DNA from: Amphibalanus amphitrite
Taxonomy: Eukaryota > Arthropoda > Thecostraca > Balanomorpha > Balanidae
Assembly (NCBI RefSeq): GCF_019059575.1
Contig: NW_024881587.1
Span: 88,501-152,500 of the forward strand
Direction: 5' to 3'
DNA length: 64,000 nt
Shown here: positions 1 through 64,000 of the stretch, one piece after another
Position numbering within the stretch: the first letter of the stretch is position 1
Layout: each line of letters begins with the position of its first letter
Notes under the pieces: model-generated
Databases searched by the model: none
Told to the model about the DNA's origin: nothing
What the model saw: only the letters and a program-made list of their open reading frames with translations
Made by a program: the position numbers and the translations under genes

Positions 1-40
1 GCGAATTTCGCCCACCCCTCCTGTTTTTCGCCAATATCTC
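1..40 (+). mobile_element. End fragment of a TTAA (piggyBac-like) element cut by the window edge
   Basis: A small palindrome (gcgaatttcgc) is followed by a C-rich run and then by tttttcgccaatatctc. This order, hairpin then C-run then ttttcg..aatatctc, is the sub-terminal signature of the single-motif end of the TTAA elements elsewhere in the window (for example just inside 60723 and 62708). Only the inner part of that end is visible, so this is a remnant. Confidence 0.4.
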
Positions 41-1485
41 ATAAGATTAATGCGAAATTAATTATGGCTACCTGTCAAGAATTGAATTGGACATCTCATC
101 GTGCAAGCAATAAGAAAATCGGTTCACAACTGTTCTAGTAATAGCGGTGTAAAGTGAACATCCTGTCGCCGCAGCGACGCGGCGACTCGGCAACCGGCGC
201 CGACCGCTACGCGCCGCCTGAATTGTAGACTGTGCCGGGACGGAACGGAACGGTTCCGTCCAAGATACCTATAAGGTTCCGTCTTTACATCGCGCTCCCT
301 ACCGCTGATTACGTTCGATTCGCGTCAAATTTTGTGAGAAGACTAAGAAATGTACAGGCAATCTTATGGTGAAAGAATTTTGAAAATCGGTTGGTAAACA
401 ATTGAAATATGGACGAGTAAACACAAAATTGTGATTGCTGCGTTTCCCGCATCGGCCGAGCCCGCCTCAGCCGGCGACATTTTACTCTTAGCAGGCCTCT
501 AACTGCCATATTTATTATTGGATTAACTAGAAATTCCCCATAATCTTAAAAAAATGTATGTTCTTTCGTATAGTGAAGATCAAAAGACGTGAAGATATCG
601 TTGGGTGATAATGTTTTTGTTGAATTTACTTCATGATGCATTTCCACACGGCTCAAAATTCACCGCAAAATACCGTTTGCCTGAGACACTTTTACTATGG
701 TTTGACTACGATGAATGCTTGCCTTGAATGCTTGACTACGATGACTATGCATTTCCATTCTCGCAGAGTTTGGGATATCACTAATCAGCAATCATTCATT
801 TCAGAAAGTGTACACAAGCAAGCATGTCTTGACTCTGAAAAACGGCGTTTGCCGCGGAAGTTATGAATGGTCCACTCCAATTTTTTCACAGATGGTTAGG
901 AACATTATGACGGACATAATATGTAAAAATTACCCAAATCGAAGGTGACGTGTTTTTTGCTATTTAAATTTTACTGTTTTAATTCAAGGTCAATTGCATT
1001 TCAAGGTCACTTCAATTTAATTTTATAATTAAAAATCAAAGCCTTATCAATTGCCTATAAGACCCTGTTAATATCATTTTGATACCAGAAAAGGAACCAG
1101 AGTTATATCCATTTAAAAAATTGATGTGTGGCATTTTTCGCTATATTCGATGACCTATATCTCAGCGATACGTTATCAAATTTCGAAAATATTATACGTA
1201 ACTCAGTTTTGAACCATGCCCAGTCTGCCTACAAATTTTCAGAAAAATCGAAGGGGATGACGGATTTCGGTGTTTGATTTGACGTGGAATGCCCCATTGC
1301 TTCACGTGCAAAGAGAGAAAATTATCAGATGTCGTTTAACTTATTTGTTAAACGTCTAGACGTTTGACGAATTGTTAAACGTCTAGTAGACATTTCGTCT
1401 AGTCTGAAATATGCCGTATTTTTTACATGAAATGTATTTTTTACCTTAAAGCCCCGAAAGATACCGTTGGTACGGGATAAAATCA
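41..1485. other. AT-rich intergenic DNA, no gene seen
   Basis: Apart from a short GC-rich patch at about 165-250, this is AT-rich sequence with only short, unconserved open frames. I see no splice-bounded coding block, RNA gene or clear repeat. It ends at the TTAA that precedes the element starting at 1490. Confidence 0.5.
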
Positions 1486-1489
1486 TTAA

Positions 1490-2523
1490 CCCTCGCCCTG
1501 GCAGGGGGGGGGTCGATGCGACCCCCCCCCTAAGGTTTTTCGAAGATAGCGTAAAAACGGCGGCGCGCAGCGCCGCCAAATTTGGCACAGCCTATGGGGC
1601 AACCTTTTTACATATGACCTGAAAATTTCAGGTCCGGGTGACCTTGGGTCAGGTCACCAGGTCAGAAAAACCGGTACAAGGTCATGGTCAAATTTCAACT
1701 TTCTTTATGCACCTGTCCAGCTCACAGTTTTGGACTGATTTCCTTCAAACTTTCAGGGTGTGCTAAGTTCACCGAGTTGTATAACATATAGTTCGGGTTT
1801 TTCGAGGTCACTGACCTGAGGTCAGTTAGAGGTCATTACGTCGTAATGTTAAGCCTATGGGAAAATACTAAATTCGGAAAATACTGGAGATATCCGCTTC
1901 GTTCTATCACTTTTGTGCTTTGAAACCACAGTGCTTAACAACAGGTCACTTGGTGCTTCTTTGTTTGGTGTACTTATCCATGGGTCAGGTCAAATGAGGT
2001 CAACTGAGGTCAAATGACGTTTTTGCCAATAACTTGGCACATAATGACGCTAGAGCTTAAAAAATGGTGTCATTGTGTTCCTGGTGATCAGCCGAATCGA
2101 ATGATATGCGATATGATGCAATTTGGTTAAGTTGAACTTAATTGATTAATTAAAGTTTACTTAAAAATTAAGAAAAACTTTAAGTACACTTAAGCAAGCT
2201 AAAAAGTATATCATTCGACGCGCCTTGACGTGCTGAGTTCACTGGTGCTTTTCTTTTTGCTCTATCTTAATTAGATCAAAAGTTATAAGCGAAAAACTTT
2301 TGACCTGTTTTTAGCGAAATTTTTACATTTATACCCCCCAAAACCCCCCTAAATATTGACCTAGAGCAACCAAATTTGCACAGGGGCGAGAACTCCGGGG
2401 GGCCCACCTACCTACCAAATTTGGTGTTTCTAGGTGCCATAGGAGCCAATCGCGAGGGGGGGGGGTCGCATCGACCCCCCCCTGCCAGGCCGTGTTATGA
2501 AAAATGCCCTGCCAGGGCGAGGG
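1490..2523 (+). mobile_element. Non-autonomous TTAA element 1 (piggyBac-like termini)
   Basis: The element is flanked by TTAA at 1486-1489 and 2524-2527 and begins CCCTCGCCC, with the inverted form at the far end. TTAA duplication with CCC-starting ends is the hallmark of the piggyBac superfamily; assigning this copy there is inference, because no transposase is encoded. The left end has the motif CTGGCAGG once, then a G-run/C-run hairpin with loop core TCGATGCGA. The right end has the same motif twice, 19 bp apart, and the same hairpin inverted. Inside the left hairpin is a GC palindrome (ggcggcgcgcagcgccgcc). The interior is rich in AGGTCA-like words. Confidence 0.75.
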
Positions 2524-2527
2524 TTAA

Positions 2528-3762
2528 ACGGCTCAAAGGCTTTTAAACGTCTCGCCTATCGGCAAGACGTTTAAAAGATTTGTTCTACCTACTCGCAATT
2601 TAATATATAGTAAAACACCAAGTCTTGCCGACGTAAGTTGCACCTCACGAACATCTCTGCTTCGAAGTCATTGAAACGAAATGCTTTCTAAACATGAGTT
2701 GCTACATAACATTGATTCTGGAATGTAATGCTGCGTATAATCTTCCGACTAATGCTGATGCACATTGCACAATGAACATATTACTTGAAGTGTAGAAGGC
2801 ATCATTTCAGTGGGTCCGAAATGAAATGTAAAGGTAAAATGAATAGCAGTGGCTGCTATAACTTATAACGCCCTGTGAAGATGTTTTCAGAGTGTCTGAA
2901 GTAAGTTTCCAGTAGGTAGGTACGATACACCTCGTATAGCTCCTTCCTTCTGTCGGGAAAATAATAATCTCGCAAATCTCTGTTATAATGACATATGCTT
3001 CTGTCTCAGATATAAGCGATTTTGGTACCGGCAATGTCAAGTACAGGGTGTGCTAAAAAAGTTGACATCTACATGAACTTTCTTGTGTCTATAACAATCT
3101 TATATTGAACCCTGAAGGCTGAAAGAAGCTCTTATTTTGTTTAAGTGCTTTGCTCAGTAGGTAAACCTTCCTTTCGGGTTATGAGACGTTTCAGGGTCGT
3201 GAATGGGGCAGGGGGCAGTGGGGTTGAGTCCGTCCACCGCCGGCTACTGCGCATCAGTGGCCGAGCCCATCCAACATGGGACGGGAGTGGTCCAGTGGGA
3301 CAAGTCCCCGAGCCTGGCCACTCAAATCACGGCCACTCCGGAGACGTATGTTTCTATTGGAAATGCCATCCACTGGCTTTCTTGTGGGGATACCGTCAAG
3401 GACCATGGATGGGTTGGTTCCGACTCCCGAGGACATAAAAGGGCAGATGGAAGGGAGATGTATGCTTCTCAATCCCAGGATACGCCAAGCCACCAAGCCT
3501 GCTGCGATATATAGTTACGTTCTGCATCAGCATTCACACAATCCTTGAAGAATAGGACGCATTTGTTCGCACGTGCAAAGCAGTGCAATTGAAAAGGGAC
3601 ACAGCAAGTGGAATGGAATATCGAAACGTAACTCTCGATTCCAACGAGAAGCGTTTGGTTTGGTTTACATTTGGCCGCGGACAAGAACAGTTAGCAAAGC
3701 ATGATTTACGGCACTCATGCGGTTCTGTGACATGTTCTGTATTTACTTTCCAAATAGTTATT
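2528..3762. other. Intergenic DNA with a single mariner-like end
   Basis: No gene is supported. At about 3043 the sequence tacagggtgtgctaaaaaag resembles one terminus of Tc1/mariner elements (compare 7044), but I find no matching partner, so at most a solo end remains. The block at 3190-3500 is open in several frames, has no splice-bounded conserved protein, and may be an old transposon fragment. Confidence 0.4.
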
Positions 3763-4627
3763 ACGAGCGAGCGAGCGCAGCGAGCGAAGTGAGTCTTTTC
3801 AATATAACGGAAAAATCTCAGTATGAACGGCCCGGCCCGGCCCGGCCCGGCCTGTAACGCTTTTGAGAGGCTTATATCTCAGCAACCGCTGGACCGATTG
3901 GCCTGCGGTCTTTTTTGTTGGGTAGCCACATCCCTTCTACCCCGTAATTGACTACTTTTGATACATCTCAGTGACCGTCGTGGCACGTGCCACGTGATAA
4001 GTCAAGGGTGTTCAAGCTGCTTTGCAAAAGTAGTGATTTTGAGAGGCTCATATCTCAGCAGCCGCTTGGGCGATTGGCTTGCGGTAATTTTTGTAGGGTA
4101 GCAGCATCCCTTCTACCAAAAATAGGATACTCCCGATGCATGTGGGTCATCCCCAGTGCACGTGCAAAATACAACAATAAGAGGTGTCAAATTTGTTCCC
4201 ATTTTAATAACTCGGTAATTATTGGGGCGATTTCGCTGAAACTTGGCAAACAGGTAGGCACCCACCAGACAATGCATTCCCATGTGTTGCGGTTAAGGTG
4301 CTACTGCACGTGCGCACGTGCATGGGGCGCTTCCAGATCTCGAGAACGGCTGGGCCGATTGCGCTCAAATTTGGTACACGGTTGGGGACCAGTTAGTGGG
4401 GTGCCGTGCAAAAGTCAGTTTGGACCCCGTTTGCACGTGCGCACGTGCAGAATGCCGCTTCCAGATCTCAGAAACGGCTGGGCCGATTGCGTTCAAATTT
4501 GGTACACTGCTAGCGACCGGTTAGAAGGGTGCTTTGCACAAGCCCGTTGGAAGTACCCTCTCGCCCTTCTGCACGTGCAGGGCTCACTATGTCGCTCGCT
4601 CGTTCTTCGCCCAAAAGGCGTTTTACT
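3763..4627 (+). mobile_element. E-box-rich repeat element, copy A
   Basis: This is the inverted partner of 18071..18970 (copy B). Ends are acgagcgagcgag on the left and cgctcgctcgt near the right, a short inverted terminus. After the left end come four GGCCC units, then about five degenerate units of roughly 120 bp. Each unit has an atctcagnaacggctggnccgatt core, a feature I see in all unit copies, and a CACGTG palindrome. The 16-bp perfect palindrome GCACGTGCGCACGTGC occurs at 4306-4321 and 4433-4448. A 215-residue reading frame crosses the unit array; it is conserved in copy B only as far as the DNA is, so I do not call it a gene. Confidence 0.65.
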
Positions 4628-4696
4628 TGTATGATAGCAATGATAACGTGGTGCGTCATGCTCAGCAGTCAGCACACCACAGACATACCACAGAGT

Positions 4697-4719
4697 CTCT
4701 CTCTCCCTCTCTTTCTCCC

Positions 4720-4818
<99 letters not shown>

Positions 4819-5055
4819 ATCTCTCTCTCCCTCTCGCACTCTCTCCCTCTCTTTCTATCCTCTCTCTCTTTCTCCTTCTCCTTCTCTTTCTCTTTCTCTT
4901 TCTCTTTCTCTTTCTCTTTCTCTTTCTCTTTCTCTTTCTCTTTCTCTTTCTCTTTCTCTTTCTCTTTCTCTTTCTCTTTCTCTTTCTCTTTCTCTTTCTC
5001 TTTCTCTTTCTCTTTCTCTTTCTCTTTCTCTTTCTCTTTCTCTTTCTCTTTCTCT

Positions 5056-5119
<64 letters not shown>

Positions 5120-5132
5120 CTCGCTCTCGCTC
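4697..5132 (+). repeat. 430-bp polypyrimidine microsatellite: (CT)n, (TTTCTC)n, (TC)n
   Basis: The block begins with about 80 bp of pure CT. After a short mixed segment with rare purines it continues as a near-perfect hexamer array of TTTCTC (about 4870-5065), then returns to TC and ends in a few CTCTCG units. Any open frame here is a by-product of the repeat. It directly follows the right end of copy A. Confidence 0.95.
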
Positions 5133-5566
5133 TTGGTATATTATAAATTTAAAGTGCTCATTTGTCATGGCATCAAACTGTCCCATCGGAGACAAAGATG
5201 CTTCACGATTACATCATCCTCGCTGCTAATCACATGTGGCCAACACGTCTCACCTGACAAATTGGTACCCGGATAAATAGAGAGTGAAAAGCGACTGAAC
5301 CATCCTAATGCCGAGTATTTATAGCCGAGCTGCAACACCCCTGACAGACTCGATTTTGTCGCTGCATGCCACAGTCCAAAACCAGTCGCAGTCCGCAGAT
5401 GTAGGTGACTGACGAATGGCGAGGCCGACAGACGGCGCAGCGGACGCGGTGGTGTTGTCGTTTTGACTATACGTAACGTACTATGTAGATACGGGCTAGG
5501 TCGTGAGCATAAGCTCCTTTGGGAATTTGTCTCGTGAAAAGCGAATGACTTTTCACGTACCTATGA

Positions 5567-5862
5567 TATGAATGATGATAGGGCGGGCGATTTTTAGGCG
5601 TTCTCGGTTGGCGGTTAGCGGGCGTGCGATGCGGGCGGTTTTATTGTTTTGCGGCGTTTTTGCGTTTTTTTATTTGCGGTTTGCGGCGGGCGGGCGTTTC
5701 TTTATCTTTTGCGAACTTTGCGTTGGCGTTTCGGGCGTGCGTTTTGCGCGTTTTGCGGTGTTTGCGTTTTGCGGTGGGCGGGCGTTTTTCACAATTCAAA
5801 GTGCAAACCTTCGGGCCACAGCGCTCCTCGAAAAGCGCTGCCCTCGAGTATGAATGATGATA
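5567..5862 (+). mobile_element. 268-bp G/T-rich insert flanked by 14-bp direct repeats
   Basis: Identical copies of tatgaatgatgata lie at 5567-5580 and 5849-5862. Between them, about 200 bp is almost devoid of A and of C outside CpG (gcgggcg, gcggttt and tttgcg words), followed by a more balanced tail that includes agcgctcctcgaaaagcgct. A target-site duplication around a retroposed or transposed insert is the natural reading. The flanks are themselves made of gatatga-like words, so a chance match is possible. Confidence 0.4.
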
Positions 5863-6088
5863 TGATATGAATTACGATATGACCGTATGATATGATACGA
5901 TTCATATGACGTAATTCTGGCCTGGGTTTTTATCCCTATCGCTTTCTCTATTCACTGCTGTATCCAAGGGGTGGGCCGTGGGTTATTTTGGGCATTTGAC
6001 CCTTGCAAAAGCACCTGTAACTGACGAAACCGCATCGTGTTCTTTGCATGAAAAGAAAACTCAACAATTTTCATGGAATAGAGATGTT
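5863..6088. other. Short non-coding stretch
   Basis: gatatga-type short repeats are followed by unremarkable sequence up to the TTAA at 6089. No coding or RNA feature is visible. Confidence 0.4.
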
Positions 6089-6348
6089 TTAACCCTCGCC
6101 CGTATGCGACGTTTTTCAGCGTCTAATGATTTAGGAGGGGGGGGGGGGGATCAGTTGGACCTCCTGCCGTTCGGCCCCTGATCGAGCTAAAGCTTCTCGA
6201 AAAAAAAACGTGCGTGCAGCCCGTGACAAGAGGAAGCCGATGCTACTCAATTTTAAGGTCCGAGGTCATTGGGTCAGGTCATTTGGGTCAGGGTCATGAA
6301 ATCTTCAGGGTAGGTGTAAAATTGATAAACTTGAGGGTACTACTTTAA

Positions 6349-8917
6349 CCCGCGCATGACTGGGGTATTTTCCATAATGCGAGTGACTGAGGGGAGGGGA
6401 GGGGGCTCTACAGAGAGTCCCCTCTCCTATCACCGAAACTACTGGGCCGATCGTCAAAATTCAAATAACGTCTGATAGCCCTGGAAAAACTGTTGAATGA
6501 AAGCTAATCTTGTTGACCTCAAGGACACCGATGACCTCACAGGTCAGGTTAAAGTAAAAATTACCAGCATTTTGGCTTGTTCACAATTTAGGCTCTGGCC
6601 GCCGGCTAACAAGTCCGATCAGGATCATTTTTGGTTTATGCACTCCATGGTATATGCCTTAGAAACCCTGAGGACATCGATCTTGTTCTTTGAATTTTTC
6701 AGGTCAACGCCAGGTCATCCTAGGTCACGAAAATTTTATATCAAGTATCGGTCACGTGACGCATGTTTTGTGGTCCATTTCACTCATAGATTTCGAAAAC
6801 AGAGTTATTTGAGGTTATTTTCAGCTGCATTTAGCTGAGGTCAGGTCACTTTCAGGTCAACAAAGGTCAAATTTTGAAAATGAAATTTTCCAGAAGAAGG
6901 GTGTCTATCAGATGCAGTTCGAGTTCAGCTAAATCAGCAACACAAGGGCGCCATTTATATTACTGTACTACGATGTCAAAACGTACTGAAAATGGATTTG
7001 AAAAAATTAGAATCGTGAAATTTTGACTATAATGATTAATGCGTACAGGGTGTCTCAAAAGTTCGTTCACACATTTCCCATGCCAATAAAGCATATAAGA
7101 ACCGGCCAAAAGTATAAGGTTTTGGTGTCTGTGTGTACACTAGACAAATATGCATGCTTTGACAACTGATTAAGAAGGTTGGAAACCAACCCCTTTGCTG
7201 TATCTCCAAAAATATTTGCCCATACCGATTTTTGTTGCTCCGTCAGCTGCCGGAGGCTGATAAAAGGTTACCAGCTTTCAAGCTCCTGCAGGGGAATCCC
7301 CTGCAGTTTCTGCGTCGGATTTAGTTTTGACTAGCTCCCCGGCAACATCTGATTTTCCCTGAAAGCCGACAGCTTGCATCGACACCATTCTTGAGTATTT
7401 TGTAGGCATTCTCTGGCGCTAACTCCTTCATGAATGACTGGCGCCGACATCCCAAGCGCCATTTTCCTTTTCAAAACGACCCCAGTCCTGAACAAACGGG
7501 AAGTACCAGGAGTAAATTTTTCGCATCATATGGTAGCAGAATGTGTCGGACGTCTGTTTCTCAGACACATTGTGCAAATTTTGCAAATTCCAAGCGCTCG
7601 TCATTCCCCATGCCAAGACCTTCGCTCGGTTGCGGAGTGTTTTCCTCGGGAGATGTTCTGCTTTGTAAACGGCCCAAACCTGTCCATCGTGTGGTTTTAT
7701 CGGGATTTTGTGTTTAAAAGAAAATTATTCGCTGCAGATCTGCCTCTTGAAACTTCGTTAGATGAAATTTTACAATAACTGACACTTTTGGAGGGTCAGG
7801 TGTCCTTGGCATTGACGATTTTTGTGTTATTGTCCCAAAAAATTAGCGTTATAGATATTATAAACAATTTTAAATTATAATATGTCTTTATTTTACGATG
7901 ACCTGCACTTTTTGAAAATGGGTAACCTCTGTCTGTGACCCTCTTGCCAGTTTTCAATAGTTATGACCGCATTTTCAGCTGCTTTCCGAAACACGAGTCT
8001 GCTGTCGTGCGAGGGTCGTTCAAAACGCCGTTAGTCTCGCATGGTTTCGTCCTTCAAAAATTTTAGCCACCGTTTTTATGAGATGATCATCATGTTGCAC
8101 TCATCCTCGCCGACACTTAGCCATGTGTCATTTCCGACTTAACCATTCCCATTACTCCTGAAACAGAGAGTTTCACAACATACCCGACTTTGCAACCTAC
8201 ATTTTCGTGCCTGACCCATGGTCTGAGGTGAACCCTTTTTGTGAGCTCATGAAGGGTCGAATGCACTTGAAAACAATATCGCTGCTTGAGGAAGGTTGTC
8301 ACCAATTCCCATGCAAAATTTCGACTGTTAATTTCCTGTTGATTCAGAATTATTGACAAAAAAGCATGGCTGGTACCTGTAAACGAACTTTTGAGACACC
8401 CTGTACAACTCAGCCATTTTTGAAGATATTTCGCTACAACTCTGTAGAGTAGTTCATCGGTGACTATTACTGTAACATATATTCTGTTTTTTTCCGAAGA
8501 ATAAAAATAAATGATTTTTTTAAATCAAAAATATATTATTTTGTAATTGCATGTGTATTTTTTCTGAAATGTTCAAAATTTTGAACATCCGAGACAGCAA
8601 TTTGATAACCACGTGTATTTTCAGTCTACTCGTGCAATTTGTAAATAAATCGGATCTACCTTAAAAACTGAGCTCTTGAGAGCGATTACCGTAGTTCAAT
8701 GTTTTGCATCAAAATCGGCCGACATAACGTCACTCTGACGTCATTTTCGGCCGATCTATGGTAGTTAGGAACTTGTAATTTGATAAAAAGGTGTCAAATT
8801 GATGCCACTGAAGGTACTGCAAGTTTCGTGTTGCTACGTCAAGCGATGTAGAAGTCAGAAGATACCTATTGCAGAAAAACGGGAGGGGGCTCTATAGAGC
8901 TCCTAGTCATGCGCAGG
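6349..8917 (+). mobile_element. Inner TTAA element inserted in the outer one
   Basis: TTAA at 6345-6348 precedes CCCGCGCATGACTGGGG. The opposite end is the inverse, CCTGCGCATGACTAGG, followed by a decayed taaa. The left end carries the variable motif (TGACTg) twice, 17 bp apart, and a hairpin core CTCTACAGAG; the right end has it once with CTCTATAGAG. Joining the sequence outside this block restores the continuity seen in the related element at 10685..11547, which supports insertion. A Tc1/mariner-like element sits inside at 7044..8405. Confidence 0.65.
7044..8405 (+). mobile_element. Tc1/mariner-like element with perfect 24-bp terminal inverted repeats
   Basis: The first 24 bases (starting tacagggtgtctcaaaag) recur exactly as the reverse complement at 8382-8405, including TA at each edge as expected for TA target duplication. 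The 1.36-kb length fits the superfamily. Short open frames of up to 114 residues are present, but I recognise no helix-turn-helix or DDE/D transposase motif, so it is probably non-autonomous or heavily decayed. The identical ends suggest a relatively young insertion compared with its hosts. Confidence 0.75.
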
Positions 8918-9007
8918 TAAAGCTTCGTTGCGATGGATTGCTTTTTGCGCGAGTCGCAAAAACCGAGGGGGGGGGTCCATCCGACCCTTTACAAGTGCGA
9001 GGGTAAA

Positions 9008-9540
9008 CCACACAGCAGCACAAATGAAAGCGAAATCTGGCGCGTTTTTTGGAAATCGGGAAACCTTTTTGGAGAGCATGGCTCTTCCATCAGCATCTAG
9101 CGGTAGGTAAGCCGTTCTGGATCCATCAGTACCTATCCATAACTACCTACCTACCGCTCATGTTTTTATTATTTGTGTTACATTTTACGGACATAGCTAG
9201 GTTTATGATGTCAGAATGTATAAATTCAATTTTTGTACTAACCTAAAATCTCAAAACATAATTTATTAACGTGCCGTTTTCACTTGAAGCTGCTTGAAAA
9301 GAAAGCATTTATTTGCAAGCTCATTTTGCTAATTGAACTATTCCCTACTCAAATGGCTACATGCAAGCCACCATTTTTTTTCTTTATAAGTTATCCATAC
9401 CGGTGCAAGCTTTCGCTTTGCTATATGTACAGTGAAGATTTCTGTTCAATAGGAAATGATGTATAGGAAATGATGTCACAAATGATGAGTGGCAAGTGCC
9501 AAGTGATGAGTGGCAGCCGTACACCCTGCTGATAAGCTAA
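9008..9540. other. AT-rich spacer
   Basis: No gene or repeat boundary is recognised. A short polypyrimidine and poly-T patch at about 9370 precedes the GA microsatellite. Confidence 0.4.
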
Positions 9541-9600
<60 letters not shown>

Positions 9601-9672
9601 GAGGGGGGAGGGAGACGGACGGACGGACGGACGGACGGGACAGATGCAGACAGACAGACAGACAGAGAGGAG
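9541..9672 (+). repeat. (GA)n microsatellite followed by (GGAC)n and (CAGA)n
   Basis: About 55 bp of pure GA is followed by G-rich sequence, then tandem GGAC units and CAGA units. This block explains the long leucine/serine-rich reading frames on the opposite strand, which are not genes. Confidence 0.9.
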
Positions 9673-9854
9673 TGATATGTGCAAGGTGAAGTGGAACACC
9701 AAAACCCTGAGGCAGAACGGAAGAGCGGTAGCGAATATGGGGAGGCGAGAGAGCGAGAGAGGAGGCTGGGCCGAGAGTGCCCCGCAGGCGGTCCAACACT
9801 GCCCTGTCAAGTGTTTATTTTTACCAGGAGAGCCGCTCAACGTGTTCTCTCCTC

Positions 9855-10135
9855 GATGAGGGCCGGAGGGGGGGGGACGGTCGGGGGCTGAGTGCCGTGT
9901 CTGGGGTCGCGGGCGCGCCGCCGCCGGGGCCGCCGGGCCGGGTGGGCGCCACTTTTGTTGCCGCACTGCCGGCCGCGTCTGGCCCACCCGCCCAACATTG
10001 CCAGCCACGGCGTAACACCGAAAATAAACGCCGCACGGTGTCTGCAGCCGGCGCGGCGCGGCGCTCGGACCGGGCCGGGCCGGGCCGGCGCACACCGCAG
10101 CTCAGGCCAGACGGACGGTCACGTGTAGCGGGACA
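9855..10135. other. GC- and CpG-rich island
   Basis: About 280 bp is dominated by gccgcc, cgggcc and ggcgcg words with many CpGs, in contrast to AT-rich flanks. It could mark a promoter, but no transcription unit can be tied to it. Open frames here are composition-driven on both strands. Confidence 0.4.
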
Positions 10136-10149
10136 CCGGCTCACGCCAG

Positions 10150-10680
10150 TCCGATGTCACTTCCCGGCCGATTATCATATCCTCAGATTATTGGTTAACT
10201 TTGTTAATTAAAGGCCTTTTTAATTTAAAGGCATCGTTTAATTTTTGCGCTTTGGCTGTGAATCTGCTTTACGTTGTGGTATATTATACCTAAATCGACA
10301 AATTATTTTGATTGGTACATGACAATGCCGGCTGGATTGTGGTCACTTGGTAATGATATCGTCTTCCAAGATCAACACTGCTTTCGTCGGAGCACCCAAC
10401 ACGCTAACGTATGTCGGGCGCTGTTTGCCATGCACTTTAGCTGACGTTAACCTTCCGGTCACCTGCGTACGGCTCTCATCGGGCTCTCTGTTTCATGTCA
10501 GAAGCAGAAAGAAGATATCGGTGTATCGCTAAATCAACCCGGTTAAAATGCCAACAAAATACAGCAATGTATTAATATTTTCTTATCCGCTCAATAAGAA
10601 GGAAGTGGGATTGGGTAACTAGTAAAAAAATGTATCTCATCACGTATCTATATTTAGTTGACAGCAGGAAATGTTATATT
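10150..10680. other. Spacer without recognised features
   Basis: Mixed-composition sequence with no splice-bounded coding block, RNA gene or repeat boundary that I can support. Confidence 0.4.
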
Positions 10681-10684
10681 TTAA

Positions 10685-11547
10685 CCCTCGCTGGTTTTTC
10701 GCGAATAACTCGCGTAAAAAGCGGCCGATCGCGACGAAACTTTCAGTACCCTCACATTGATCAATTTTACACCTACCCTGAAAATTTCATGACCCTGACC
10801 CAAATGACCTTTGACCTGTGACCTCTTTTCCGAGACCATGTTTGGCCGGAATCGCGATTCTGCGTATGTCGGCTCGCATTAGCCGCGCGTTTGCAAGCTT
10901 TTCGTGGTTTCAAACGTTCAAACATGTGATTTGATGTTGCTTCCATGCATTAGGGTGGGTGTCAAGGTCACCTGAAGGTCAGGTCAGGTCATTGACCTTT
11001 TGGTGACCTCGGGTGACCTCGGTTCACTTTTTCGAGCTGTACATGTTTCTAGGCTAGTTTTTGGAGCTGAATTCGAATTTAGCAACCATTTGAACATTTA
11101 CGAAGTAGTTTTGGTGCCTTATCAACATGTTACGAAGCTGTCAGAGGCGGTTGACACGTACTACGAATACCCGTCACGATGCCTACTGGTTGACCTGACC
11201 TGACCTGACCCGACCTGGTCTAAATGCTTAAAGACATCATCTGTGATCAAAACTAACACGATATTCGTGATCAGCACCCCGAAAACCCCTTAGCAGCCAC
11301 ACTTTACGACTTTCTAACAGGACCCGATTTTCCCGACTTTGGGTCATTGACCTGACCTGGAAGGTCACCCAATGACCTAGGACCTTAAAATTGGGTATCA
11401 TCGGCTTCCTCTCGTCACGGGCAACACGCTCGTTTTTTCCGCGAAGCTCTAGCTCGATCAGGGGCCAAACGGCAAGGGGGGGCGGGGGGGTCCAACCGAC
11501 CCCCCCCCACACATTAGAAGCTGGCAAACGCCGCACACATGCGAGGG
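10685..11547 (-). mobile_element. TTAA element, uninterrupted relative of the nested one
   Basis: Flanked by TTAA at 10681-10684 and 11548-11551. One end is CCCTCGCTGGTTTTTCGC and the other, inverted, is CCCTCGCATGTGTG. The right end shows the doubled motif ATGTGTG with a 19-bp spacer, a G-run and the hairpin core GGGTCGGTTGGACCC. The left end lacks the G-run hairpin, which looks like a small deletion. The interior includes the tgacctgacctgacctgacc array at about 11192-11212. It matches 6093..9003, 12979..13505 and 36390..37035 over much of its length. No transposase is encoded. Confidence 0.7.
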
Positions 11548-11578
11548 TTAATATAGGCGGTCTTACGTCGGCCCCCAC

Positions 11579-11705
11579 AGTTGCTCTCCCGGTGTGAACT
11601 GAGATGCGGCCAAATGTTGGTTGGTGCGCTCCCGGTGTGAACTGATATGCGGCCAAATGTTGGTTGGTGCGCTCCCGGTGTGAACTGAGATGCGGCCAAA
11701 TGTTG
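11579..11705 (+). repeat. 43-bp minisatellite, three copies
   Basis: Three near-identical tandem units of 43 bp containing gtgaactgagatgcggcc and aaatgttggttggtgcg. Copies differ at one or two positions, so the array is young. It lies 30 bp beyond the end of the TTAA element. Confidence 0.9.
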
Positions 11706-12181
11706 GCCAGCCGAGATGGTGGTGCTTTATCTACGGCTTCTCTATGGGTCGCAATGACAATCTTTGTTTTATAATGCTGTAATGTGGTCACCAGAGATGA
11801 CGGCATCCATTAAAATGCATCAAGTCTCAAATGAACTTCTAGCTTAGCAAACGGATCTGGGCCTTTTTACATGCATACAACAGCCGCTTCTTGCACCGCA
11901 ACGTTCAACGGCTAAAAAAATGTTGAGATAAAGGTACCTACTGCCTCCCCTGGGCCCTGGTCACATATTGTTGATGTATACGAGTACATATAAAAAACAG
12001 TGTAAGCATAGTACCTACAGACAATGTATAGTACGGACAAGCATATAGGTAGAACAGAGCAAGCAGTCTACGAAAATATCAAAAGGCAACTACATAAAGT
12101 TAGGTACATCAACTAAGTTTCATTAACTTTATGAATTTTTCTGCTTAACCTTATGTAATTATCTTTTAATATATTCGTAGA
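11706..12181. other. Spacer without recognised gene
   Basis: AT-rich sequence up to the 8-bp direct repeat at 12182. No feature other than short low-complexity words. Confidence 0.4.
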
Positions 12182-12389
12182 CTACTTGCCAGAGGTGGGC
12201 ATCGCTACCGAAATTCGGAAACCGCTACCGCTACCTTCCGCAACCTGAGGTACCCAAAGCGCAATCGCAACTCCGTAACTATTTTGCAGATTGTAAAACC
12301 GCAACTCGCAACTCCGCAACTCCGCAACTCCGCTACCCACCTCTATTAGGTTCCCATGTTATCAGTTTTAGTCCTGAAGTGAAGTGTTA

Positions 12390-12960
12390 TATCTCACAGC
12401 TTGTACCTACCTTTGGTCGACCTCTGTTGGTGACCTGACTGTTGGTGACTGATGACGCCACGTGACCTATAATGCTCAATGCGCAGGTCATTGCGACACC
12501 AGTCGACTTAAATGACCTGCCAGCGTTACTTCATGCATGTTTTAGTTGTTTGGGATCATTTTGACGCAAATCCCGACGAGTTGTAGGTATTTTCTCTATT
12601 TGACTTATAATAGGGAGGTCTTCAGTTGACATGACCCTAGGTCACAAATATAAAAAAATATGAGACATACACCTTGTATATCTTGTTACCCTTGTCACAT
12701 GCAGACAGTTTCAAAGTGATTGGTCAATGGGTGTAGCTAGGGCGCGTGTTTGATTTTTTTTTCGCAGATTGGGTCACTTGACTTGACCTGGTGACCTGAC
12801 CTGAGGCGACCTGGGTCTGACATGTTGATGCAATGTGTGGAAAGGATGCAATAATAGCTGTGCCAAAAACAGCTGCGCTGCGCGCCGCCTTTTTTATATA
12901 TCTGCGGAAAACCTTACGGAGGGGTGTCCAAAGACCCCTCACCCCGGCCCGTGCTGGCGA
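12390..12960 (-). mobile_element. Decayed TTAA-element fragment
   Basis: Read on the minus strand, a hairpin (ggggtctttggacacccc) is followed by gtaaggttttccgcagatat, ggcggcgcgcagcgc and tttggcacagc. These are the same sub-terminal landmarks, in the same order, as element 1 just inside 1490. Internal gacctggtgacctgacctg words follow. The outer end is too diverged to show TTAA clearly. Confidence 0.5.
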
Positions 12961-12978
12961 CCATAAAATTTGACTTAA

Positions 12979-13505
12979 CACTCGCCTGTGTGCGGTGTTT
13001 TACAGCGTCTAACGTGCGTGTGTGTGTGTGTGGAGGGGGGTCGGTTGGACCCCTCCCCTGCCGTTCGGCACCTGATCGAGCTAGAGCTTCGCGGAAAAGA
13101 CGAGCGTGTTGCCCGTGACGATAGGAAGCCGATGATACCCAATTATAAGGTCCTAGGTCATTGATTGAACTTTCAGGCCAGGTCAATGACCCAAAAGTCG
13201 GGAAAATCGGGACCTGCTAGATCTTCGTAAAGTGAAACTGTTATGGTTTTGTTTTCGGGGCGCTGACCATGAATTTCATGTTTGTTTTTATCGCAGATAA
13301 TGTCTTCACGCATTTAGGCCAGATCGGGTCAGGTCGGGTCAACCAGTAGGCGTCCTACCGCCTATCCATAGTACCTAGGTGTCAACCAATAACCACTACT
13401 GAAAGCCTCGTAACATGTTACGAAGGCACTAAAACTATTTTGTTAATGCTCAAATGGTTGCTAAATTCGAAATCAGCTAAAAAAAAAAAAAAACTAGGCT
13501 AGAAA
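12979..13505 (+). mobile_element. Truncated TTAA element (double-motif end plus interior)
   Basis: TTAA at 12975-12978 is followed by cactcgcctgtgtgcggtg, a TG-expanded motif, and the ggtcggttggacccc hairpin, then by the gatcgagctagagcttcgcgg block. It corresponds to the right end of 10685..11547 read inversely and continues into the conserved ccagtaggcgtcctaccg and cctcgtaacatgttacgaa segments. The other end is missing; the match stops near an A-run at 13483-13495. Confidence 0.6.
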
Positions 13506-13739
13506 CATGTGCAGTGCAGTGCAAAGGGTGCAGTGGCGCCACCGCCAGGCGCCGGCGCGGCGGTGGCGGCCCCGGTAGCGGTTGCGCTTTATAATTTTTC
13601 GCCTCCGCAACTCGCAACTCCGCAACTTTTTTGGGCACGGTAGCCGATCCGTAACTCGGCTACCAAGAGGGTAGTCCGCAAGTTGCGGAGTTGCGGAGTT
13701 GCGGACCTAAGTTGCGCAATGCCCAGCTCTGCTACTTGC

Positions 13740-14662
13740 TCTGTACTATCTTGGTTCATATTTAGCCCATGGGCTCGGGTAACGATTTAACATAGCAAAA
13801 TGAAATCACGCTACCACCGGCGCCCTGAGCGATACAGATGCAAGCCAGTGACCTTCCTTTAAGTGTCTGCACTGTTGGCCAATGATATCAGTTAACCTGT
13901 CGTTATATAATGAATAGAATAATGACTCACTCGTCGAGGCATCTGCACGCTTCTTCGCAATAATGCTGTTTGTTGTGCACGTTGGTTTTGAGTTTTGACG
14001 CCCGCCTGGGTGTGCGTCATGGTGGGTTGGACTATTCGCGGTGTGTCAGTTTTGACACCTGACATGTGTGTCATGGGCTCGTGCCGCGCGGATGTTCGGA
14101 ATGTGTGTCCGCATCTGAATGGTCCTCATGGCGATCCCAGGTCAGCGCCGGGGCTGGTGTCGTCATATTTATGTCATCCGACGGTGGACAGCTCAGTTAA
14201 GCATGTTTGGCACCGGTAGAACTTGTCAAGATATATCGATTCTTTTAGATGATTTAGTTTGTTTTATTCTCACTGCCCATCTCACGTTCAAATCAGTGTT
14301 GTATGATAGCCTGTTTACAAGTGGGAATGCAGCTCTCCAATTCGTCGGGTGAAGTAGAGCGCGGCTGACTAGATGCTACTGTTAGACCTCCGTGGCTGTT
14401 AGAATTTCGTCCAAACACACATGTCCATTGTGGAAGGCTCTGCATCACTACAGCTTAACCCCGCCCGTATATCGGCTGTCAGATATGATAGCGCTGTCTA
14501 CTGTCCACTGTCCAATGCTCTACATGTGTCTCTGTGGCTGTCAAACGTGACTGTAATGGCTGAGAGCTGGCTGCTGGATTCTGACAATCGTGCGCGCTGT
14601 ATGGGCTGCCGTCCGTATGCGCCGGTCGGAGTCCGTCCGTCTGGTATGGCTGCGCTGGCTGA
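13740..14662. other. Region upstream of the K2P channel, no gene resolved
   Basis: Moderately TG/CA-rich sequence with short open frames on both strands. None has a recognisable domain. It may contain untranslated exons or promoter of the channel gene, but I see no decisive signal. Confidence 0.35.
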
Positions 14663-15000
14663 CCGTGCGTGTGTCTGTGTGCTACTGTCCGTACGTCCGT
14701 GTGTCGGGCGGGGCCAGCCGTCGGGTAGAGGCCGGCTATGAGACGTGACTGAGCTAGCTGACAGCGTGTGTGTCTGTGTGCCGCAGGAGGGGCGGCTGCC
14801 ATCCGTATGTCGGGCGGGGATCAGCTGTTGGATGTGACTGTGCTGACTGATTATGTGTGTCTGTGTGCCGCAGGAGGGGCGGCTGCCGTCCGTATGTCGG
14901 GCGGGGTCCAGTTGTCTGATGTGACTGCTAGCTGACAGCGTGTGTGTCTGTGTGCTGCAGGAGGGGCGGCTGCCGTCCGTATGTCGGGCGGGCGCCGGCG
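14663..15000 (+). repeat. About 90-bp tandem repeat containing reiterated splice-acceptor-like sites
   Basis: Three clear units, and a degenerate first one, each contain tgtgtctgtgtgc(c/t)gcag followed by gaggggcggctgccgtccgt and atgtcgggcggg. Unit starts are about 87-91 bp apart (near 14772, 14859 and 14950). Each unit ends a TG-rich pyrimidine stretch with CAG, so it looks like a 3' splice site. The last unit runs directly into the GC-rich leader of the K2P first coding exon. Confidence 0.8.
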
Positions 15001-15097
15001 CCGCCCCGTGCCGACGTCCCCGGAGCCGCGCCGCCCGGCCGGCCGCCGCCGGCGGCGACCCAGCTAATATGTCGACCGATGGCGGGCCAGCTGTAGC

Positions 15098-15518
15098 ATG
15101 GCACTCCGCAGGCGGGCGCGCCGCCGCGACAAAACCTCCGGCGAAAAGTTCAAAGACTGCTGCCGCGGCTTTGTGGCATTCGTCTTTAGCAACGTGGGCA
15201 TCATCGCGCTGTTCCTGGGCTACGCCATCATAGGGGCCATAGTGTTCAACAAAATCGAGGGCGAGAGCGAGCGCGAGAAAAAGGACGACGTGGTGGAACT
15301 GCGCCGGAACACGGTGCGCGAACTGTGGGAGATCACCTACACGTTCAACGTCATGTTCGAGGGCAACTGGACCGAGATGGTGGACGAGAAGATCCTGCAG
15401 TTTCAGAACAGTATCGTGAAGGCCGTGGGGGAGGGATATGACGGACGCGCCGAGGTGGCCTCCCAGTGGACCTTCTCGGGAGGCTTCCTCTACTCGCTGA
15501 CCGTGATGACCACAATCG
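15098..15518 (+). CDS. K2P channel, coding exon 1 (N-terminus to first pore)
   Basis: ATG at 15098 is the first in frame after an upstream TAA in the same exon, so I take it as the start. The exon encodes MALRRRARRRDKTSGEKF, the first transmembrane helix and the extracellular cap helices ending at SLTVMTTI. The donor gtgagt follows one base of the glycine codon (phase 1). The intron downstream is 4.5 kb. Confidence 0.9.
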
Positions 15519-18500
15519 GTGAGTACCTACTCCACGGCTGGTCGCTGCTAGTTGGTGACTGCTAGTCGGCCTAATGAAGGTTTTGCCTTGTATGTGTATG
15601 AACCCCTCGGCCCTCCTGTCCCCTGAAAATGCGTTTTTTAGGCCATGTTGTAGTGATGCAGCGCTTACGTAAGTCTGATGACCATGACCTTTCAAAATCT
15701 TTCAGTTCATTGAATGGTTTCTTTTTTCACTTCCCTATGATGAAGATCAATTACCGCTTGTCCTTTTGGTCAACATTACATTGAGCGGATCCTTCGAATT
15801 TACCGAAAATAAAAAGTTTGAATGGAGACGACGCCGACAATGATGTACCTCTATCGGTAATGGTACTTTGCTCGGATAGGTGTTTCTTTTCTGAGTGAAG
15901 ACATGCTGGAGTTTTATAACACACATATTATCCTCATGCTATCATTAAAACTTGAATATTATGTCATCTTCCGGATCGACTAACATCTCCATTGTTGTCC
16001 AACCGCTCGCTCCCACGGCGCGAGGAACAACTCGGACACTTCAGTACGGTGTCGAGCTCAGCCACCGCCGGGCAGGGTTTTTCTCGGAGCTCTTAGCCGG
16101 CAGAGTGGGTCAGGACGGCCCTGAGGGCTGGCCGGGCCGAGTTGGCGGCACGGTGCGCCCCTCCTGACGTCACGAGGTCGGCTCAGCTGACTGCTGCTGG
16201 TCGCCAGCTGAGCCGGCCGGTCGGCGTGCTGACTTCCGCCCGCCGCCGGTGCCGGGGCCGCGCGGACGGCCGGGTGGCGGCGAGGTGCGCCGAGTGCGTG
16301 CGACAGCCGCCAGGCCGCATCCGAGGAGGCTGCGGCGGCGGCTGTCCCCGCCCACCGGCGCCGCCGCCGCCCACCGCCCCCACAGTAAGACGCGGCCGTG
16401 CATCATCCATTAGTTATGTTGGCAGGGTCGATGGCAGGTCGAGGGCTGTAGACCCCGCCGGCCGCGCCTCGCCGGCAACACAGCACATAAAACACGGTAT
16501 TCTGGGCACCAGCAGGCATGCAGCTCGTCAGGGGTTCTTTCAGAGGGAAGGAGACGCCAGGAGTGGCGAACGGAAGGGGAGGACGGCGCCGTCCCGCTCC
16601 CCGGCGCCGACCCGTCCACCGGGCCGCACCGACCGCCCTGGGCTGAACCATCCGCGCGGAGAGCTCTATAGGCAGCGGCTACAAAACGACTGGGATGCCA
16701 ACCAAAACACAGATATTCCGTGCCATTCATTTTTTCTTTAACAAGGGTTTTGTTTTTTGTGTCTTTCTCGTGAGGTAATGATGAGTAACAAGTTGCGAGG
16801 TGCCGACATGTCAGGTGTCCTTTGCATGGAACCGGGGTTGGATGCCAGCGGCCACGGGCTCATGAACTCAAAGACATTAACAACAACAATTCAAATCACA
16901 TAGGTATGGCCAACGGATCTGTCCTTTGCCGATATACCTACCCCAAAATTAATGTTAGATCCTAAGCTAACCGTTTACTTTTGGTGCCGACCGCCACTCT
17001 TTCGATAGCCCGGAATGAGTTGCTTGGGTAACATGTGCCAGTGATGTGGCGTAGGTGTTGAAACGGCGGTTGGTTTGTATATTTATGCCATTCTAAAATG
17101 CGTCTGCTTGTGATATTGAGCGTTTGGTGATGTGATCTGGCGGAATACCCAGAACTCCAGCCGGGGCCGGATACGAGTGTGTGCAAATAACCGAACGCAA
17201 ACTTAGTATAACCGATCAACAATCGCGGGTTTCTCCACGACCTAACTGTCTACAAAAATGTTTATAGTAAAAAGTTATATTTAGGTATGCTTCTATTGTT
17301 TCTGTTTTACTCGAACAGATATTTGTGCAACTGTTGTACGTTAATGGGCCCCTGGGCTCGCATTATATTGTTTGACGTCATTTTTTACTACGAATCAGAG
17401 GGCAGTCGGACCGACCGCCCACTCCACCGGCACTTGGTAGCCAAAACTGCCTGGCCGTCTCCCCTTATCCTGCTGACGCTAGTCAAGTCCCAGCTTGATG
17501 AAATAGACTACATCAGTGGATAATAATTTAACTAACATAATGCTGTTAAAATATTTGCTGCTGCATTTTCTTTGATGTTGCGCCAAGCACTATGCACACT
17601 TGACAGATACGTCCCTCGTGAAGTACGTACGAACCGTAAGGGTCCAAGGTCCCCACAATTGAGACGGTATTCTAAGCACTGTGCTAGAAATGCGGTGACA
17701 CATGAACTCATGAGTCCTAGCAGGCCTGAATTCTTTCCCAAGAACGTGTCTCATAACACACCGCACTGTACAGCGCTTTGCGGGGATATTATCTTCATTC
17801 GTCTTAGCAACTGGTTTATGCACGGCTAGGCTGCCTTGTTCCCTGATTTCAGTAACGAAAGGATAGGATATATCATGGATATCCCAACATAACAGCGCGA
17901 TGTCGTCTCAAGCCGAGGGATAACCGGTGTTTGCAGGATTTATTGGCATTTATTGGACATCGTTTTAGGTTAGAATGACACACTGAAAGGGATGCGGCTC
18001 AAACTAATGATAACACTTAATTCAATTAATGTTCATTAAATATCGAATGCATTTACACTACAAATTACCAGTAAAACGCCTTTTGGGCGAAGAACGAGCG
18101 AGCGTGATAGTGAGCCCTGCACGTGCGGAAGGGCGAGAGGGTGCTTCCAACGGGCTTGTGCAAAGCACCCTTCTAACCGGTCGCTAGCGGTGTGCCAAAT
18201 TTGAACGCAATCGGCCCAGCCGTTCCTGAGATCTGGAAGCGGCATTCTGCACGTGCGCACGTGCAAACGGGGTCCAAAATGACTTTTGCACGGCACCCTA
18301 CTAACTGGTCCCCAACCGTGTGCCAAATTTGAGCGCAATCGGCCCAGCCGTTCTCGAGATCTGGAAACGCCCCCTGCACGTGCGCACGTGCAGTAGCACC
18401 CTAACCGCAACACATGGGAATGCATTGCCTGGTGGGTGCCTACCTGTATGCCAAGTTTCAGCGAAATCGCCCCAGTAATTACCGAGCTACTGAAATGGGA

Positions 18501-20731
18501 ACAAATTTGGCACCTCTTATTGTTGTATTTTGCACGTGCACTGGGGGTGACCCACATACATCGAGAGTATCCTATTTTGGGTAGAAGAGATGCTGCTACT
18601 CTACAAAAATTACCGCAAGTCAATCGCCCAAGCGGCTGCTGAGATATGAGCCTCTCAAAATCACTACTTTTGCAAAACAGCTTGAACACCCTTGACTTTT
18701 CACGTGGCACGTGCCACGACGGTCACTGAGATGTATCAAAAGTAGTCAATTACGGGGTAGAAGGGATGGGGCTACCCAACAAAAAAGACCGCAGGCCAAT
18801 CGGTCCAGCGGTTGCTGAGATATAAGCCTCTCAAAAGCGTTACAGGCCGGGCCGGGCCGGGCCGGGCCGGGCCGGGCCGGGCCGGGCCGGGCCGGGCCGG
18901 GCCGCTCATACTGAGATTTTTCCGTTATATTGAAAAGACTCACTTCGCTCGCTACGCTCGCTCGCTCGTAATTATGTGATTCTTTAAATTTGCTGGCTCG
19001 ATTCTCCTAATTGAACTGAGCAATAGAAGTAGGCTCCATAGAAGGCGATTATGAATGCGTGCTATTTGCGTGGTGGACAACGGACATTCGAGTTTGACGT
19101 CTCAGTACTGCAGCTAGAGGAACAAGTAACCATAGATGGCAGAGACAGACGGATTTCTATTAAGTATCAGCAGCGAGCCATGCGTTGCACATTTACATCT
19201 CTCTTGTATTGTAGGAAGGCCCGTCAGGTTTAGGTAGGTATTTAGCAGAGAATGATGAAGTTTATGTTATATGTAGCGGGCAATAACGTAGTCTCTTACA
19301 TCACAGAAGCTCACAATTTTAACATGATCACAGATTTACAGCTTAGCTATATACGTGCATTGATGAATAGGTACTTACAAAACTATAGGAGAAATATTTT
19401 AAACACTGACCGGCATGACGGCGAACTGCCTCGGGTAGCCGTTTCGCCGTTAGCAGACTGGTAGGTATACTGTGCCGCAACGCCTGGAGATGGGCGGCAC
19501 AGCATGCTTCCAGGCGCGTGCCACTGCTGCCATCTATGGGCAGTAGCTAGAGTATTGAGCGCGAATGGCGGAAGGGCGGTGCGCAGCGAAGTTTTCGCTA
19601 TAGTCAATGTTTAATGCATGAGAATTAAATGTGCCTGTACTTAATGAATGTATCAAAAATGCCGAATACACTCGAATTTTTGCTCATTTTGCAGAAAAAT
19701 TACCTGTAACGATGAAAACATTGGCACTGCTGGTTTCATTTCCTCGGGCTGCATTTGCACCGTGCTCTGACATGAGCAACACAATCCGCTGGTCTTCCTT
19801 TAGCTTGGTATCTTCGGATCACTTATGTTACTAAAATTGTCATATATTGTGACTTTGGTTGGTCCTGTCAAATTTTAAACTCCGCTCCCCGTAGGTTACC
19901 TATAATTTAAACTTTAAGCTGAAACGGTGGGATGCTCTACCATTTTTGGGCGCGTCGGGGCTCGTAGTTTCGTCGTCATACTGCTACGACGCCGATTCAT
20001 CTGTTCTTTGACGGATTGCCTCTTTCTGACCCTGATCCCTTCTTCCATTTTCCGCAGGTTACGGCAACATCGCGCCTCGCACCAGCATGGGCAAGATCGT
20101 CACCATTTTCTACACGTGCATCGGGTTCCCGCTGTTCCTGCTCTACCTGTCCAACATTGGCAGCGTGCTGGCGCAGAGCTTTAAGTGGCTGTACGCCAAG
20201 CTGTGCAAGTGTCGGCCGGCGCGGATAGAGGTGCTGGGGCCGCCGGTGCCGGAGCCCGAGCCGCGGGACGAGGACGAGGAGGCGCCGCGATGGCCCGACG
20301 AGCTCGGCTCGTACCGCAGCCAGCCGGCGGCGGCCAGCTCCGAGGAGGCCTCCTCGAGCGGCTCGAGCAGCTCCTCCGAGCTGGACCTCAGCACCGTCAC
20401 CGTGCCCATCTCCATGTGTCTCATCATCATGGCAGTGTACATTTGCGGCGGCGCCATGTTCTTCGCGCGGCTGGAGGAGAACTGGGACTTCCTCACCAGC
20501 TGCTACTTCTGCTTCATCAGTCTGAGTACGATCGGGTTCGGCGACTACGTGCCCGGCGACTCGATCCGCTCCGAGACCGGCAGTGTCGAGACCGGCTTCG
20601 TGCTCACCTCCATGTACCTGATGCTCGGCATGGCCATCATTGCCATGTGCTTCAATCTGATGCAGGAGGAAGTGATACAGAAGGTACGCTCGTGCGCGCG
20701 CTGTCTCGGCTGTTTGCGTGGCCAGGGCTGA
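15098..20731 (+). CDS. Two-pore-domain (K2P/TWK) potassium channel, gene span
   Basis: The joined exons 15098..15518 and 20058..20731 encode a complete K2P subunit of about 364 residues. Two such subunits form a background K+ channel in the plasma membrane. A basic N-terminus is followed by M1 (about 24-52), an extracellular cap with an NWT glycosylation site, pore 1 TTIGYGN (138-144), M2 (about 153-177), an acidic and serine-rich cytoplasmic loop (about 200-250), M3 (about 254-276), pore 2 STIGFGD (297-303), M4 (about 321-342) and a short basic, Cys-containing tail. The intron sits inside the first filter glycine codon (phase 1), a position known in many K2P genes. Which TWK subfamily is unclear. 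The last exon may instead splice at 20684, giving a longer tail. Confidence 0.9.
15519..20057 (+). other. Large K2P intron
   Basis: Begins gtgagtac and ends ttccattttccgcag. It contains a GC-rich CpG block (about 16080-16660) with composition-driven open frames on both strands, unannotated mixed sequence at 16.7-18.0 kb, and the inverted E-box repeat copy at 18071..18970. No conserved coding exon was found between the two pore exons, although a lineage-specific alternative first exon cannot be excluded. Confidence 0.7.
18071..18970 (-). mobile_element. E-box-rich repeat element, copy B, inside the K2P intron
   Basis: Read on the minus strand, this repeats copy A (3763..4627) nearly base for base: the gagcgagcg termini, the GGCCC array, the ctcagnaacggctgggccgatt units and the CACGTG palindromes. 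GCACGTGCGCACGTGC is present at 18249-18264 and 18376-18391. The GGCCC array is expanded to about 12 units (18845-18903) against four in copy A. A 224-codon frame is again open, which is notable but is explained by high DNA identity. Confidence 0.7.
20058..20731 (+). CDS. K2P channel, coding exon 2 (filter 1 to C-terminus)
   Basis: The acceptor ccgcag precedes GT TAC GGC, completing GYGN of the first filter. The exon carries M2, the cytoplasmic loop rich in D/E then S, M3, the second filter and M4. After MCFNLMQEEVIQK the frame continues VRSCARCLGCLRGQG to a TGA at 20729-20731. A gtacgc donor-like site at 20684, in phase 0, would let it join another exon; none was identified. Reading through to the stop gives a plausible short basic tail, so I use it as the end. 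Confidence 0.85.
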
Positions 20732-21959
20732 GTGTCGTGTGCGCCAGTGCAGAGGGTGTGGTCGGGTGGCCGAGACAGGGGACGATGAACGGTGATCGGT
20801 GAGCGGTGGAAGGTTAACGCCACGGCGAGCGGTGAACGTTCCTCTCTAGAGAGAGAGAGAGAGCCGACCTCTGGACAGGAGAGCGACGGACCAGAGCCGA
20901 TTCGGCGGTAGCGGGCCGGAACCAGAGTGCGCCTCACAGCTCCCGACTATCGCCACCAATGACCGTGATACCGACGTCCGTCAGATGTCCACCGCCGGAT
21001 GCCCATGGTATGACGAGTCCCGGGCCCGGATACCGAGCTTCCCAGACTCACCAAACGCTCGCCAGAACTCGGATGGAGCCACCCCGGCCGCGGGTCTGTA
21101 TGTGTGTGTGCTGCGCGCGCGTGTGTGTGACATACTTGGCCAGCGCGGTCGCTGAGACTCACTCATCTCTGGTACCTCTCGCGTCACGGCACATTTTTTA
21201 TCCGCGCCACTGACGCCGTCTACAGATGGTGAATGACCTATCCGGGTCGTTGACAATGATTTGTTAGCTCTAGCGTCGCGTGTCTACTCTTGGCCCCGTA
21301 GCAATGCTCGAACCGTCCATGATTTTTTCCGGCTCTCATTTTAGACGTACCCACCACCCGTGCAACGTCCCCGGTTGTGATAGCTATCCATTAGACGAGC
21401 CGCAACCGATTTGTATGAGCCAAATATACGCCCTTACACGATGGAGCGTGGCCCGTTCAGATCGCTCTGCTGTCCCGCCGCTCTTTGTCAGATCTTGGGG
21501 AGGCACTGAGCTGTGAACGGGGCTGGCATCGAGAGCGATGGAATCCGGGAGGTACTGATTACTGAAGTACTACCCCATTGGGGACCTGCTGTGAGACAGT
21601 GAGCCCCTGGGGACCACCTGAACTTAGGAATCAACGGGAACCCTCGATTCATCTTTCTAATGTAGGACCCTCTGAAACATACAGTCCATTAGGGTCATCG
21701 TATATTATTTGACCCCGAGGGTCAGCGAGGCCATTAAGGTCGGTGGGGTGGCGGTCGGCGCGGCTCAAACGGGCGGCCGGGTCGGCCCGTCTGACCCGGC
21801 ACGCGCTCTAATTGGCTCGGCAGCGGGCGGCGCGGCCAACCGTTGGCGGCCGGCGGCCCGTTCATCAGTCAGTGGCCGTCCATCTTCCAGCGGCCGCGGC
21901 GCCGCTGCCAGCCGCCGCCACACGCGGTCCCCTCCCAGGCATGCGCGACCGGCGACACT

Positions 21960-22262
21960 CGGTGACGGCACCTGACGGCACCTGACGGCACCGGGGCAAC
22001 GGGCAGAAGCACCAGACGGCACTGAGAGGTACCCGAGGCACCAGCGGCACCAGAAACACACACAAGGCACCTGGGACGACACCAGGGATACTGAATGGAA
22101 CATGAGACACCCAGAGGCACCACCCGGGACACCCAGCGGCACCCGCGACGCCCAATACGTACCCAGTACACATAGCGGCACCCCGGACACCCAGCGACAC
22201 TGGGGACACCAAGCGGCGCCTGAAGCATCCAGCGGCACCTGGGACCCGGCAGAGGTGCCTGA
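21960..22262 (+). repeat. GGCACC/ACACCCAGCGGCACC minisatellite
   Basis: Degenerate tandem units of about 14-18 bp built on cagcggcacc and gggacaccc. Starts are tight (ctgacggcac three times) and units drift downstream. All open frames across it, on both strands, are repetitive. Confidence 0.7.
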
Positions 22263-23218
22263 GAGACCGGTGGCGTTTGGACTCACCCGGCGGGACCGCT
22301 CAGGTCCTGCCAGCGACAGATGGGCTCGCAGCCCTCCAATGATATCGCGCCCCGGGTGACACCAGTCAGTGGTTGGTCAATGGTCATCTCCGGTAGTCTT
22401 TGAAATGTACTGTCTGCTGTCTCAGTTCGTCTGAGGTTACCCATTACTATTCAGCATCAAAATGAGCGCACAGGACAAACAAATAAAAATGTCCCACGAA
22501 ATGAACATCTAACGTGGTGCTTCTCCCGATTTCTTAGAAGCGAGATCCTATTCCTATCCTTTGTGACTTATCATATGAGATCCTATGCTGCTTGGGTAAC
22601 GATAGGCTAAGACGACCTTGTCACTAATCTCGTCCTTGTACTCATCTTTCTCCCGGCTACAGTGCAGCGGCGACTGTCATTGTTTTATTTGGACAGAATC
22701 AGCGGCACTACAATGTCAGCCGCGGTTCCAATGGTCGCTGACGTTGAAAAACCGCGCTGCCCTCTGGTATCAAAGCGGACATTTGTTTCGGTAAATGTCC
22801 TGTCAGCCTTACCCCGCCAATCAGATAAGGCGGTGACATTTGGTGTTGAGGAAGCCCCGGCTCAGTCATCGTCCAAGTTAACTTGGCAAAACAGGTCCGG
22901 CATGCTGAACGTGGTATCAAACATGACCCCGAGCGGTCCAACACTGTTTTAGAACTGTGGCTGCCTACTGGTTCGATTTAGTGAAACTCCACGGTGACAG
23001 GAAGCCCGGTGTACCCCTCGGGTCGACACCCTCCCCTTTCCACCCACCCACCGACCCCATCTCCGCCAAACGCCGGTTTGTTCCAATCGTGTATACAGAA
23101 TATAGATATATGTGCGGCGTGCGTCCACCTGGCCGCTCAGTGGCAACAACCGTAACACGTCCGTATACAACAGCACACACGGCGTTCGCAATGCACCTCA
23201 CAACCGGCCTCTGCCGCT

Positions 23219-23400
23219 GACCATACCCGTGGCGTCCGTCCTGGGCTGACAAGTGGCCGCTGACCGTGCTGGGCTGGCCAGTGACCGCTGACCGTACCCG
23301 TGGCATACGCCGACCGTCCTGGGCCGACCAGTGGCCGCTGACCGCGCCGGTCACGGTAGTGATGACCTCTGGTCCGAAGGATGACCGCTGACCGTCTCCA
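23219..23400 (+). repeat. GACCGCTGACCGT minisatellite
   Basis: Repeated blocks combining tgaccagtggccgctgacc and gtcctgggctgac, about 30-35 bp each, around five degenerate copies. A second short array (gccggactgctccggtaacag type) follows at about 23745-23840. Confidence 0.6.
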
Positions 23401-25022
23401 CGACGACGACGAGATAGTGGCAGACGTGAACGAACAGACAACAATACTTATTCCATAACTGCTGAGTTTAAAACACATGCAACAAAAACAATGATCAAGA
23501 AGTAGACATTCACAAAATGTATCGGAGTTGGTCCGACAGATTCGTGAATCAGGTACTTCCTTGCTGTTATGAGTTGCATGCATAAAAATCGCTCAATTAT
23601 GAAACATGCTTTCGTTGAATCGGTTCACATCTGCATCACACAAGTCCGCCTCGACCAGAGACGCTCCACAGTCCAACGTTATTAACATGGCCCTGATGTA
23701 ACTGTGGTCCTGGGGAAACACGACCATGACCAGCGCCTCTGGCATAGCCGGATCTCTCCGGGCAAATCCGGCTTGCCCCGGACACAGTCGGAACGTTCCG
23801 GACACAGCCGGACTGCTCCGGTAACAGCCAGGGCGGTCCGGCCCAGGTCAGATCGCTCCCCACTCGGCGCAGTGTAGGCCCGATCTCCCGCTCCGCAGCC
23901 CGTCCCGAGCAGCGCGCACCGCGGGCCGAGACAACGGTCAGTGTGGCTCCACAGCCCGGCCCCGCAGAGACGCGCACCATCTGCACGCCTCCGGAGTCAG
24001 CGGAGAGCGCGGCGGGTCAGCAGCGCTCCGGCGCGCACCCGCAAAGATATTCCCCATCACAGTGCAACAGCGTATCGCCTCATTACTCGTCGCTCTCAAG
24101 CTGCTTACGGCGCCGCGGACCAGACAGCTTAACGACTAACGTAAGAATATATCCGAACATATCGAATGTACTCGCCTAAAGTCGCATGCATCTTCACTAT
24201 TTTTTAAGTTCAATGTTCAAGTACATTGCTCACGACGAGCTAAATGAAAACTGAAATACAAAGAAACCTACCGAACAGAATGGCTGTCCAAATCCGCTGA
24301 GATAATCATCGCTACATCTAGTGGCGGCGACAGAACTCTTAGTACAGTAAACGGTCGCCAGGGTAAACAACCTTCAGCCCGTTTGCGATCACAGTTGGCA
24401 GCTTGCCACACGCGAGGGCAGCGGCACCGATAAAACGAGGGAGGGGGTCCACGGCTATCTGACAGCGAGCAGACACCACAAGTAACAACACAGTCTTAAA
24501 TAGACACCAGCAAGCGACGTCGGGCGGGGAAGAGCCACTGAATGATCGGGAAACTCCGACATGAACACATTGGAGACGCAGGTGCCGGACTAAAACGGAA
24601 ACAACAAGTCTCCTTTCTTCCGCGTGGCTGCGGTACGTACTCTCTCTCACCTCTAAAAACAAACACCCACCGCACAACGAACTAAAAACGCAAATGGGAT
24701 ACGTGATGATCTAAGATGGAAACACAAAGCACATGATATTGGCTGCAACAAGAAGTCCGTAGTACGACGTTCACAGACAGTTTACAACAGTACAATTGAC
24801 GACAGCGTTACGCTAATGACCATCGCCGGCAGCGCGACTGCCGCCGCCGCGCGGACCCTCGCCCGCGACACATCACAGGTAAGCACACTGTGGGTAAACG
24901 ATTGGGGAGCCGCCGCGCCCCCGACCCGCCACCGTCGTGCCTCCGGCCGTGACAGACAGCGCGCCCGAGTCGCGAGTCGCGGACTCCGAGCCGTGACTCG
25001 GTGCCGGCCCGACTGGGCGCCC

Positions 25023-25135
25023 TTAGCCGGGCTCGGCGTGCGGGGGGAACGAGTCGGTACTGATGGAGCGGCCTGTCTCGTAGCTGATCAGCACGTGTTT
25101 GACGTACTCCTGCAGGTCTCCGGCCACGCTGACCT
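25023..25135 (-). CDS. REPTOR/CREBRF-like: CREBRF/REPTOR coding exon 7 (C-terminus)
   Basis: Acceptor cccgtccctccgacag. It encodes [15 protein letters not shown] and a tail ending HAEPG then stop. The VAG...EYV..VL pattern corresponds to the conserved C-terminal VAGQTSEFVNQVL-type motif of vertebrate CREBRF, which supports the end of the model. Confidence 0.85.
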
Positions 25136-28100
25136 CTGTCGGAGGGACGGGAACGTCAGCGACAGCGACAGCGACCGCGCCGGGCGCCGCACTGGTCGAC
25201 CGACAGTGGTGCCCTCTACACAGAGTCGCAACTCCTAGACAATGAGGGGAGCCTTCCTCTAGATCCAGCCTGTCATCAAGTGATTGTTCAAAAGCTAGTA
25301 CACCAATTTGGTACATTAACGTCACCTGTTTTTAAGGAAGTCTGTCTGAGTCGCACACATTTAATGTATAAGCTTTAACCGAAACATAACGAAATGGAAA
25401 ACTCTCAATTATCGGAACAGAGTGAATGACTTAGAAGCACGTGTTGATCTGCATATAATCACTATTTGTTGTTAGTTTGGTAAAAGATTGTTCAAACACC
25501 AGCTCTAAGTTTTATTGGGAGCTTTCGGAAGCGTTACAGCTTCCTTCGTCAGCCTTGGATAGAATTCTTAAAAACTGACAGATGTACACGTAAGTACAAA
25601 ACAATTAAAAAAAAAACGAATGGTTTTTCAAATGTTTTTTTTTATTTTTGATTTGGTTTTTCAAATGTTTTTTTGATTTTTGAATTGTTTTGTACTTACG
25701 TGTTTATCTGTCTTTTTAAGAATTCTATCCAAGGCTGACGAAGGAAGCTGTAACGCTTCCGAAAGCTCCCAATAAAAACTTAAAGCTGGTGTTTGAACAA
25801 TCTTTTACCAAATGACTCCGTCCCAGCTCAACAACATATATAATCTTGTTGTTAGTTTATAAAGAGAAAGTGACACGTGATACTTTTCCCATTTGGATGT
25901 CAACAAAGTTGTGCCAAGAGCTTGCAATTGGTCGTCTAGGGATTCTACACTCACTGGATGCTTGTCTGCAGACTTTGTCAATCATGTGGCTGGCGTCCTC
26001 GGGTCGAACTTGGGACACCCCTGGCAGAACTCTGGCTCGAAGGAGGTGGCCGACCTCCCTCAGAGCGTTACTTAGACGCCCTGAACACAGACAGAACACA
26101 GTAGTGTCAGATAGACTGAAAAACAATACATTCAACTGTGGACGGCCTGTCCAATTCGGTCGATGACGGAAAAATATCGGGAGCTGAGAGAAAAGAGACG
26201 GAAGATCGAGATGTAGATGGAACTACCGAGGCAAAGGTAGAACAATCGATAAGGTGAGAGAGACTCTGAGGGACTGGAGACACAGAGGGTGGAAACTTAA
26301 TTTACGTCTATTATTGGCTGTCAGGGGTCAGCCCAAAGTACTACCTGCACAAAAGGTGTCGTCATCCCTGACGCAATACCCACGGTGACTAGCAATACCA
26401 TCGTTGAAGTCAACCGCCAGTGCGAAGCAAGGAAAGTTCATTCAGCGGGTCAATATTTTTCCGACAAGTACAGTTGTGTACAAGTACAGTTGTACAAGCT
26501 ATGCTAAAACAAATTAAGCTGTACACTGCGTAATTGGTCGTTACTTACTATGCTCTTCATTGAGGCCGGATAGTTGAATTTTGTTGGCTTCGTGCTGCGC
26601 CTTCTTCTTCAGTCGACAAACTCTGCAACAGCAAATTACAAAACACTATCAAACAGAGAACAAAAAGTAATCCGGATGCGATCACGACGACAAAAGCCTT
26701 CCAAGGGGAAAAACATCATCGAGTGGAGACTCAAAAAAGAACATTGCACATTGCCCACTAAATCCACGGAAGTGCCGTTCAAAGCTTACCTGGAGGCCAG
26801 TTTGTTTTTCTCCTTGCGGGAGGTGGGCCGCGCGCTGAATGGCAGCTCCGAGATGGGCGTCATGTCGGTGATGAGGCGGTTCAGCTTCTCCAGGTCCCCG
26901 CGAATCAGCAGCAGTTTGCGCGGACTGGGCGTCAGGTCGTTACCGTCTCCCCGCCTCGCCTTACCACTGTCGGTACGCGGTGCTCAGTTAGATATCAGGC
27001 CGTCTAATGCCGACATTAAACAATAACAGTCTCACGACAGATATGACAGGTTGAAATGTGCTTTGTGCGCCATTTAGTCCACCAGCGACTGACCAGTCAC
27101 CAGCCCACGTTGTACCCACCCGAATCAACATTACGTCCTTCCCTCCATTACTCAATGGTCAGGCTCTAGCCCTCCCGATCTCGCAAAACAGTACGACAAT
27201 ACGGCTGTGTCTGACGCCGTACCTGTGTCTGACGCCGCGCCTGTGTTTGATCATTGATGTCGTACCTGTGTTTGATGCCCTCGATGTGGAAGTTGCTGGA
27301 GAAGACGGGGTCGACCGCCTGTCGCACGTGGTACGGGTCGGCCATGTCGGGTGACAGCTGTAGCCGGGCGCCCTTGGGCCCCTTGGCCTGCACGTTATAC
27401 TGCCAGAAGTAGCGGTCCCGGCGGCTCAGCGAAGAGCTCAGACTCTCGTCGTCGCCGATGTTGGAGCCTGTCGACGGGGGGGGGGGGGGGGGGCGGCGTC
27501 ACACTGGTAGGTGATTTTAGCTCACTGCTGTTCTCGAAAAGGTTAAAGGAAAGAACACAACAGAAAGTAAAGGATGGTCCCCAGTCGAGCTGACAATGAT
27601 ACAGTTGGGAAGGGAGCTACTTTGACGAGTTCACCTTATTCATTGAGCTGAAATGTCTTCCAGTTATGCGACCTCACCTTGGCCAATGCTACCAATCTGG
27701 CTGGTCTGGCTTCAACAGCGCAAACCTTTGACGAAGCCCTGCGATGGCTACCAAACGTTTATAACGCTGTCTGTTTAGATATGTGAACGACCTATTCAGG
27801 ATGTCAGCCTGAGCTACTCCGCCAATAACACCCAGTTCAGAGAAAGGCACCAGCGTTCCGACTGGCTGTGAATTCAGCGAACATCCAACTGTGAACAGCT
27901 CTGGCATAGTTGCGGTCGCTGACACCGAGAAGACGGGATCCCAGAGGTTTACGTGCCTAGTTTTGAAGGGCTGCCAACACTAAAGCTGGACGATGACTGC
28001 CTTCCGAGTCAGACACAGGTGACGATTCATTTACCGGGAAATAATCTAAGGTTGCTATTTTATGCTTCCATTGACCAGGCCCAGAGGAGCCTTCTCTGAG

Positions 28101-29988
28101 TGATATCCTATCACCCATGGCATGCCTTGAATACCTGGCATGCCAGGAAAATCGCTATCATTTCCGCCGCTCTTTTGAGCTGTGTGTTCAATGGCCAGCG
28201 GCTCAGAAGAACCGCCACCACTGCGCCTCCCTCTGTAAAACTCGCCACCAGGCCGGGTTAAATCCGGACCGGATGGCATGGATTGAAGTAGCTCGACCAG
28301 GCCGCGGGCTAAATAAAGCGCCGAGCAATCACGGCGGCGCGGCGGCCGGCGCCGACGGCGAATGGGGCAAGTTCGCAGTTAGCCCGGCGCCGGAGAACGA
28401 ACCGGGCGGAGCACTCCGGAACAGTCAGATGGCCCGGTGTCGATAGGTGAAACTCTTACACAGATCAGCTTTGTTTTTATCTTTCCACCCTTCCGCCAAT
28501 CGTCACAGATTAGATACTTATCAGCCTCGTTACCGCCCGTCTCACATATCCAAATCGAATTTGTAGGCTTTGGGACACTCCTTCATATCCCCAGAATACT
28601 CTCAACTATTTTAATAGTTGCCGTTTTGCAGCTGTTTCATTCCTGTCCCGCGCCACCACTGCACCGTGTCCGCCGCGCCGTGCATTGTCTCACCTGCGTC
28701 ACTATCGCTGTCCGAGTCGTGATCGTCGTGAGAGTCGGCGCCGTCATCTCCGTACGACCCGTACGAGCCAGGACTGAGAATGCCACCTGCCATTGGATGG
28801 CACCGGTACGGGGTCAATGGCGCGTATACACGGGTCATGAGCCGATAGAACGGCGACAACGCTCAATTCGATACAATTACACGTATTTCACTTTTGACGG
28901 ACTGTAGCCTCGACATGTTAGGCCATGTTCTTACGCAGGAAGACATACAGCGAATAGGCAGAATTGGTAGTCTTTCAGGGTAAGGGAAGCCAAAACATGC
29001 TGACATCACAATGCAAATAGTAGAATCGCGTAGAATCACGTCCTATCGTCTGATTAAAATAGCGTGCCAAACAGGTGTGTTAACGCTACAGGGCCTGTCA
29101 TTTCGTTGAACTGCTTCACCAGAGACCAGGATCTGGCCGCATACAGTGTTTACGCCCCCAGGGATTATACTAACCGCGCTATGGTCGCTCGGCTCGTGAC
29201 TCACCTGATAGAGACGACCCCGATCCGCGAATCTCCTCGCGTCGGCCGAACCCGGTCGGCGTCGGCACCGGCACGTCGCCACAGGGCACCGAGCTGCTGA
29301 GGCGGCTCGAGAGGCCGCAGGGACCGCCGGCGATGGGCGCCGAGCCGCCGCCGGCCGTCAGCAGGGCCTGCAGCGTGCCGCGCCGGCCGCCCGGGTAGCT
29401 CGGCAGCAGCGGGTCGAACCTGCTGGCCGGCGACGCCGCGCCGCCCGCCGACCACTCGCAGCCGCCGGCCGGCGACCAGTCGCACTTGAACGACCAGTCG
29501 GGCGCCTCCGTCTTGACGGCGGGCGGCGGCGGCGCCGTCGACTGGCCCCCCATCGGCTCCAGCTCCAGCTCGTGTAGGTCGTCGCCGGCGTTGAGCTCGG
29601 TCAGCGTCGGCCCGGGCAGCAGCTCGCTCACCTCCACGCCCTCGAAAATGTCGTCGTCGATCTGGAAGTGCTGCAGGTTGCGTGCCAGCTCTGGCTCGTG
29701 GCTGCCCACGTGCCAGCTGCCCGGGCTGGGGCTGGAGGCGAACTCGCCGTGGGACGGCTGGTAGGAGGAGGCGGCGCCGGCCGACGAGCCGAGCTCCACG
29801 GCCGGCCGATCGGGGCGCCGCTCGGTGAACTCGGGCCGGCAGTAGGGCCACTGCGGCCGGCCCGGGATCGGCACGCCCACCGTGTAGCTCTGCGGGTCGT
29901 CGGACGTGAAGGGCTCGTCACCCTTCTCCAGGCCGCCGTCCCCCTGTCGCGAACTGAACGCGCCGCTCTGCGCCATGCCCACACCCAT
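25023..29988 (-). CDS. REPTOR/CREBRF-like: CREBRF/REPTOR-type bZIP transcription regulator, gene span
   Basis: Seven coding exons (29988..29205, 28786..28694, 27467..27266, 26966..26790, 26622..26549, 26080..25955, 25135..25023) join with matching phases to 522 residues. Landmarks in order: PTLTELN (127-133) in a P/S-rich N-terminus, an acidic D/S stretch (about 275-291), RYFWQY (311-316), [11 protein letters not shown] (369-379), [20 protein letters not shown] leading into the basic region [16 protein letters not shown], a leucine-zipper-like segment (445-485) and [13 protein letters not shown] near the C-terminus. These match, in order, vertebrate CREBRF and fly REPTOR. In flies REPTOR is a TORC1-repressed nuclear activator of starvation genes; in mammals CREBRF modulates CREB3 and energy storage. 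Symbol is by homology. Confidence 0.9.
25477..25811. mobile_element. Foldback (long inverted repeat) element in a CREBRF/REPTOR intron
   Basis: Arms of about 125 bp (25477-25603 and 25685-25811) are near-perfect reverse complements, sharing ttggtaaaagattgttcaaa and gcttccttcgtcagccttgg. The loop is A/T-rich with poly-A and poly-T. It lies between exons 6 and 7. The 13-mer ttgttgttagttt occurs just outside the left arm and again about 35 bp outside the right arm, possibly a target duplication. Confidence 0.75.
25955..26080 (-). CDS. REPTOR/CREBRF-like: CREBRF/REPTOR coding exon 6 (zipper-like segment)
   Basis: Acceptor ttctgtctgtgttcag, donor gtgagt, phase 1 on both sides. It encodes [20 protein letters not shown] and a region ending [11 protein letters not shown]. 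Position, length and hydrophobic spacing correspond to the segment after the basic region in CREBRF, and the phase fit with exons 5 and 7 is exact. Sequence identity in this part is low, so it is inferred mainly from placement. Confidence 0.75.
26549..26622 (-). CDS. REPTOR/CREBRF-like: CREBRF/REPTOR coding exon 5 (basic region)
   Basis: A 74-bp micro-exon encoding [21 protein letters not shown] and NEEH. It completes the bZIP basic region split from exon 4 at the serine-arginine junction. The acceptor is gctgttgcag and the donor gtaagt. Confidence 0.9.
26790..26966 (-). CDS. REPTOR/CREBRF-like: CREBRF/REPTOR coding exon 4 (DLTP and start of basic region)
   Basis: Encodes [20 protein letters not shown], an EKLNRLI helix, the conserved [14 protein letters not shown], and [10 protein letters not shown] at the start of the DNA-binding basic region. 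The acceptor taccgacag is poor in pyrimidines; the donor gtaagc is strong. Phases 2 in and 2 out match the neighbouring exons. Confidence 0.9.
27266..27467 (-). CDS. REPTOR/CREBRF-like: CREBRF/REPTOR coding exon 3 (YFW motif)
   Basis: Encodes [20 protein letters not shown] followed by WQY and a region ending [13 protein letters not shown] is a strongly conserved signature of this family. The acceptor is unusual: its pyrimidine tract is an uninterrupted run of 18 C (27476-27493 on the plus strand as G). The donor is gtacga. Confidence 0.85.
27468..28693 (-). other. CREBRF/REPTOR intron 2
   Basis: A 1.2-kb intron containing the C18 pyrimidine tract next to the acceptor of exon 3 and otherwise unannotated sequence, including a GC-rich part around 28300-28430. 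No alternative exon is evident. Confidence 0.6.
28694..28786 (-). CDS. REPTOR/CREBRF-like: CREBRF/REPTOR coding exon 2 (acidic)
   Basis: A 93-bp exon with acceptor ccaatggcag and donor gtgaga, phases 1 in and 1 out. It encodes a [13 protein letters not shown] run and an acidic D/H/S stretch, equivalent to the acidic block in vertebrate CREBRF. Too short and low in complexity to be found by homology alone; the phases on both sides support it. Confidence 0.75.
29205..29988 (-). CDS. REPTOR/CREBRF-like: CREBRF/REPTOR coding exon 1
   Basis: Starts [11 protein letters not shown]. An acceptor (gttctgctgctccgcag) lies 12 bases upstream of the ATG at 30000/30001, so an upstream exon, probably untranslated, must exist. 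The exon encodes 261 residues rich in G, S, P and A with short conserved pieces ([19 protein letters not shown]), and no globular domain. It ends in phase 1 at gtgagt. Confidence 0.8.
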
Positions 29989-30000
29989 CGCTCGATTTAT

Positions 30001-30669
30001 CTGCGGAGCAGCAGAACAGTAATCAGACGACACGTATGCATGCACATACACATACATGCACATATGCACATACACACACATACATGTATCGCACACCTGA
30101 CTAGATAGCAGCAGCATGAATCAATGAAATGCAGTGAAACGTGAGCGAACTTTATATCTGATGAAATGGTTGGGCAACGCCATGCAGATGATGGAATGGC
30201 TGAGCAAGTAATTGAATTTATAAATGAAAGCAAGTTCTGCTGCGAAATACCTGGGCGAACTTCAAAGACAGGAACAGTAAATTTAGAACGCGAGTTTTAC
30301 AAGTATTACGTAAGATATGCAGAGAACAAGCCAATATGATTCTAATGCGCCCCAGGCTAGTAACATATCCGCTTTCTCATCGAAGAGTGGAAACTGCATT
30401 TGATCATTTGTGTAGTTCCAGTCTTCGCCTTCGTATAAGCATTACAGATTCAACGTGCAATTCAACTAGTGAGCTGATGAAACTCCTTGATGAGAGGGAC
30501 ATCTCATTAGTGAGACGGTGAAACTCTATTGGCTTATCTAAGCAACTACACTTACAAAAAGAAGTGCGCACAGATGCGAAATAATATGAGAACTTCTCTA
30601 GCAGAAACAGTAACTTTGGTACACGACTTTGGAAGTATTACGTAAGGTGGGCAGAACAATGATCTGACG
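30001..30669. other. Upstream flank or first intron of CREBRF/REPTOR
   Basis: It begins with the acceptor of coding exon 1 (minus strand) and a (CATACA)n-like microsatellite at about 30035-30095. No coding exon is recognised; the true first exon and promoter must lie further to the right. Confidence 0.5.
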
Positions 30670-31033
30670 ACTCACCGGAGGTAGGTGAAGCTTCCAGAAC
30701 TAGCCAGTGAGCCGGTGGAGCTTACTGACTCCCGGCGACAACTCAACAGTGAGTCGGCTGAGCTCTATCAACTCACCATTGAGTCGGTGGAGCTCTAACA
30801 ACTCACCAGCGAGCCGGTGAGGCACTGGGAACTCACCAGTGAGCTATGAAGCTCTGTAACTCACCAGCGAGCCGGTGAGGCACTGGGAACTCACCAGTGA
30901 GTCGGGGAGACTGTAGTAACTCACCAGCGAGCCGGTGAGGCTGTGGTAACTCACCAGCGAGCCGGTGAGACTGTGCTAACTCACCAGTGAGCTCGGTGAG
31001 GCTGTCATAACTCACCAGTGAGCCGGTGAGCGG
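30670..31033 (-). repeat. 30-bp minisatellite with palindromic core
   Basis: About 11-12 tandem units of roughly 30 bp built on actcaccagcgagccggtga. The core ctcaccag..gcc.ggtgag is nearly self-complementary, so each unit can fold. Units vary at a few positions. It lies just upstream of the CREBRF/REPTOR coding exons. Confidence 0.85.
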
Positions 31034-34000
31034 CAAGGAGCCGGACGTCGGGTGGTCGCCGGGGGCCGGAGCCGAGGCCCACGCCAGCCGGCGACTCGGA
31101 GTGTCGAACTCCAGCGTGCTGGTTAGAGCGACCGCCTGTGGGGGCAGTCAGAGTGTCAGACGCCGATTTGGACACACCCGCGTCCCGCGGCACACGGTAT
31201 ACAGACATTGTAACAGCGCGGCCCCGTGTGGCGCCGGGAGTGTGCCGCTATAACAAACACAGACAGTTGTCCCGCGGCTCATCCATGCCACACTTTGATG
31301 CTGGGTAATGGCAGCAAACTAGGCTAAAACAACAGCTCGGGACTACGCCAGCTTAGGTTCGGGCCGAAAGAACAACCCCAAGCGGCCTTTTTCTTCGGAG
31401 AAACATAAGCGCGCACTGCTCCGAGAACCTGGCCTGTGGGGCGACCGGCGACCAGGCTAGTGACAACGACCTTCCGAGGCAGCTGTGTCCTCCCGGGCAC
31501 GGTCCAGCGGGGCGCCGGCACGGGAGCGCCGAGGGCGGCTGCACCCCGCCCGTACACTGTGAGATCGGGTGCATGTGTACCCGCCGGGCGAGCCTTCTCC
31601 GCCGCTCCGGGCAGCGTCCCACGGCCGGCTGGCACCGAGCCGACCTGAGTGACGTCAGCGCGGGTCGCTCTGGCAGCCGGCACAGAGACCCAGCGGCCGC
31701 GAGAGATGGGGAGCTGTCACCGAGCCGGCGGCGCCTCATCATCGCTCACCGCGGCGAGCGCTGCACATCACTCGCCAGCCGGCGAGCCACGGCAAAATGA
31801 GCCGGCCGAAAAGCGTCGAGATAATGATAATCGGGGCGCGAGGGCGTCGAATGCCTAACAAAATGAGCTGCCGAGCACGATTTGTTTTAGTCCCCTTTCT
31901 GTTGTAGGTGAAAAGCTGCTTTTTAATATAACATGCATTGCAAGCACTTGGTCCTGTGCCAGCATGGATGACTGTCACGAAGTCGCGGAGTGAGCCAGCG
32001 TAAACGTTCCACCCTTTTGCCTTCGGCCGACCCTCAGTCCCGAGTCCGGAAATAACTGGTTAGCGGGCTCCTTATCATTGAAACCAGGGTACAGTGGGGC
32101 TCACTGTAGCCTGCTAACTACCGGAAATACAGCGGCCTGCAAATCGCAGTTTTGCAACAAAGTAAGCGGACGGACTTTCAATGGAGTAAAAAAACAATGC
32201 TCGATACGATTCAAACAATATAAGCGATGGCGTTGGAGATCGCGCTTCTGCAGAACAGTGAATGAATGGACTTCGATTGAGCAAAAAGCCAGTTCGCGCT
32301 GTTTGGTTCGCACCAAGAAATCAAACGTCCAAACTCTATGTCACAAAGTGAAGGTCAGTAAGGCTAGGACATTTTTAAGTGCAATGTCCGCCTAATTGCT
32401 GACCGATGTGCAAATCCATTCACCAACCATCGCGAATATCAAAAGGCAAGACGCATCAGTGACCAGTGATTAAGCTGCGCTTGGCAGAGACCTGCACAAC
32501 TAATCACGACTGTCGGAAAGAAGGAACGTGTATTATAGATGGATTTATGTAGTTAGGAAAGCATTGTTGGAAACCATCCGCACAGTTATTTAGGATAAAA
32601 GTACGAAACGGCTACTGCAATCGGAGCGCCCTTGGACTCCAACGAACAAACGAATGTAACAACAATCGGTCATTCTGACCTTCGACTGCACCAATAGAAT
32701 GTATCCTATAGGTGAGTTTTATGGTAATCACTCCCCACTCCCTCCCCTTTAGGACCGGCCGTGGACCGTGGAGGTTCGGAGACCCATCGGGAAACCCGCG
32801 GATAGCGGATGTTTGCCTCACTGACGTCACACTCAGTTTGGACACACACGCGACGACATCACGTGGGCGGACCAGGTGACGTCACATGCCCAACCGGCTC
32901 CTCCTGTTGTACTACGAACGGCGCCATGAACGCTGATTTTATTATGCTCCTGGAAGATTAATGCGCTCATATGCGTCAGAGACGATTCTGAGAATCGCCA
33001 CTGACCAGCGTCAAGCGAATTGAAGTGAACGATTCCTGATGTTTCCTCAGAAGTTGGAACGCGGTAATAATCCAGCAAGCAGTCATAACACGGTGATACC
33101 TTAGCTAGCTACATTCTTAATACATAGTACACACAATGTGTGTCACACATAGGTGACGACGTTCGATAGGGAAAGTGTTCGAGCATCGAACGACCGTCGT
33201 TGTTTAATTTTCTATAACATTAACCGCTTATATCCTTCACTCATGCATATGTCAAGCATAAGTCATCACTTTAACACACCCGCATGTCAAGTCCTCATCG
33301 TGCCGTATTTCAGAAGTGAGGCATATTCCTTAGCTCTATCGACCCTTGCCGCCTTTGATGGCACGAGCGTGACACCGGGTCATAACGGTGGACCTCGCGC
33401 AGCGCCACCCCTGCCGTGAGTGAGGCCCGTTCGAGAGGTAGGGTGGCAGGCAGGGAGGGGCAGGGTGGCCTCAGGCCTATGGGGAAGGGATAGATTGACT
33501 TTCAGGAAGACAAGAAAGCACAATGGTCGGCAGAGAGGGAGAAAAAAAGGCCTCAGATCTGCAGGAAGCGAACAGGGTGGAAGGTAGGGAGCGGACAGGG
33601 TGGCCTCAGGCCTGTGGGGAAGGGATAGGGTGGTTTTCAAGAAGCTCAGGTCGGCAATGAAGGAACAGGGTGGAAGGTAGGGAGCAGCCGCGGGCAGGGT
33701 GACCTTAGGCCGGCAGAAGAGCACGAGTGGTGATGGGTAGGAACTAGGATTCCTCGCCTCACTCTGGCCACCGATCGATTGACCCTGGCCACCAATTACC
33801 AGTAATCGATCGATACATCGGGTCATCATCGCTAGGATCGGAGGCCGCTCTCAACAGAGGCTTCCAATTGGGTTAGACCCTGCAAGTGCAGACGACAGTT
33901 TAGGTCTCTCAGGTCATAATGCATAGGTATTTCGATATTGTGACATGCCTTAATGCAATGAAGTTCGCATGGAAAATAGAGTGCGGGATTCCGGAGCATC

Positions 34001-36389
34001 GCTTCCCGGACAATTGTCACAATAACTTGCTAAAATTCATTGTCCTCCACGAAGCTTCAATTACTTATCAACTCGCCAAAATAGACGATTTCAAAACAAG
34101 GCTGAAAGTTGGCACCTCCGACCGGCAGTGCTCGACCAGTGACCTCGGGGTGACCTGGCCGCCCTGGTTGCGCCACCAGCCACCCACTCCGGCGGCCCCC
34201 CGCCGCGCCGGTTGGGCCGGGGCTCCCGTGCGGCCCGACCGATCCACGGTCACTCACCATATCCGCTGTGCCCCCCCCCCCCCTCCACCGAGCGCTTGTC
34301 GTACAGAAGTGCGTCATCAGCCAACCCGAATTTGCTGAATGGGGCCGAATGACGTCACTGCTGACGTCACGGATCATCCGGGGAATCCCGGGCTGGGCGG
34401 CGATACGGCGCAGTAGCGCGCCCCGCCCCCTTTCCCGAACGGTCGGCGGTGGGCGGCCGCAGCCGGCCGGCCGGCCGGTCGGACAGCCACGGCCGCCGCA
34501 CGTGCCCGCTCCACGGCCAAGGACACCGTCACCGCTCGCCACTGGGACACGCCGACCGCCCGACCGCCACGCTGGATATCTGATGAAAGGAAGGCCTTTT
34601 CTGGTTTTCAGATCGCCAGTTCCGGGAAAATCACGGCATTCCGCGAGTGTCAGCGACGAGTCTCGTGATTCCGAGTTGTGTTCAGGTGAAACGACCCACT
34701 TCTGATCGCGACTGACGTCAGCAGTTGCGGCCAACTACTTTCCTCTTGGCTGAATCTCGATCAGCCGACTCCTCGCCGAGCGCCGAGACGGTTCGATGCA
34801 GGGTGGAGAACCGGTCTGAAGCGGTATGTAGGGGCCCCTACCACGGAATAAAGGCCACATACCTACGGGCCACCGGACGCGGCACGAACGAGGTTCTGTT
34901 CGGATGCTCCAGAGTGACCTTCATCTGACCTGACCTCTGTCACATGACCTGAGTAGGTACCGGAAGGAGGCGGCGGCTTCCAGAGTCACCGGGAAGCGCC
35001 CGTGAGTGGTAGCTATCGCAACGACACATCCCGGCACGATCCAATTACGTAAGAGGCGCACTCAAATGGCCGGGTGCCAAGTGCCGCGTGCCGTGCCGGC
35101 GGCCTCTTCTGACCTTGGTTGGTCGCGCTGTCAACGGCCGCGGCAAAAAGGTCGTCCCGGCAAAACACGGCCCACCCCCGGGAGGAGGGGAGGGGGAACA
35201 CTGGGAAGCGGTCTTTGTTCCACCGCCCGGCCCGGCGAGCTTCTGGTCTGCACCGTGCCGCTGCACGAGAACACTGCGGCTCACAGAGCGCTGCGAGCTG
35301 CGGCAGCTCACCGCACCGGGGCAGCGAGCTGGGACAGCGGGGCCGCTCACAGCCCGCTGCGAGCTGCGGCAGCTCACCGTACTGAGCTGCGAGCTGAGGC
35401 AGCTCACCGTACCGGCCTGCGAGTTGGGGCGGCTCACAGCTCGCTGCGAACTGGCAGCTCACCATAGTCGGGCCGCGAGCTGTGACAGCAGCTCACCGTG
35501 CCGGGCTGCAAGCTGCGGCAGCTCGCCGGGTGGGGGGTAGCGGCCGGCTGGGTGGTGAGTGATCATACAGCGCACCGTGGGGACTTAGGCCATCCTAGCA
35601 CGCATTAAGTGGCAAGTTAAAGTATTTCGATTTCCACTTTTTTGTTATTCATTCCACGTAGAATTGTCCAGCGCATCCGAATCACACCTTAAATCGTCTG
35701 TAAAATGATTGTTTATGCCTCAAAAAACCTCTCAAAGTGTAGCTTCGTCCTGACCAGCGTCGTGCTACCTGCATACAGCGAAAAAGCACACTACAATAAA
35801 ACGCCCTCTCACTCGTTTCCCTGAACAGCAGGTTATAGTTGCGACATGTTTTCATTATCTTTGACTTATAAGAAAGATGATGGTATGCACGAAAATTTCC
35901 AAAATTCATCCAAATGTATAATTTTTGACCGAAAAGCTTAAGATGTTAAAATGCTTCTTGGTTCAGAGAGTTGACAAGCGAACTATTGCCTTACAAAGTT
36001 TGATACGCGGTGTTACGCGTGGAAATGTATATCAAAATGTTCTCCAATAATTTCTGCATCGGGGGCAGCTCTCATTTTTTGCCGAAATTTGCCTAAACCA
36101 GTCACTATGAGACGTCAAAGCAGACGGTGCCGCGTGGTTTCTTACGCCGCGCCGGGCCGCGCCGCGGCGGGTTACCCGACCGCAGCACACCGCCTGGGGG
36201 TTTCCGGTCAGTATAGGAGTTGGGAGGAGGGAGGAAAGGGGTGATACCATGTTGACATTATTTTTCTTTCGCCAAATGTTCTTTTTGAACAAAACAACAA
36301 CACCCTTGCAACGCTGCGTCCATTTTATTGGCTATCGCCGCCAATGTTCACCTTATTGAACTTCAGAACAGAGCTTTGATATAGGTAAA
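31034..36389. other. Gene-free region with GC islands and short repeats
   Basis: GC- and CpG-rich blocks lie at about 31430-31800 and 34100-34570. Imperfect repeats lie at 33420-33760 (agggtggcctcaggcctgtg type) and 35270-35530 (gagctgcggcagctcaccg type). No splice-bounded conserved protein was found. The CpG-rich blocks are candidates for promoters of the minus-strand CREBRF/REPTOR gene, without direct proof. Confidence 0.45.
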
Positions 36390-37035
36390 TCGAAAAATGC
36401 TGTAACTTTGTAAAGTGAGGTTGGAGGTTTTTGGGGTGCTAATCACGAATTTCAAGCTAGTTTTGATCAAGGATGATGTTTTCATGCTAGGCCGGGTCAG
36501 GTCAGGCCCGACCAGTAGGTGTCTTGCCGGCTATCCATAGAAGGTAGGCGTCGATTACCTTTGACGGCTTCGTATAGCATGTTCCGTTAGGCACCAAAAC
36601 TACTTAAATCTTCAAATGGGTGTTAAGTTCGAAATAAGCTCCAAGCACTTATCTAAAAAAATCGTATAACTTGAAAAAGTCAACTAAGGTCATCTAAGGT
36701 AAATGACCTTGATTTGACCTTAACGTCACCTTAAAATGCAAAGAACAAACAGCATTTCATGCCTTGGAGAGTTAACAACCACAGCAAGACTGAAAACGCG
36801 CCGATAATGTGCGCTGATAAGCGCCAAATCGATACCAGCCTGACATGGTCTGGTGAAACAGGTCACAGGTCAAATTTTTTTAAGGTCAAGGTCATGAAAT
36901 TTTAAGTGTGTGAGTAACATTGATCAAATCGAATGTATAGAAAGTTTCGTCGTGATCCGCCACGTTTTGCTTGAGTTAGTATGCGAAAAGTCGAGGACAG
37001 AAGTCTGTGCGACCCCCTCCCCCTTTAAGTGCAAG
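36390..37035 (+). mobile_element. Decayed, truncated TTAA element
   Basis: It aligns with 13200..13440 and with 10685..11547 read inversely: the gccgggtcaggtcaggcccg segment, ccagtaggtgtcttgccggc, the gtaacatg-like and gcaccaaaac segments, then ggtcatgaaattttaag and gtttcgtcgtgatccgcc near the end. The far terminus (ccccctccccctttaagtgc) is mutated and TTAA is not clear. Confidence 0.5.
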
Positions 37036-40000
37036 GACTAACAAAGTGCAAAGGTTAAGCCCGAAATGCCTTTTGGTGATTGGGCTAGACATGAACAAAT
37101 ATCTACTTCTAAAACGATTGTAGTTTCGTTCTACTTTTTTAACGCTTCCACGCCCACGATGCATTGCTAGCCGAAAACGCTTCAGTGCTAAGTCCGTGGG
37201 AGGGGGCGGGGGAGGGATGGGGTCAAGCAGGAGAGCCAACCATGTTGTCAGGGATCATACACCCTAAGCCTAACCATTTGAAGGTGAAATAAAATTAGTT
37301 AAGGTAGCGGAGGATGCGATATAAATAAATTCGTGCTAGGATCGATAAAAACCCCACAGTGCAGCGGTGAAGGTCGTCCCAGCATCTCGCGGCGGCCAGC
37401 AGATGGCTCTGCCAGCGCCGCTCTACAGCTGTAAATACCAACTTCTACATAGAGCCTGGCCTCGCATCAGATAATCTCACCATCCAATAGCGGCAGCACA
37501 CTGCGACAGCCGACAGTCTGCAGCAGATCAGCCTCACAAAGAATATATACGCGCAGCACCGGAAACCAAGGACAGGACATCTTACTTACGATAAGGCATG
37601 AAATTACCTCCCAGGCATTTAAACTGACAATCACTCAGGCAATGCAAAGTGGCTACGGTTGCGACACACAGTCAAGTAGTGCAGAAATTATATAACACGA
37701 ACAGCGGAGCTGCTCGCTGAGGCGCAGCACTCTGCAGCACCAATCCGGGCCACGACAGCGCGCGATGGGCCACGCAGCACGCACGTCGCACACACACACG
37801 GCCCGTTACACAGCGCCGGACGGGGCAGCAGCGGGACCTTACCGAGTTGCAGCACAGGCCGGCCCAGGTCAGAGGACAATGCCCGCTGCAGAGGCGGCCG
37901 CGGCCGCCGGCGCCGGCGCCGGCGCGCTGCTCCGGCCGGCCGCACCACCAAAACAAACCGAGCTGGCGTCCAAGGTCAGCCGAGCGGCGGCCGGCGCCAC
38001 GTGACTCACCCAGCTGACGTCCGCCGAGCTGAGCTGACGTCAGCCGGCGAGCTGCGGCAGCGGCCGGCCGGCCGGGCTGCGGCAGCGGAGCGGCGGCCAG
38101 GCCCCGACCGGCACCGGAGGGCCGCCAGCCGGCCGGCCGGGTGGGAGTTTTCCAACCAGGCACCGGCCGGCGGAGTACCCTTCCCGCTAGCACTGCGCTG
38201 CAGAAATTCCGAGAACGGCCGCTCCGCCGCGTTGCGCAACCGCGGGCTACGTCACGACCCTGACTTGCAGAAGAGCGGAACGATTCGGAGACCAAGCCCG
38301 CGGGTGCGTCACGTATGACTGTATGGGTGGGGGCTGTATGTTTGTGTGCAATCCAGCCGAGGAGCGCAGAGAGACCCGGAGGTGAGGCGGTATCGTCTTA
38401 CGGGAATCGCGGTGACGAATCGTCAGTTGATATACAAGATGTTTTAATGAGGGTCTCCACAGAACATATTAGCCTTATTACGAAACGGAACAGGCCGGCG
38501 AGATAAGAGCGTGGGCGAGGCTCAGAGAACAGTCGGTACAGAGCGGCAGTAAGGCCGTGTGGAAAAGTACAGAACAAAGTTATGGGACTACGCTGCATGA
38601 TTGGAAGGATTTCGCTATTGTTGAATTACCTTCACTTACATCAGGTATAATGTGAATTAACATATTGATATTACGATTTCATACTGATGCGCTACTTTGC
38701 AAATGCAATAAGTATACGAAACTGCATAATGTGGGGTTTAGACAAACCAGCATACGTCTTAGGTCCTACTTTTTCTACCTTTAGGGATGCTCTCACAGCC
38801 TTTTGGAGGGCTTGTGACGTATTGACTAGTGGTGTCAATCGGAACTTGAATCTTCGGAATTCCGATTTTGTCCAATGTCCAGTTCGGAATTCGGTTGGAC
38901 AATGGCAGCAGGCTTTGGACAACTTTGGACAATCGCTCGCTACACCTCAACATTTTTAAAAAGTAATCGTGTTTAACATTGATTGGCTATTAGAAAGCCC
39001 AGCTTTCAATATAATGAAACTTTTGAGCTGGTAACGGAACATGAAAAGCAAATTAAATAACAGTGTTGAGTGTAAACTATTGCGTAGGTGTCGGACATCT
39101 TTGGACAAATGGCTGGCTTGGACATTTTTGGACGGACAGTCGACGTAAGCATTGGACATTGGACGGACTTTGGACATACGTTTTCTGAAATTGACATCAC
39201 TAGTATTGACCCCTTGGATCACTCGCGATGCTTCCAATGTAAATACGACAAAGATGACACCAGGCGTTCTGTCCCTTTGTGAGGAAACCGATATTGCACA
39301 ATATACACCCCTAAATGGGCGTTGTTGGGGCGCTGTGGTATTAAAAATGCCACCGCTCGTCCAGCCAATGCGGGGTATCCCCGACATTTACAGAACATCT
39401 CTTCGGGAAGTCCTCACGCTATTTACTATCTCCGGTACAACGGAGAGGCACCGCAGCACAGCCGCAGAGGGGAGCTGTCAGCTGGAGGGAGGGCAGGTTG
39501 GGAGACTGAACCGCAGAGGCGTCCACGCCCTCTGTGGTCCCTGACCCTCTCATACAGCGTGACCAGATGGTCAGACCTAGGGATGCATCGCGGGGCGTGC
39601 CTATGAGATCAGTCCCGTCCTCGCCAGCCACTGCACCGTTTGATGAAACAGTGGAAAGGGGCGGGGCAGGCAGGGGAGCTTTGCCGCGGCTCAGCCCCGC
39701 TCACTGGATTCATCCGACACACAGGCAATGGCCATTTAGCAGTACCCCATCACACGCTACAGGTAGGATAAGCGGGAACCACCGAAATGTGCCAATAGGC
39801 ACCACAAACGGTGACAATGATTTATATCAAAATGGGTAATACACTATACGCGCACGCTCAAACTATTCCATGGATAGGAAGCATAAGCTGTATCTGTGGA
39901 CTTCGCTAGGTCTCTTCCAGGCCTCAATAACAGTTGGACAGGTTTGGCCATTTGCCAAGGATGCAGGCGATTGCAAATGAGACGATTCCGCGGTCAACTT

Positions 40001-41198
40001 ATCAGGGAGTGGCTAAACTTCAGTCGGCCTGAAGTTGATTTTGACAGCCACAGTGGGGCCAGGTCAGTGGCATTTAGTTTCATCGCTCCGGCATTCCTGT
40101 CACACCAATGTCCCTGAAATGTCAGCCGTGAAACCCACACTGACACCGATGAAACCAATATTAGGCGGCGCTGGCGATCGAGCTCGGTCGGCATAACGGA
40201 TATCATATCACGGCGGATAGCCAGGAATATCACGGCGGATAGCCAGGAGGACCAAATGGACCGACATGCACACCACAGCGGACCGCGGTCGGTCCACTGG
40301 ACCCGCGCCAGGTGGTGGTCGACCGATAGCGGCGGCCCGACGCTAGACTTTGGCCCGCTGTGAGCCGCAGGCCGGTCAGTATCCCCAAGAGACGGAGATG
40401 GGCGGGTCAGACTCGACTTTGGCCCGCTGTGAGCCGCAGGCCGGCCAGTCTCCCCAAGGGACGGAGACGGACCAGACTCGACGTCGACCTCCGAGCCAGC
40501 GGCCGGCCCAGCTCCCCATCGTACGGAGCTCCACCACGGTAGGCCGCTGGTAGATCGGAGGTGTTCGGACCGGATCGGACGGGACTCCACCGTGGCGAGC
40601 CACAGGAGATCGGGACGGTCTCCTTTGTGGTGGGTCGCTGGGACCAGGCTCCACTGTGGTGGGTCACTGGGACCAGGCTCCGCTGCGGTGGGTCTGCAGT
40701 GCCGCCGGAGCAGGCGCCGGGGTCAGAGGTCGGCCGTTCCGTGCCATCCGCCTCTGTCCGGTATCTGGCGCCGGACAGACGCCCCCCCCCCCCTCCCTCC
40801 GAGGGGAGCAGGGGGAGTCGGTCACGTGCGTCCCGTGTTTACATTTCAGCGCAGTGTGTAACGGGCTGTCACAGCGACCTCAAGCAGACGCGACTCCAGT
40901 CTCACGGCGTCATGCACGGCAGGGCGAGGCACGCTGCGGCCACGGTCCTTCTCCGTGGCAACCCTAACCCCCGGACCCCCGAGGGGCGTCCCCTCCCCGC
41001 CGTCCAGGCCCTGTCACGTGCCGGGAGCAGTGTAAACAAACAAGCACCGGCGTGCAGGAACCGCCTCCCTGCGGCCTTCCCACCCTGAGACCGAGGCCGA
41101 ACCCAGGCAGAGGTCGTATGCAGTGATATCGACGACGGTACCAGTCAATGAGTTCCGGATGCAGTGCAGCCGTCATTAGACCAGAGAGTGGCTGGGAT

Positions 41199-41331
41199 GG
41201 GACCCAGATTACCGGTCCGTCACACTAACACGGCCCCCGGGGGCTCAGTTTAGTATCAGTCACCGGGACCCAGATTACCGGTCCGTCACACTAACACGGC
41301 CCCCGGGGGCTCAGTTTAGTCATCAGTCACC
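41199..41331 (+). repeat. 66-bp tandem duplication
   Basis: Two copies of a 66-bp segment beginning gggacccagattaccggtcc, identical except for about one inserted base near the end of the second copy. A recent duplication. Confidence 0.9.
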
Positions 41332-41859
41332 GGAAAAAAAGACGGACTAGCTGCCAGCTCGTAACCAGTTAGCGCGGTGCTACAACGAGCTCTGCAAACA
41401 AACGCAATAAACCGAGGCCTTTGTCAGGAGCCACACAATCCACTAAGCCGGCTAACCGGCCCGGCCCACTGCGAACTAGAAAGAGAAGCCCAGCTGTCAC
41501 CGCGCCTATCGGTCCGACGGCTGATATTGCAGACAGGGGCGGTCGGTAAATCGAGGTCACGCTCACGGGGCAGGAGGCACACACCCTGCCCTGCAGCATA
41601 TCCGGGGTGACACAAGCTTGCAGATGAACGTCACATGCATGGTTGTTACAGCAAATAGGTCATCCAGCTGCTACGGAAGATAGACGACTAACAGGCCGGG
41701 AAGACACATCCATCTGCTGAATGCATACACAAGTTTATCTTATGCTTCATGAATCATCAATAGCTATCTAATAAAACAAGGAGAGAGGGAAAGGAAAATG
41801 GGCTGACGATCGTTGGAGGGTATTTACTGGCCGAAAAATAGGGTCGGATGGCTAGTCCC

Positions 41860-41972
41860 AGCGTCTGTAAGGTCAAGCAGCTGATTCCAGCACCTGTAAG
41901 GTCGGCCAGCTGATCCCGGCAGCCGTAAGGTCAGGCAGCTGGTCACAGCAGCGGTAAGGTCAGGCAGCAGAG
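41860..41972 (+). repeat. About 33-bp minisatellite
   Basis: Four degenerate units of roughly 33 bp with the common core gtaaggtcaggcagctg and a variable ccagcagc part. Confidence 0.75.
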
Positions 41973-42900
41973 TTCCAGCAGCTGCCGAGTGCCGGCTCGC
42001 TTACCTTGGGTCGCCGGCCGTCCACGCAGTAATCCAGAGTCCGGTACGGCCGCTCCGTCGGGGCACACAGGTAATCCAGAGTCGTGCAGTGTTGTTCCGT
42101 CGTGTCAAACAGCTCACCACACCGGCCGAGGGGCCGCGTCGGCACGTGATCCACCCACCAGTAGCACCCGCCGCCTGCGACCAGCTCCTCACAGCTCCCA
42201 GCTCAGCAGCACACTGCCGGCGCAGTATTTACTATGGCGGAGCGGCGCGCGGCGGATTGATCGAGAAGGCGTGCCGGCCGGCCGGCCAATCACAGCCGGC
42301 CGCCGGCCCGCGTCACTGAGCCGCACCAGAGGCGCATATTTAACCGGCCTGTCCTTGGCCGGCAGAGTGGCGCCACCGCCGGCCGACCTGCCGGGTCAAC
42401 ACACGGCCCGCCTGCAGCGGGGTCAACACTCGGGCGGCACAACACTGGGGCGTGACATATGGGGGAGACACTCCGCGGCCTCAGCTCGGCCAGCCTCCTC
42501 AGGACAGCTTCACTGGGCTCTGAATGGGCACTTCGGGGGCCATCGAATCGAACTTGGACCGGGGACTACGACAATAAAAAGTGAAAAACATAAAACTTCG
42601 ACACTGAGGCGAGCTGTTCCGAGTTCTGAGCTCTGAGCTCTGAGTCAGCTCTGAGCTATTCACCACTGGGAATGAGGCTCATGATACCCTGCTAAGGGCC
42701 CGAACCAGTTGTGGAACACATAAGGGTCCTCGCGGATCCGGAGTGGATCCACATTGCAAATGTTATTCTCCCGGGACCGCGGGACCCAGAAGTAGGTCCA
42801 CGTGCCACTTCCCGGGAGCCGAGGCTACGTCCGTCCAAAGCAGGTTTATAAAGAGAGGGAAGGCAACACCGGCGGCAAAAATATCGAAAGAAATTGAAAT

Positions 42901-43117
42901 GTACAGTCTGTCTTAAAAGTACCGCGCAAAGTGGCGGTGGATCCATCAAGCCTGACCGAGAAAGGGCCTGTTTTAATTAAAAAGTCACCGACCAATTGAC
43001 CTAGGGAATGGATAAGGATGTCAGTTGCTTCAGTGACCCAAATTTAGCAGGCCCTTGCTCAGTCAGGCTCGATGGATCCACCGTCACTTTGCGCGGTACT
43101 TTTAAGACAGACTGTAC
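42901..43117. mobile_element. Foldback element with 70-bp arms and mariner-like ends
   Basis: Arm 42901-42970 is the reverse complement of 43048-43117 with about four mismatches. The outer ends read gtacagtctgtcttaaaagt, similar in style to Tc1/mariner termini and edged by TA. The 77-bp middle has no coding potential, so this is a miniature element (MITE). Confidence 0.75.
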
Positions 43118-43825
43118 CTACCAGGGCGAAAACGCATTCCTAAAAATGCATCATTATTTGTGCCGAATGATTGTTGAATCGTCAGTCAGAATATTTCCCT
43201 GTAAGAACAGAAGTCCGTTAGCAGAAGCGGCAGCAAATGAATTAATTAAACAAGCCAGTCATGTTTCAAATTCTGCAGCAGGTGCTCGGAGCGCTGCGGC
43301 TTGACCAGTACTATCAACATGATGTCGTTGACGGTGCGGACAATCGGACACATCACCGCATCATAGCGGAAGCCGTGTTCGGACGTGGCCCGGCCGATGA
43401 CGGCATTTCTCGGTATCGCGCAGTGTTGTGCAGCGATATACCGGTTTTATCAGACCGAGTTGCGCCATATCTCAATTGCTATCCGAGGTCAGTTTCATGG
43501 TCATGTGTCGAAACACGTTTTATATAAGACCATGCTTCCGTATTGCACAAACGGTACCTACTGAGGGGTTACATAAACAGCACTTTCATACGTCAGAGCA
43601 TACGTCTGGGGGGATCTATCTACTCCGACGGCATTCACGAGGTTAGGCGCGGGTGGAGTTTTCCACAGGCAAGGGCTGCTGGACTGAGACGATTAGCTGC
43701 AATACAATAACAATACGGCATACGGATACCTAATGATTTCAGTGATTTACTTAAAGCCATTAGGGTCCTACTACAGTGCTTAGGTCTTATTAGCGGCCGA
43801 TTCACACGCATGTGCTTCAAGGTGC
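43118..43825. other. Spacer without recognised gene
   Basis: Short open frames only, with no domain or splice-supported exon. Confidence 0.4.
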
Positions 43826-43829
43826 TTAA

Positions 43830-44729
43830 CCCTCGCCCGCACATGGGGGGGGGGGGTTGCCACCCCCCAGGTAGTCTTTCTGCTCTGCACTCAACATTTT
43901 TAGAGCTAGAAAGCTGATTTTTCGTATAGCTGCTCGTCTATCCTTTCTTGATGTTCGCTGAAAATTTCAAGTTTCTATGATTTTTGGTTTCGGAGATATG
44001 ACCTTGTTTTTCAGGTCATGTCATGGCCCAAATGGCCTATTCTCAACATCTTGCGTTTGCCATGGGCCTTGTGAGCTTTTGACACCCTGATTTCGGCCTT
44101 TTTTGCCAGTCTTACCTCCCACCTATCATGGAACATGTTGTTCGACGATGTACAGGGGTCAAGGTCAGGGTCAAGGTCAACCTAGGTCATCTAAGATAAT
44201 TGCGTTTTAGGCAAGCTGAATTTACTTTTTGTGAAGTTTTTTGGTTGCATTTTTGGTAAAAGCTTCTCAGATCATGATTTCATGTAATATGGACCCAAAA
44301 CCAATCGGTGCACACATCAGTATACACACAGACACACACAGACATACAAACACATATAATTGACCTTGACCTAACTTGACCTGAAATGACCTCAGCGGCA
44401 AAATTCTGGTCGGGTAGTGTGACAAAGAGGTTCTAGCTGGCTTAGCACCAGAAAACAGCATCGTCATCGGTATTTGATAAGCAGCGCACTTGATATCCAG
44501 CGGTGACCCAAAACAGCAACATTTTTTAGTTTGACCTGACCTGGAAGGTCAATGACTGACCTGAGAAAGTAAAACTGGGTATCATTGGATTCGTCTCTTC
44601 CCAAAGAATCTTTTTGGTCTTTACCGCTAAGCTCTATCTCCAACAGGAACGAAATGGCGCGGGGGGGGGGTGGCAACCACCCCCTCCATGTGCGTTCTAG
44701 GATGGGAAAATGGCATGTGCGGGCGAGGG
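43830..44729 (-). mobile_element. Non-autonomous TTAA element
   Basis: TTAA at 43826-43829 and 44730-44733 flanks ends reading CCCTCGCCCGCACATG on both strands. The left end has one motif (GCACATG), a G12 run and the core GTTGCCAC. The right end has the motif twice with a 20-bp spacer and the inverse core GTGGCAAC. The interior includes gggtcaaggtcagggtcaag (about 44156-44176) and a (CA)n-like tract. No transposase is encoded. Confidence 0.8.
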
Positions 44730-45609
44730 TTAAAGACATTAGACTGCATTTTAGCAGATAACCGTATTGAAATAAAACATCGAGCAATGGAAGCCTTCTG
44801 CCACTTTAAAATGTAGACGCCAACATTTTAACATTAGCACAACTCGATAGTAGCAACACCAAAAATTTCAGCATGGTCCTAAACTCACGAGATGCGCACA
44901 TCATGTTGCGATAAGGCAAAACAATCCCGGAACCGGGCTTCGATCCACAGGTCATTCCAAATGGCACCACGTGTCTCAAGTGTGGAACCATGTGTCATTT
45001 CTCTGGGAACCATAGCTGGTTCACGGACGATCCGGCGGCCCAGCCTCTGTCCAAATGTGGGACGCCGCGGCCGTCGATAAACCGACTGCCCGGCGCCGGC
45101 CGGTTCGGGACGGCTGGCACCAAACACTGCCCCGTCGGACGCCCATGAGCGGGCGCTCTGCTGATGGCTGTGGGACGGGGACGGGGGGGGGGGCTGTGAT
45201 GATAACACAGATCTGACGATACCTCGGCCGGCTGCAGTACCACACTGACACTGCTGTGGCTGAGATGACACTGACACAGGGTGTAACTGACATGGCACTG
45301 ACACAGGGTGTAACTGACATGACACCTCGGTTGTAATGACCCGACAGCAGCGTCAACCGCGGAACGTTCGGCTGTGTGCCATCGAAAGTACATATGGACA
45401 TATACAGTATACCCTGTAGTGCAAACGCTGTGCTTGATGGATGTGTGAGATAGCACGGCGTCGAGTACCCAGAAGTACCGCGGACAAACGAGACAGCAGC
45501 GGTCAATGACCTTTCTTTGTGGAAGCCAGAGACATGACAGATGTAAGCATGCATACTGTATGCTCGTATGTGTAGAAAATCACACACTGTTGGAATACAT
45601 CATGCAGAT

Positions 45610-45683
45610 GGTAATGCCACGGAATATATAGTCTACGACATATATTCCGTATATGTCGTAGACTATATATTCCGTGGTAATGC
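45610..45683. repeat. Perfect 28-bp stem, 5-nt loop hairpin flanked by 8-bp direct repeats
   Basis: Left stem 45617-45644 and right stem 45650-45677 are exact reverse complements around the loop ttccg. The octamer ggtaatgc sits at both edges (45610-45617 and 45676-45683). The stem is rich in TATA and GTCTACGACA. Two readings fit: a tiny palindromic insertion with a target duplication, or a transcribed small hairpin RNA. Confidence 0.75.
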
Positions 45684-46654
45684 AATAATTAAAGGATGGT
45701 GCATTATGTCGCTCAATGTTCGGCATTTTAAACATCGGAAAGTTCCGAAGAAAAAAGTCAATTAGATATCGAAAACCTTCTTTCCATTGGAGGTAACATA
45801 AAGGGATGAGGGTTTTAGGATAACCCAGTCGGAGCAACAATCATTCAAAGTCAAAGAATATTTCACGTTTACAAGGATACATTGTATTGTTACCCATAAC
45901 ACAATCCGCTAGAATATTACCCATACATCGCCTCTGGTACGGCGCTACGGTCACAGCACGTGGCTCGTAAGTACCGAACGTTTCGCCGCTCCCAATATGA
46001 ACACAGCTGAGTACCAAAACAAACAACCCGTCTATCGCACGAGCATAAAGCCATACCACGCATGCTACGAGTAAAATGGAAATATACCCTCTAGGCCACA
46101 CTGCTACAAAAACAGACAGCAAATACAGATATAAGAGTATAACCAGAGTATATCGGAGAGAACTAGCCTATGCTCCTGAATTAGCCGAGTGGACCCTGTT
46201 TCCCGTATGATATGGACACAGAACTAAAAACAAATCCGTGTAAAATATACGTTAAATAGCATTCATAGAGAGCAGGTACACATACGATAACCGAGAACAT
46301 GTGGGCCAATTATTATGTTTTGATTAACATGATATAGTAGCAGCAGTAAATGACCATCATGCTACACCCATGTTTACACCATTAACTCGCGTTCCTAAAA
46401 TTCCAAGCATAGCTAGTTCACGTGCGGTGACGCCATATTGGCTAATCATTCACGTGAAAACATCGGCTGGATGTGCCAACCAGTCAGTATGAAATGCACC
46501 AGCAGCCTGCCATGTACACAGATGACGTCATTAGCAGAGGTCGGACATGCGATGAAGGCCACTGGCTGCTGTGGTGACACGCCGCGGCTGGCACACAGAT
46601 ACAAACACAGGTGGCCGAGCAACAGAGGACTGCCTTTTTCGATACATTTAGGGT

Positions 46655-46862
46655 GTTCCACTGAACTCTAATATTCACTCCAAGACTTATTGTCGTTCAA
46701 GCAATTTACGCCTCAATAAAAAGACTCAACCAACAAAGGCAATCGCATTGTCCCGACTTGCCTAATCTCACTGTTGATACAGCACACATCCATTTTTACA
46801 GCCAAGTTATAATGATTTTTATTGTCTGTGAAACTTGGAGTGAATATTTATCTTAAATGGAA
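46655..46862. mobile_element. Small inverted-repeat (MITE-like) element
   Basis: The left arm (gttccactgaactctaatat...) and right arm (...atatttatcttaaatggaac) are imperfect reverse complements over about 30 bp, separated by about 150 bp of AT-rich DNA. Weak but consistent with an old miniature element. Confidence 0.45.
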
Positions 46863-48347
46863 CAAAATCAAGACAGCATAAGGACATCAGTTGTAAGGAT
46901 TAGCAATACAAAATGAGTTTAAGTACATTTCATCAATGGGCGCATATAAAACTTCGCAGGTAAGCATATGATTTTGAGAGACCAACAGATGTGGGAAAAA
47001 CGTTAACATGCTGTGTAAAAGTACGCTACCATAACTTTCAATAAAATTTCAAGCACATTTCATTATTTACATATACAGCTACGTTAAAATACGTTAGAAT
47101 AATAACGCACAAATATAAGGCAAGCCTGGTAAAAAGAAAGCACGCAGTTTAAGTGACCCCATCCTGCTATACGAACCATTGGGGGAAAGCGCCTCAAGAT
47201 ACAATTGCCATCACCAAGTAACGTTTCCAGTTTCCAGTGCCCGACACGACTTAACGATCACGCGGCGTCCTCCTTTCACAGTGTGGCACAGTACTACCAC
47301 TATAGCTATGTGATAAAAAAGGCCCACGGGCGTTGACTCTCAGCGACAACAGCCGTCACATGGCACTAGGGCTAGACCCCAATAATTGGGCCCTAGGGGG
47401 TTACATTCAGAGGGAATGTCTCGGTGCAACGTGCGCCGGAAACTGAAGCCACGGGGAGGCGGACATGCTCCTGCACTAACTTTAGATCGGGAATTTCTCT
47501 AATAAAACGCTTGAAAACGCACCATTCCGCTTGAAGGGCTTGGAGTGGAGATGGTGCCATACTTTTAATGCGAATTCTTATCTACCAATCACGACGCTAC
47601 TAAATGTTGATGAATCCACTCCGTACCAATCGCATGGCTTAGGATAAAATGACCCTAAGAGAAAGCCATCGGAATGCGGGAATAAATCAACGGAATGCAA
47701 GATCTGAGAACTGTGCCACTAAAGCACAGCTGCCCTAAAAGTCTCCTCACAGCACATCTTGTTGAACCACACGGCAATCTAACCACATCGCTAATAACAC
47801 TAGAATCGTTTTGATTTCATTACTTAGCCACTGATAAAGCAGGTGCAGACGGGACTGATTCCATTCAGCCGAGAGAAGCTGAGCATTAATGCTATGTGAT
47901 GGTGATGCTGGCACTCAAATTGACGCCGTCTTCTGCAACCTTCCGCATACGAATCGATTACCGGAGACAGGGGCTCCATCATTCAACACCAAAATTTCTG
48001 TAGCATTACTACTCAAGGTCTCTCTTATATCGACGCGCATCCCCGCGAATTCCCTTCTTTTACAGATCACTCCACCGAACCGGCTTCGCGGGACTCCCAC
48101 AGCACCCGCCGCCGGTGCCGTCTTACCTAGTGGTCGGACCCATCTCCTACTGAAGCACTAGCTCCGCTACATGCCCCTCCGGCAGGACTGACCACCTAAT
48201 TGCTCAGTCTTGCTCATCCAATATCCATAAGAAGCGCCGCCACTACTCCGTGGTTTCCCAATGGGACTGACCGCCTATTGAAGCACCATCAGGATCATCC
48301 GGTGGGACTGACCGCCTGCCGTGCCGCCGCCGGGCCGGGCCGGGCCG

Positions 48348-48519
48348 TCAGCCCAGCATGAGGCCGTGGTTCTTGCTGAGCCGCTTCCTGGCGCGGTCGT
48401 CGACACGCGAGAGCGGCCCGTTGACCACGGGCAGGCCGGTCTGGAGTCCCGAGGTGCGCTGCTGATAGTACGTCTCGGTGGAGCCGCTCCGCTGAGCCAG
48501 GAGAACGTCCGACGGCGTC
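48348..48519 (-). CDS. HPS4: HPS4 coding exon 8 (C-terminus)
   Basis: Acceptor gccggcggcag. It encodes TPSDVLLAQRSGSTETYYQQ and a tail ending ARKRLSKNHGLMLG then TGA at 48348-48350. The ETYYQQ and KRLSKNHGLML motifs match the conserved C-terminus of HPS4 and anchor the identification. Confidence 0.9.
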
Positions 48520-51500
48520 CTGCCGCCGGCGGAACGAGGTGGCCATTAGACAGAGCCGGGTACAGAGTCTACAGAGTACAGAGTACAGAGTACAGAGTAC
48601 AGAGTACAGAGACAGAGTCTGTATTAATGGCAGACTCACATACGTCAGTATTAAGTTTGTCAGTCATGCATTTTTACAGTCTTTAGTTAAAAATTTCTTA
48701 GTGATAAGAACCGCTTGCTAGATTATACACACAGCACGAGGTACCACGAGGCGGAGCAGGCAAACAACTGGCAAAGGACAGTCCTGGCGCAAGTGAGCAG
48801 CCCCGCCCCTCCGCCGATACACGCATTCTATCTCCATTCCCTCTCTCCCCGTCCTTCCACTACTCTCCCCCATCCTCTGACTAGGCTTCCCCCAGCCTGT
48901 ATCATCGTGTCAGCAGAGCCGCCCCGGCCTCACCTGATGCGGCAGTCGGCCAGCCGGCCGGCCAGCAGGTCGGCGTGCACCATCTGTACGAGGTGCGAGT
49001 CGAGCCGCGTGGCGCCCTCTGACTCCAGCTGGCGGCCGGGACCGGCGGCGGGCGCGGCGGACCCGTCGCCGCCGGCGGCCGGCCGCTCGCGTACGGACAC
49101 GTAGCTGTAGTGCTGGCCGTGGAAGGACGGGATCGAGCGGTAGCTGCGCAGCATCGTCTCCAGCTCCAGCAGGCCGGCCCCGGTCACGTGGTTCTGCGGG
49201 GGAGGAGATAGCGGTGTTATTGTGATGCTGGTACGCGATAAAGCTCTGGTGGAAGCCGGAAGGCAATCAAGTTAGCCTTGACGAGGACCTGTTTATCCCT
49301 TGGCATCCCGTTGTATGTAATTCTGAAGTTCTGAACATAAAAAACAAGTCTAACATGAGCGGTGCAGCATCGTTCTAGAAATGTGTGTTGTCTCCTGCGC
49401 ATTCAGAGACTGATCTGGAATCACAAAGCTATCGACATGCGGCCTCTAGCATTCGCTGTCACGCTCACACAGCTGTCATCACACATCCTCCGGTCGGCTC
49501 CGACGGCCGCTATCTGCGACTCACCAGGTGCTGCACGGTACCGCGCAGGGCGGCGCCGCGCGGCGGCTCCAGCAGCACGTGACAGCGCAGTTTACCGATG
49601 GCGTGTGTGTAGAGCAGCGCCGCGACGAGCGGCTCGTCGGCCGGCAGCTGCGGAGTGCCGCCGTCCGGCAGCTGCGCCGCCAGCTGGCGCGGCCGCCAGC
49701 TCAGCTCCTCGCCGTCGCTGTAGAAGCGGCGTCCGACGGGCCGGCCGCGCGGCGAGCCGGCCGGCCGCGAGCTCTCGGAGAAGTAGCCGGCCGGCGCGCC
49801 GCGCACCGGTCGCCAGGGGGGACCGCGAGCCGACGGCGAGGGCGGCGGCGCGACGCCGGCCGGCTCTGCGACCGCCAGCCGCGGCGTGTACAGCCGGTTG
49901 GAGCGGGGGATACCGAAGCTGTATGGGTTGGCCGAGACGGCCGTGAACGCCGGCTGGTTGTCCGGCAGCGACGCCTGCAGCTTGCGCACCTCGTCGCGGT
50001 AGAGGTCCGGCTGGCGGCGCTTCAGGTAGGCCAGGTTGGAGAACGGCTCTGGCACGTCCAGCTCGGTGAGGCTGCGGCGCGGCCGGCGGCTGGCGCGCGA
50101 CCGCCGCCGCAGCTGGCGCACCGGAATCTCGTCGAGCGCCGGCGGCGGCGGCGGCTCGGCGCGCGCGCACTCGGCCGACAGCGCCTGCAGCGCCAGCGCG
50201 CTGATCCGGTGCCGCACGGCCGCCGGAGACTCGGACTCCATCGGGTCCGGCTCGGCGGGCCCGGACGGCGCGGCGGCCTCCGGCGAGCCCGCCGGCACCG
50301 GCCGTTTGTCCGGCGACTGTCGCCGGCGGCGGCGGCGGCGCCGGACCGCGTCCGGCCGGTTCTCCTTCCCCGGCCTGGCGTCGGCGCCGCCCTCCTGCGC
50401 TGAGCTGGTGACGGAGGCGGCGCCGCTGCCCCCGCCGGTCCCCTCTGTAGCCTCGTCAATGGCCACGAGCGGCGGTAGGTCGGAGGGCGAGGAGGAGGGC
50501 GGAAACTGTGGGCAAACGCACACAGGTGTCGGCGAGGGTAGAGCGAGCGTGACCCAGGGGAGTAGCTCGGTAGTGTTAATGTGAAGCTACATCAGCATAG
50601 ACTCAAGGGAAACAATGTACGTGACGTGGGCCTATCCCTCTCAACATATATCATAATCGAGTAACGTCGCACAGTTATTATTAGAGGAATTAGTGGCAAT
50701 TCCCTAGCGTTGATAACCATGAAGCGTCACAAGGAAAACCGTGAAAACAAACCTCTTATTCTAAGTACTTATGTACGTGTGACTACCACCCAACTATCAG
50801 CCCACCATTATCAGCCCACTGCTAGTGCTATCCACCTCTGACTAAACAAACGGCGGACACCGCGTCCACACCGCGACCCATTTCGGCCGGCGATGCCACC
50901 CACCTCCTCGGATTGGACCCAGCGTTTCTCGGCGCCCGCCCTCAGCCCCGTGGCCAGCGCGCCGCCCAGGTGCACCCGCGCCAGCAGCGTGCCGGGCGGC
51001 ATCACAAAGTCCACGTCGGCCAGGTCAAAGGCGTCCTGGAACCGGCACAGACACCGAATCGTTACATGCTATTCGATTTCGAGATAAGAACAGGTTAGAC
51101 GGACAATTGACGGTACGTTCAGTGAATGAGACGGACAGCCTGCAGCTGACCTAAATCTTACAGACTATTGTTTACAACGAGTTTGAGCTACTATCTAATC
51201 TAAGAGACCGGTTATCCGAGCTGTAACCTATATGAGTAGCGCGGTTCGTGCGGTCGCCACCCTTTGAGTGGTTCTTCCTTACCCCTGGCAGCCGGTGAAT
51301 GTGGACGAGAGCCTCGAGCACCTCCTCGATGTCGTCATTCGAAACAACCCTGCAGCAGATACATCAATATCAAATAAGGACGTTAATCGCCTAACGTCTT
51401 CAGCAAACATGATCGTGTGAAACATGTCGGCTTAACCCTCGCCCCGTTGGGGGGGCCATTTTGGCCCCCCCCCCCCCTGTGGTTTTTCCTGAATAGCAGG

Positions 51501-54315
51501 AAAACGGCGGCGCGCAGCGCCGCCAAATTTTCAGCACCTTCCCGGGCATCAATTTGACACCTTCACACCAAATTTCAAGTCTTAGGTCACCTTAGGTCAG
51601 GAGTTATTGAGGTCAAACTGAGGTCATGTTCGAGCAAAAATGAGCAAAAAACATGCAATCTTGAAACGCTCACCAAATCTACAGTTATCAAGCAAATTTA
51701 AAGTTCTTTATATGGTCTAGTAGACAAAAAGCGGCGCTACAAAACTGCTATCTCGGATTTTCAAAATTTTTGGTTTTTGACCAAAAAAATTCAAAAAACT
51801 GATTTTTTTTTAGAAAAACTCGAAAAAATCCAAAATTTTTCCGAATTTCGAAAAAAACCGGAATATATGTGATAGTCCCAGCGCTCTTCTATATACATAC
51901 CAAATTTCAGATCGATATCTCGTTTTTTGGCCAAGTTATAGCGAAAAAAACTGTTCAAAAATGATGACGTCAAATTTTTGAACTCAATTTTTTTTTGCGA
52001 TTCTAGACCACGTACGGCAAAACAAAGACCACCATTGAACTCCCCGTGACGAGCTGCATCGATTCGGTACCCATTTTATGCAAAAATATCAACTTTGAAT
52101 TTGGACCTAATTTGACCTGACCTTGACCTGACCTTGACCTGATTTTGACCAAAACGTGACCTATGCTGGCCCCAAAGGCTGCCTCACCCACATAATCGCA
52201 TTTGTCATGTAAAATGGACCATAAAACATGTATCACACGACACTTTCATATTGTGACCCCTCCGTGACCTGACCTCTGTGACCTGACCTGGTATCAGTGA
52301 CCTCAAATAGCAAAATATGTGTTTGAAGAACATTTCCCCATCGATGATTTTCAATGAAATGCATTTTACTCGATTTTACAACGCATTTCTTGAAATGCTT
52401 GTAAACGGTGAAAATTGGACCTTTGACCTGACCTGTGACGTCATCGGTTTGACCTAGGTCAATAAAATTGGGTCACAAGGTAGTTCCCCGTTGGGGCTAT
52501 CCAACGCCGTTTACCGCTTGTCGCTATGTTGCGTGGTTCTCGAGATCTTAGGGGGGGGGGCCAAAATGGCCCCCCCTCCCAACCGGGCGCGTTGCTCGGC
52601 AGAGCCCAACGGGGCGCGGGTTAAAGTGCACTACAAGTGGACATAACAAGTAAATAAGCCAAAACATCACACGCATGAGATAAATCATGCAGTCGGTTCG
52701 CCCCCATCATTCCGGGTACCGGGCAGTGGAGAGTTGCTTACTTGGCGTCCCAGCAGAGGGTGCAGCTCAGCACCCCCGGCAGCCGCAGCGCCGCGCTCTG
52801 AACGTCAGACAACTGCTGCGCTATGAAGTCGTCCTTCTGAGAACGGACAGCGCGCGGAGGCACGACTGAGACACGGCGCGCCGAACTACCACCACACGGT
52901 GCACACACACAGACACACGGGCAAACAGACACACGGAGCGGGCAGAACGGCAGCCGACGGCTACGGCAGGCGTACAATCAGGCTCTGACATATCAGACGA
53001 GGATCAACTGGTGGACGAAAGACAACATCAACGAGACGGTCTATATGATTATGGACCGATACTGAATGCAGCCAACTGATCTAACATTGACCAGCACCAT
53101 GCATTAATTTAATCATTGGAAATAATTCGCACTGCGTGAAAACCTAGTGACAAGAAGAACGTCATTGAGCGCAAGCAAATAAGTACGTTGAACCAGCCCA
53201 TTATTTCGCCACCATGCTTATCTAGCTAAATCTACACAAAACCTTATTCTGAATGTGAAGTTGTTTGTTTCAGCTGACCTATGAAAGCCACCAGATGCTC
53301 CATTTAGATACCAACGTACAATGCTTCTCAGTCCTCACCGGTGATTCTCGGGCGCCCGACACCGCTGCCTTACCCATCGTACTACCGTCGGGGGGGGGGG
53401 GGGGGGAGTTGGGCGCCCGGACTACAGTGGTCATCGGCGGTACTACCGTCGTGCCGCCACCCACCTGGGCCCAGTCGAGTCGCGGCACCACGTCCAGGAC
53501 GCGCTCGAGCGGCGGCTGGCCGCCGGCGGCCGCCAGCAGCGGGCCCAGCGTGCGCGCCAGCCGGCGGCGCAGCACGCCGCGGTCGCCGCCGGCCGCCGCC
53601 AGCAGCGCCGACAGGCTGCCGTGCAGCAGCCGCAGCGCCTGCCGCGTGCGCGTCAGCTGCGCGCGCGTCACGTACGGCTCGTCCTCGCCCGAGGTGTGCA
53701 TCACCTGAGACAGAGAGCAGAGACACTGGGTTAGGGGTGTGCATCACCTGAGACAGAGAGCGGAAGGATCAGCTGAAGAGGCACTCGCTGTGGAACGTTC
53801 GGTGCGACAGTGTATTCAGCGTGAGCTAAACTGGTAGAGATAAAATATCTAGTAGGTAAAGGAACACATAAGACACCCAATGAGAATTATTTAACGCACC
53901 GATCCAGAGCGAGTCATATTTCAGTTGTTCAGCTGTCCTTGCATTCACAGCTTATCAAGAGGGAAGGCACATAACATTTATTTGAAAGCCTGTTTCCAGC
54001 ACCTTGACTCCTCCATATCCGAGTGCTTACCCAGACAAAGTTGCTTTCTCTGTGCAGGACAAACTGGCCGTGCCGGAGGCGGATCAGCCGCGGGAAGGTG
54101 GCCATGTCCTTCTCAGTGAAGAAGGCGGTGCCCATCAGCTGGCAGACGAGGTGGAGCGCCGCGCTGTCCACGATGGCCGCGCCGTCCGCGTCCACCTCGC
54201 CGGAGAGATCCTGCACCACGTCGCCGCCGCCGCCGCCGCAGCGCAGGAAACAGATGGCCTCGGCCGGGTCGTCCTCCTCGCGCGTGCAGCACGTCGTGTC
54301 GTAGATGAACATCAT
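48348..54315 (-). CDS. HPS4: HPS4-like subunit of BLOC-3, gene span
   Basis: Eight coding exons (54315..54031, 53704..53465, 52836..52742, 51349..51283, 51035..50904, 50505..49525, 49193..48934, 48519..48348) join with matching phases to 743 residues, close to vertebrate HPS4 (about 700). HPS4 and HPS1 form BLOC-3, the exchange factor for Rab32/38 that acts in making lysosome-related organelles. Family landmarks: an N-terminal MMFIYDTTC strand, LCGQLMG-like VCQLMGTAFF, FVLHRESNFVWV, LSCTLCWDAK, a long P/R/S-rich linker (about 290-520), AALLYTHAIGKLRCHVLLEP, HGQHYSYV and the C-terminal STETYYQQ...KRLSKNHGLML. Human HPS4 has the same pattern, ending QETYFQQ...KQKLLKHGVNLL. The extreme N-terminus is uncertain. 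Confidence 0.88.
48560..48615 (+). repeat. (ACAGAGT)n heptamer repeat in the last HPS4 intron
   Basis: About six tandem copies of acagagt. On the gene strand this is (ACTCTGT)n and sits about 40-95 bp upstream of the last exon's acceptor, contributing to its pyrimidine-rich region. Confidence 0.85.
48934..49193 (-). CDS. HPS4: HPS4 coding exon 7
   Basis: Acceptor cccccgcag, donor gtgagg. It encodes NHVTGAGLLELETMLRSYRS, FHGQHYSYVSV, a Gly/Ala-rich insert and HLVQMVHADLLAGRLADCRI. This corresponds to the human HPS4 segment from SLASLNGLEVHLKET through the VSLMHSEF region. Confidence 0.85.
49525..50505 (-). CDS. HPS4: HPS4 coding exon 6 (long linker)
   Basis: A 981-bp exon with acceptor gtttgcccacag and donor gtgagt, phase 0 both sides. 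Most of it is low-complexity P, S, R, A and G, likely disordered. Toward the end it becomes folded-like: LTELDVPEPFSNLAYLKRRQ, PYSFGIPRSNRLYTPRL and ADEPLVAALLYTHAIGKLRC. The other two minus frames and the plus frames are also open over hundreds of codons because of the extreme GC content, so frame choice rests on the conserved segments. Confidence 0.85.
50904..51035 (-). CDS. HPS4: HPS4 coding exon 5
   Basis: Acceptor tgccggttccag, donor gtgggt, 44 codons, phase 0 on both sides. It encodes DAFDLADVDFVMPPGTLLAR, VHLGGALATG and ends KRWVQSEE before the long linker exon. Confidence 0.8.
51283..51349 (-). CDS. HPS4: HPS4 coding exon 4
   Basis: A 67-bp exon with acceptor tgctgctgcag and donor gtaagg. 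It encodes VVSNDDIEEVLEALVHIHRL then PG. Phase 2 in, phase 0 out, matching exons 3 and 5. It continues the second longin-like strand and helix. Confidence 0.8.
51436..52620 (-). mobile_element. TTAA element inside an HPS4 intron
   Basis: TTAA at 51432-51435 and 52621-52624. The left end CCCTCGCCCCGTTGGG has the motif once plus a hairpin GGCCATTTTGGCC. The right end carries GTTGGG twice with a 19-bp spacer and the same hairpin inverted. Just inside the left hairpin is ggcggcgcgcagcgccgcc. The interior contains tgaccttgacctgaccttga (from about 52120). It lies between HPS4 exons 3 and 4, in the intron 51350..52741. No coding capacity. Confidence 0.8.
52742..52836 (-). CDS. HPS4: HPS4 coding exon 3
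   Basis: Acceptor gttctcag, donor gtaagc. It encodes KDDFIAQQLSDVQSAALRLP then GVLSCTLCWDA, the strand equivalent to the HILAGCILYKG part of human HPS4. It ends in phase 2. Confidence 0.85.
53465..53704 (-). CDS. HPS4: HPS4 coding exon 2
   Basis: Acceptor ctctctgtctcag, donor gtgggt, 80 codons, phase 0 both sides. It encodes VMHTSGEDEPYVTRAQLTRT and an Ala/Arg/Leu-rich helical region ending VPRLDWAQ, corresponding to the helices after the first longin-type strands. A second, nearly identical acceptor lies 43 bp upstream. Confidence 0.85.
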
Positions 54316-54325
54316 CCTGCCGTAC
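54031..54325 (-). CDS. HPS4: HPS4 coding exon 1 seen (N-terminal longin-like part)
   Basis: The acceptor ggactgccgcag precedes G TAC GGC AGG ATG ATG TTC. The first ATG is at 54315, but the acceptor means an upstream exon exists and could add residues. It encodes the start of the longin-like fold (MMFIYD) and an acidic, glycine-rich insert, then DSAALHLVCQLMGTAFF and the HRESNFVW end. The donor is gtaagc, phase 0. The acceptor region is tandemly duplicated just upstream (54374-54426). Confidence 0.75.
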
Positions 54326-54989
54326 CTGCGGCAGTCCGCACCACCGTCACCGGGGCTGCACTGGTCAATGGTCATCCTACCGTTCCTACAGCAGTTCCGC
54401 ACCACCGTCACTGGGGCTGCACTGGAGGCGAACCGAGCGTATTGCCGATCCTGGTGACAGCTGGTGATGATAATAACGTGGTAATGGAGAAAAAAAAATC
54501 ATCAGGGCATGCTAGGAAGCTACAGTTTGGCTGTTTATTGAAGTGGTATCTACTTGTAAAGGCAGCACAATTATCAGCAGCAAAAAAAGGTTAGACAATT
54601 TACTTGAACACATTTTGGGAATGGCAACACAGGGAAAAGCATACATATGCCCTTAAATATGCCTTATTTTGGATACCACAATGTTTTGTCTCACCTTAAA
54701 ACTTCATCCATTTTGGATATATGAAGGAGAAATAAAATGCTACTTCTTCAAGCTAGCAAACTTCACAAGTATCTTCGGACTAAATGAACATTGTTAAGCC
54801 TTGCATTGTTAAGTGCTTCATTCAAAACAGATTTCAATGCTCCTGAAGTGTAGCAACACTTGCAAAATGCAGATGAAACTGAAATTTCCAAGAAAGCCTG
54901 AATATTAGAGGGGCTGTGCCATGTAAACTCATCATTCACACATAAAGAAAACCAATGAAGACACACTCAGCTTCTCAGGTTAGTACACA
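54326..54989. other. Region upstream of HPS4 exon 1 seen
   Basis: It contains the tandem duplication 54311-54426 and AT-rich sequence. The missing 5' exon of HPS4 could lie here or further right; I could not identify it. Confidence 0.4.
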
Positions 54990-55202
54990 GTAGTCAACTA
55001 CAGAATGATGTTCCACTCCTCAGAAGCTATCAGTTGACCGGAGCGCTAAGTTGTGCCGTTTATCACGCAATTAAGCGTGTCGATTGTGAGCATTGGGACA
55101 AAGCCATAATTTGTGAACTCAGCCCGTGTGATGCGGCACAGCCTACCACTCCAGGCAAATAATTGCCTGTGAAAAGTGGAACATCATTCTGTAGTCGACT
55201 AC
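54990..55202. mobile_element. MITE with 27-bp terminal inverted repeats
   Basis: 54990-55016 and 55176-55202 are reverse complements with one mismatch; the ends begin gtagtcaactacagaatgat. The outer 12 bases are themselves a palindrome (gtagtcaactac or gtagtcgactac). The 159-bp middle is non-coding. Confidence 0.75.
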
Positions 55203-55305
55203 ATAGTGATCAAGACGGAAGCTCTAAGCTCTAAAAAGATGGCTTCTGTCCAAGATCGCTTCTGCCACGTCCTGGGTGTCAGAAGAAACAATCACCCGGA
55301 ATGCC

Positions 55306-55670
55306 GGTCCCGTAGCTCAGTCGGTAGAGCGTTGGACTCCTCGTGGTGAGAGCACGCGTTCCCGGTTACAACAACGGTTCGAAGCGCGACGGGCGCTTGA
55401 CGTTTATGGGCCTCCTGACAGGTAGGGTTGCGGTTGGTGGCACGCCTTAGCCAGGCGAAGTCAGTTGAGGGGACCGGCCGTGCGTGGCTATGTGCGCACG
55501 CTAAACATTGGACTCCAAATTCTGCCATAGAACCGGAATTGCGCGATCGCAGGGTAGAGGGCAAGGCCAACGGAACAAGCTTCGCTTAGCGTGGGCTCTG
55601 TCCTTTTGAATCTTTCTGTTCAAAAGGTTCGGACTTCAGACTAAATTTATAAAAAAACAAATTTTATTTT
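55306..55670 (+). mobile_element. tRNA-derived SINE candidate
   Basis: ggtcccgtagctcagtcggt contains a perfect RNA polymerase III A box (TAGCTCAGTCGG), with a D-arm that can form (GCTC..GAGC). A B-box-like ggttcgaagc follows at about 55375. The spacing is longer than in many tRNAs and the anticodon arm does not fold cleanly, so a working tRNA is unlikely. A non-tRNA body follows, then an A/T-rich end at about 55650-55675. SINE identity is inferred; no second copy is in the window. Confidence 0.5.
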
Positions 55671-56589
55671 TAGCAAACCCAAATTGCTGAAAAATGGGAA
55701 TGCAGTGCTGCCACTTCGACCATTTCCAAGGGGGACCAGAGAACCATTTAGGTCCACGACAACCAGCCAAGATCCAGTTCATTCCAGCCATACACTCCTT
55801 GATAAGTCAGGTTACCTCATATGGAGAGGGCAGCCCATATTTTTACACATCAATCATGTGCTGCTATATATTCTGGCAGAAGTGAACTAATAGATAAATC
55901 TCATCAGCAGATGCAGTTGGCTGGCATACACCCTTCTGTCTTGTATGGACTAAGGAATGATGCCACTTCATGGCTCTTGACAAAAAAAGACACTTGGCAG
56001 ACAAAGAAGTCAAAACTGTGTATGGACACCGGCTCTAATATTCACAGGACACTGACACAGGACACATTCAGTTCAATCAACAACCGAGGAGGCTATAGTT
56101 AGAGACATGCAGATGCATCTCAAATCCATCCATCCATCAATCCTGACAGATGTCATGCATGCGAGTAAGTACAAAGTACATTGCTGATCCAGAGATTCAC
56201 TCTATTTCATGACACAGGATCTAGATCCTAGGATTCCTTTTCCTCAAATATACTTTCAGAGGGGCTACCTAAGTCCTAAATTATTATGGGCAATGATAGG
56301 CTATTACATAAGTACTGTAGTTTCATTTTATAATGAACTGTATGACAATGAGCAGGCATATAAAATGCTGCATAGTCATTAGGCATAAGCATAGCACCTC
56401 TGTATACATGGACTGGACACAGAAAATCCGGCCATGACCACAACGGCCCTAAAAGTAAATGCTTATAACTCGAGAGTCAGTTCACCTACGACATCCATTT
56501 CTTCACCGCCGCATAGCCCCATTCATTGAAAATGATGGGGATCATCCGCCGAACCGATGCGGTGTAACGGGGGAGCACCAGCACGTGGC
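55671..56589. other. Spacer without recognised gene
   Basis: AT-rich sequence with several short open frames (up to about 90 codons), without domains or splice support. Confidence 0.4.
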
Positions 56590-57020
56590 GCGTGAGAGAT
56601 GTCTATGAAAATGGCGTGACAGTATCTCGGGAACGGCTGGACCGAATGAGTTCAGATTTGGCACCCAGCTAGGTATAACACACCTGCCAATAACGCATGT
56701 CCCAATTTTGAGGTGCCGATGCACGTGAGCACGTGCACACCCCTTTTTTGTATCTCAGAAACTACTCGTCCGATTTCGCTGAAATTTTGTATACAGGCAA
56801 CAGCCTAACAACCATTGCTGGTTGACACCTCAAGCAAGGGGTGCGACTGCACGTGCGCACGTGCACACCCCTTGTTCATATCTTGGAAACTAGCCGCCCG
56901 ATTTAGCTGAAATTTTGCATATATCCAAGTGTCTTATAACCATTGCTGGTGTTCGTCTCAATGTTAAGGTGCCGCTGCACGTGCGCACGTGCGCACCCCT
57001 CCATTATATCTCGGAGCTAA
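56590..57020 (+). repeat. Tandem array of about 125-bp E-box units
   Basis: Three full units and part of a fourth. Each begins with a tatctcggaaac..ccgatttcgctgaaat core and ends with a double CACGTG palindrome and cacccc. GCACGTGCGCACGTGC is exact at 56849-56864 and 56977-56992; the first unit has one change (cacgtgagcacgtg). The unit layout is that of copies A and B (3763.. and 18071..), but the surrounding sequence differs, so this is a related family. Confidence 0.75.
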
Positions 57021-58239
57021 ACAGTCCCATTTCGTTGAAACTTTGAATACAACCATGGTCCCCACAACTACCGCTTATTCACACCTGAATAGTTGATATC
57101 ATAACTAAAAATAACAACAAACGACTCAAAACTGTTGATCGTGTAATCCAACAGATTCTGATCGTTGTAATTGTATGCGGATAAATATCCGGTAGTTGGT
57201 GAGCATTTGAGCTAATTTCCTATGCTGTTGTATTCTAGGATACTTGTTCTCAAAAACAGTATTAAGAGAAAAAACGTTAAATCGCTTTTATTGCTCTGAA
57301 AGGGGATAAAAGTGCAACGCTCATGACGGACCGTCTTAAATAAATTCGTCCTAATGACGGCGACGGAAAAGAGCACGTGACTTTCTGTAAAGTATCATTA
57401 GCATTATTCCCAGACCTACGTGTTTTGTCATAAAATAGGCATGAAACTGGAATTGTACATTTAAGTTTCACTTTTAAGTGTTTCATATTGAGGACTTATC
57501 ATTAGTTTCGGTTGAAAAATTGGTGTCGGTGTGCATATACAAACTGATACGTTATTAGATGTCACAAGTAGAAGATTATTTGTTAAACAATTGTTCGTTT
57601 TTTAGCTGCATTTTGGAGAAGACCATTTACCTACAAGATCCCACAGGAAGTGCAAGCAAACGTTCCTGATTGACGCATCGTTACATCTATACACTGTGGT
57701 TCCATCCACCCTTAGCCAGATCTTTCCCAGCGTGAGTAATGCTTTATAGCTTGCTTCATTTTTATTTGTCTTTGCTGCTTTTTCTCTGGTATGTTTGCTC
57801 GCCAAAGTCGGTATTCAATAAACCAGATTAGTTACTGCACTGCCTACCATGCTTGGAAGGCATGCTCGTAGACAAGATAATCAATGTCATCGAATTCGAA
57901 TCAATCTATTTGTGAGTGTCATTGATCAAACTATAAAATAGCAATCTTGACGCATTTACATTCATTATTACTTTTAAGTCGTTTGCTTCTCAATGCAGGT
58001 GTGCTTGTAGGACGTAGGTTAAAATCAAGTATCACTGTGTAAAGGCAGTTTTGCAATACATAAATCTATCCGAAACCTTACTTTTGCAAACACATTTACT
58101 TGTTCTTGTCATGCTATCGTAATGACTTTGCGGATCATGCTTGGCGAGGGCCGCTTGTTCTTAAAAGTAAAAGATTACCGCTAAGCACACATTATCCTAT
58201 AAAGTGTGACCGACATACTTTTTTCTCTATTTCTTTCAG
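57021..58239. other. AT-rich spacer
   Basis: No gene, RNA or repeat boundary that I can support. Confidence 0.4.
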
Positions 58240-58424
58240 TGACGCCACTCACAGAGATAGTCAACGAGCCGCCAACGAACAATGCCCCAGGGATAGCACA
58301 TCATCGAAATGCCAACTCCAGGAGCAGCAGCAGTCGCCGACATGATGTAGGAGGGAAAATTTATCAGCAGTGTTCGGTGCTTGCTGAAGAGTACAGTGAC
58401 CTTAAGCACCATTTGGCACAGTAA
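58240..58424 (+). CDS. Possible terminal coding exon of an unidentified gene
   Basis: A strong acceptor (tttttctctatttctttcag) precedes an open frame that reads, after two bases, TPLTEIVNEPPTNNAPGIAH, a short Ser/Arg run, then KIYQQCSVLAEEYSDLKHHL and a stop at 58422-58424. I recognise no family and found no partner exon upstream. It could equally be chance or part of an old element. Confidence 0.2.
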
Positions 58425-58489
58425 GGCTGATACAGCCTTTGCTCCCGAGTGTAGCCCACGATGCAGCTCCACAGGCTGACCGGATGCGG

Positions 58490-59390
58490 AGAATCATTGC
58501 CTACAGCGTCGTTCATCGGGATGCGTGGACGGAACACTGGAGCACGCAGCCGCTGTCCTAACGATCCCGTTCTCCACCATCTGGCTGGTCCAGCGGTAGC
58601 TGCGTGCGACTGTCAGCTGACCGCTGCATAGCCCCACACAGGCCGTAGTAGCAGGGATCGAGCCGGCTCCGGTCGCCGCCCAGCAAACTATTCTGCCGGC
58701 CAAGGTCCTCACCGAGTTGGAAGCGCTGCGGCCCAAGTGTAGCGCCTGACGGCTGACGGCAGCACAATACAGCTGCAATAGGCCCCAGCCCACTGTGGAC
58801 TCGCCGACAACGAGAGGGCGGACGCCCTGGCCAAGGAAGCGGCCGGGCTGTCCCAGCAGATGACCCCGGTTGACGTCCGCACCCTCACGCAGGTCGTTGC
58901 GCGGTCCACCAAGAAGAGGTGGCAGGCGGACTGGCCAGCTGGCTGGTATCGCACCGTCATGGGGGACCGCGCCCCCGCCCCGGGACGAGCCGCCACCAGG
59001 TAGGAGGCTGTTGATATCCGCCAGCTCCGGTCGGGTCACTGGAGACGATCAGAGCAGTAACTCCACCGGATTGGACGAAGATTAACGACCGAGTGCGCCC
59101 AATGCGAAGACAAAGAGTGTCCAGCGGGCCGCTGCCTGGTCTGCGGTGAACCAGCGGACACCCCGGCGCACGTGCTGCTCGAGTGCCCGTGCTTGTACAT
59201 ACGTCCCCGGCTCCGTGCGCTGGGAAACATCATCGGCGCGACCCACGACATCCAATGCGACGATGTGGTGGCGGCCTTGGCCACCGGCTACATGGCCCAC
59301 AAGGGCCGTGTATCGGCTAAACTCTACCGCGTGTACTTTTCTGTCATCATTTTGACGAACACCCAGACCGCACAAGGGACACTGCATGAT
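58490..59390 (+). pseudogene. Relic of a non-LTR retrotransposon (RNase H and C-terminal zinc knuckle)
   Basis: With frame changes, the sequence reads PAHCGLADNERADALAKEAA at about 58788-58847, the conserved end of a LINE-encoded RNase H domain. It then reads QLRSGHWRR (from about 59017), and CAQCEDKEC with CLVCGEPADTPAHVLLECP (about 59095-59190), a C2HC-type knuckle typical of these ORF2 C-termini. Stops and frameshifts interrupt it and no reverse transcriptase is visible, so it is a dead 3' fragment. Confidence 0.75.
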
Positions 59391-60718
59391 GATCCAGTTA
59401 AGCATCCAAGAGCTCAGTAGCCGTCAGCGCCATATGAATGGAGTGCCATCCCACTCCATCCTTCTTCTCATTTTCAATTTCATCCCACCGCCACCGGTGG
59501 TGGAACAGAAAGACTATGAGTGGCATGCACCAGCACTTATCCGTGGACATCCAACAGCTCTGTGTAAGCCATTACATTGTTGGGCATAGCCACTGTTGGG
59601 CTCTTGCTATTATTACAGCGGATTTCAAGGAACCTTTTCGAGAAGTGCAATAAGTGCTCGACCATTGGCGGGTCGGTGAGCCGTGTGACGCGGGAAAGCA
59701 TGTACTCTCTAGCACATCTTTTTCGAGTGCCCTTTCTTCATGGGTGACTGATTGGGGGAAAAACGGCACCTCTTCCACCCGAACAAGTACCCAACAGCTC
59801 GTCCCGGGATTGGGCGGTTCAACAGTGAGCCAGTTTTCTCGAAATAAAAAATCGCACAGCTAATTGATAAAGCGTCCGCGAGTGAATCCTGCATTGTTGT
59901 TAGCTCTTTTGTTTGCTTTGCTGTTTGTCATGTAAAAATGCTACATCGTGCAGCTGACCGATGAGTGGGTATGTACAGTCACCAGCAGTTGCTACCCATC
60001 ACCCTCGGACGGCGGGGGAGCAAGCTACCACCGCCCCTGCGAGACTAGCGCCGCCATGCGCCAAGAAGTGGAAACACCACGTGACTGAGGCCACGTGAGG
60101 GCACGGTCACGTGATGGAGGGGCGGAGCATAGTAGCTTTTGCGCCCGACACTAACTGAAATGCGGCGCTGTGATTGGGCGCCTTAGCATGAATGAAGCCC
60201 CGGCGCCAGAATCAGCCGTTCGCCTTATATGGAAAGTGAGCCTTTGCGTTTCACTGTTCTGTATTGGTTTGAGAGCCACGGCACCATACGAATTGTGAGC
60301 CCCTTTGAACGGGTCACCACCCGAGGCACTGGGTCGACGGCTGTGCCGGGCAAAGTCTAGCCTGGTGGGAGAGGTGGGCCAGGGAAAGTGCGATCGAGCA
60401 GCCACTGGGACGTGGATTGGTATTATCCAACCGCGACAAACGATGTCAGCAGCCTCTTCTCGTGTATATGACACGAAAAGCTAGACAGACAACGTGGGCA
60501 GTGTCCAGTCAAAAGCTACTAAACGATCCAGTTAAGAAGTTGGCGAGCTTGGCGAGGTAGCCAGACCAAATAAAAAGTTTTTTATTCGATTTTGGTTGAC
60601 AAATGACATACAAGCCCGCTGTGATGGACCAAAAAAGGAGCTGAACAGTTCATACAACTTATAAAAAGCTCAACGGTTTAAAAATTCAAAAGTTAAATGT
60701 TAAAATTCGGCCTGCATG
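59391..60718. other. Intergenic DNA, no gene recognised
   Basis: Short open frames only. The block at 60300-60480 has mixed composition without a domain. Confidence 0.4.
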
Positions 60719-60722
60719 TTAA

Positions 60723-61897
60723 CCCGCGCGGGGCTGGGGGGGGTAAATTTTACCCCCCTCGCGAATTTTTGCGATATCTCAAAAACGGCGGCGCGCAGCG
60801 CCGCCAAACTTTCAGTACCTTTTCTTACATCAATTTGACACGTTCCCTGAAAATTTGAGCGAAATCCGTCGGAAAATTTTTGAGAAATTGACGTTTTAGT
60901 GACGTCATGTTCGTCATTTTCGCCTCAAAAACGGCAAAAGTTCAAACGCCGCTAACATCTTCATTTTTAAAGGAATCAAGACGTAACAAAAAAGGTTATA
61001 CGTAATTTTACTTTGTCTATCAAATGGCTATCTCGGTTTTTTGAAAATTTTGGATTTTGGCCTATTTTTTTCAAAAAACTGACTTTTTTGGAAAATCATT
61101 ATAAAATCCAAAATTTTGAGTCTATCGAAAAAACCGGAATATATGTCAGAGACGTGGTCTATGTGCACCTACATACCAAATTTTAGAAGAATCGGTTCAA
61201 AAATGTGGGAGTTATTCAAAATTTTATGACGTCACGACACACACAATTTTTGAAAAATGACTTTTTTGGAAGTTCTAGACCTCGTACGGAAACAAAAATA
61301 GCACCATTCGATTCGCCGTGAAAAACTGCATCAGATAGACACCTTTTTAGGCCTTAACAACCAACTTCAAAATTTGACCTCACTTGACCTGACCTTGACC
61401 TGACCTCGACCTGAAATTCATCCAGAGGTGGTCCATATCACTTATTGAGTGTGCCTATTGAATTCTATGAGTAAAATGACCCATAAAACATGTGTCGCAC
61501 ATGCCCTTTCCTATATTTTGTTTTTTGGTGACCTGACCTGACCTGACCTGACCTTGACCTTGACCTCTGAATGATATTGTATGCAACGAATATTGTCTTG
61601 GTAGCCTAAGAACACGTTTTGGGCGATCAGTCTCAGTCCATGACTCCATTCTTCGGCAACTACGGTGCAAGGCCGATACTGTAGAAACTTGCAATTTGTA
61701 CCCTTGACCTGACCTTGACCTTGACCTCAAACTTTAAATTAAGTACATGTTTGTAGTAGTTCGTGATGAGAGCTTTCGATTGGCGTTTGAATTTTCCAAA
61801 TCGGACCGTTAGTTCGGGAGATAACAGGGGGGGGGGGTAAAATTTACCCCCCCCCCCAGCCCCGCGCGTTCGGCTGGAGACCCCAGCCCCGCGCGGG
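60723..61897 (+). mobile_element. Non-autonomous TTAA element, best-preserved architecture
   Basis: TTAA at 60719-60722 and 61898-61901. The left end CCCGCGCGGGGCTGGGG is followed by a G-run and the palindrome GGTAAATTTTACC. The right end shows GGGCTGGGG twice with an 18-bp spacer and the same palindrome inverted. Inside the left hairpin lie aatatctc-like sequence and ggcggcgcgcagcgccgcc. The interior contains tgacctgacctgacctgacc (61528 onward). It is inserted in sequence that matches the right half of another TTAA element (61902-62153). Confidence 0.8.
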
Positions 61898-61901
61898 TTA
61901 A

Positions 61902-62153
61902 CTGACTGTAACGCATTCCTTAGACTAAATCGGTGAAAAAATGCGACCTTTGACCTGACTTGTGGCGTCATGGGTTGCACCTAGGTCAACGAAACCTGGT
62001 AACAAGGTAGTTCCGTGGTGGGGCTATCGAACGCTCTTTGAATGTTCAAAATCGGTCGGTAACTTTCCGAGATCTCAAGTGGAAGGTGAAACGGCTGCAC
62101 CACCCGATCAGGTGGTAGGGTCCGCCTATTAATAGCCCAAGGGGGCGCGGATT
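61902..62153 (+). mobile_element. Flanking half of an older TTAA element
   Basis: This aligns with 52370-52560, the right part of the HPS4-intron element: gcgacctttgacctgact, ctaggtcaacgaaa, aacaaggtagttcc, ggggctatcgaacgc and agatctcaag. It ends with a decayed gggggcgcgg-attatt terminus. Its left half should lie beyond 60723, where similarity is faint. Confidence 0.5.
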
Positions 62154-62707
62154 ATTTATTCACTCATACAGTGTCATTTATTTTGAGAACACCTTTCTCA
62201 CGCCATGACAGGCTCCTCTCGTAATAGAACGAGATGAGGAGAGTGTTTTCACGCCTCCTTATGCACGGCTCTAAGTGTCATTGAGCTATCAACTGTCAGC
62301 GGTTTTCGGACAATGAAGTTCTTTCTTAGTCCTTACTGAATCCAATTTTATTTCAAACGATTGTCACTGTGCTAGTTTTCTTCTTATACGTTTTTGAAAA
62401 AGCGCTGAAGAAGTCTTTGATAGACGAAACCGGTCCGCTTATTCTTTTTCTAATTGTTTTTTGAATATATTCGTAGACTACCGGCTCTTTACTACAAAAT
62501 TTGAGAATGTTTGGTATTACTTTGACCCGAACGATGTGCAGCTGAATTTTCCCTCTTGAATGATTATGGACAGCTCGCGAAATTAACTTCAACCTAAACT
62601 ACGACAAGCAGAAGAAAATCCGATACAAGCCTACCTCAATCCTCTCACCTTATTCAACCGTTGAAACGTTAAAGGCATTAATTCAGTCCGAGTCGCTATG
62701 TCGACCA
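62154..62707. other. Spacer without recognised gene
   Basis: AT-rich, with no supported feature. Confidence 0.4.
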
Positions 62708-63625
62708 CCCGCGCCGTGCTGGGGGGAGGGGCGTTTTTACGCCCTTCCCCCTCAGGTTTTTCGCGAATATCTCAAAAACGGCGACGCGACGCGTAGCGTC
62801 ATTCAAGGTCAGGTCACCAGGTAACGTCAAGTGACCTTACCTCAGAAAAAAATTCGAAAGCTCGCTGTAGCTACACCGACTGAGCGATCACTTTAAAACT
62901 CTCAGTAATTGCTTAGAGTAACAGTATGTATAAAATGGATACCTCGGATTTTTTATGTCTGTGGCCTAAGGTCAGGTCAATTTTGCGACTGCTCCATTAG
63001 GTATTAAGTCAATGGGAGAAAATTGAAATGCGCCTCTTTTGAACGAATTTCGTTCTACACCCTCTCAAACATCAGTCCATAGGTAAACATGACACACTGA
63101 ATCGGAAAATTGCACCTGTGACCCCTGTGTGTGCCCCTGATGTCATTTTAGGACATAAAAGGTCTTCAACAGTTTTTTTTTTTTTACTTTTGACAGAGAC
63201 GTGCTAGAGCGGTGAAAACACCGTTGATCTGAGGTCAAATTTGAGGTCAATCAGAGCGGTGCCCTCTGGGGGCTAATCCGTTGATCTGAGGTCAAATTTG
63301 AGAACATGGCGGCGAAAGAGCGTTAAAAGAGCTATCGAATGCGCTTTTCCGCGGCGCTGTAGCTCTATTGGTTCCCGAGTTAGCCGTCGGGTGTTCAAAA
63401 TCGTTGAAATCAACAAAATTTGACCTTTGATGAACCCTGGTGACCTTACCTTTGCCCTGACCTTAAAATGACCGATTGTTTTCCTCCTTATTTTTGACGC
63501 TCTTTCGATTGCCGCTTACCGCGTGTCGCTACGTGGCCCAGGAGCTGAGTCAGACGGAGGGGCGTGAAACGCCCCCCCCCCCCCCAGCACTCGACGGAAA
63601 ATTCATGCCACCAACACGGCGCGGG
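62708..63625 (+). mobile_element. Non-autonomous TTAA element with mutated left target site
   Basis: The right end is followed by TTAA at 63626-63629; the left flank reads ccac instead. The left end CCGCGCCGTGCTGGGG carries GTGCTGG once and the hairpin core GCGTTTTTACGC. The right end carries GTGTTGG and GTGCTGG with a 20-bp spacer and GCGTGAAACGC. The ttttcgcgaatatctcaaaaacggcg block follows the left hairpin. No coding capacity. Confidence 0.7.
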
Positions 63626-63629
63626 TTAA

Positions 63630-64000
63630 TTGTTATGTTACTGTTAGCTAGCTCCTGTTGTAAGCTGTGGAGTCGTGGACCTGATCTTGAAGGAATTGGG
63701 GCTAACATTTTTATAGCAAACGTAAAAAAATGTTTAGTAGGTTGTGCAAAAAATAGCACCTCTTTTATGAAACATTTGCAAAACCTTCAACATCATCCCC
63801 AGACCCCATTAGTGCCGAGCTCCCAACGACGACCATAAAAGCGTCCCCATCCTGTCATAGGCGGTGGAACGGGGAGGGCACCGGGGCACCGTGCCCCCTT
63901 TGATTTTGGCATTTTAACATTAGCCCTATGAGCGTTGCATGGAAATAATAGGACCAAAAGTCGGCAGTGCTTGAAGGTGTTCCGCCGCTACTTCATCCCG
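63630..64000. other. Right-edge sequence without recognised feature
   Basis: Mixed composition running off the window edge; nothing can be supported. Confidence 0.4.

Follow-up and report, generated by a model that had tools for sequence, protein, structure and literature searches.

How non-autonomous transposons come to be moved by a different enzyme is a question raised by a 64,000-nucleotide stretch of the Amphibalanus amphitrite genome (the window, meaning the whole stretch of DNA analysed). A preliminary description of this DNA reported seven elements bounded by TTAA, in which a short motif (X) and a hairpin loop match between the two ends of one element and differ from one element to the next. 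This observation of matched end codes is confirmed, and the elements are non-autonomous transposons of the piggyBac superfamily, in a genome of 808 Mb.

Results

The elements share one layout, with a tip, X and a palindrome at one end, and a tip, X, a spacer, X again and a palindrome at the other. All seven are present in the window at the coordinates first given. The family A element (1490..2523, + strand) has X CCTGGCA and loop TCGATGCGA, with a single-X end at 1490-1530 and a double-X end at 2456-2523. The family G element (10685..11547, +; X ATGTGT, loop TCGGTTGGA) retains its double-X end at 11484-11547, and its left end, already described as lacking the hairpin, is reduced to the tip and has lost X too. 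Members of families H (43830..44729, +; X CCGCACA, loop of the TTGCCA type), L (51436..52620, +; X CCCGTTG, loop CCATTTTGG) and I (60723..61897, +; X GGGGCTG, loop TAAATTTTA) are followed by a family Q element (62708..63625, +; loop of the GCGTTTTTACGC type), which has no left TTAA and whose two ends differ in X (CGTGCTG and CGTGTTG). The family M element (6349..8917, - strand; loop of the CTCTATAGAG type) has its double-X end at 6349 and its single-X end at 8880-8917, its X motifs being ATGACTA and ATGACTG and one of its tips reading CCTGCGC. This element is nested in an older, decayed F/G-type element (about 6093..9003, -), which it splits at a TTAA; the older element, with a double-X end at 6093 and a single-X end at about 8960-9003, shows a poor match among its own X motifs. 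Furthermore, a decayed G-type fragment (13062..13510, -) adjoins a recognisable double-X end. Element size is 0.86-1.2 kb, with one of 2.6 kb, against a usual figure of <500 bp for MITEs.

There are 13 copies of the string TTAACCCKCGC in the window, where shuffled sequence gives 0.08 on average. Twelve of them stand at junctions of the seven elements, which number 14; the remaining two junctions read TAAA (at 8918) and ACCA (preceding 62708), and the 13th copy, at 6089, is part of the older element. Genome-wide, the double-X pattern gave 16,206 forward matches and the controls 0, so that a chance origin is ruled out by shuffle and control counts. An assignment to the Kolobok superfamily, whose termini are 5'-RR..YY-3', is excluded by the CCC tips. 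Families with CCCTCGC tips start with CCCT, as does the autonomous element described below, and those with CCCGCGC tips start with CCCG, departing at the fourth base from the CC[C/T]T-type terminal motif described for the piggyBac superfamily.

No match at E 0.01 was returned by tblastn with nine piggyBac transposases of the same genome against the window and 22 further stretches; the window elements thus appear to be without a transposase detectable by tblastn with these nine, though they may keep a distant or unrelated coding remnant. Pfam gave no match at E 0.1 for 10 open reading frames of the window, and Rfam gave no match. A scan of viral contigs yielded 70 candidate stretches.

Matching was assessed after ends had been paired by a script that used adjacency alone and was blind to X. 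In 268,064 bases, 77 strict ends gave 23 pairs and left 31 ends unpaired, and the single-X plus double-X combination proposed earlier was found in all 21 pairs with both ends typed. The two untyped pairs are 10685..11547, with its degraded left end, and L079_2664, in which the ends of two nested elements had been joined. The latter was considered as a single element with two different codes, which blastn rejected: positions 811-1375 of a B-like element are occupied by a family C element, matched over its own 1-248 and 686-1001.

With one element per family and 15 families, identity between the left X and the outer right X is 0.905 within elements and 0.375 between families, and none of 100,000 permutations was as good, which bears out the earlier within-element claim; in this sample family G is represented by L082 2602-3483 in place of the window copy that lost its left X, and L079_2664 is left out, a 16-row version including it having also been computed. 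The loop match within elements is also far above permutation. The step from X to X is 26-28 bp in all 15 families (offsets 23-32 searched).

The code is nevertheless not specific to single elements, as had been proposed, since X and loop recur across many copies and thus belong to families. Nor is X invariably constant within an element: constancy mostly holds and fails in 62708..63625 and 6349..8917. The X-to-X spacer also varies between families, which makes the variable unit a block that goes beyond X and the loop. In family B the left X shows 0 differences in 147 comparisons, and the left palindrome centre lies at 27-33, the G-run differing in length among copies; the distance from X to the palindrome is therefore less fixed than in the piggyBac of Trichoplusia ni.

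A search for an autonomous relative, as suggested earlier, found an element of the same layout that encodes a piggyBac transposase (C44:1061854-1062912; DDE_Tnp_1_7, 238.5 bits). The protein matches PDB 6x67 at E 1.2e-73, and aspartates align in three conserved blocks. The element has its own loop and its own X, with ACGCCTA on the left and ACGACCA on the right, alike and not identical, and its left tip is CCCTAGA, not CCCKCGC. We take the aligned aspartates of the transposase to be the DDD motif. The exact X of this element was absent from every MITE family read, and among the 16 transposase loci read first such ends lay within the sequence read at just one. A second transposase from this clade, present in two fragments that share 53 and 63% identity with the C44 protein, adjoins a right-end hairpin. 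The code there, as read at a single end from its hairpin and inner X, has the inner X of family F and a loop one base off that of F; the flank of this hairpin is 84-92% identical to E, F and G copies.

Families E, F and G set body against code. Their interiors differ by 2-4%, and their codes by 35-64%. Between E and G, 25 of 39 code positions differ but only 17 of 730 interior majority letters, these letters being drawn from 2-6 decayed copies per family; between F and G, 14 of 40 code positions differ (2 of 7 in the inner X), the right loop of F being taken from other F copies, and a check for it in the representative itself being negative. Code against interior in E, F and G gives Fisher p values of 4.6e-26, 3.6e-17 and 2.4e-9, which treat positions as independent, an assumption that is untrue if blocks moved whole.

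The left end block of family E aligns with that of A at z 8.3, with the autonomous element at 6.7 and with G at 3.0; for the right end block the values are 6.6 with A, 8.5 with the autonomous element, 6.9 with H and 1.6 with G. The 100 bp beside these blocks give z 16.4 and 18.2 with G. By these alignments, family E bears, on a G-type body, end blocks that resemble those of A and of the autonomous element.

Moreover, a single subterminal sequence bears three codes, in 1,361, 1,669 and 992 of 4,718 copies, and 85% of the left ends on it fall into these three discrete codes. Codes are also matched by position. Of 81 G-code left ends sampled, 66 are accompanied at about 895 bp by a G-code right end, which lies near 0 of 73 E-code and near 0 of 59 F-code left ends. 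Among the matches listed for exact patterns, an E-code right end lies near 37 of 72 E-code left ends; it lies near 0 of 53 F-code and 2 of 79 G-code left ends. Of these two cases, at 1,066 and 1,278 bp, the first fits nesting, with an E left end 734 bp upstream, and no explanation was found for the second. Inside right ends, matched codes number 1,920 (G-G) and 1,758 (E-E), and crossed codes 0 in either order (E then G, G then E). A discordance seen in a single copy (L088_912 nearer to window_10685 than to L083_505) was set aside because window_10685 has the shortest branch (quartet sites 5, 3, 0).

Discussion

Transposase pairing together with exchange between ends and bodies fits these data best, and we consider this joint explanation probable. 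Each family's X and palindrome would serve as binding sites for a single transposase; if T. ni piggyBac is a guide, the core would contact X, and a dimer of C-terminal cysteine-rich domains the palindrome, the second X providing an extra dimer site at one end. The two ends would match because only elements whose ends are both recognised by the same transposase are paired, cut and amplified. Several related transposases, which would differ in their recognition sequences, coexist in the genome, and this would give rise to MITE families that are each marked by a matched code. In at least one case, family E, the lineage of the end blocks is not that of the body, which suggests that bodies have traded matched end pairs; the simplest route would be gene conversion, or a double exchange, across homologous interiors.

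A less likely account, though one with real points in its favour, is fast co-evolution without exchange, in which the five binding sites shift stepwise with their transposase and the body changes more slowly. The F and G codes do look related, as their few inner X differences indicate, and copies with intermediate ends occur at window 6093 and 13062, which means that not all code change is exchange. Stepwise change sits poorly with the E and G codes, so far apart on nearly the same interior, with the resemblance of both E end blocks to A and the autonomous element rather than to G, and with discrete codes on one subterminal sequence.

Ordinary divergence of old families, with X and loop changing at the same rate as the rest, is very unlikely. 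The preliminary description had named this as the outcome that would reduce the code to family history, and half of it holds, as copies do group into families by whole-element similarity and X is nearly constant inside them (family B above); the rate is not shared, the code departing from the interior in E, F and G at the Fisher values given. Of the two causes first offered, transposase pairing is favoured by the autonomous element and the second transposase; the other, gene conversion between inverted ends keeping both alike, agrees with how closely the two ends correspond in most elements and is the most improbable reading, because fixed end differences persist across copies (in family D all four right ends read have CGGACCT as their outer X, where the inner right X and the left X are CGGCCGA, in family E the left loop is TTGATGCAA and the right loop TTGGTACGA, and the autonomous difference recurs in both copies with both ends read), and because the two subterminal regions of an element do not resemble each other, so that conversion would need to be confined to the recognition blocks.

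Under pairing with exchange, MITE bodies might switch transposase by interior exchange between differently matched end pairs, with at least 15 codes and paralogous piggyBac transposases in one genome, and nearly the same body amplified to thousands of copies by a succession of enzymes. We advance this tentatively, judging it nearly as probable as not. Nearly identical bodies with different matched end pairs suggest a route to changing enzyme. With no fewer than 15 naturally occurring recognition codes in one genome, three of them carried by thousands of copies of almost the same body, and with two or more related transposases located close to two of the codes, it becomes possible to test how the piggyBac core and cysteine-rich domain read X and the palindrome, and the end sequences form a natural set for studies of transposase specificity.

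Precedents are closer than the preliminary description allowed, which knew of no account of such a code for piggyBac-like MITEs. In T. ni piggyBac (PMC7351741, PDB 6x67/6x68), a relative of whose transposase is encoded by the autonomous element, the same asymmetry is published: LE35 and RE63 differ by a 17 bp insertion and a duplicated motif, with a palindromic repeat bound by the cysteine-rich domain. Both systems have TTAA, a CCC tip, and motif plus palindrome opposite motif-spacer-motif plus palindrome; the X-to-X step is 26-28 bp here and 28 there (63 minus 35, our own subtraction). Unlike T. ni piggyBac, the palindrome arms here are long G and C runs of variable length, many codes coexist in a single genome, and the window elements have no detected transposase.

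Further precedents are coral CMITEs and Galileo. According to the accessible text of the coral report (PMC2872659), CMITEs are likewise TTAA piggyBac-like MITEs whose interiors are more conserved between families than their TIRs, a divergence that was thus already on record, and an autonomous element has the same TIR as one of the families. They differ in being about 100 bp long, in six families with an estimated 1,600 or so copies in one species; that text describes no double-motif end, and in families IV-VI the TIRs agree poorly with one another. Galileo of Drosophila mojavensis, in the accessible part of its description (PMC3573991), likewise has elements with both TIRs from one subfamily and the interior from another, attributed to two exchange breakpoints within the element. 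It belongs to the P superfamily, with TIRs of mean 668 bp and 170 copies studied, compared with short recognition blocks and thousands of copies here.

In piggyBat of Myotis lucifugus, more distant from the C44 transposase (E 7.3e-31), the accessible account (PMC11707139) likewise describes a motif and a palindrome read by the core domain and the cysteine-rich domain. It differs in its ends, the left with three motif-palindrome units and the right lacking a clear palindrome, so that, as far as this account goes, asymmetric ends of the T. ni type are not general in the piggyBac superfamily. Indeed, its palindrome is reported there as unrelated to that of piggyBac, which indicates that codes differ between transposases.

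End architecture and abundance

The ends considered here consist of a tip, a short variable motif X and a hairpin on the left, and of a tip, X, a spacer, a second X and a hairpin on the right. The preliminary description had placed seven elements in the window, and all of them were found at their coordinates. The window has 13 copies of TTAACCCKCGC, where shuffled sequence averages 0.08. Across the genome (807,550,619 bases, 2,644 contigs), the pattern TTAACCCKCGCN{2,12}GGGGG, which picks up some double-X ends as well, gave 23,039 forward matches (controls 1 and 3), while the double-X end pattern gave 16,206 (controls 0 and 0); the corresponding reverse figures, 92,408 and 52,973, are taken to be inflated through overlapping matches in C runs.

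Ends were surveyed in 268,064 bases, comprising the window and 22 stretches of contig C1, the latter enriched for ends because they were picked around listed matches. Neighbour pairing blind to X grouped the 77 strict ends into 23 pairs and left 31 unpaired, and all 21 pairs with both ends typable joined one single-X to one double-X end. In a search of offsets 23-32, all 15 families (14 from MITEs plus one autonomous element) showed an X-to-X step of 26-28 bp.

A double-X end in the fetched stretch L099 (near 3393, reverse orientation) carries the tip CCCGGCA, so that tip variation goes beyond CCC(T/G)CGC, the motif first reported. The G and C runs of the hairpin differ in length among family B copies, perhaps through slippage. 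At window positions 6093-9003 an older element is interrupted at TTAA by the element at 6349..8917, and in L079 (3474-4038) a shortened family C element lies inside a B-like one. In L096 (5383-5406), the 24 bp between two TTAA are made up solely of two facing tips, as if nearly the entire element had been lost. The window also holds a long TCTCTC tandem array (4696-5133).

Matching of codes between ends

The family-specific code, namely X and the hairpin loop, matches between the two ends of an element. Agreement within elements and between families was respectively 0.905 and 0.375 for left X against outer right X, 0.914 and 0.536 for left X against inner right X, and 0.772 and 0.420 for the loops. 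With each family represented by a single element, 100,000 permutations never attained the observed agreement for any of the three, and adding L079 (16 rows) gave the same outcome.

Pairing was also tested by position only, using the first 100 matches listed per pattern on contigs common to both lists. Among these listed matches, 66 of 81 G-code left ends had a right end of the same code 884-917 bp away in element orientation; a G-code right end lay near none of the 73 E-code or the 59 F-code left ends, and the wrong-orientation control was 0. Likewise among listed matches, an E-code right end was paired with 37 of 72 E-code, 2 of 79 G-code and 0 of 53 F-code left ends. The two G-left/E-right exceptions have deviating lengths (1,066 and 1,278 bp), and the former is as expected if a G element lies inside an E element. 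Inside right ends, the pattern search found no crossed codes, neither E then G nor G then E, against 1,920 G-G and 1,758 E-E. At L092 982, the family B loop (TGTTTGAACA) accompanies a different X (CCAAGTGTG), which indicates that X and loop can change separately.

The within-element match at the core of the preliminary description therefore stands. End-to-end homogenisation, its alternative cause for matched ends, is spoken against by differences between left and right ends that are constant in families D and E and in the autonomous element.

Ends and bodies of families E, F and G

Families E, F and G have one interior in common. Its majority letters differ in 17 of 730 columns for E-G, 21 of 690 for E-F and 28 of 714 for F-G, counts that are rough because the copies are few and decayed, whereas code positions differ in 25 of 39, 20 of 40 and 14 of 40, respectively. 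Genome-wide, there are 4,718 left ends in which a CCCTCGC tip is followed, at the expected distance, by CTCGCGTAAAAAGCG, and 85% of them bear the E (1,361), G (1,669) or F (992) code. A decayed fragment at window positions 36410-36989 has about 70% identity to the E/G interior.

The highest scores of the left end block of E were 8.3 (family A) and 6.7 (autonomous element), against 3.0 with G; for its right end block they were 8.5 (autonomous element), 6.9 (H) and 6.6 (A), against 1.6 with G. In contrast, G was best for the 100 bp next to the E end blocks on both sides (16.4 and 18.2). Thus, from sequence comparison, family E looks like ends of A/autonomous type joined to a G-type body. Between the codes of F and G, which are related, intermediates are present, so gradual code change occurs too.

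An autonomous element with the same layout

At least 116 piggyBac transposase matches (PF13843) were found in the genome. In a first reading of 16 transposase loci, several genes were flanked by CCCATTA- or CCCAG-type ends, some showed no end within the fetched stretch, and one, C44, had a double-X right end. Its left end, in the adjoining stretch, is single-X with the tip CCCTAGA, and the element measures 3,967 bp. The autonomous piggyBac relative that the preliminary description had proposed to look for thus exists, with the same end layout. Among solved structures, its transposase is nearest to T. ni piggyBac (6x67, E 1.2e-73), with E 7.3e-31 for piggyBat. C44-type ends recur at C527 (both), C42 (left) and C171 (right), and the transposase has many relatives, with 50-65% identity for the nearest ones. 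In several copies (L111, L116-L118), residues 590-667 of the C44-type transposase are matched in a frame of their own, which may reflect an intron, a frame change or decay, and around 73-160 of L116 two left ends of the autonomous type stand back to back at a single TTAA.

A further transposase, at C702, is in two fragments 53 and 63% identical to that of C44. The stretch beside it terminates in a hairpin; the inner X there is ACGTATAGG, as in right ends of family F, and the loop reads TCCGTTTGA, compared with TCCGTTGGA in those right ends. The 144-165 bp adjoining this hairpin share 84-92% identity with E, F and G copies.

Discussion

By analogy with the piggyBac and piggyBat structures (PMC7351741 and PMC11707139), the core domain of the transposase would read X and a CRD dimer would read the palindrome. 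Elements with unmatched ends would fail to spread, so visible products of exchange would be limited to those with two ends of one code.

In the open-access literature, of partial coverage, we found no paper combining this end layout, divergent TIRs on a conserved interior and end/interior chimeras for many-code piggyBac MITEs in one genome. The end layout itself is already known: in T. ni piggyBac the right end is distinguished by a 17 bp insertion and duplication of the motif, as in the single-X/double-X layout here, and a palindromic internal repeat common to both ends is bound by the cysteine-rich domain (PMC7351741). Furthermore, two other reports describe similar cases, with divergent TIRs and a conserved interior in coral CMITEs (PMC2872659), and Galileo copies that combine both TIRs of one subfamily with the interior of another (PMC3573991).
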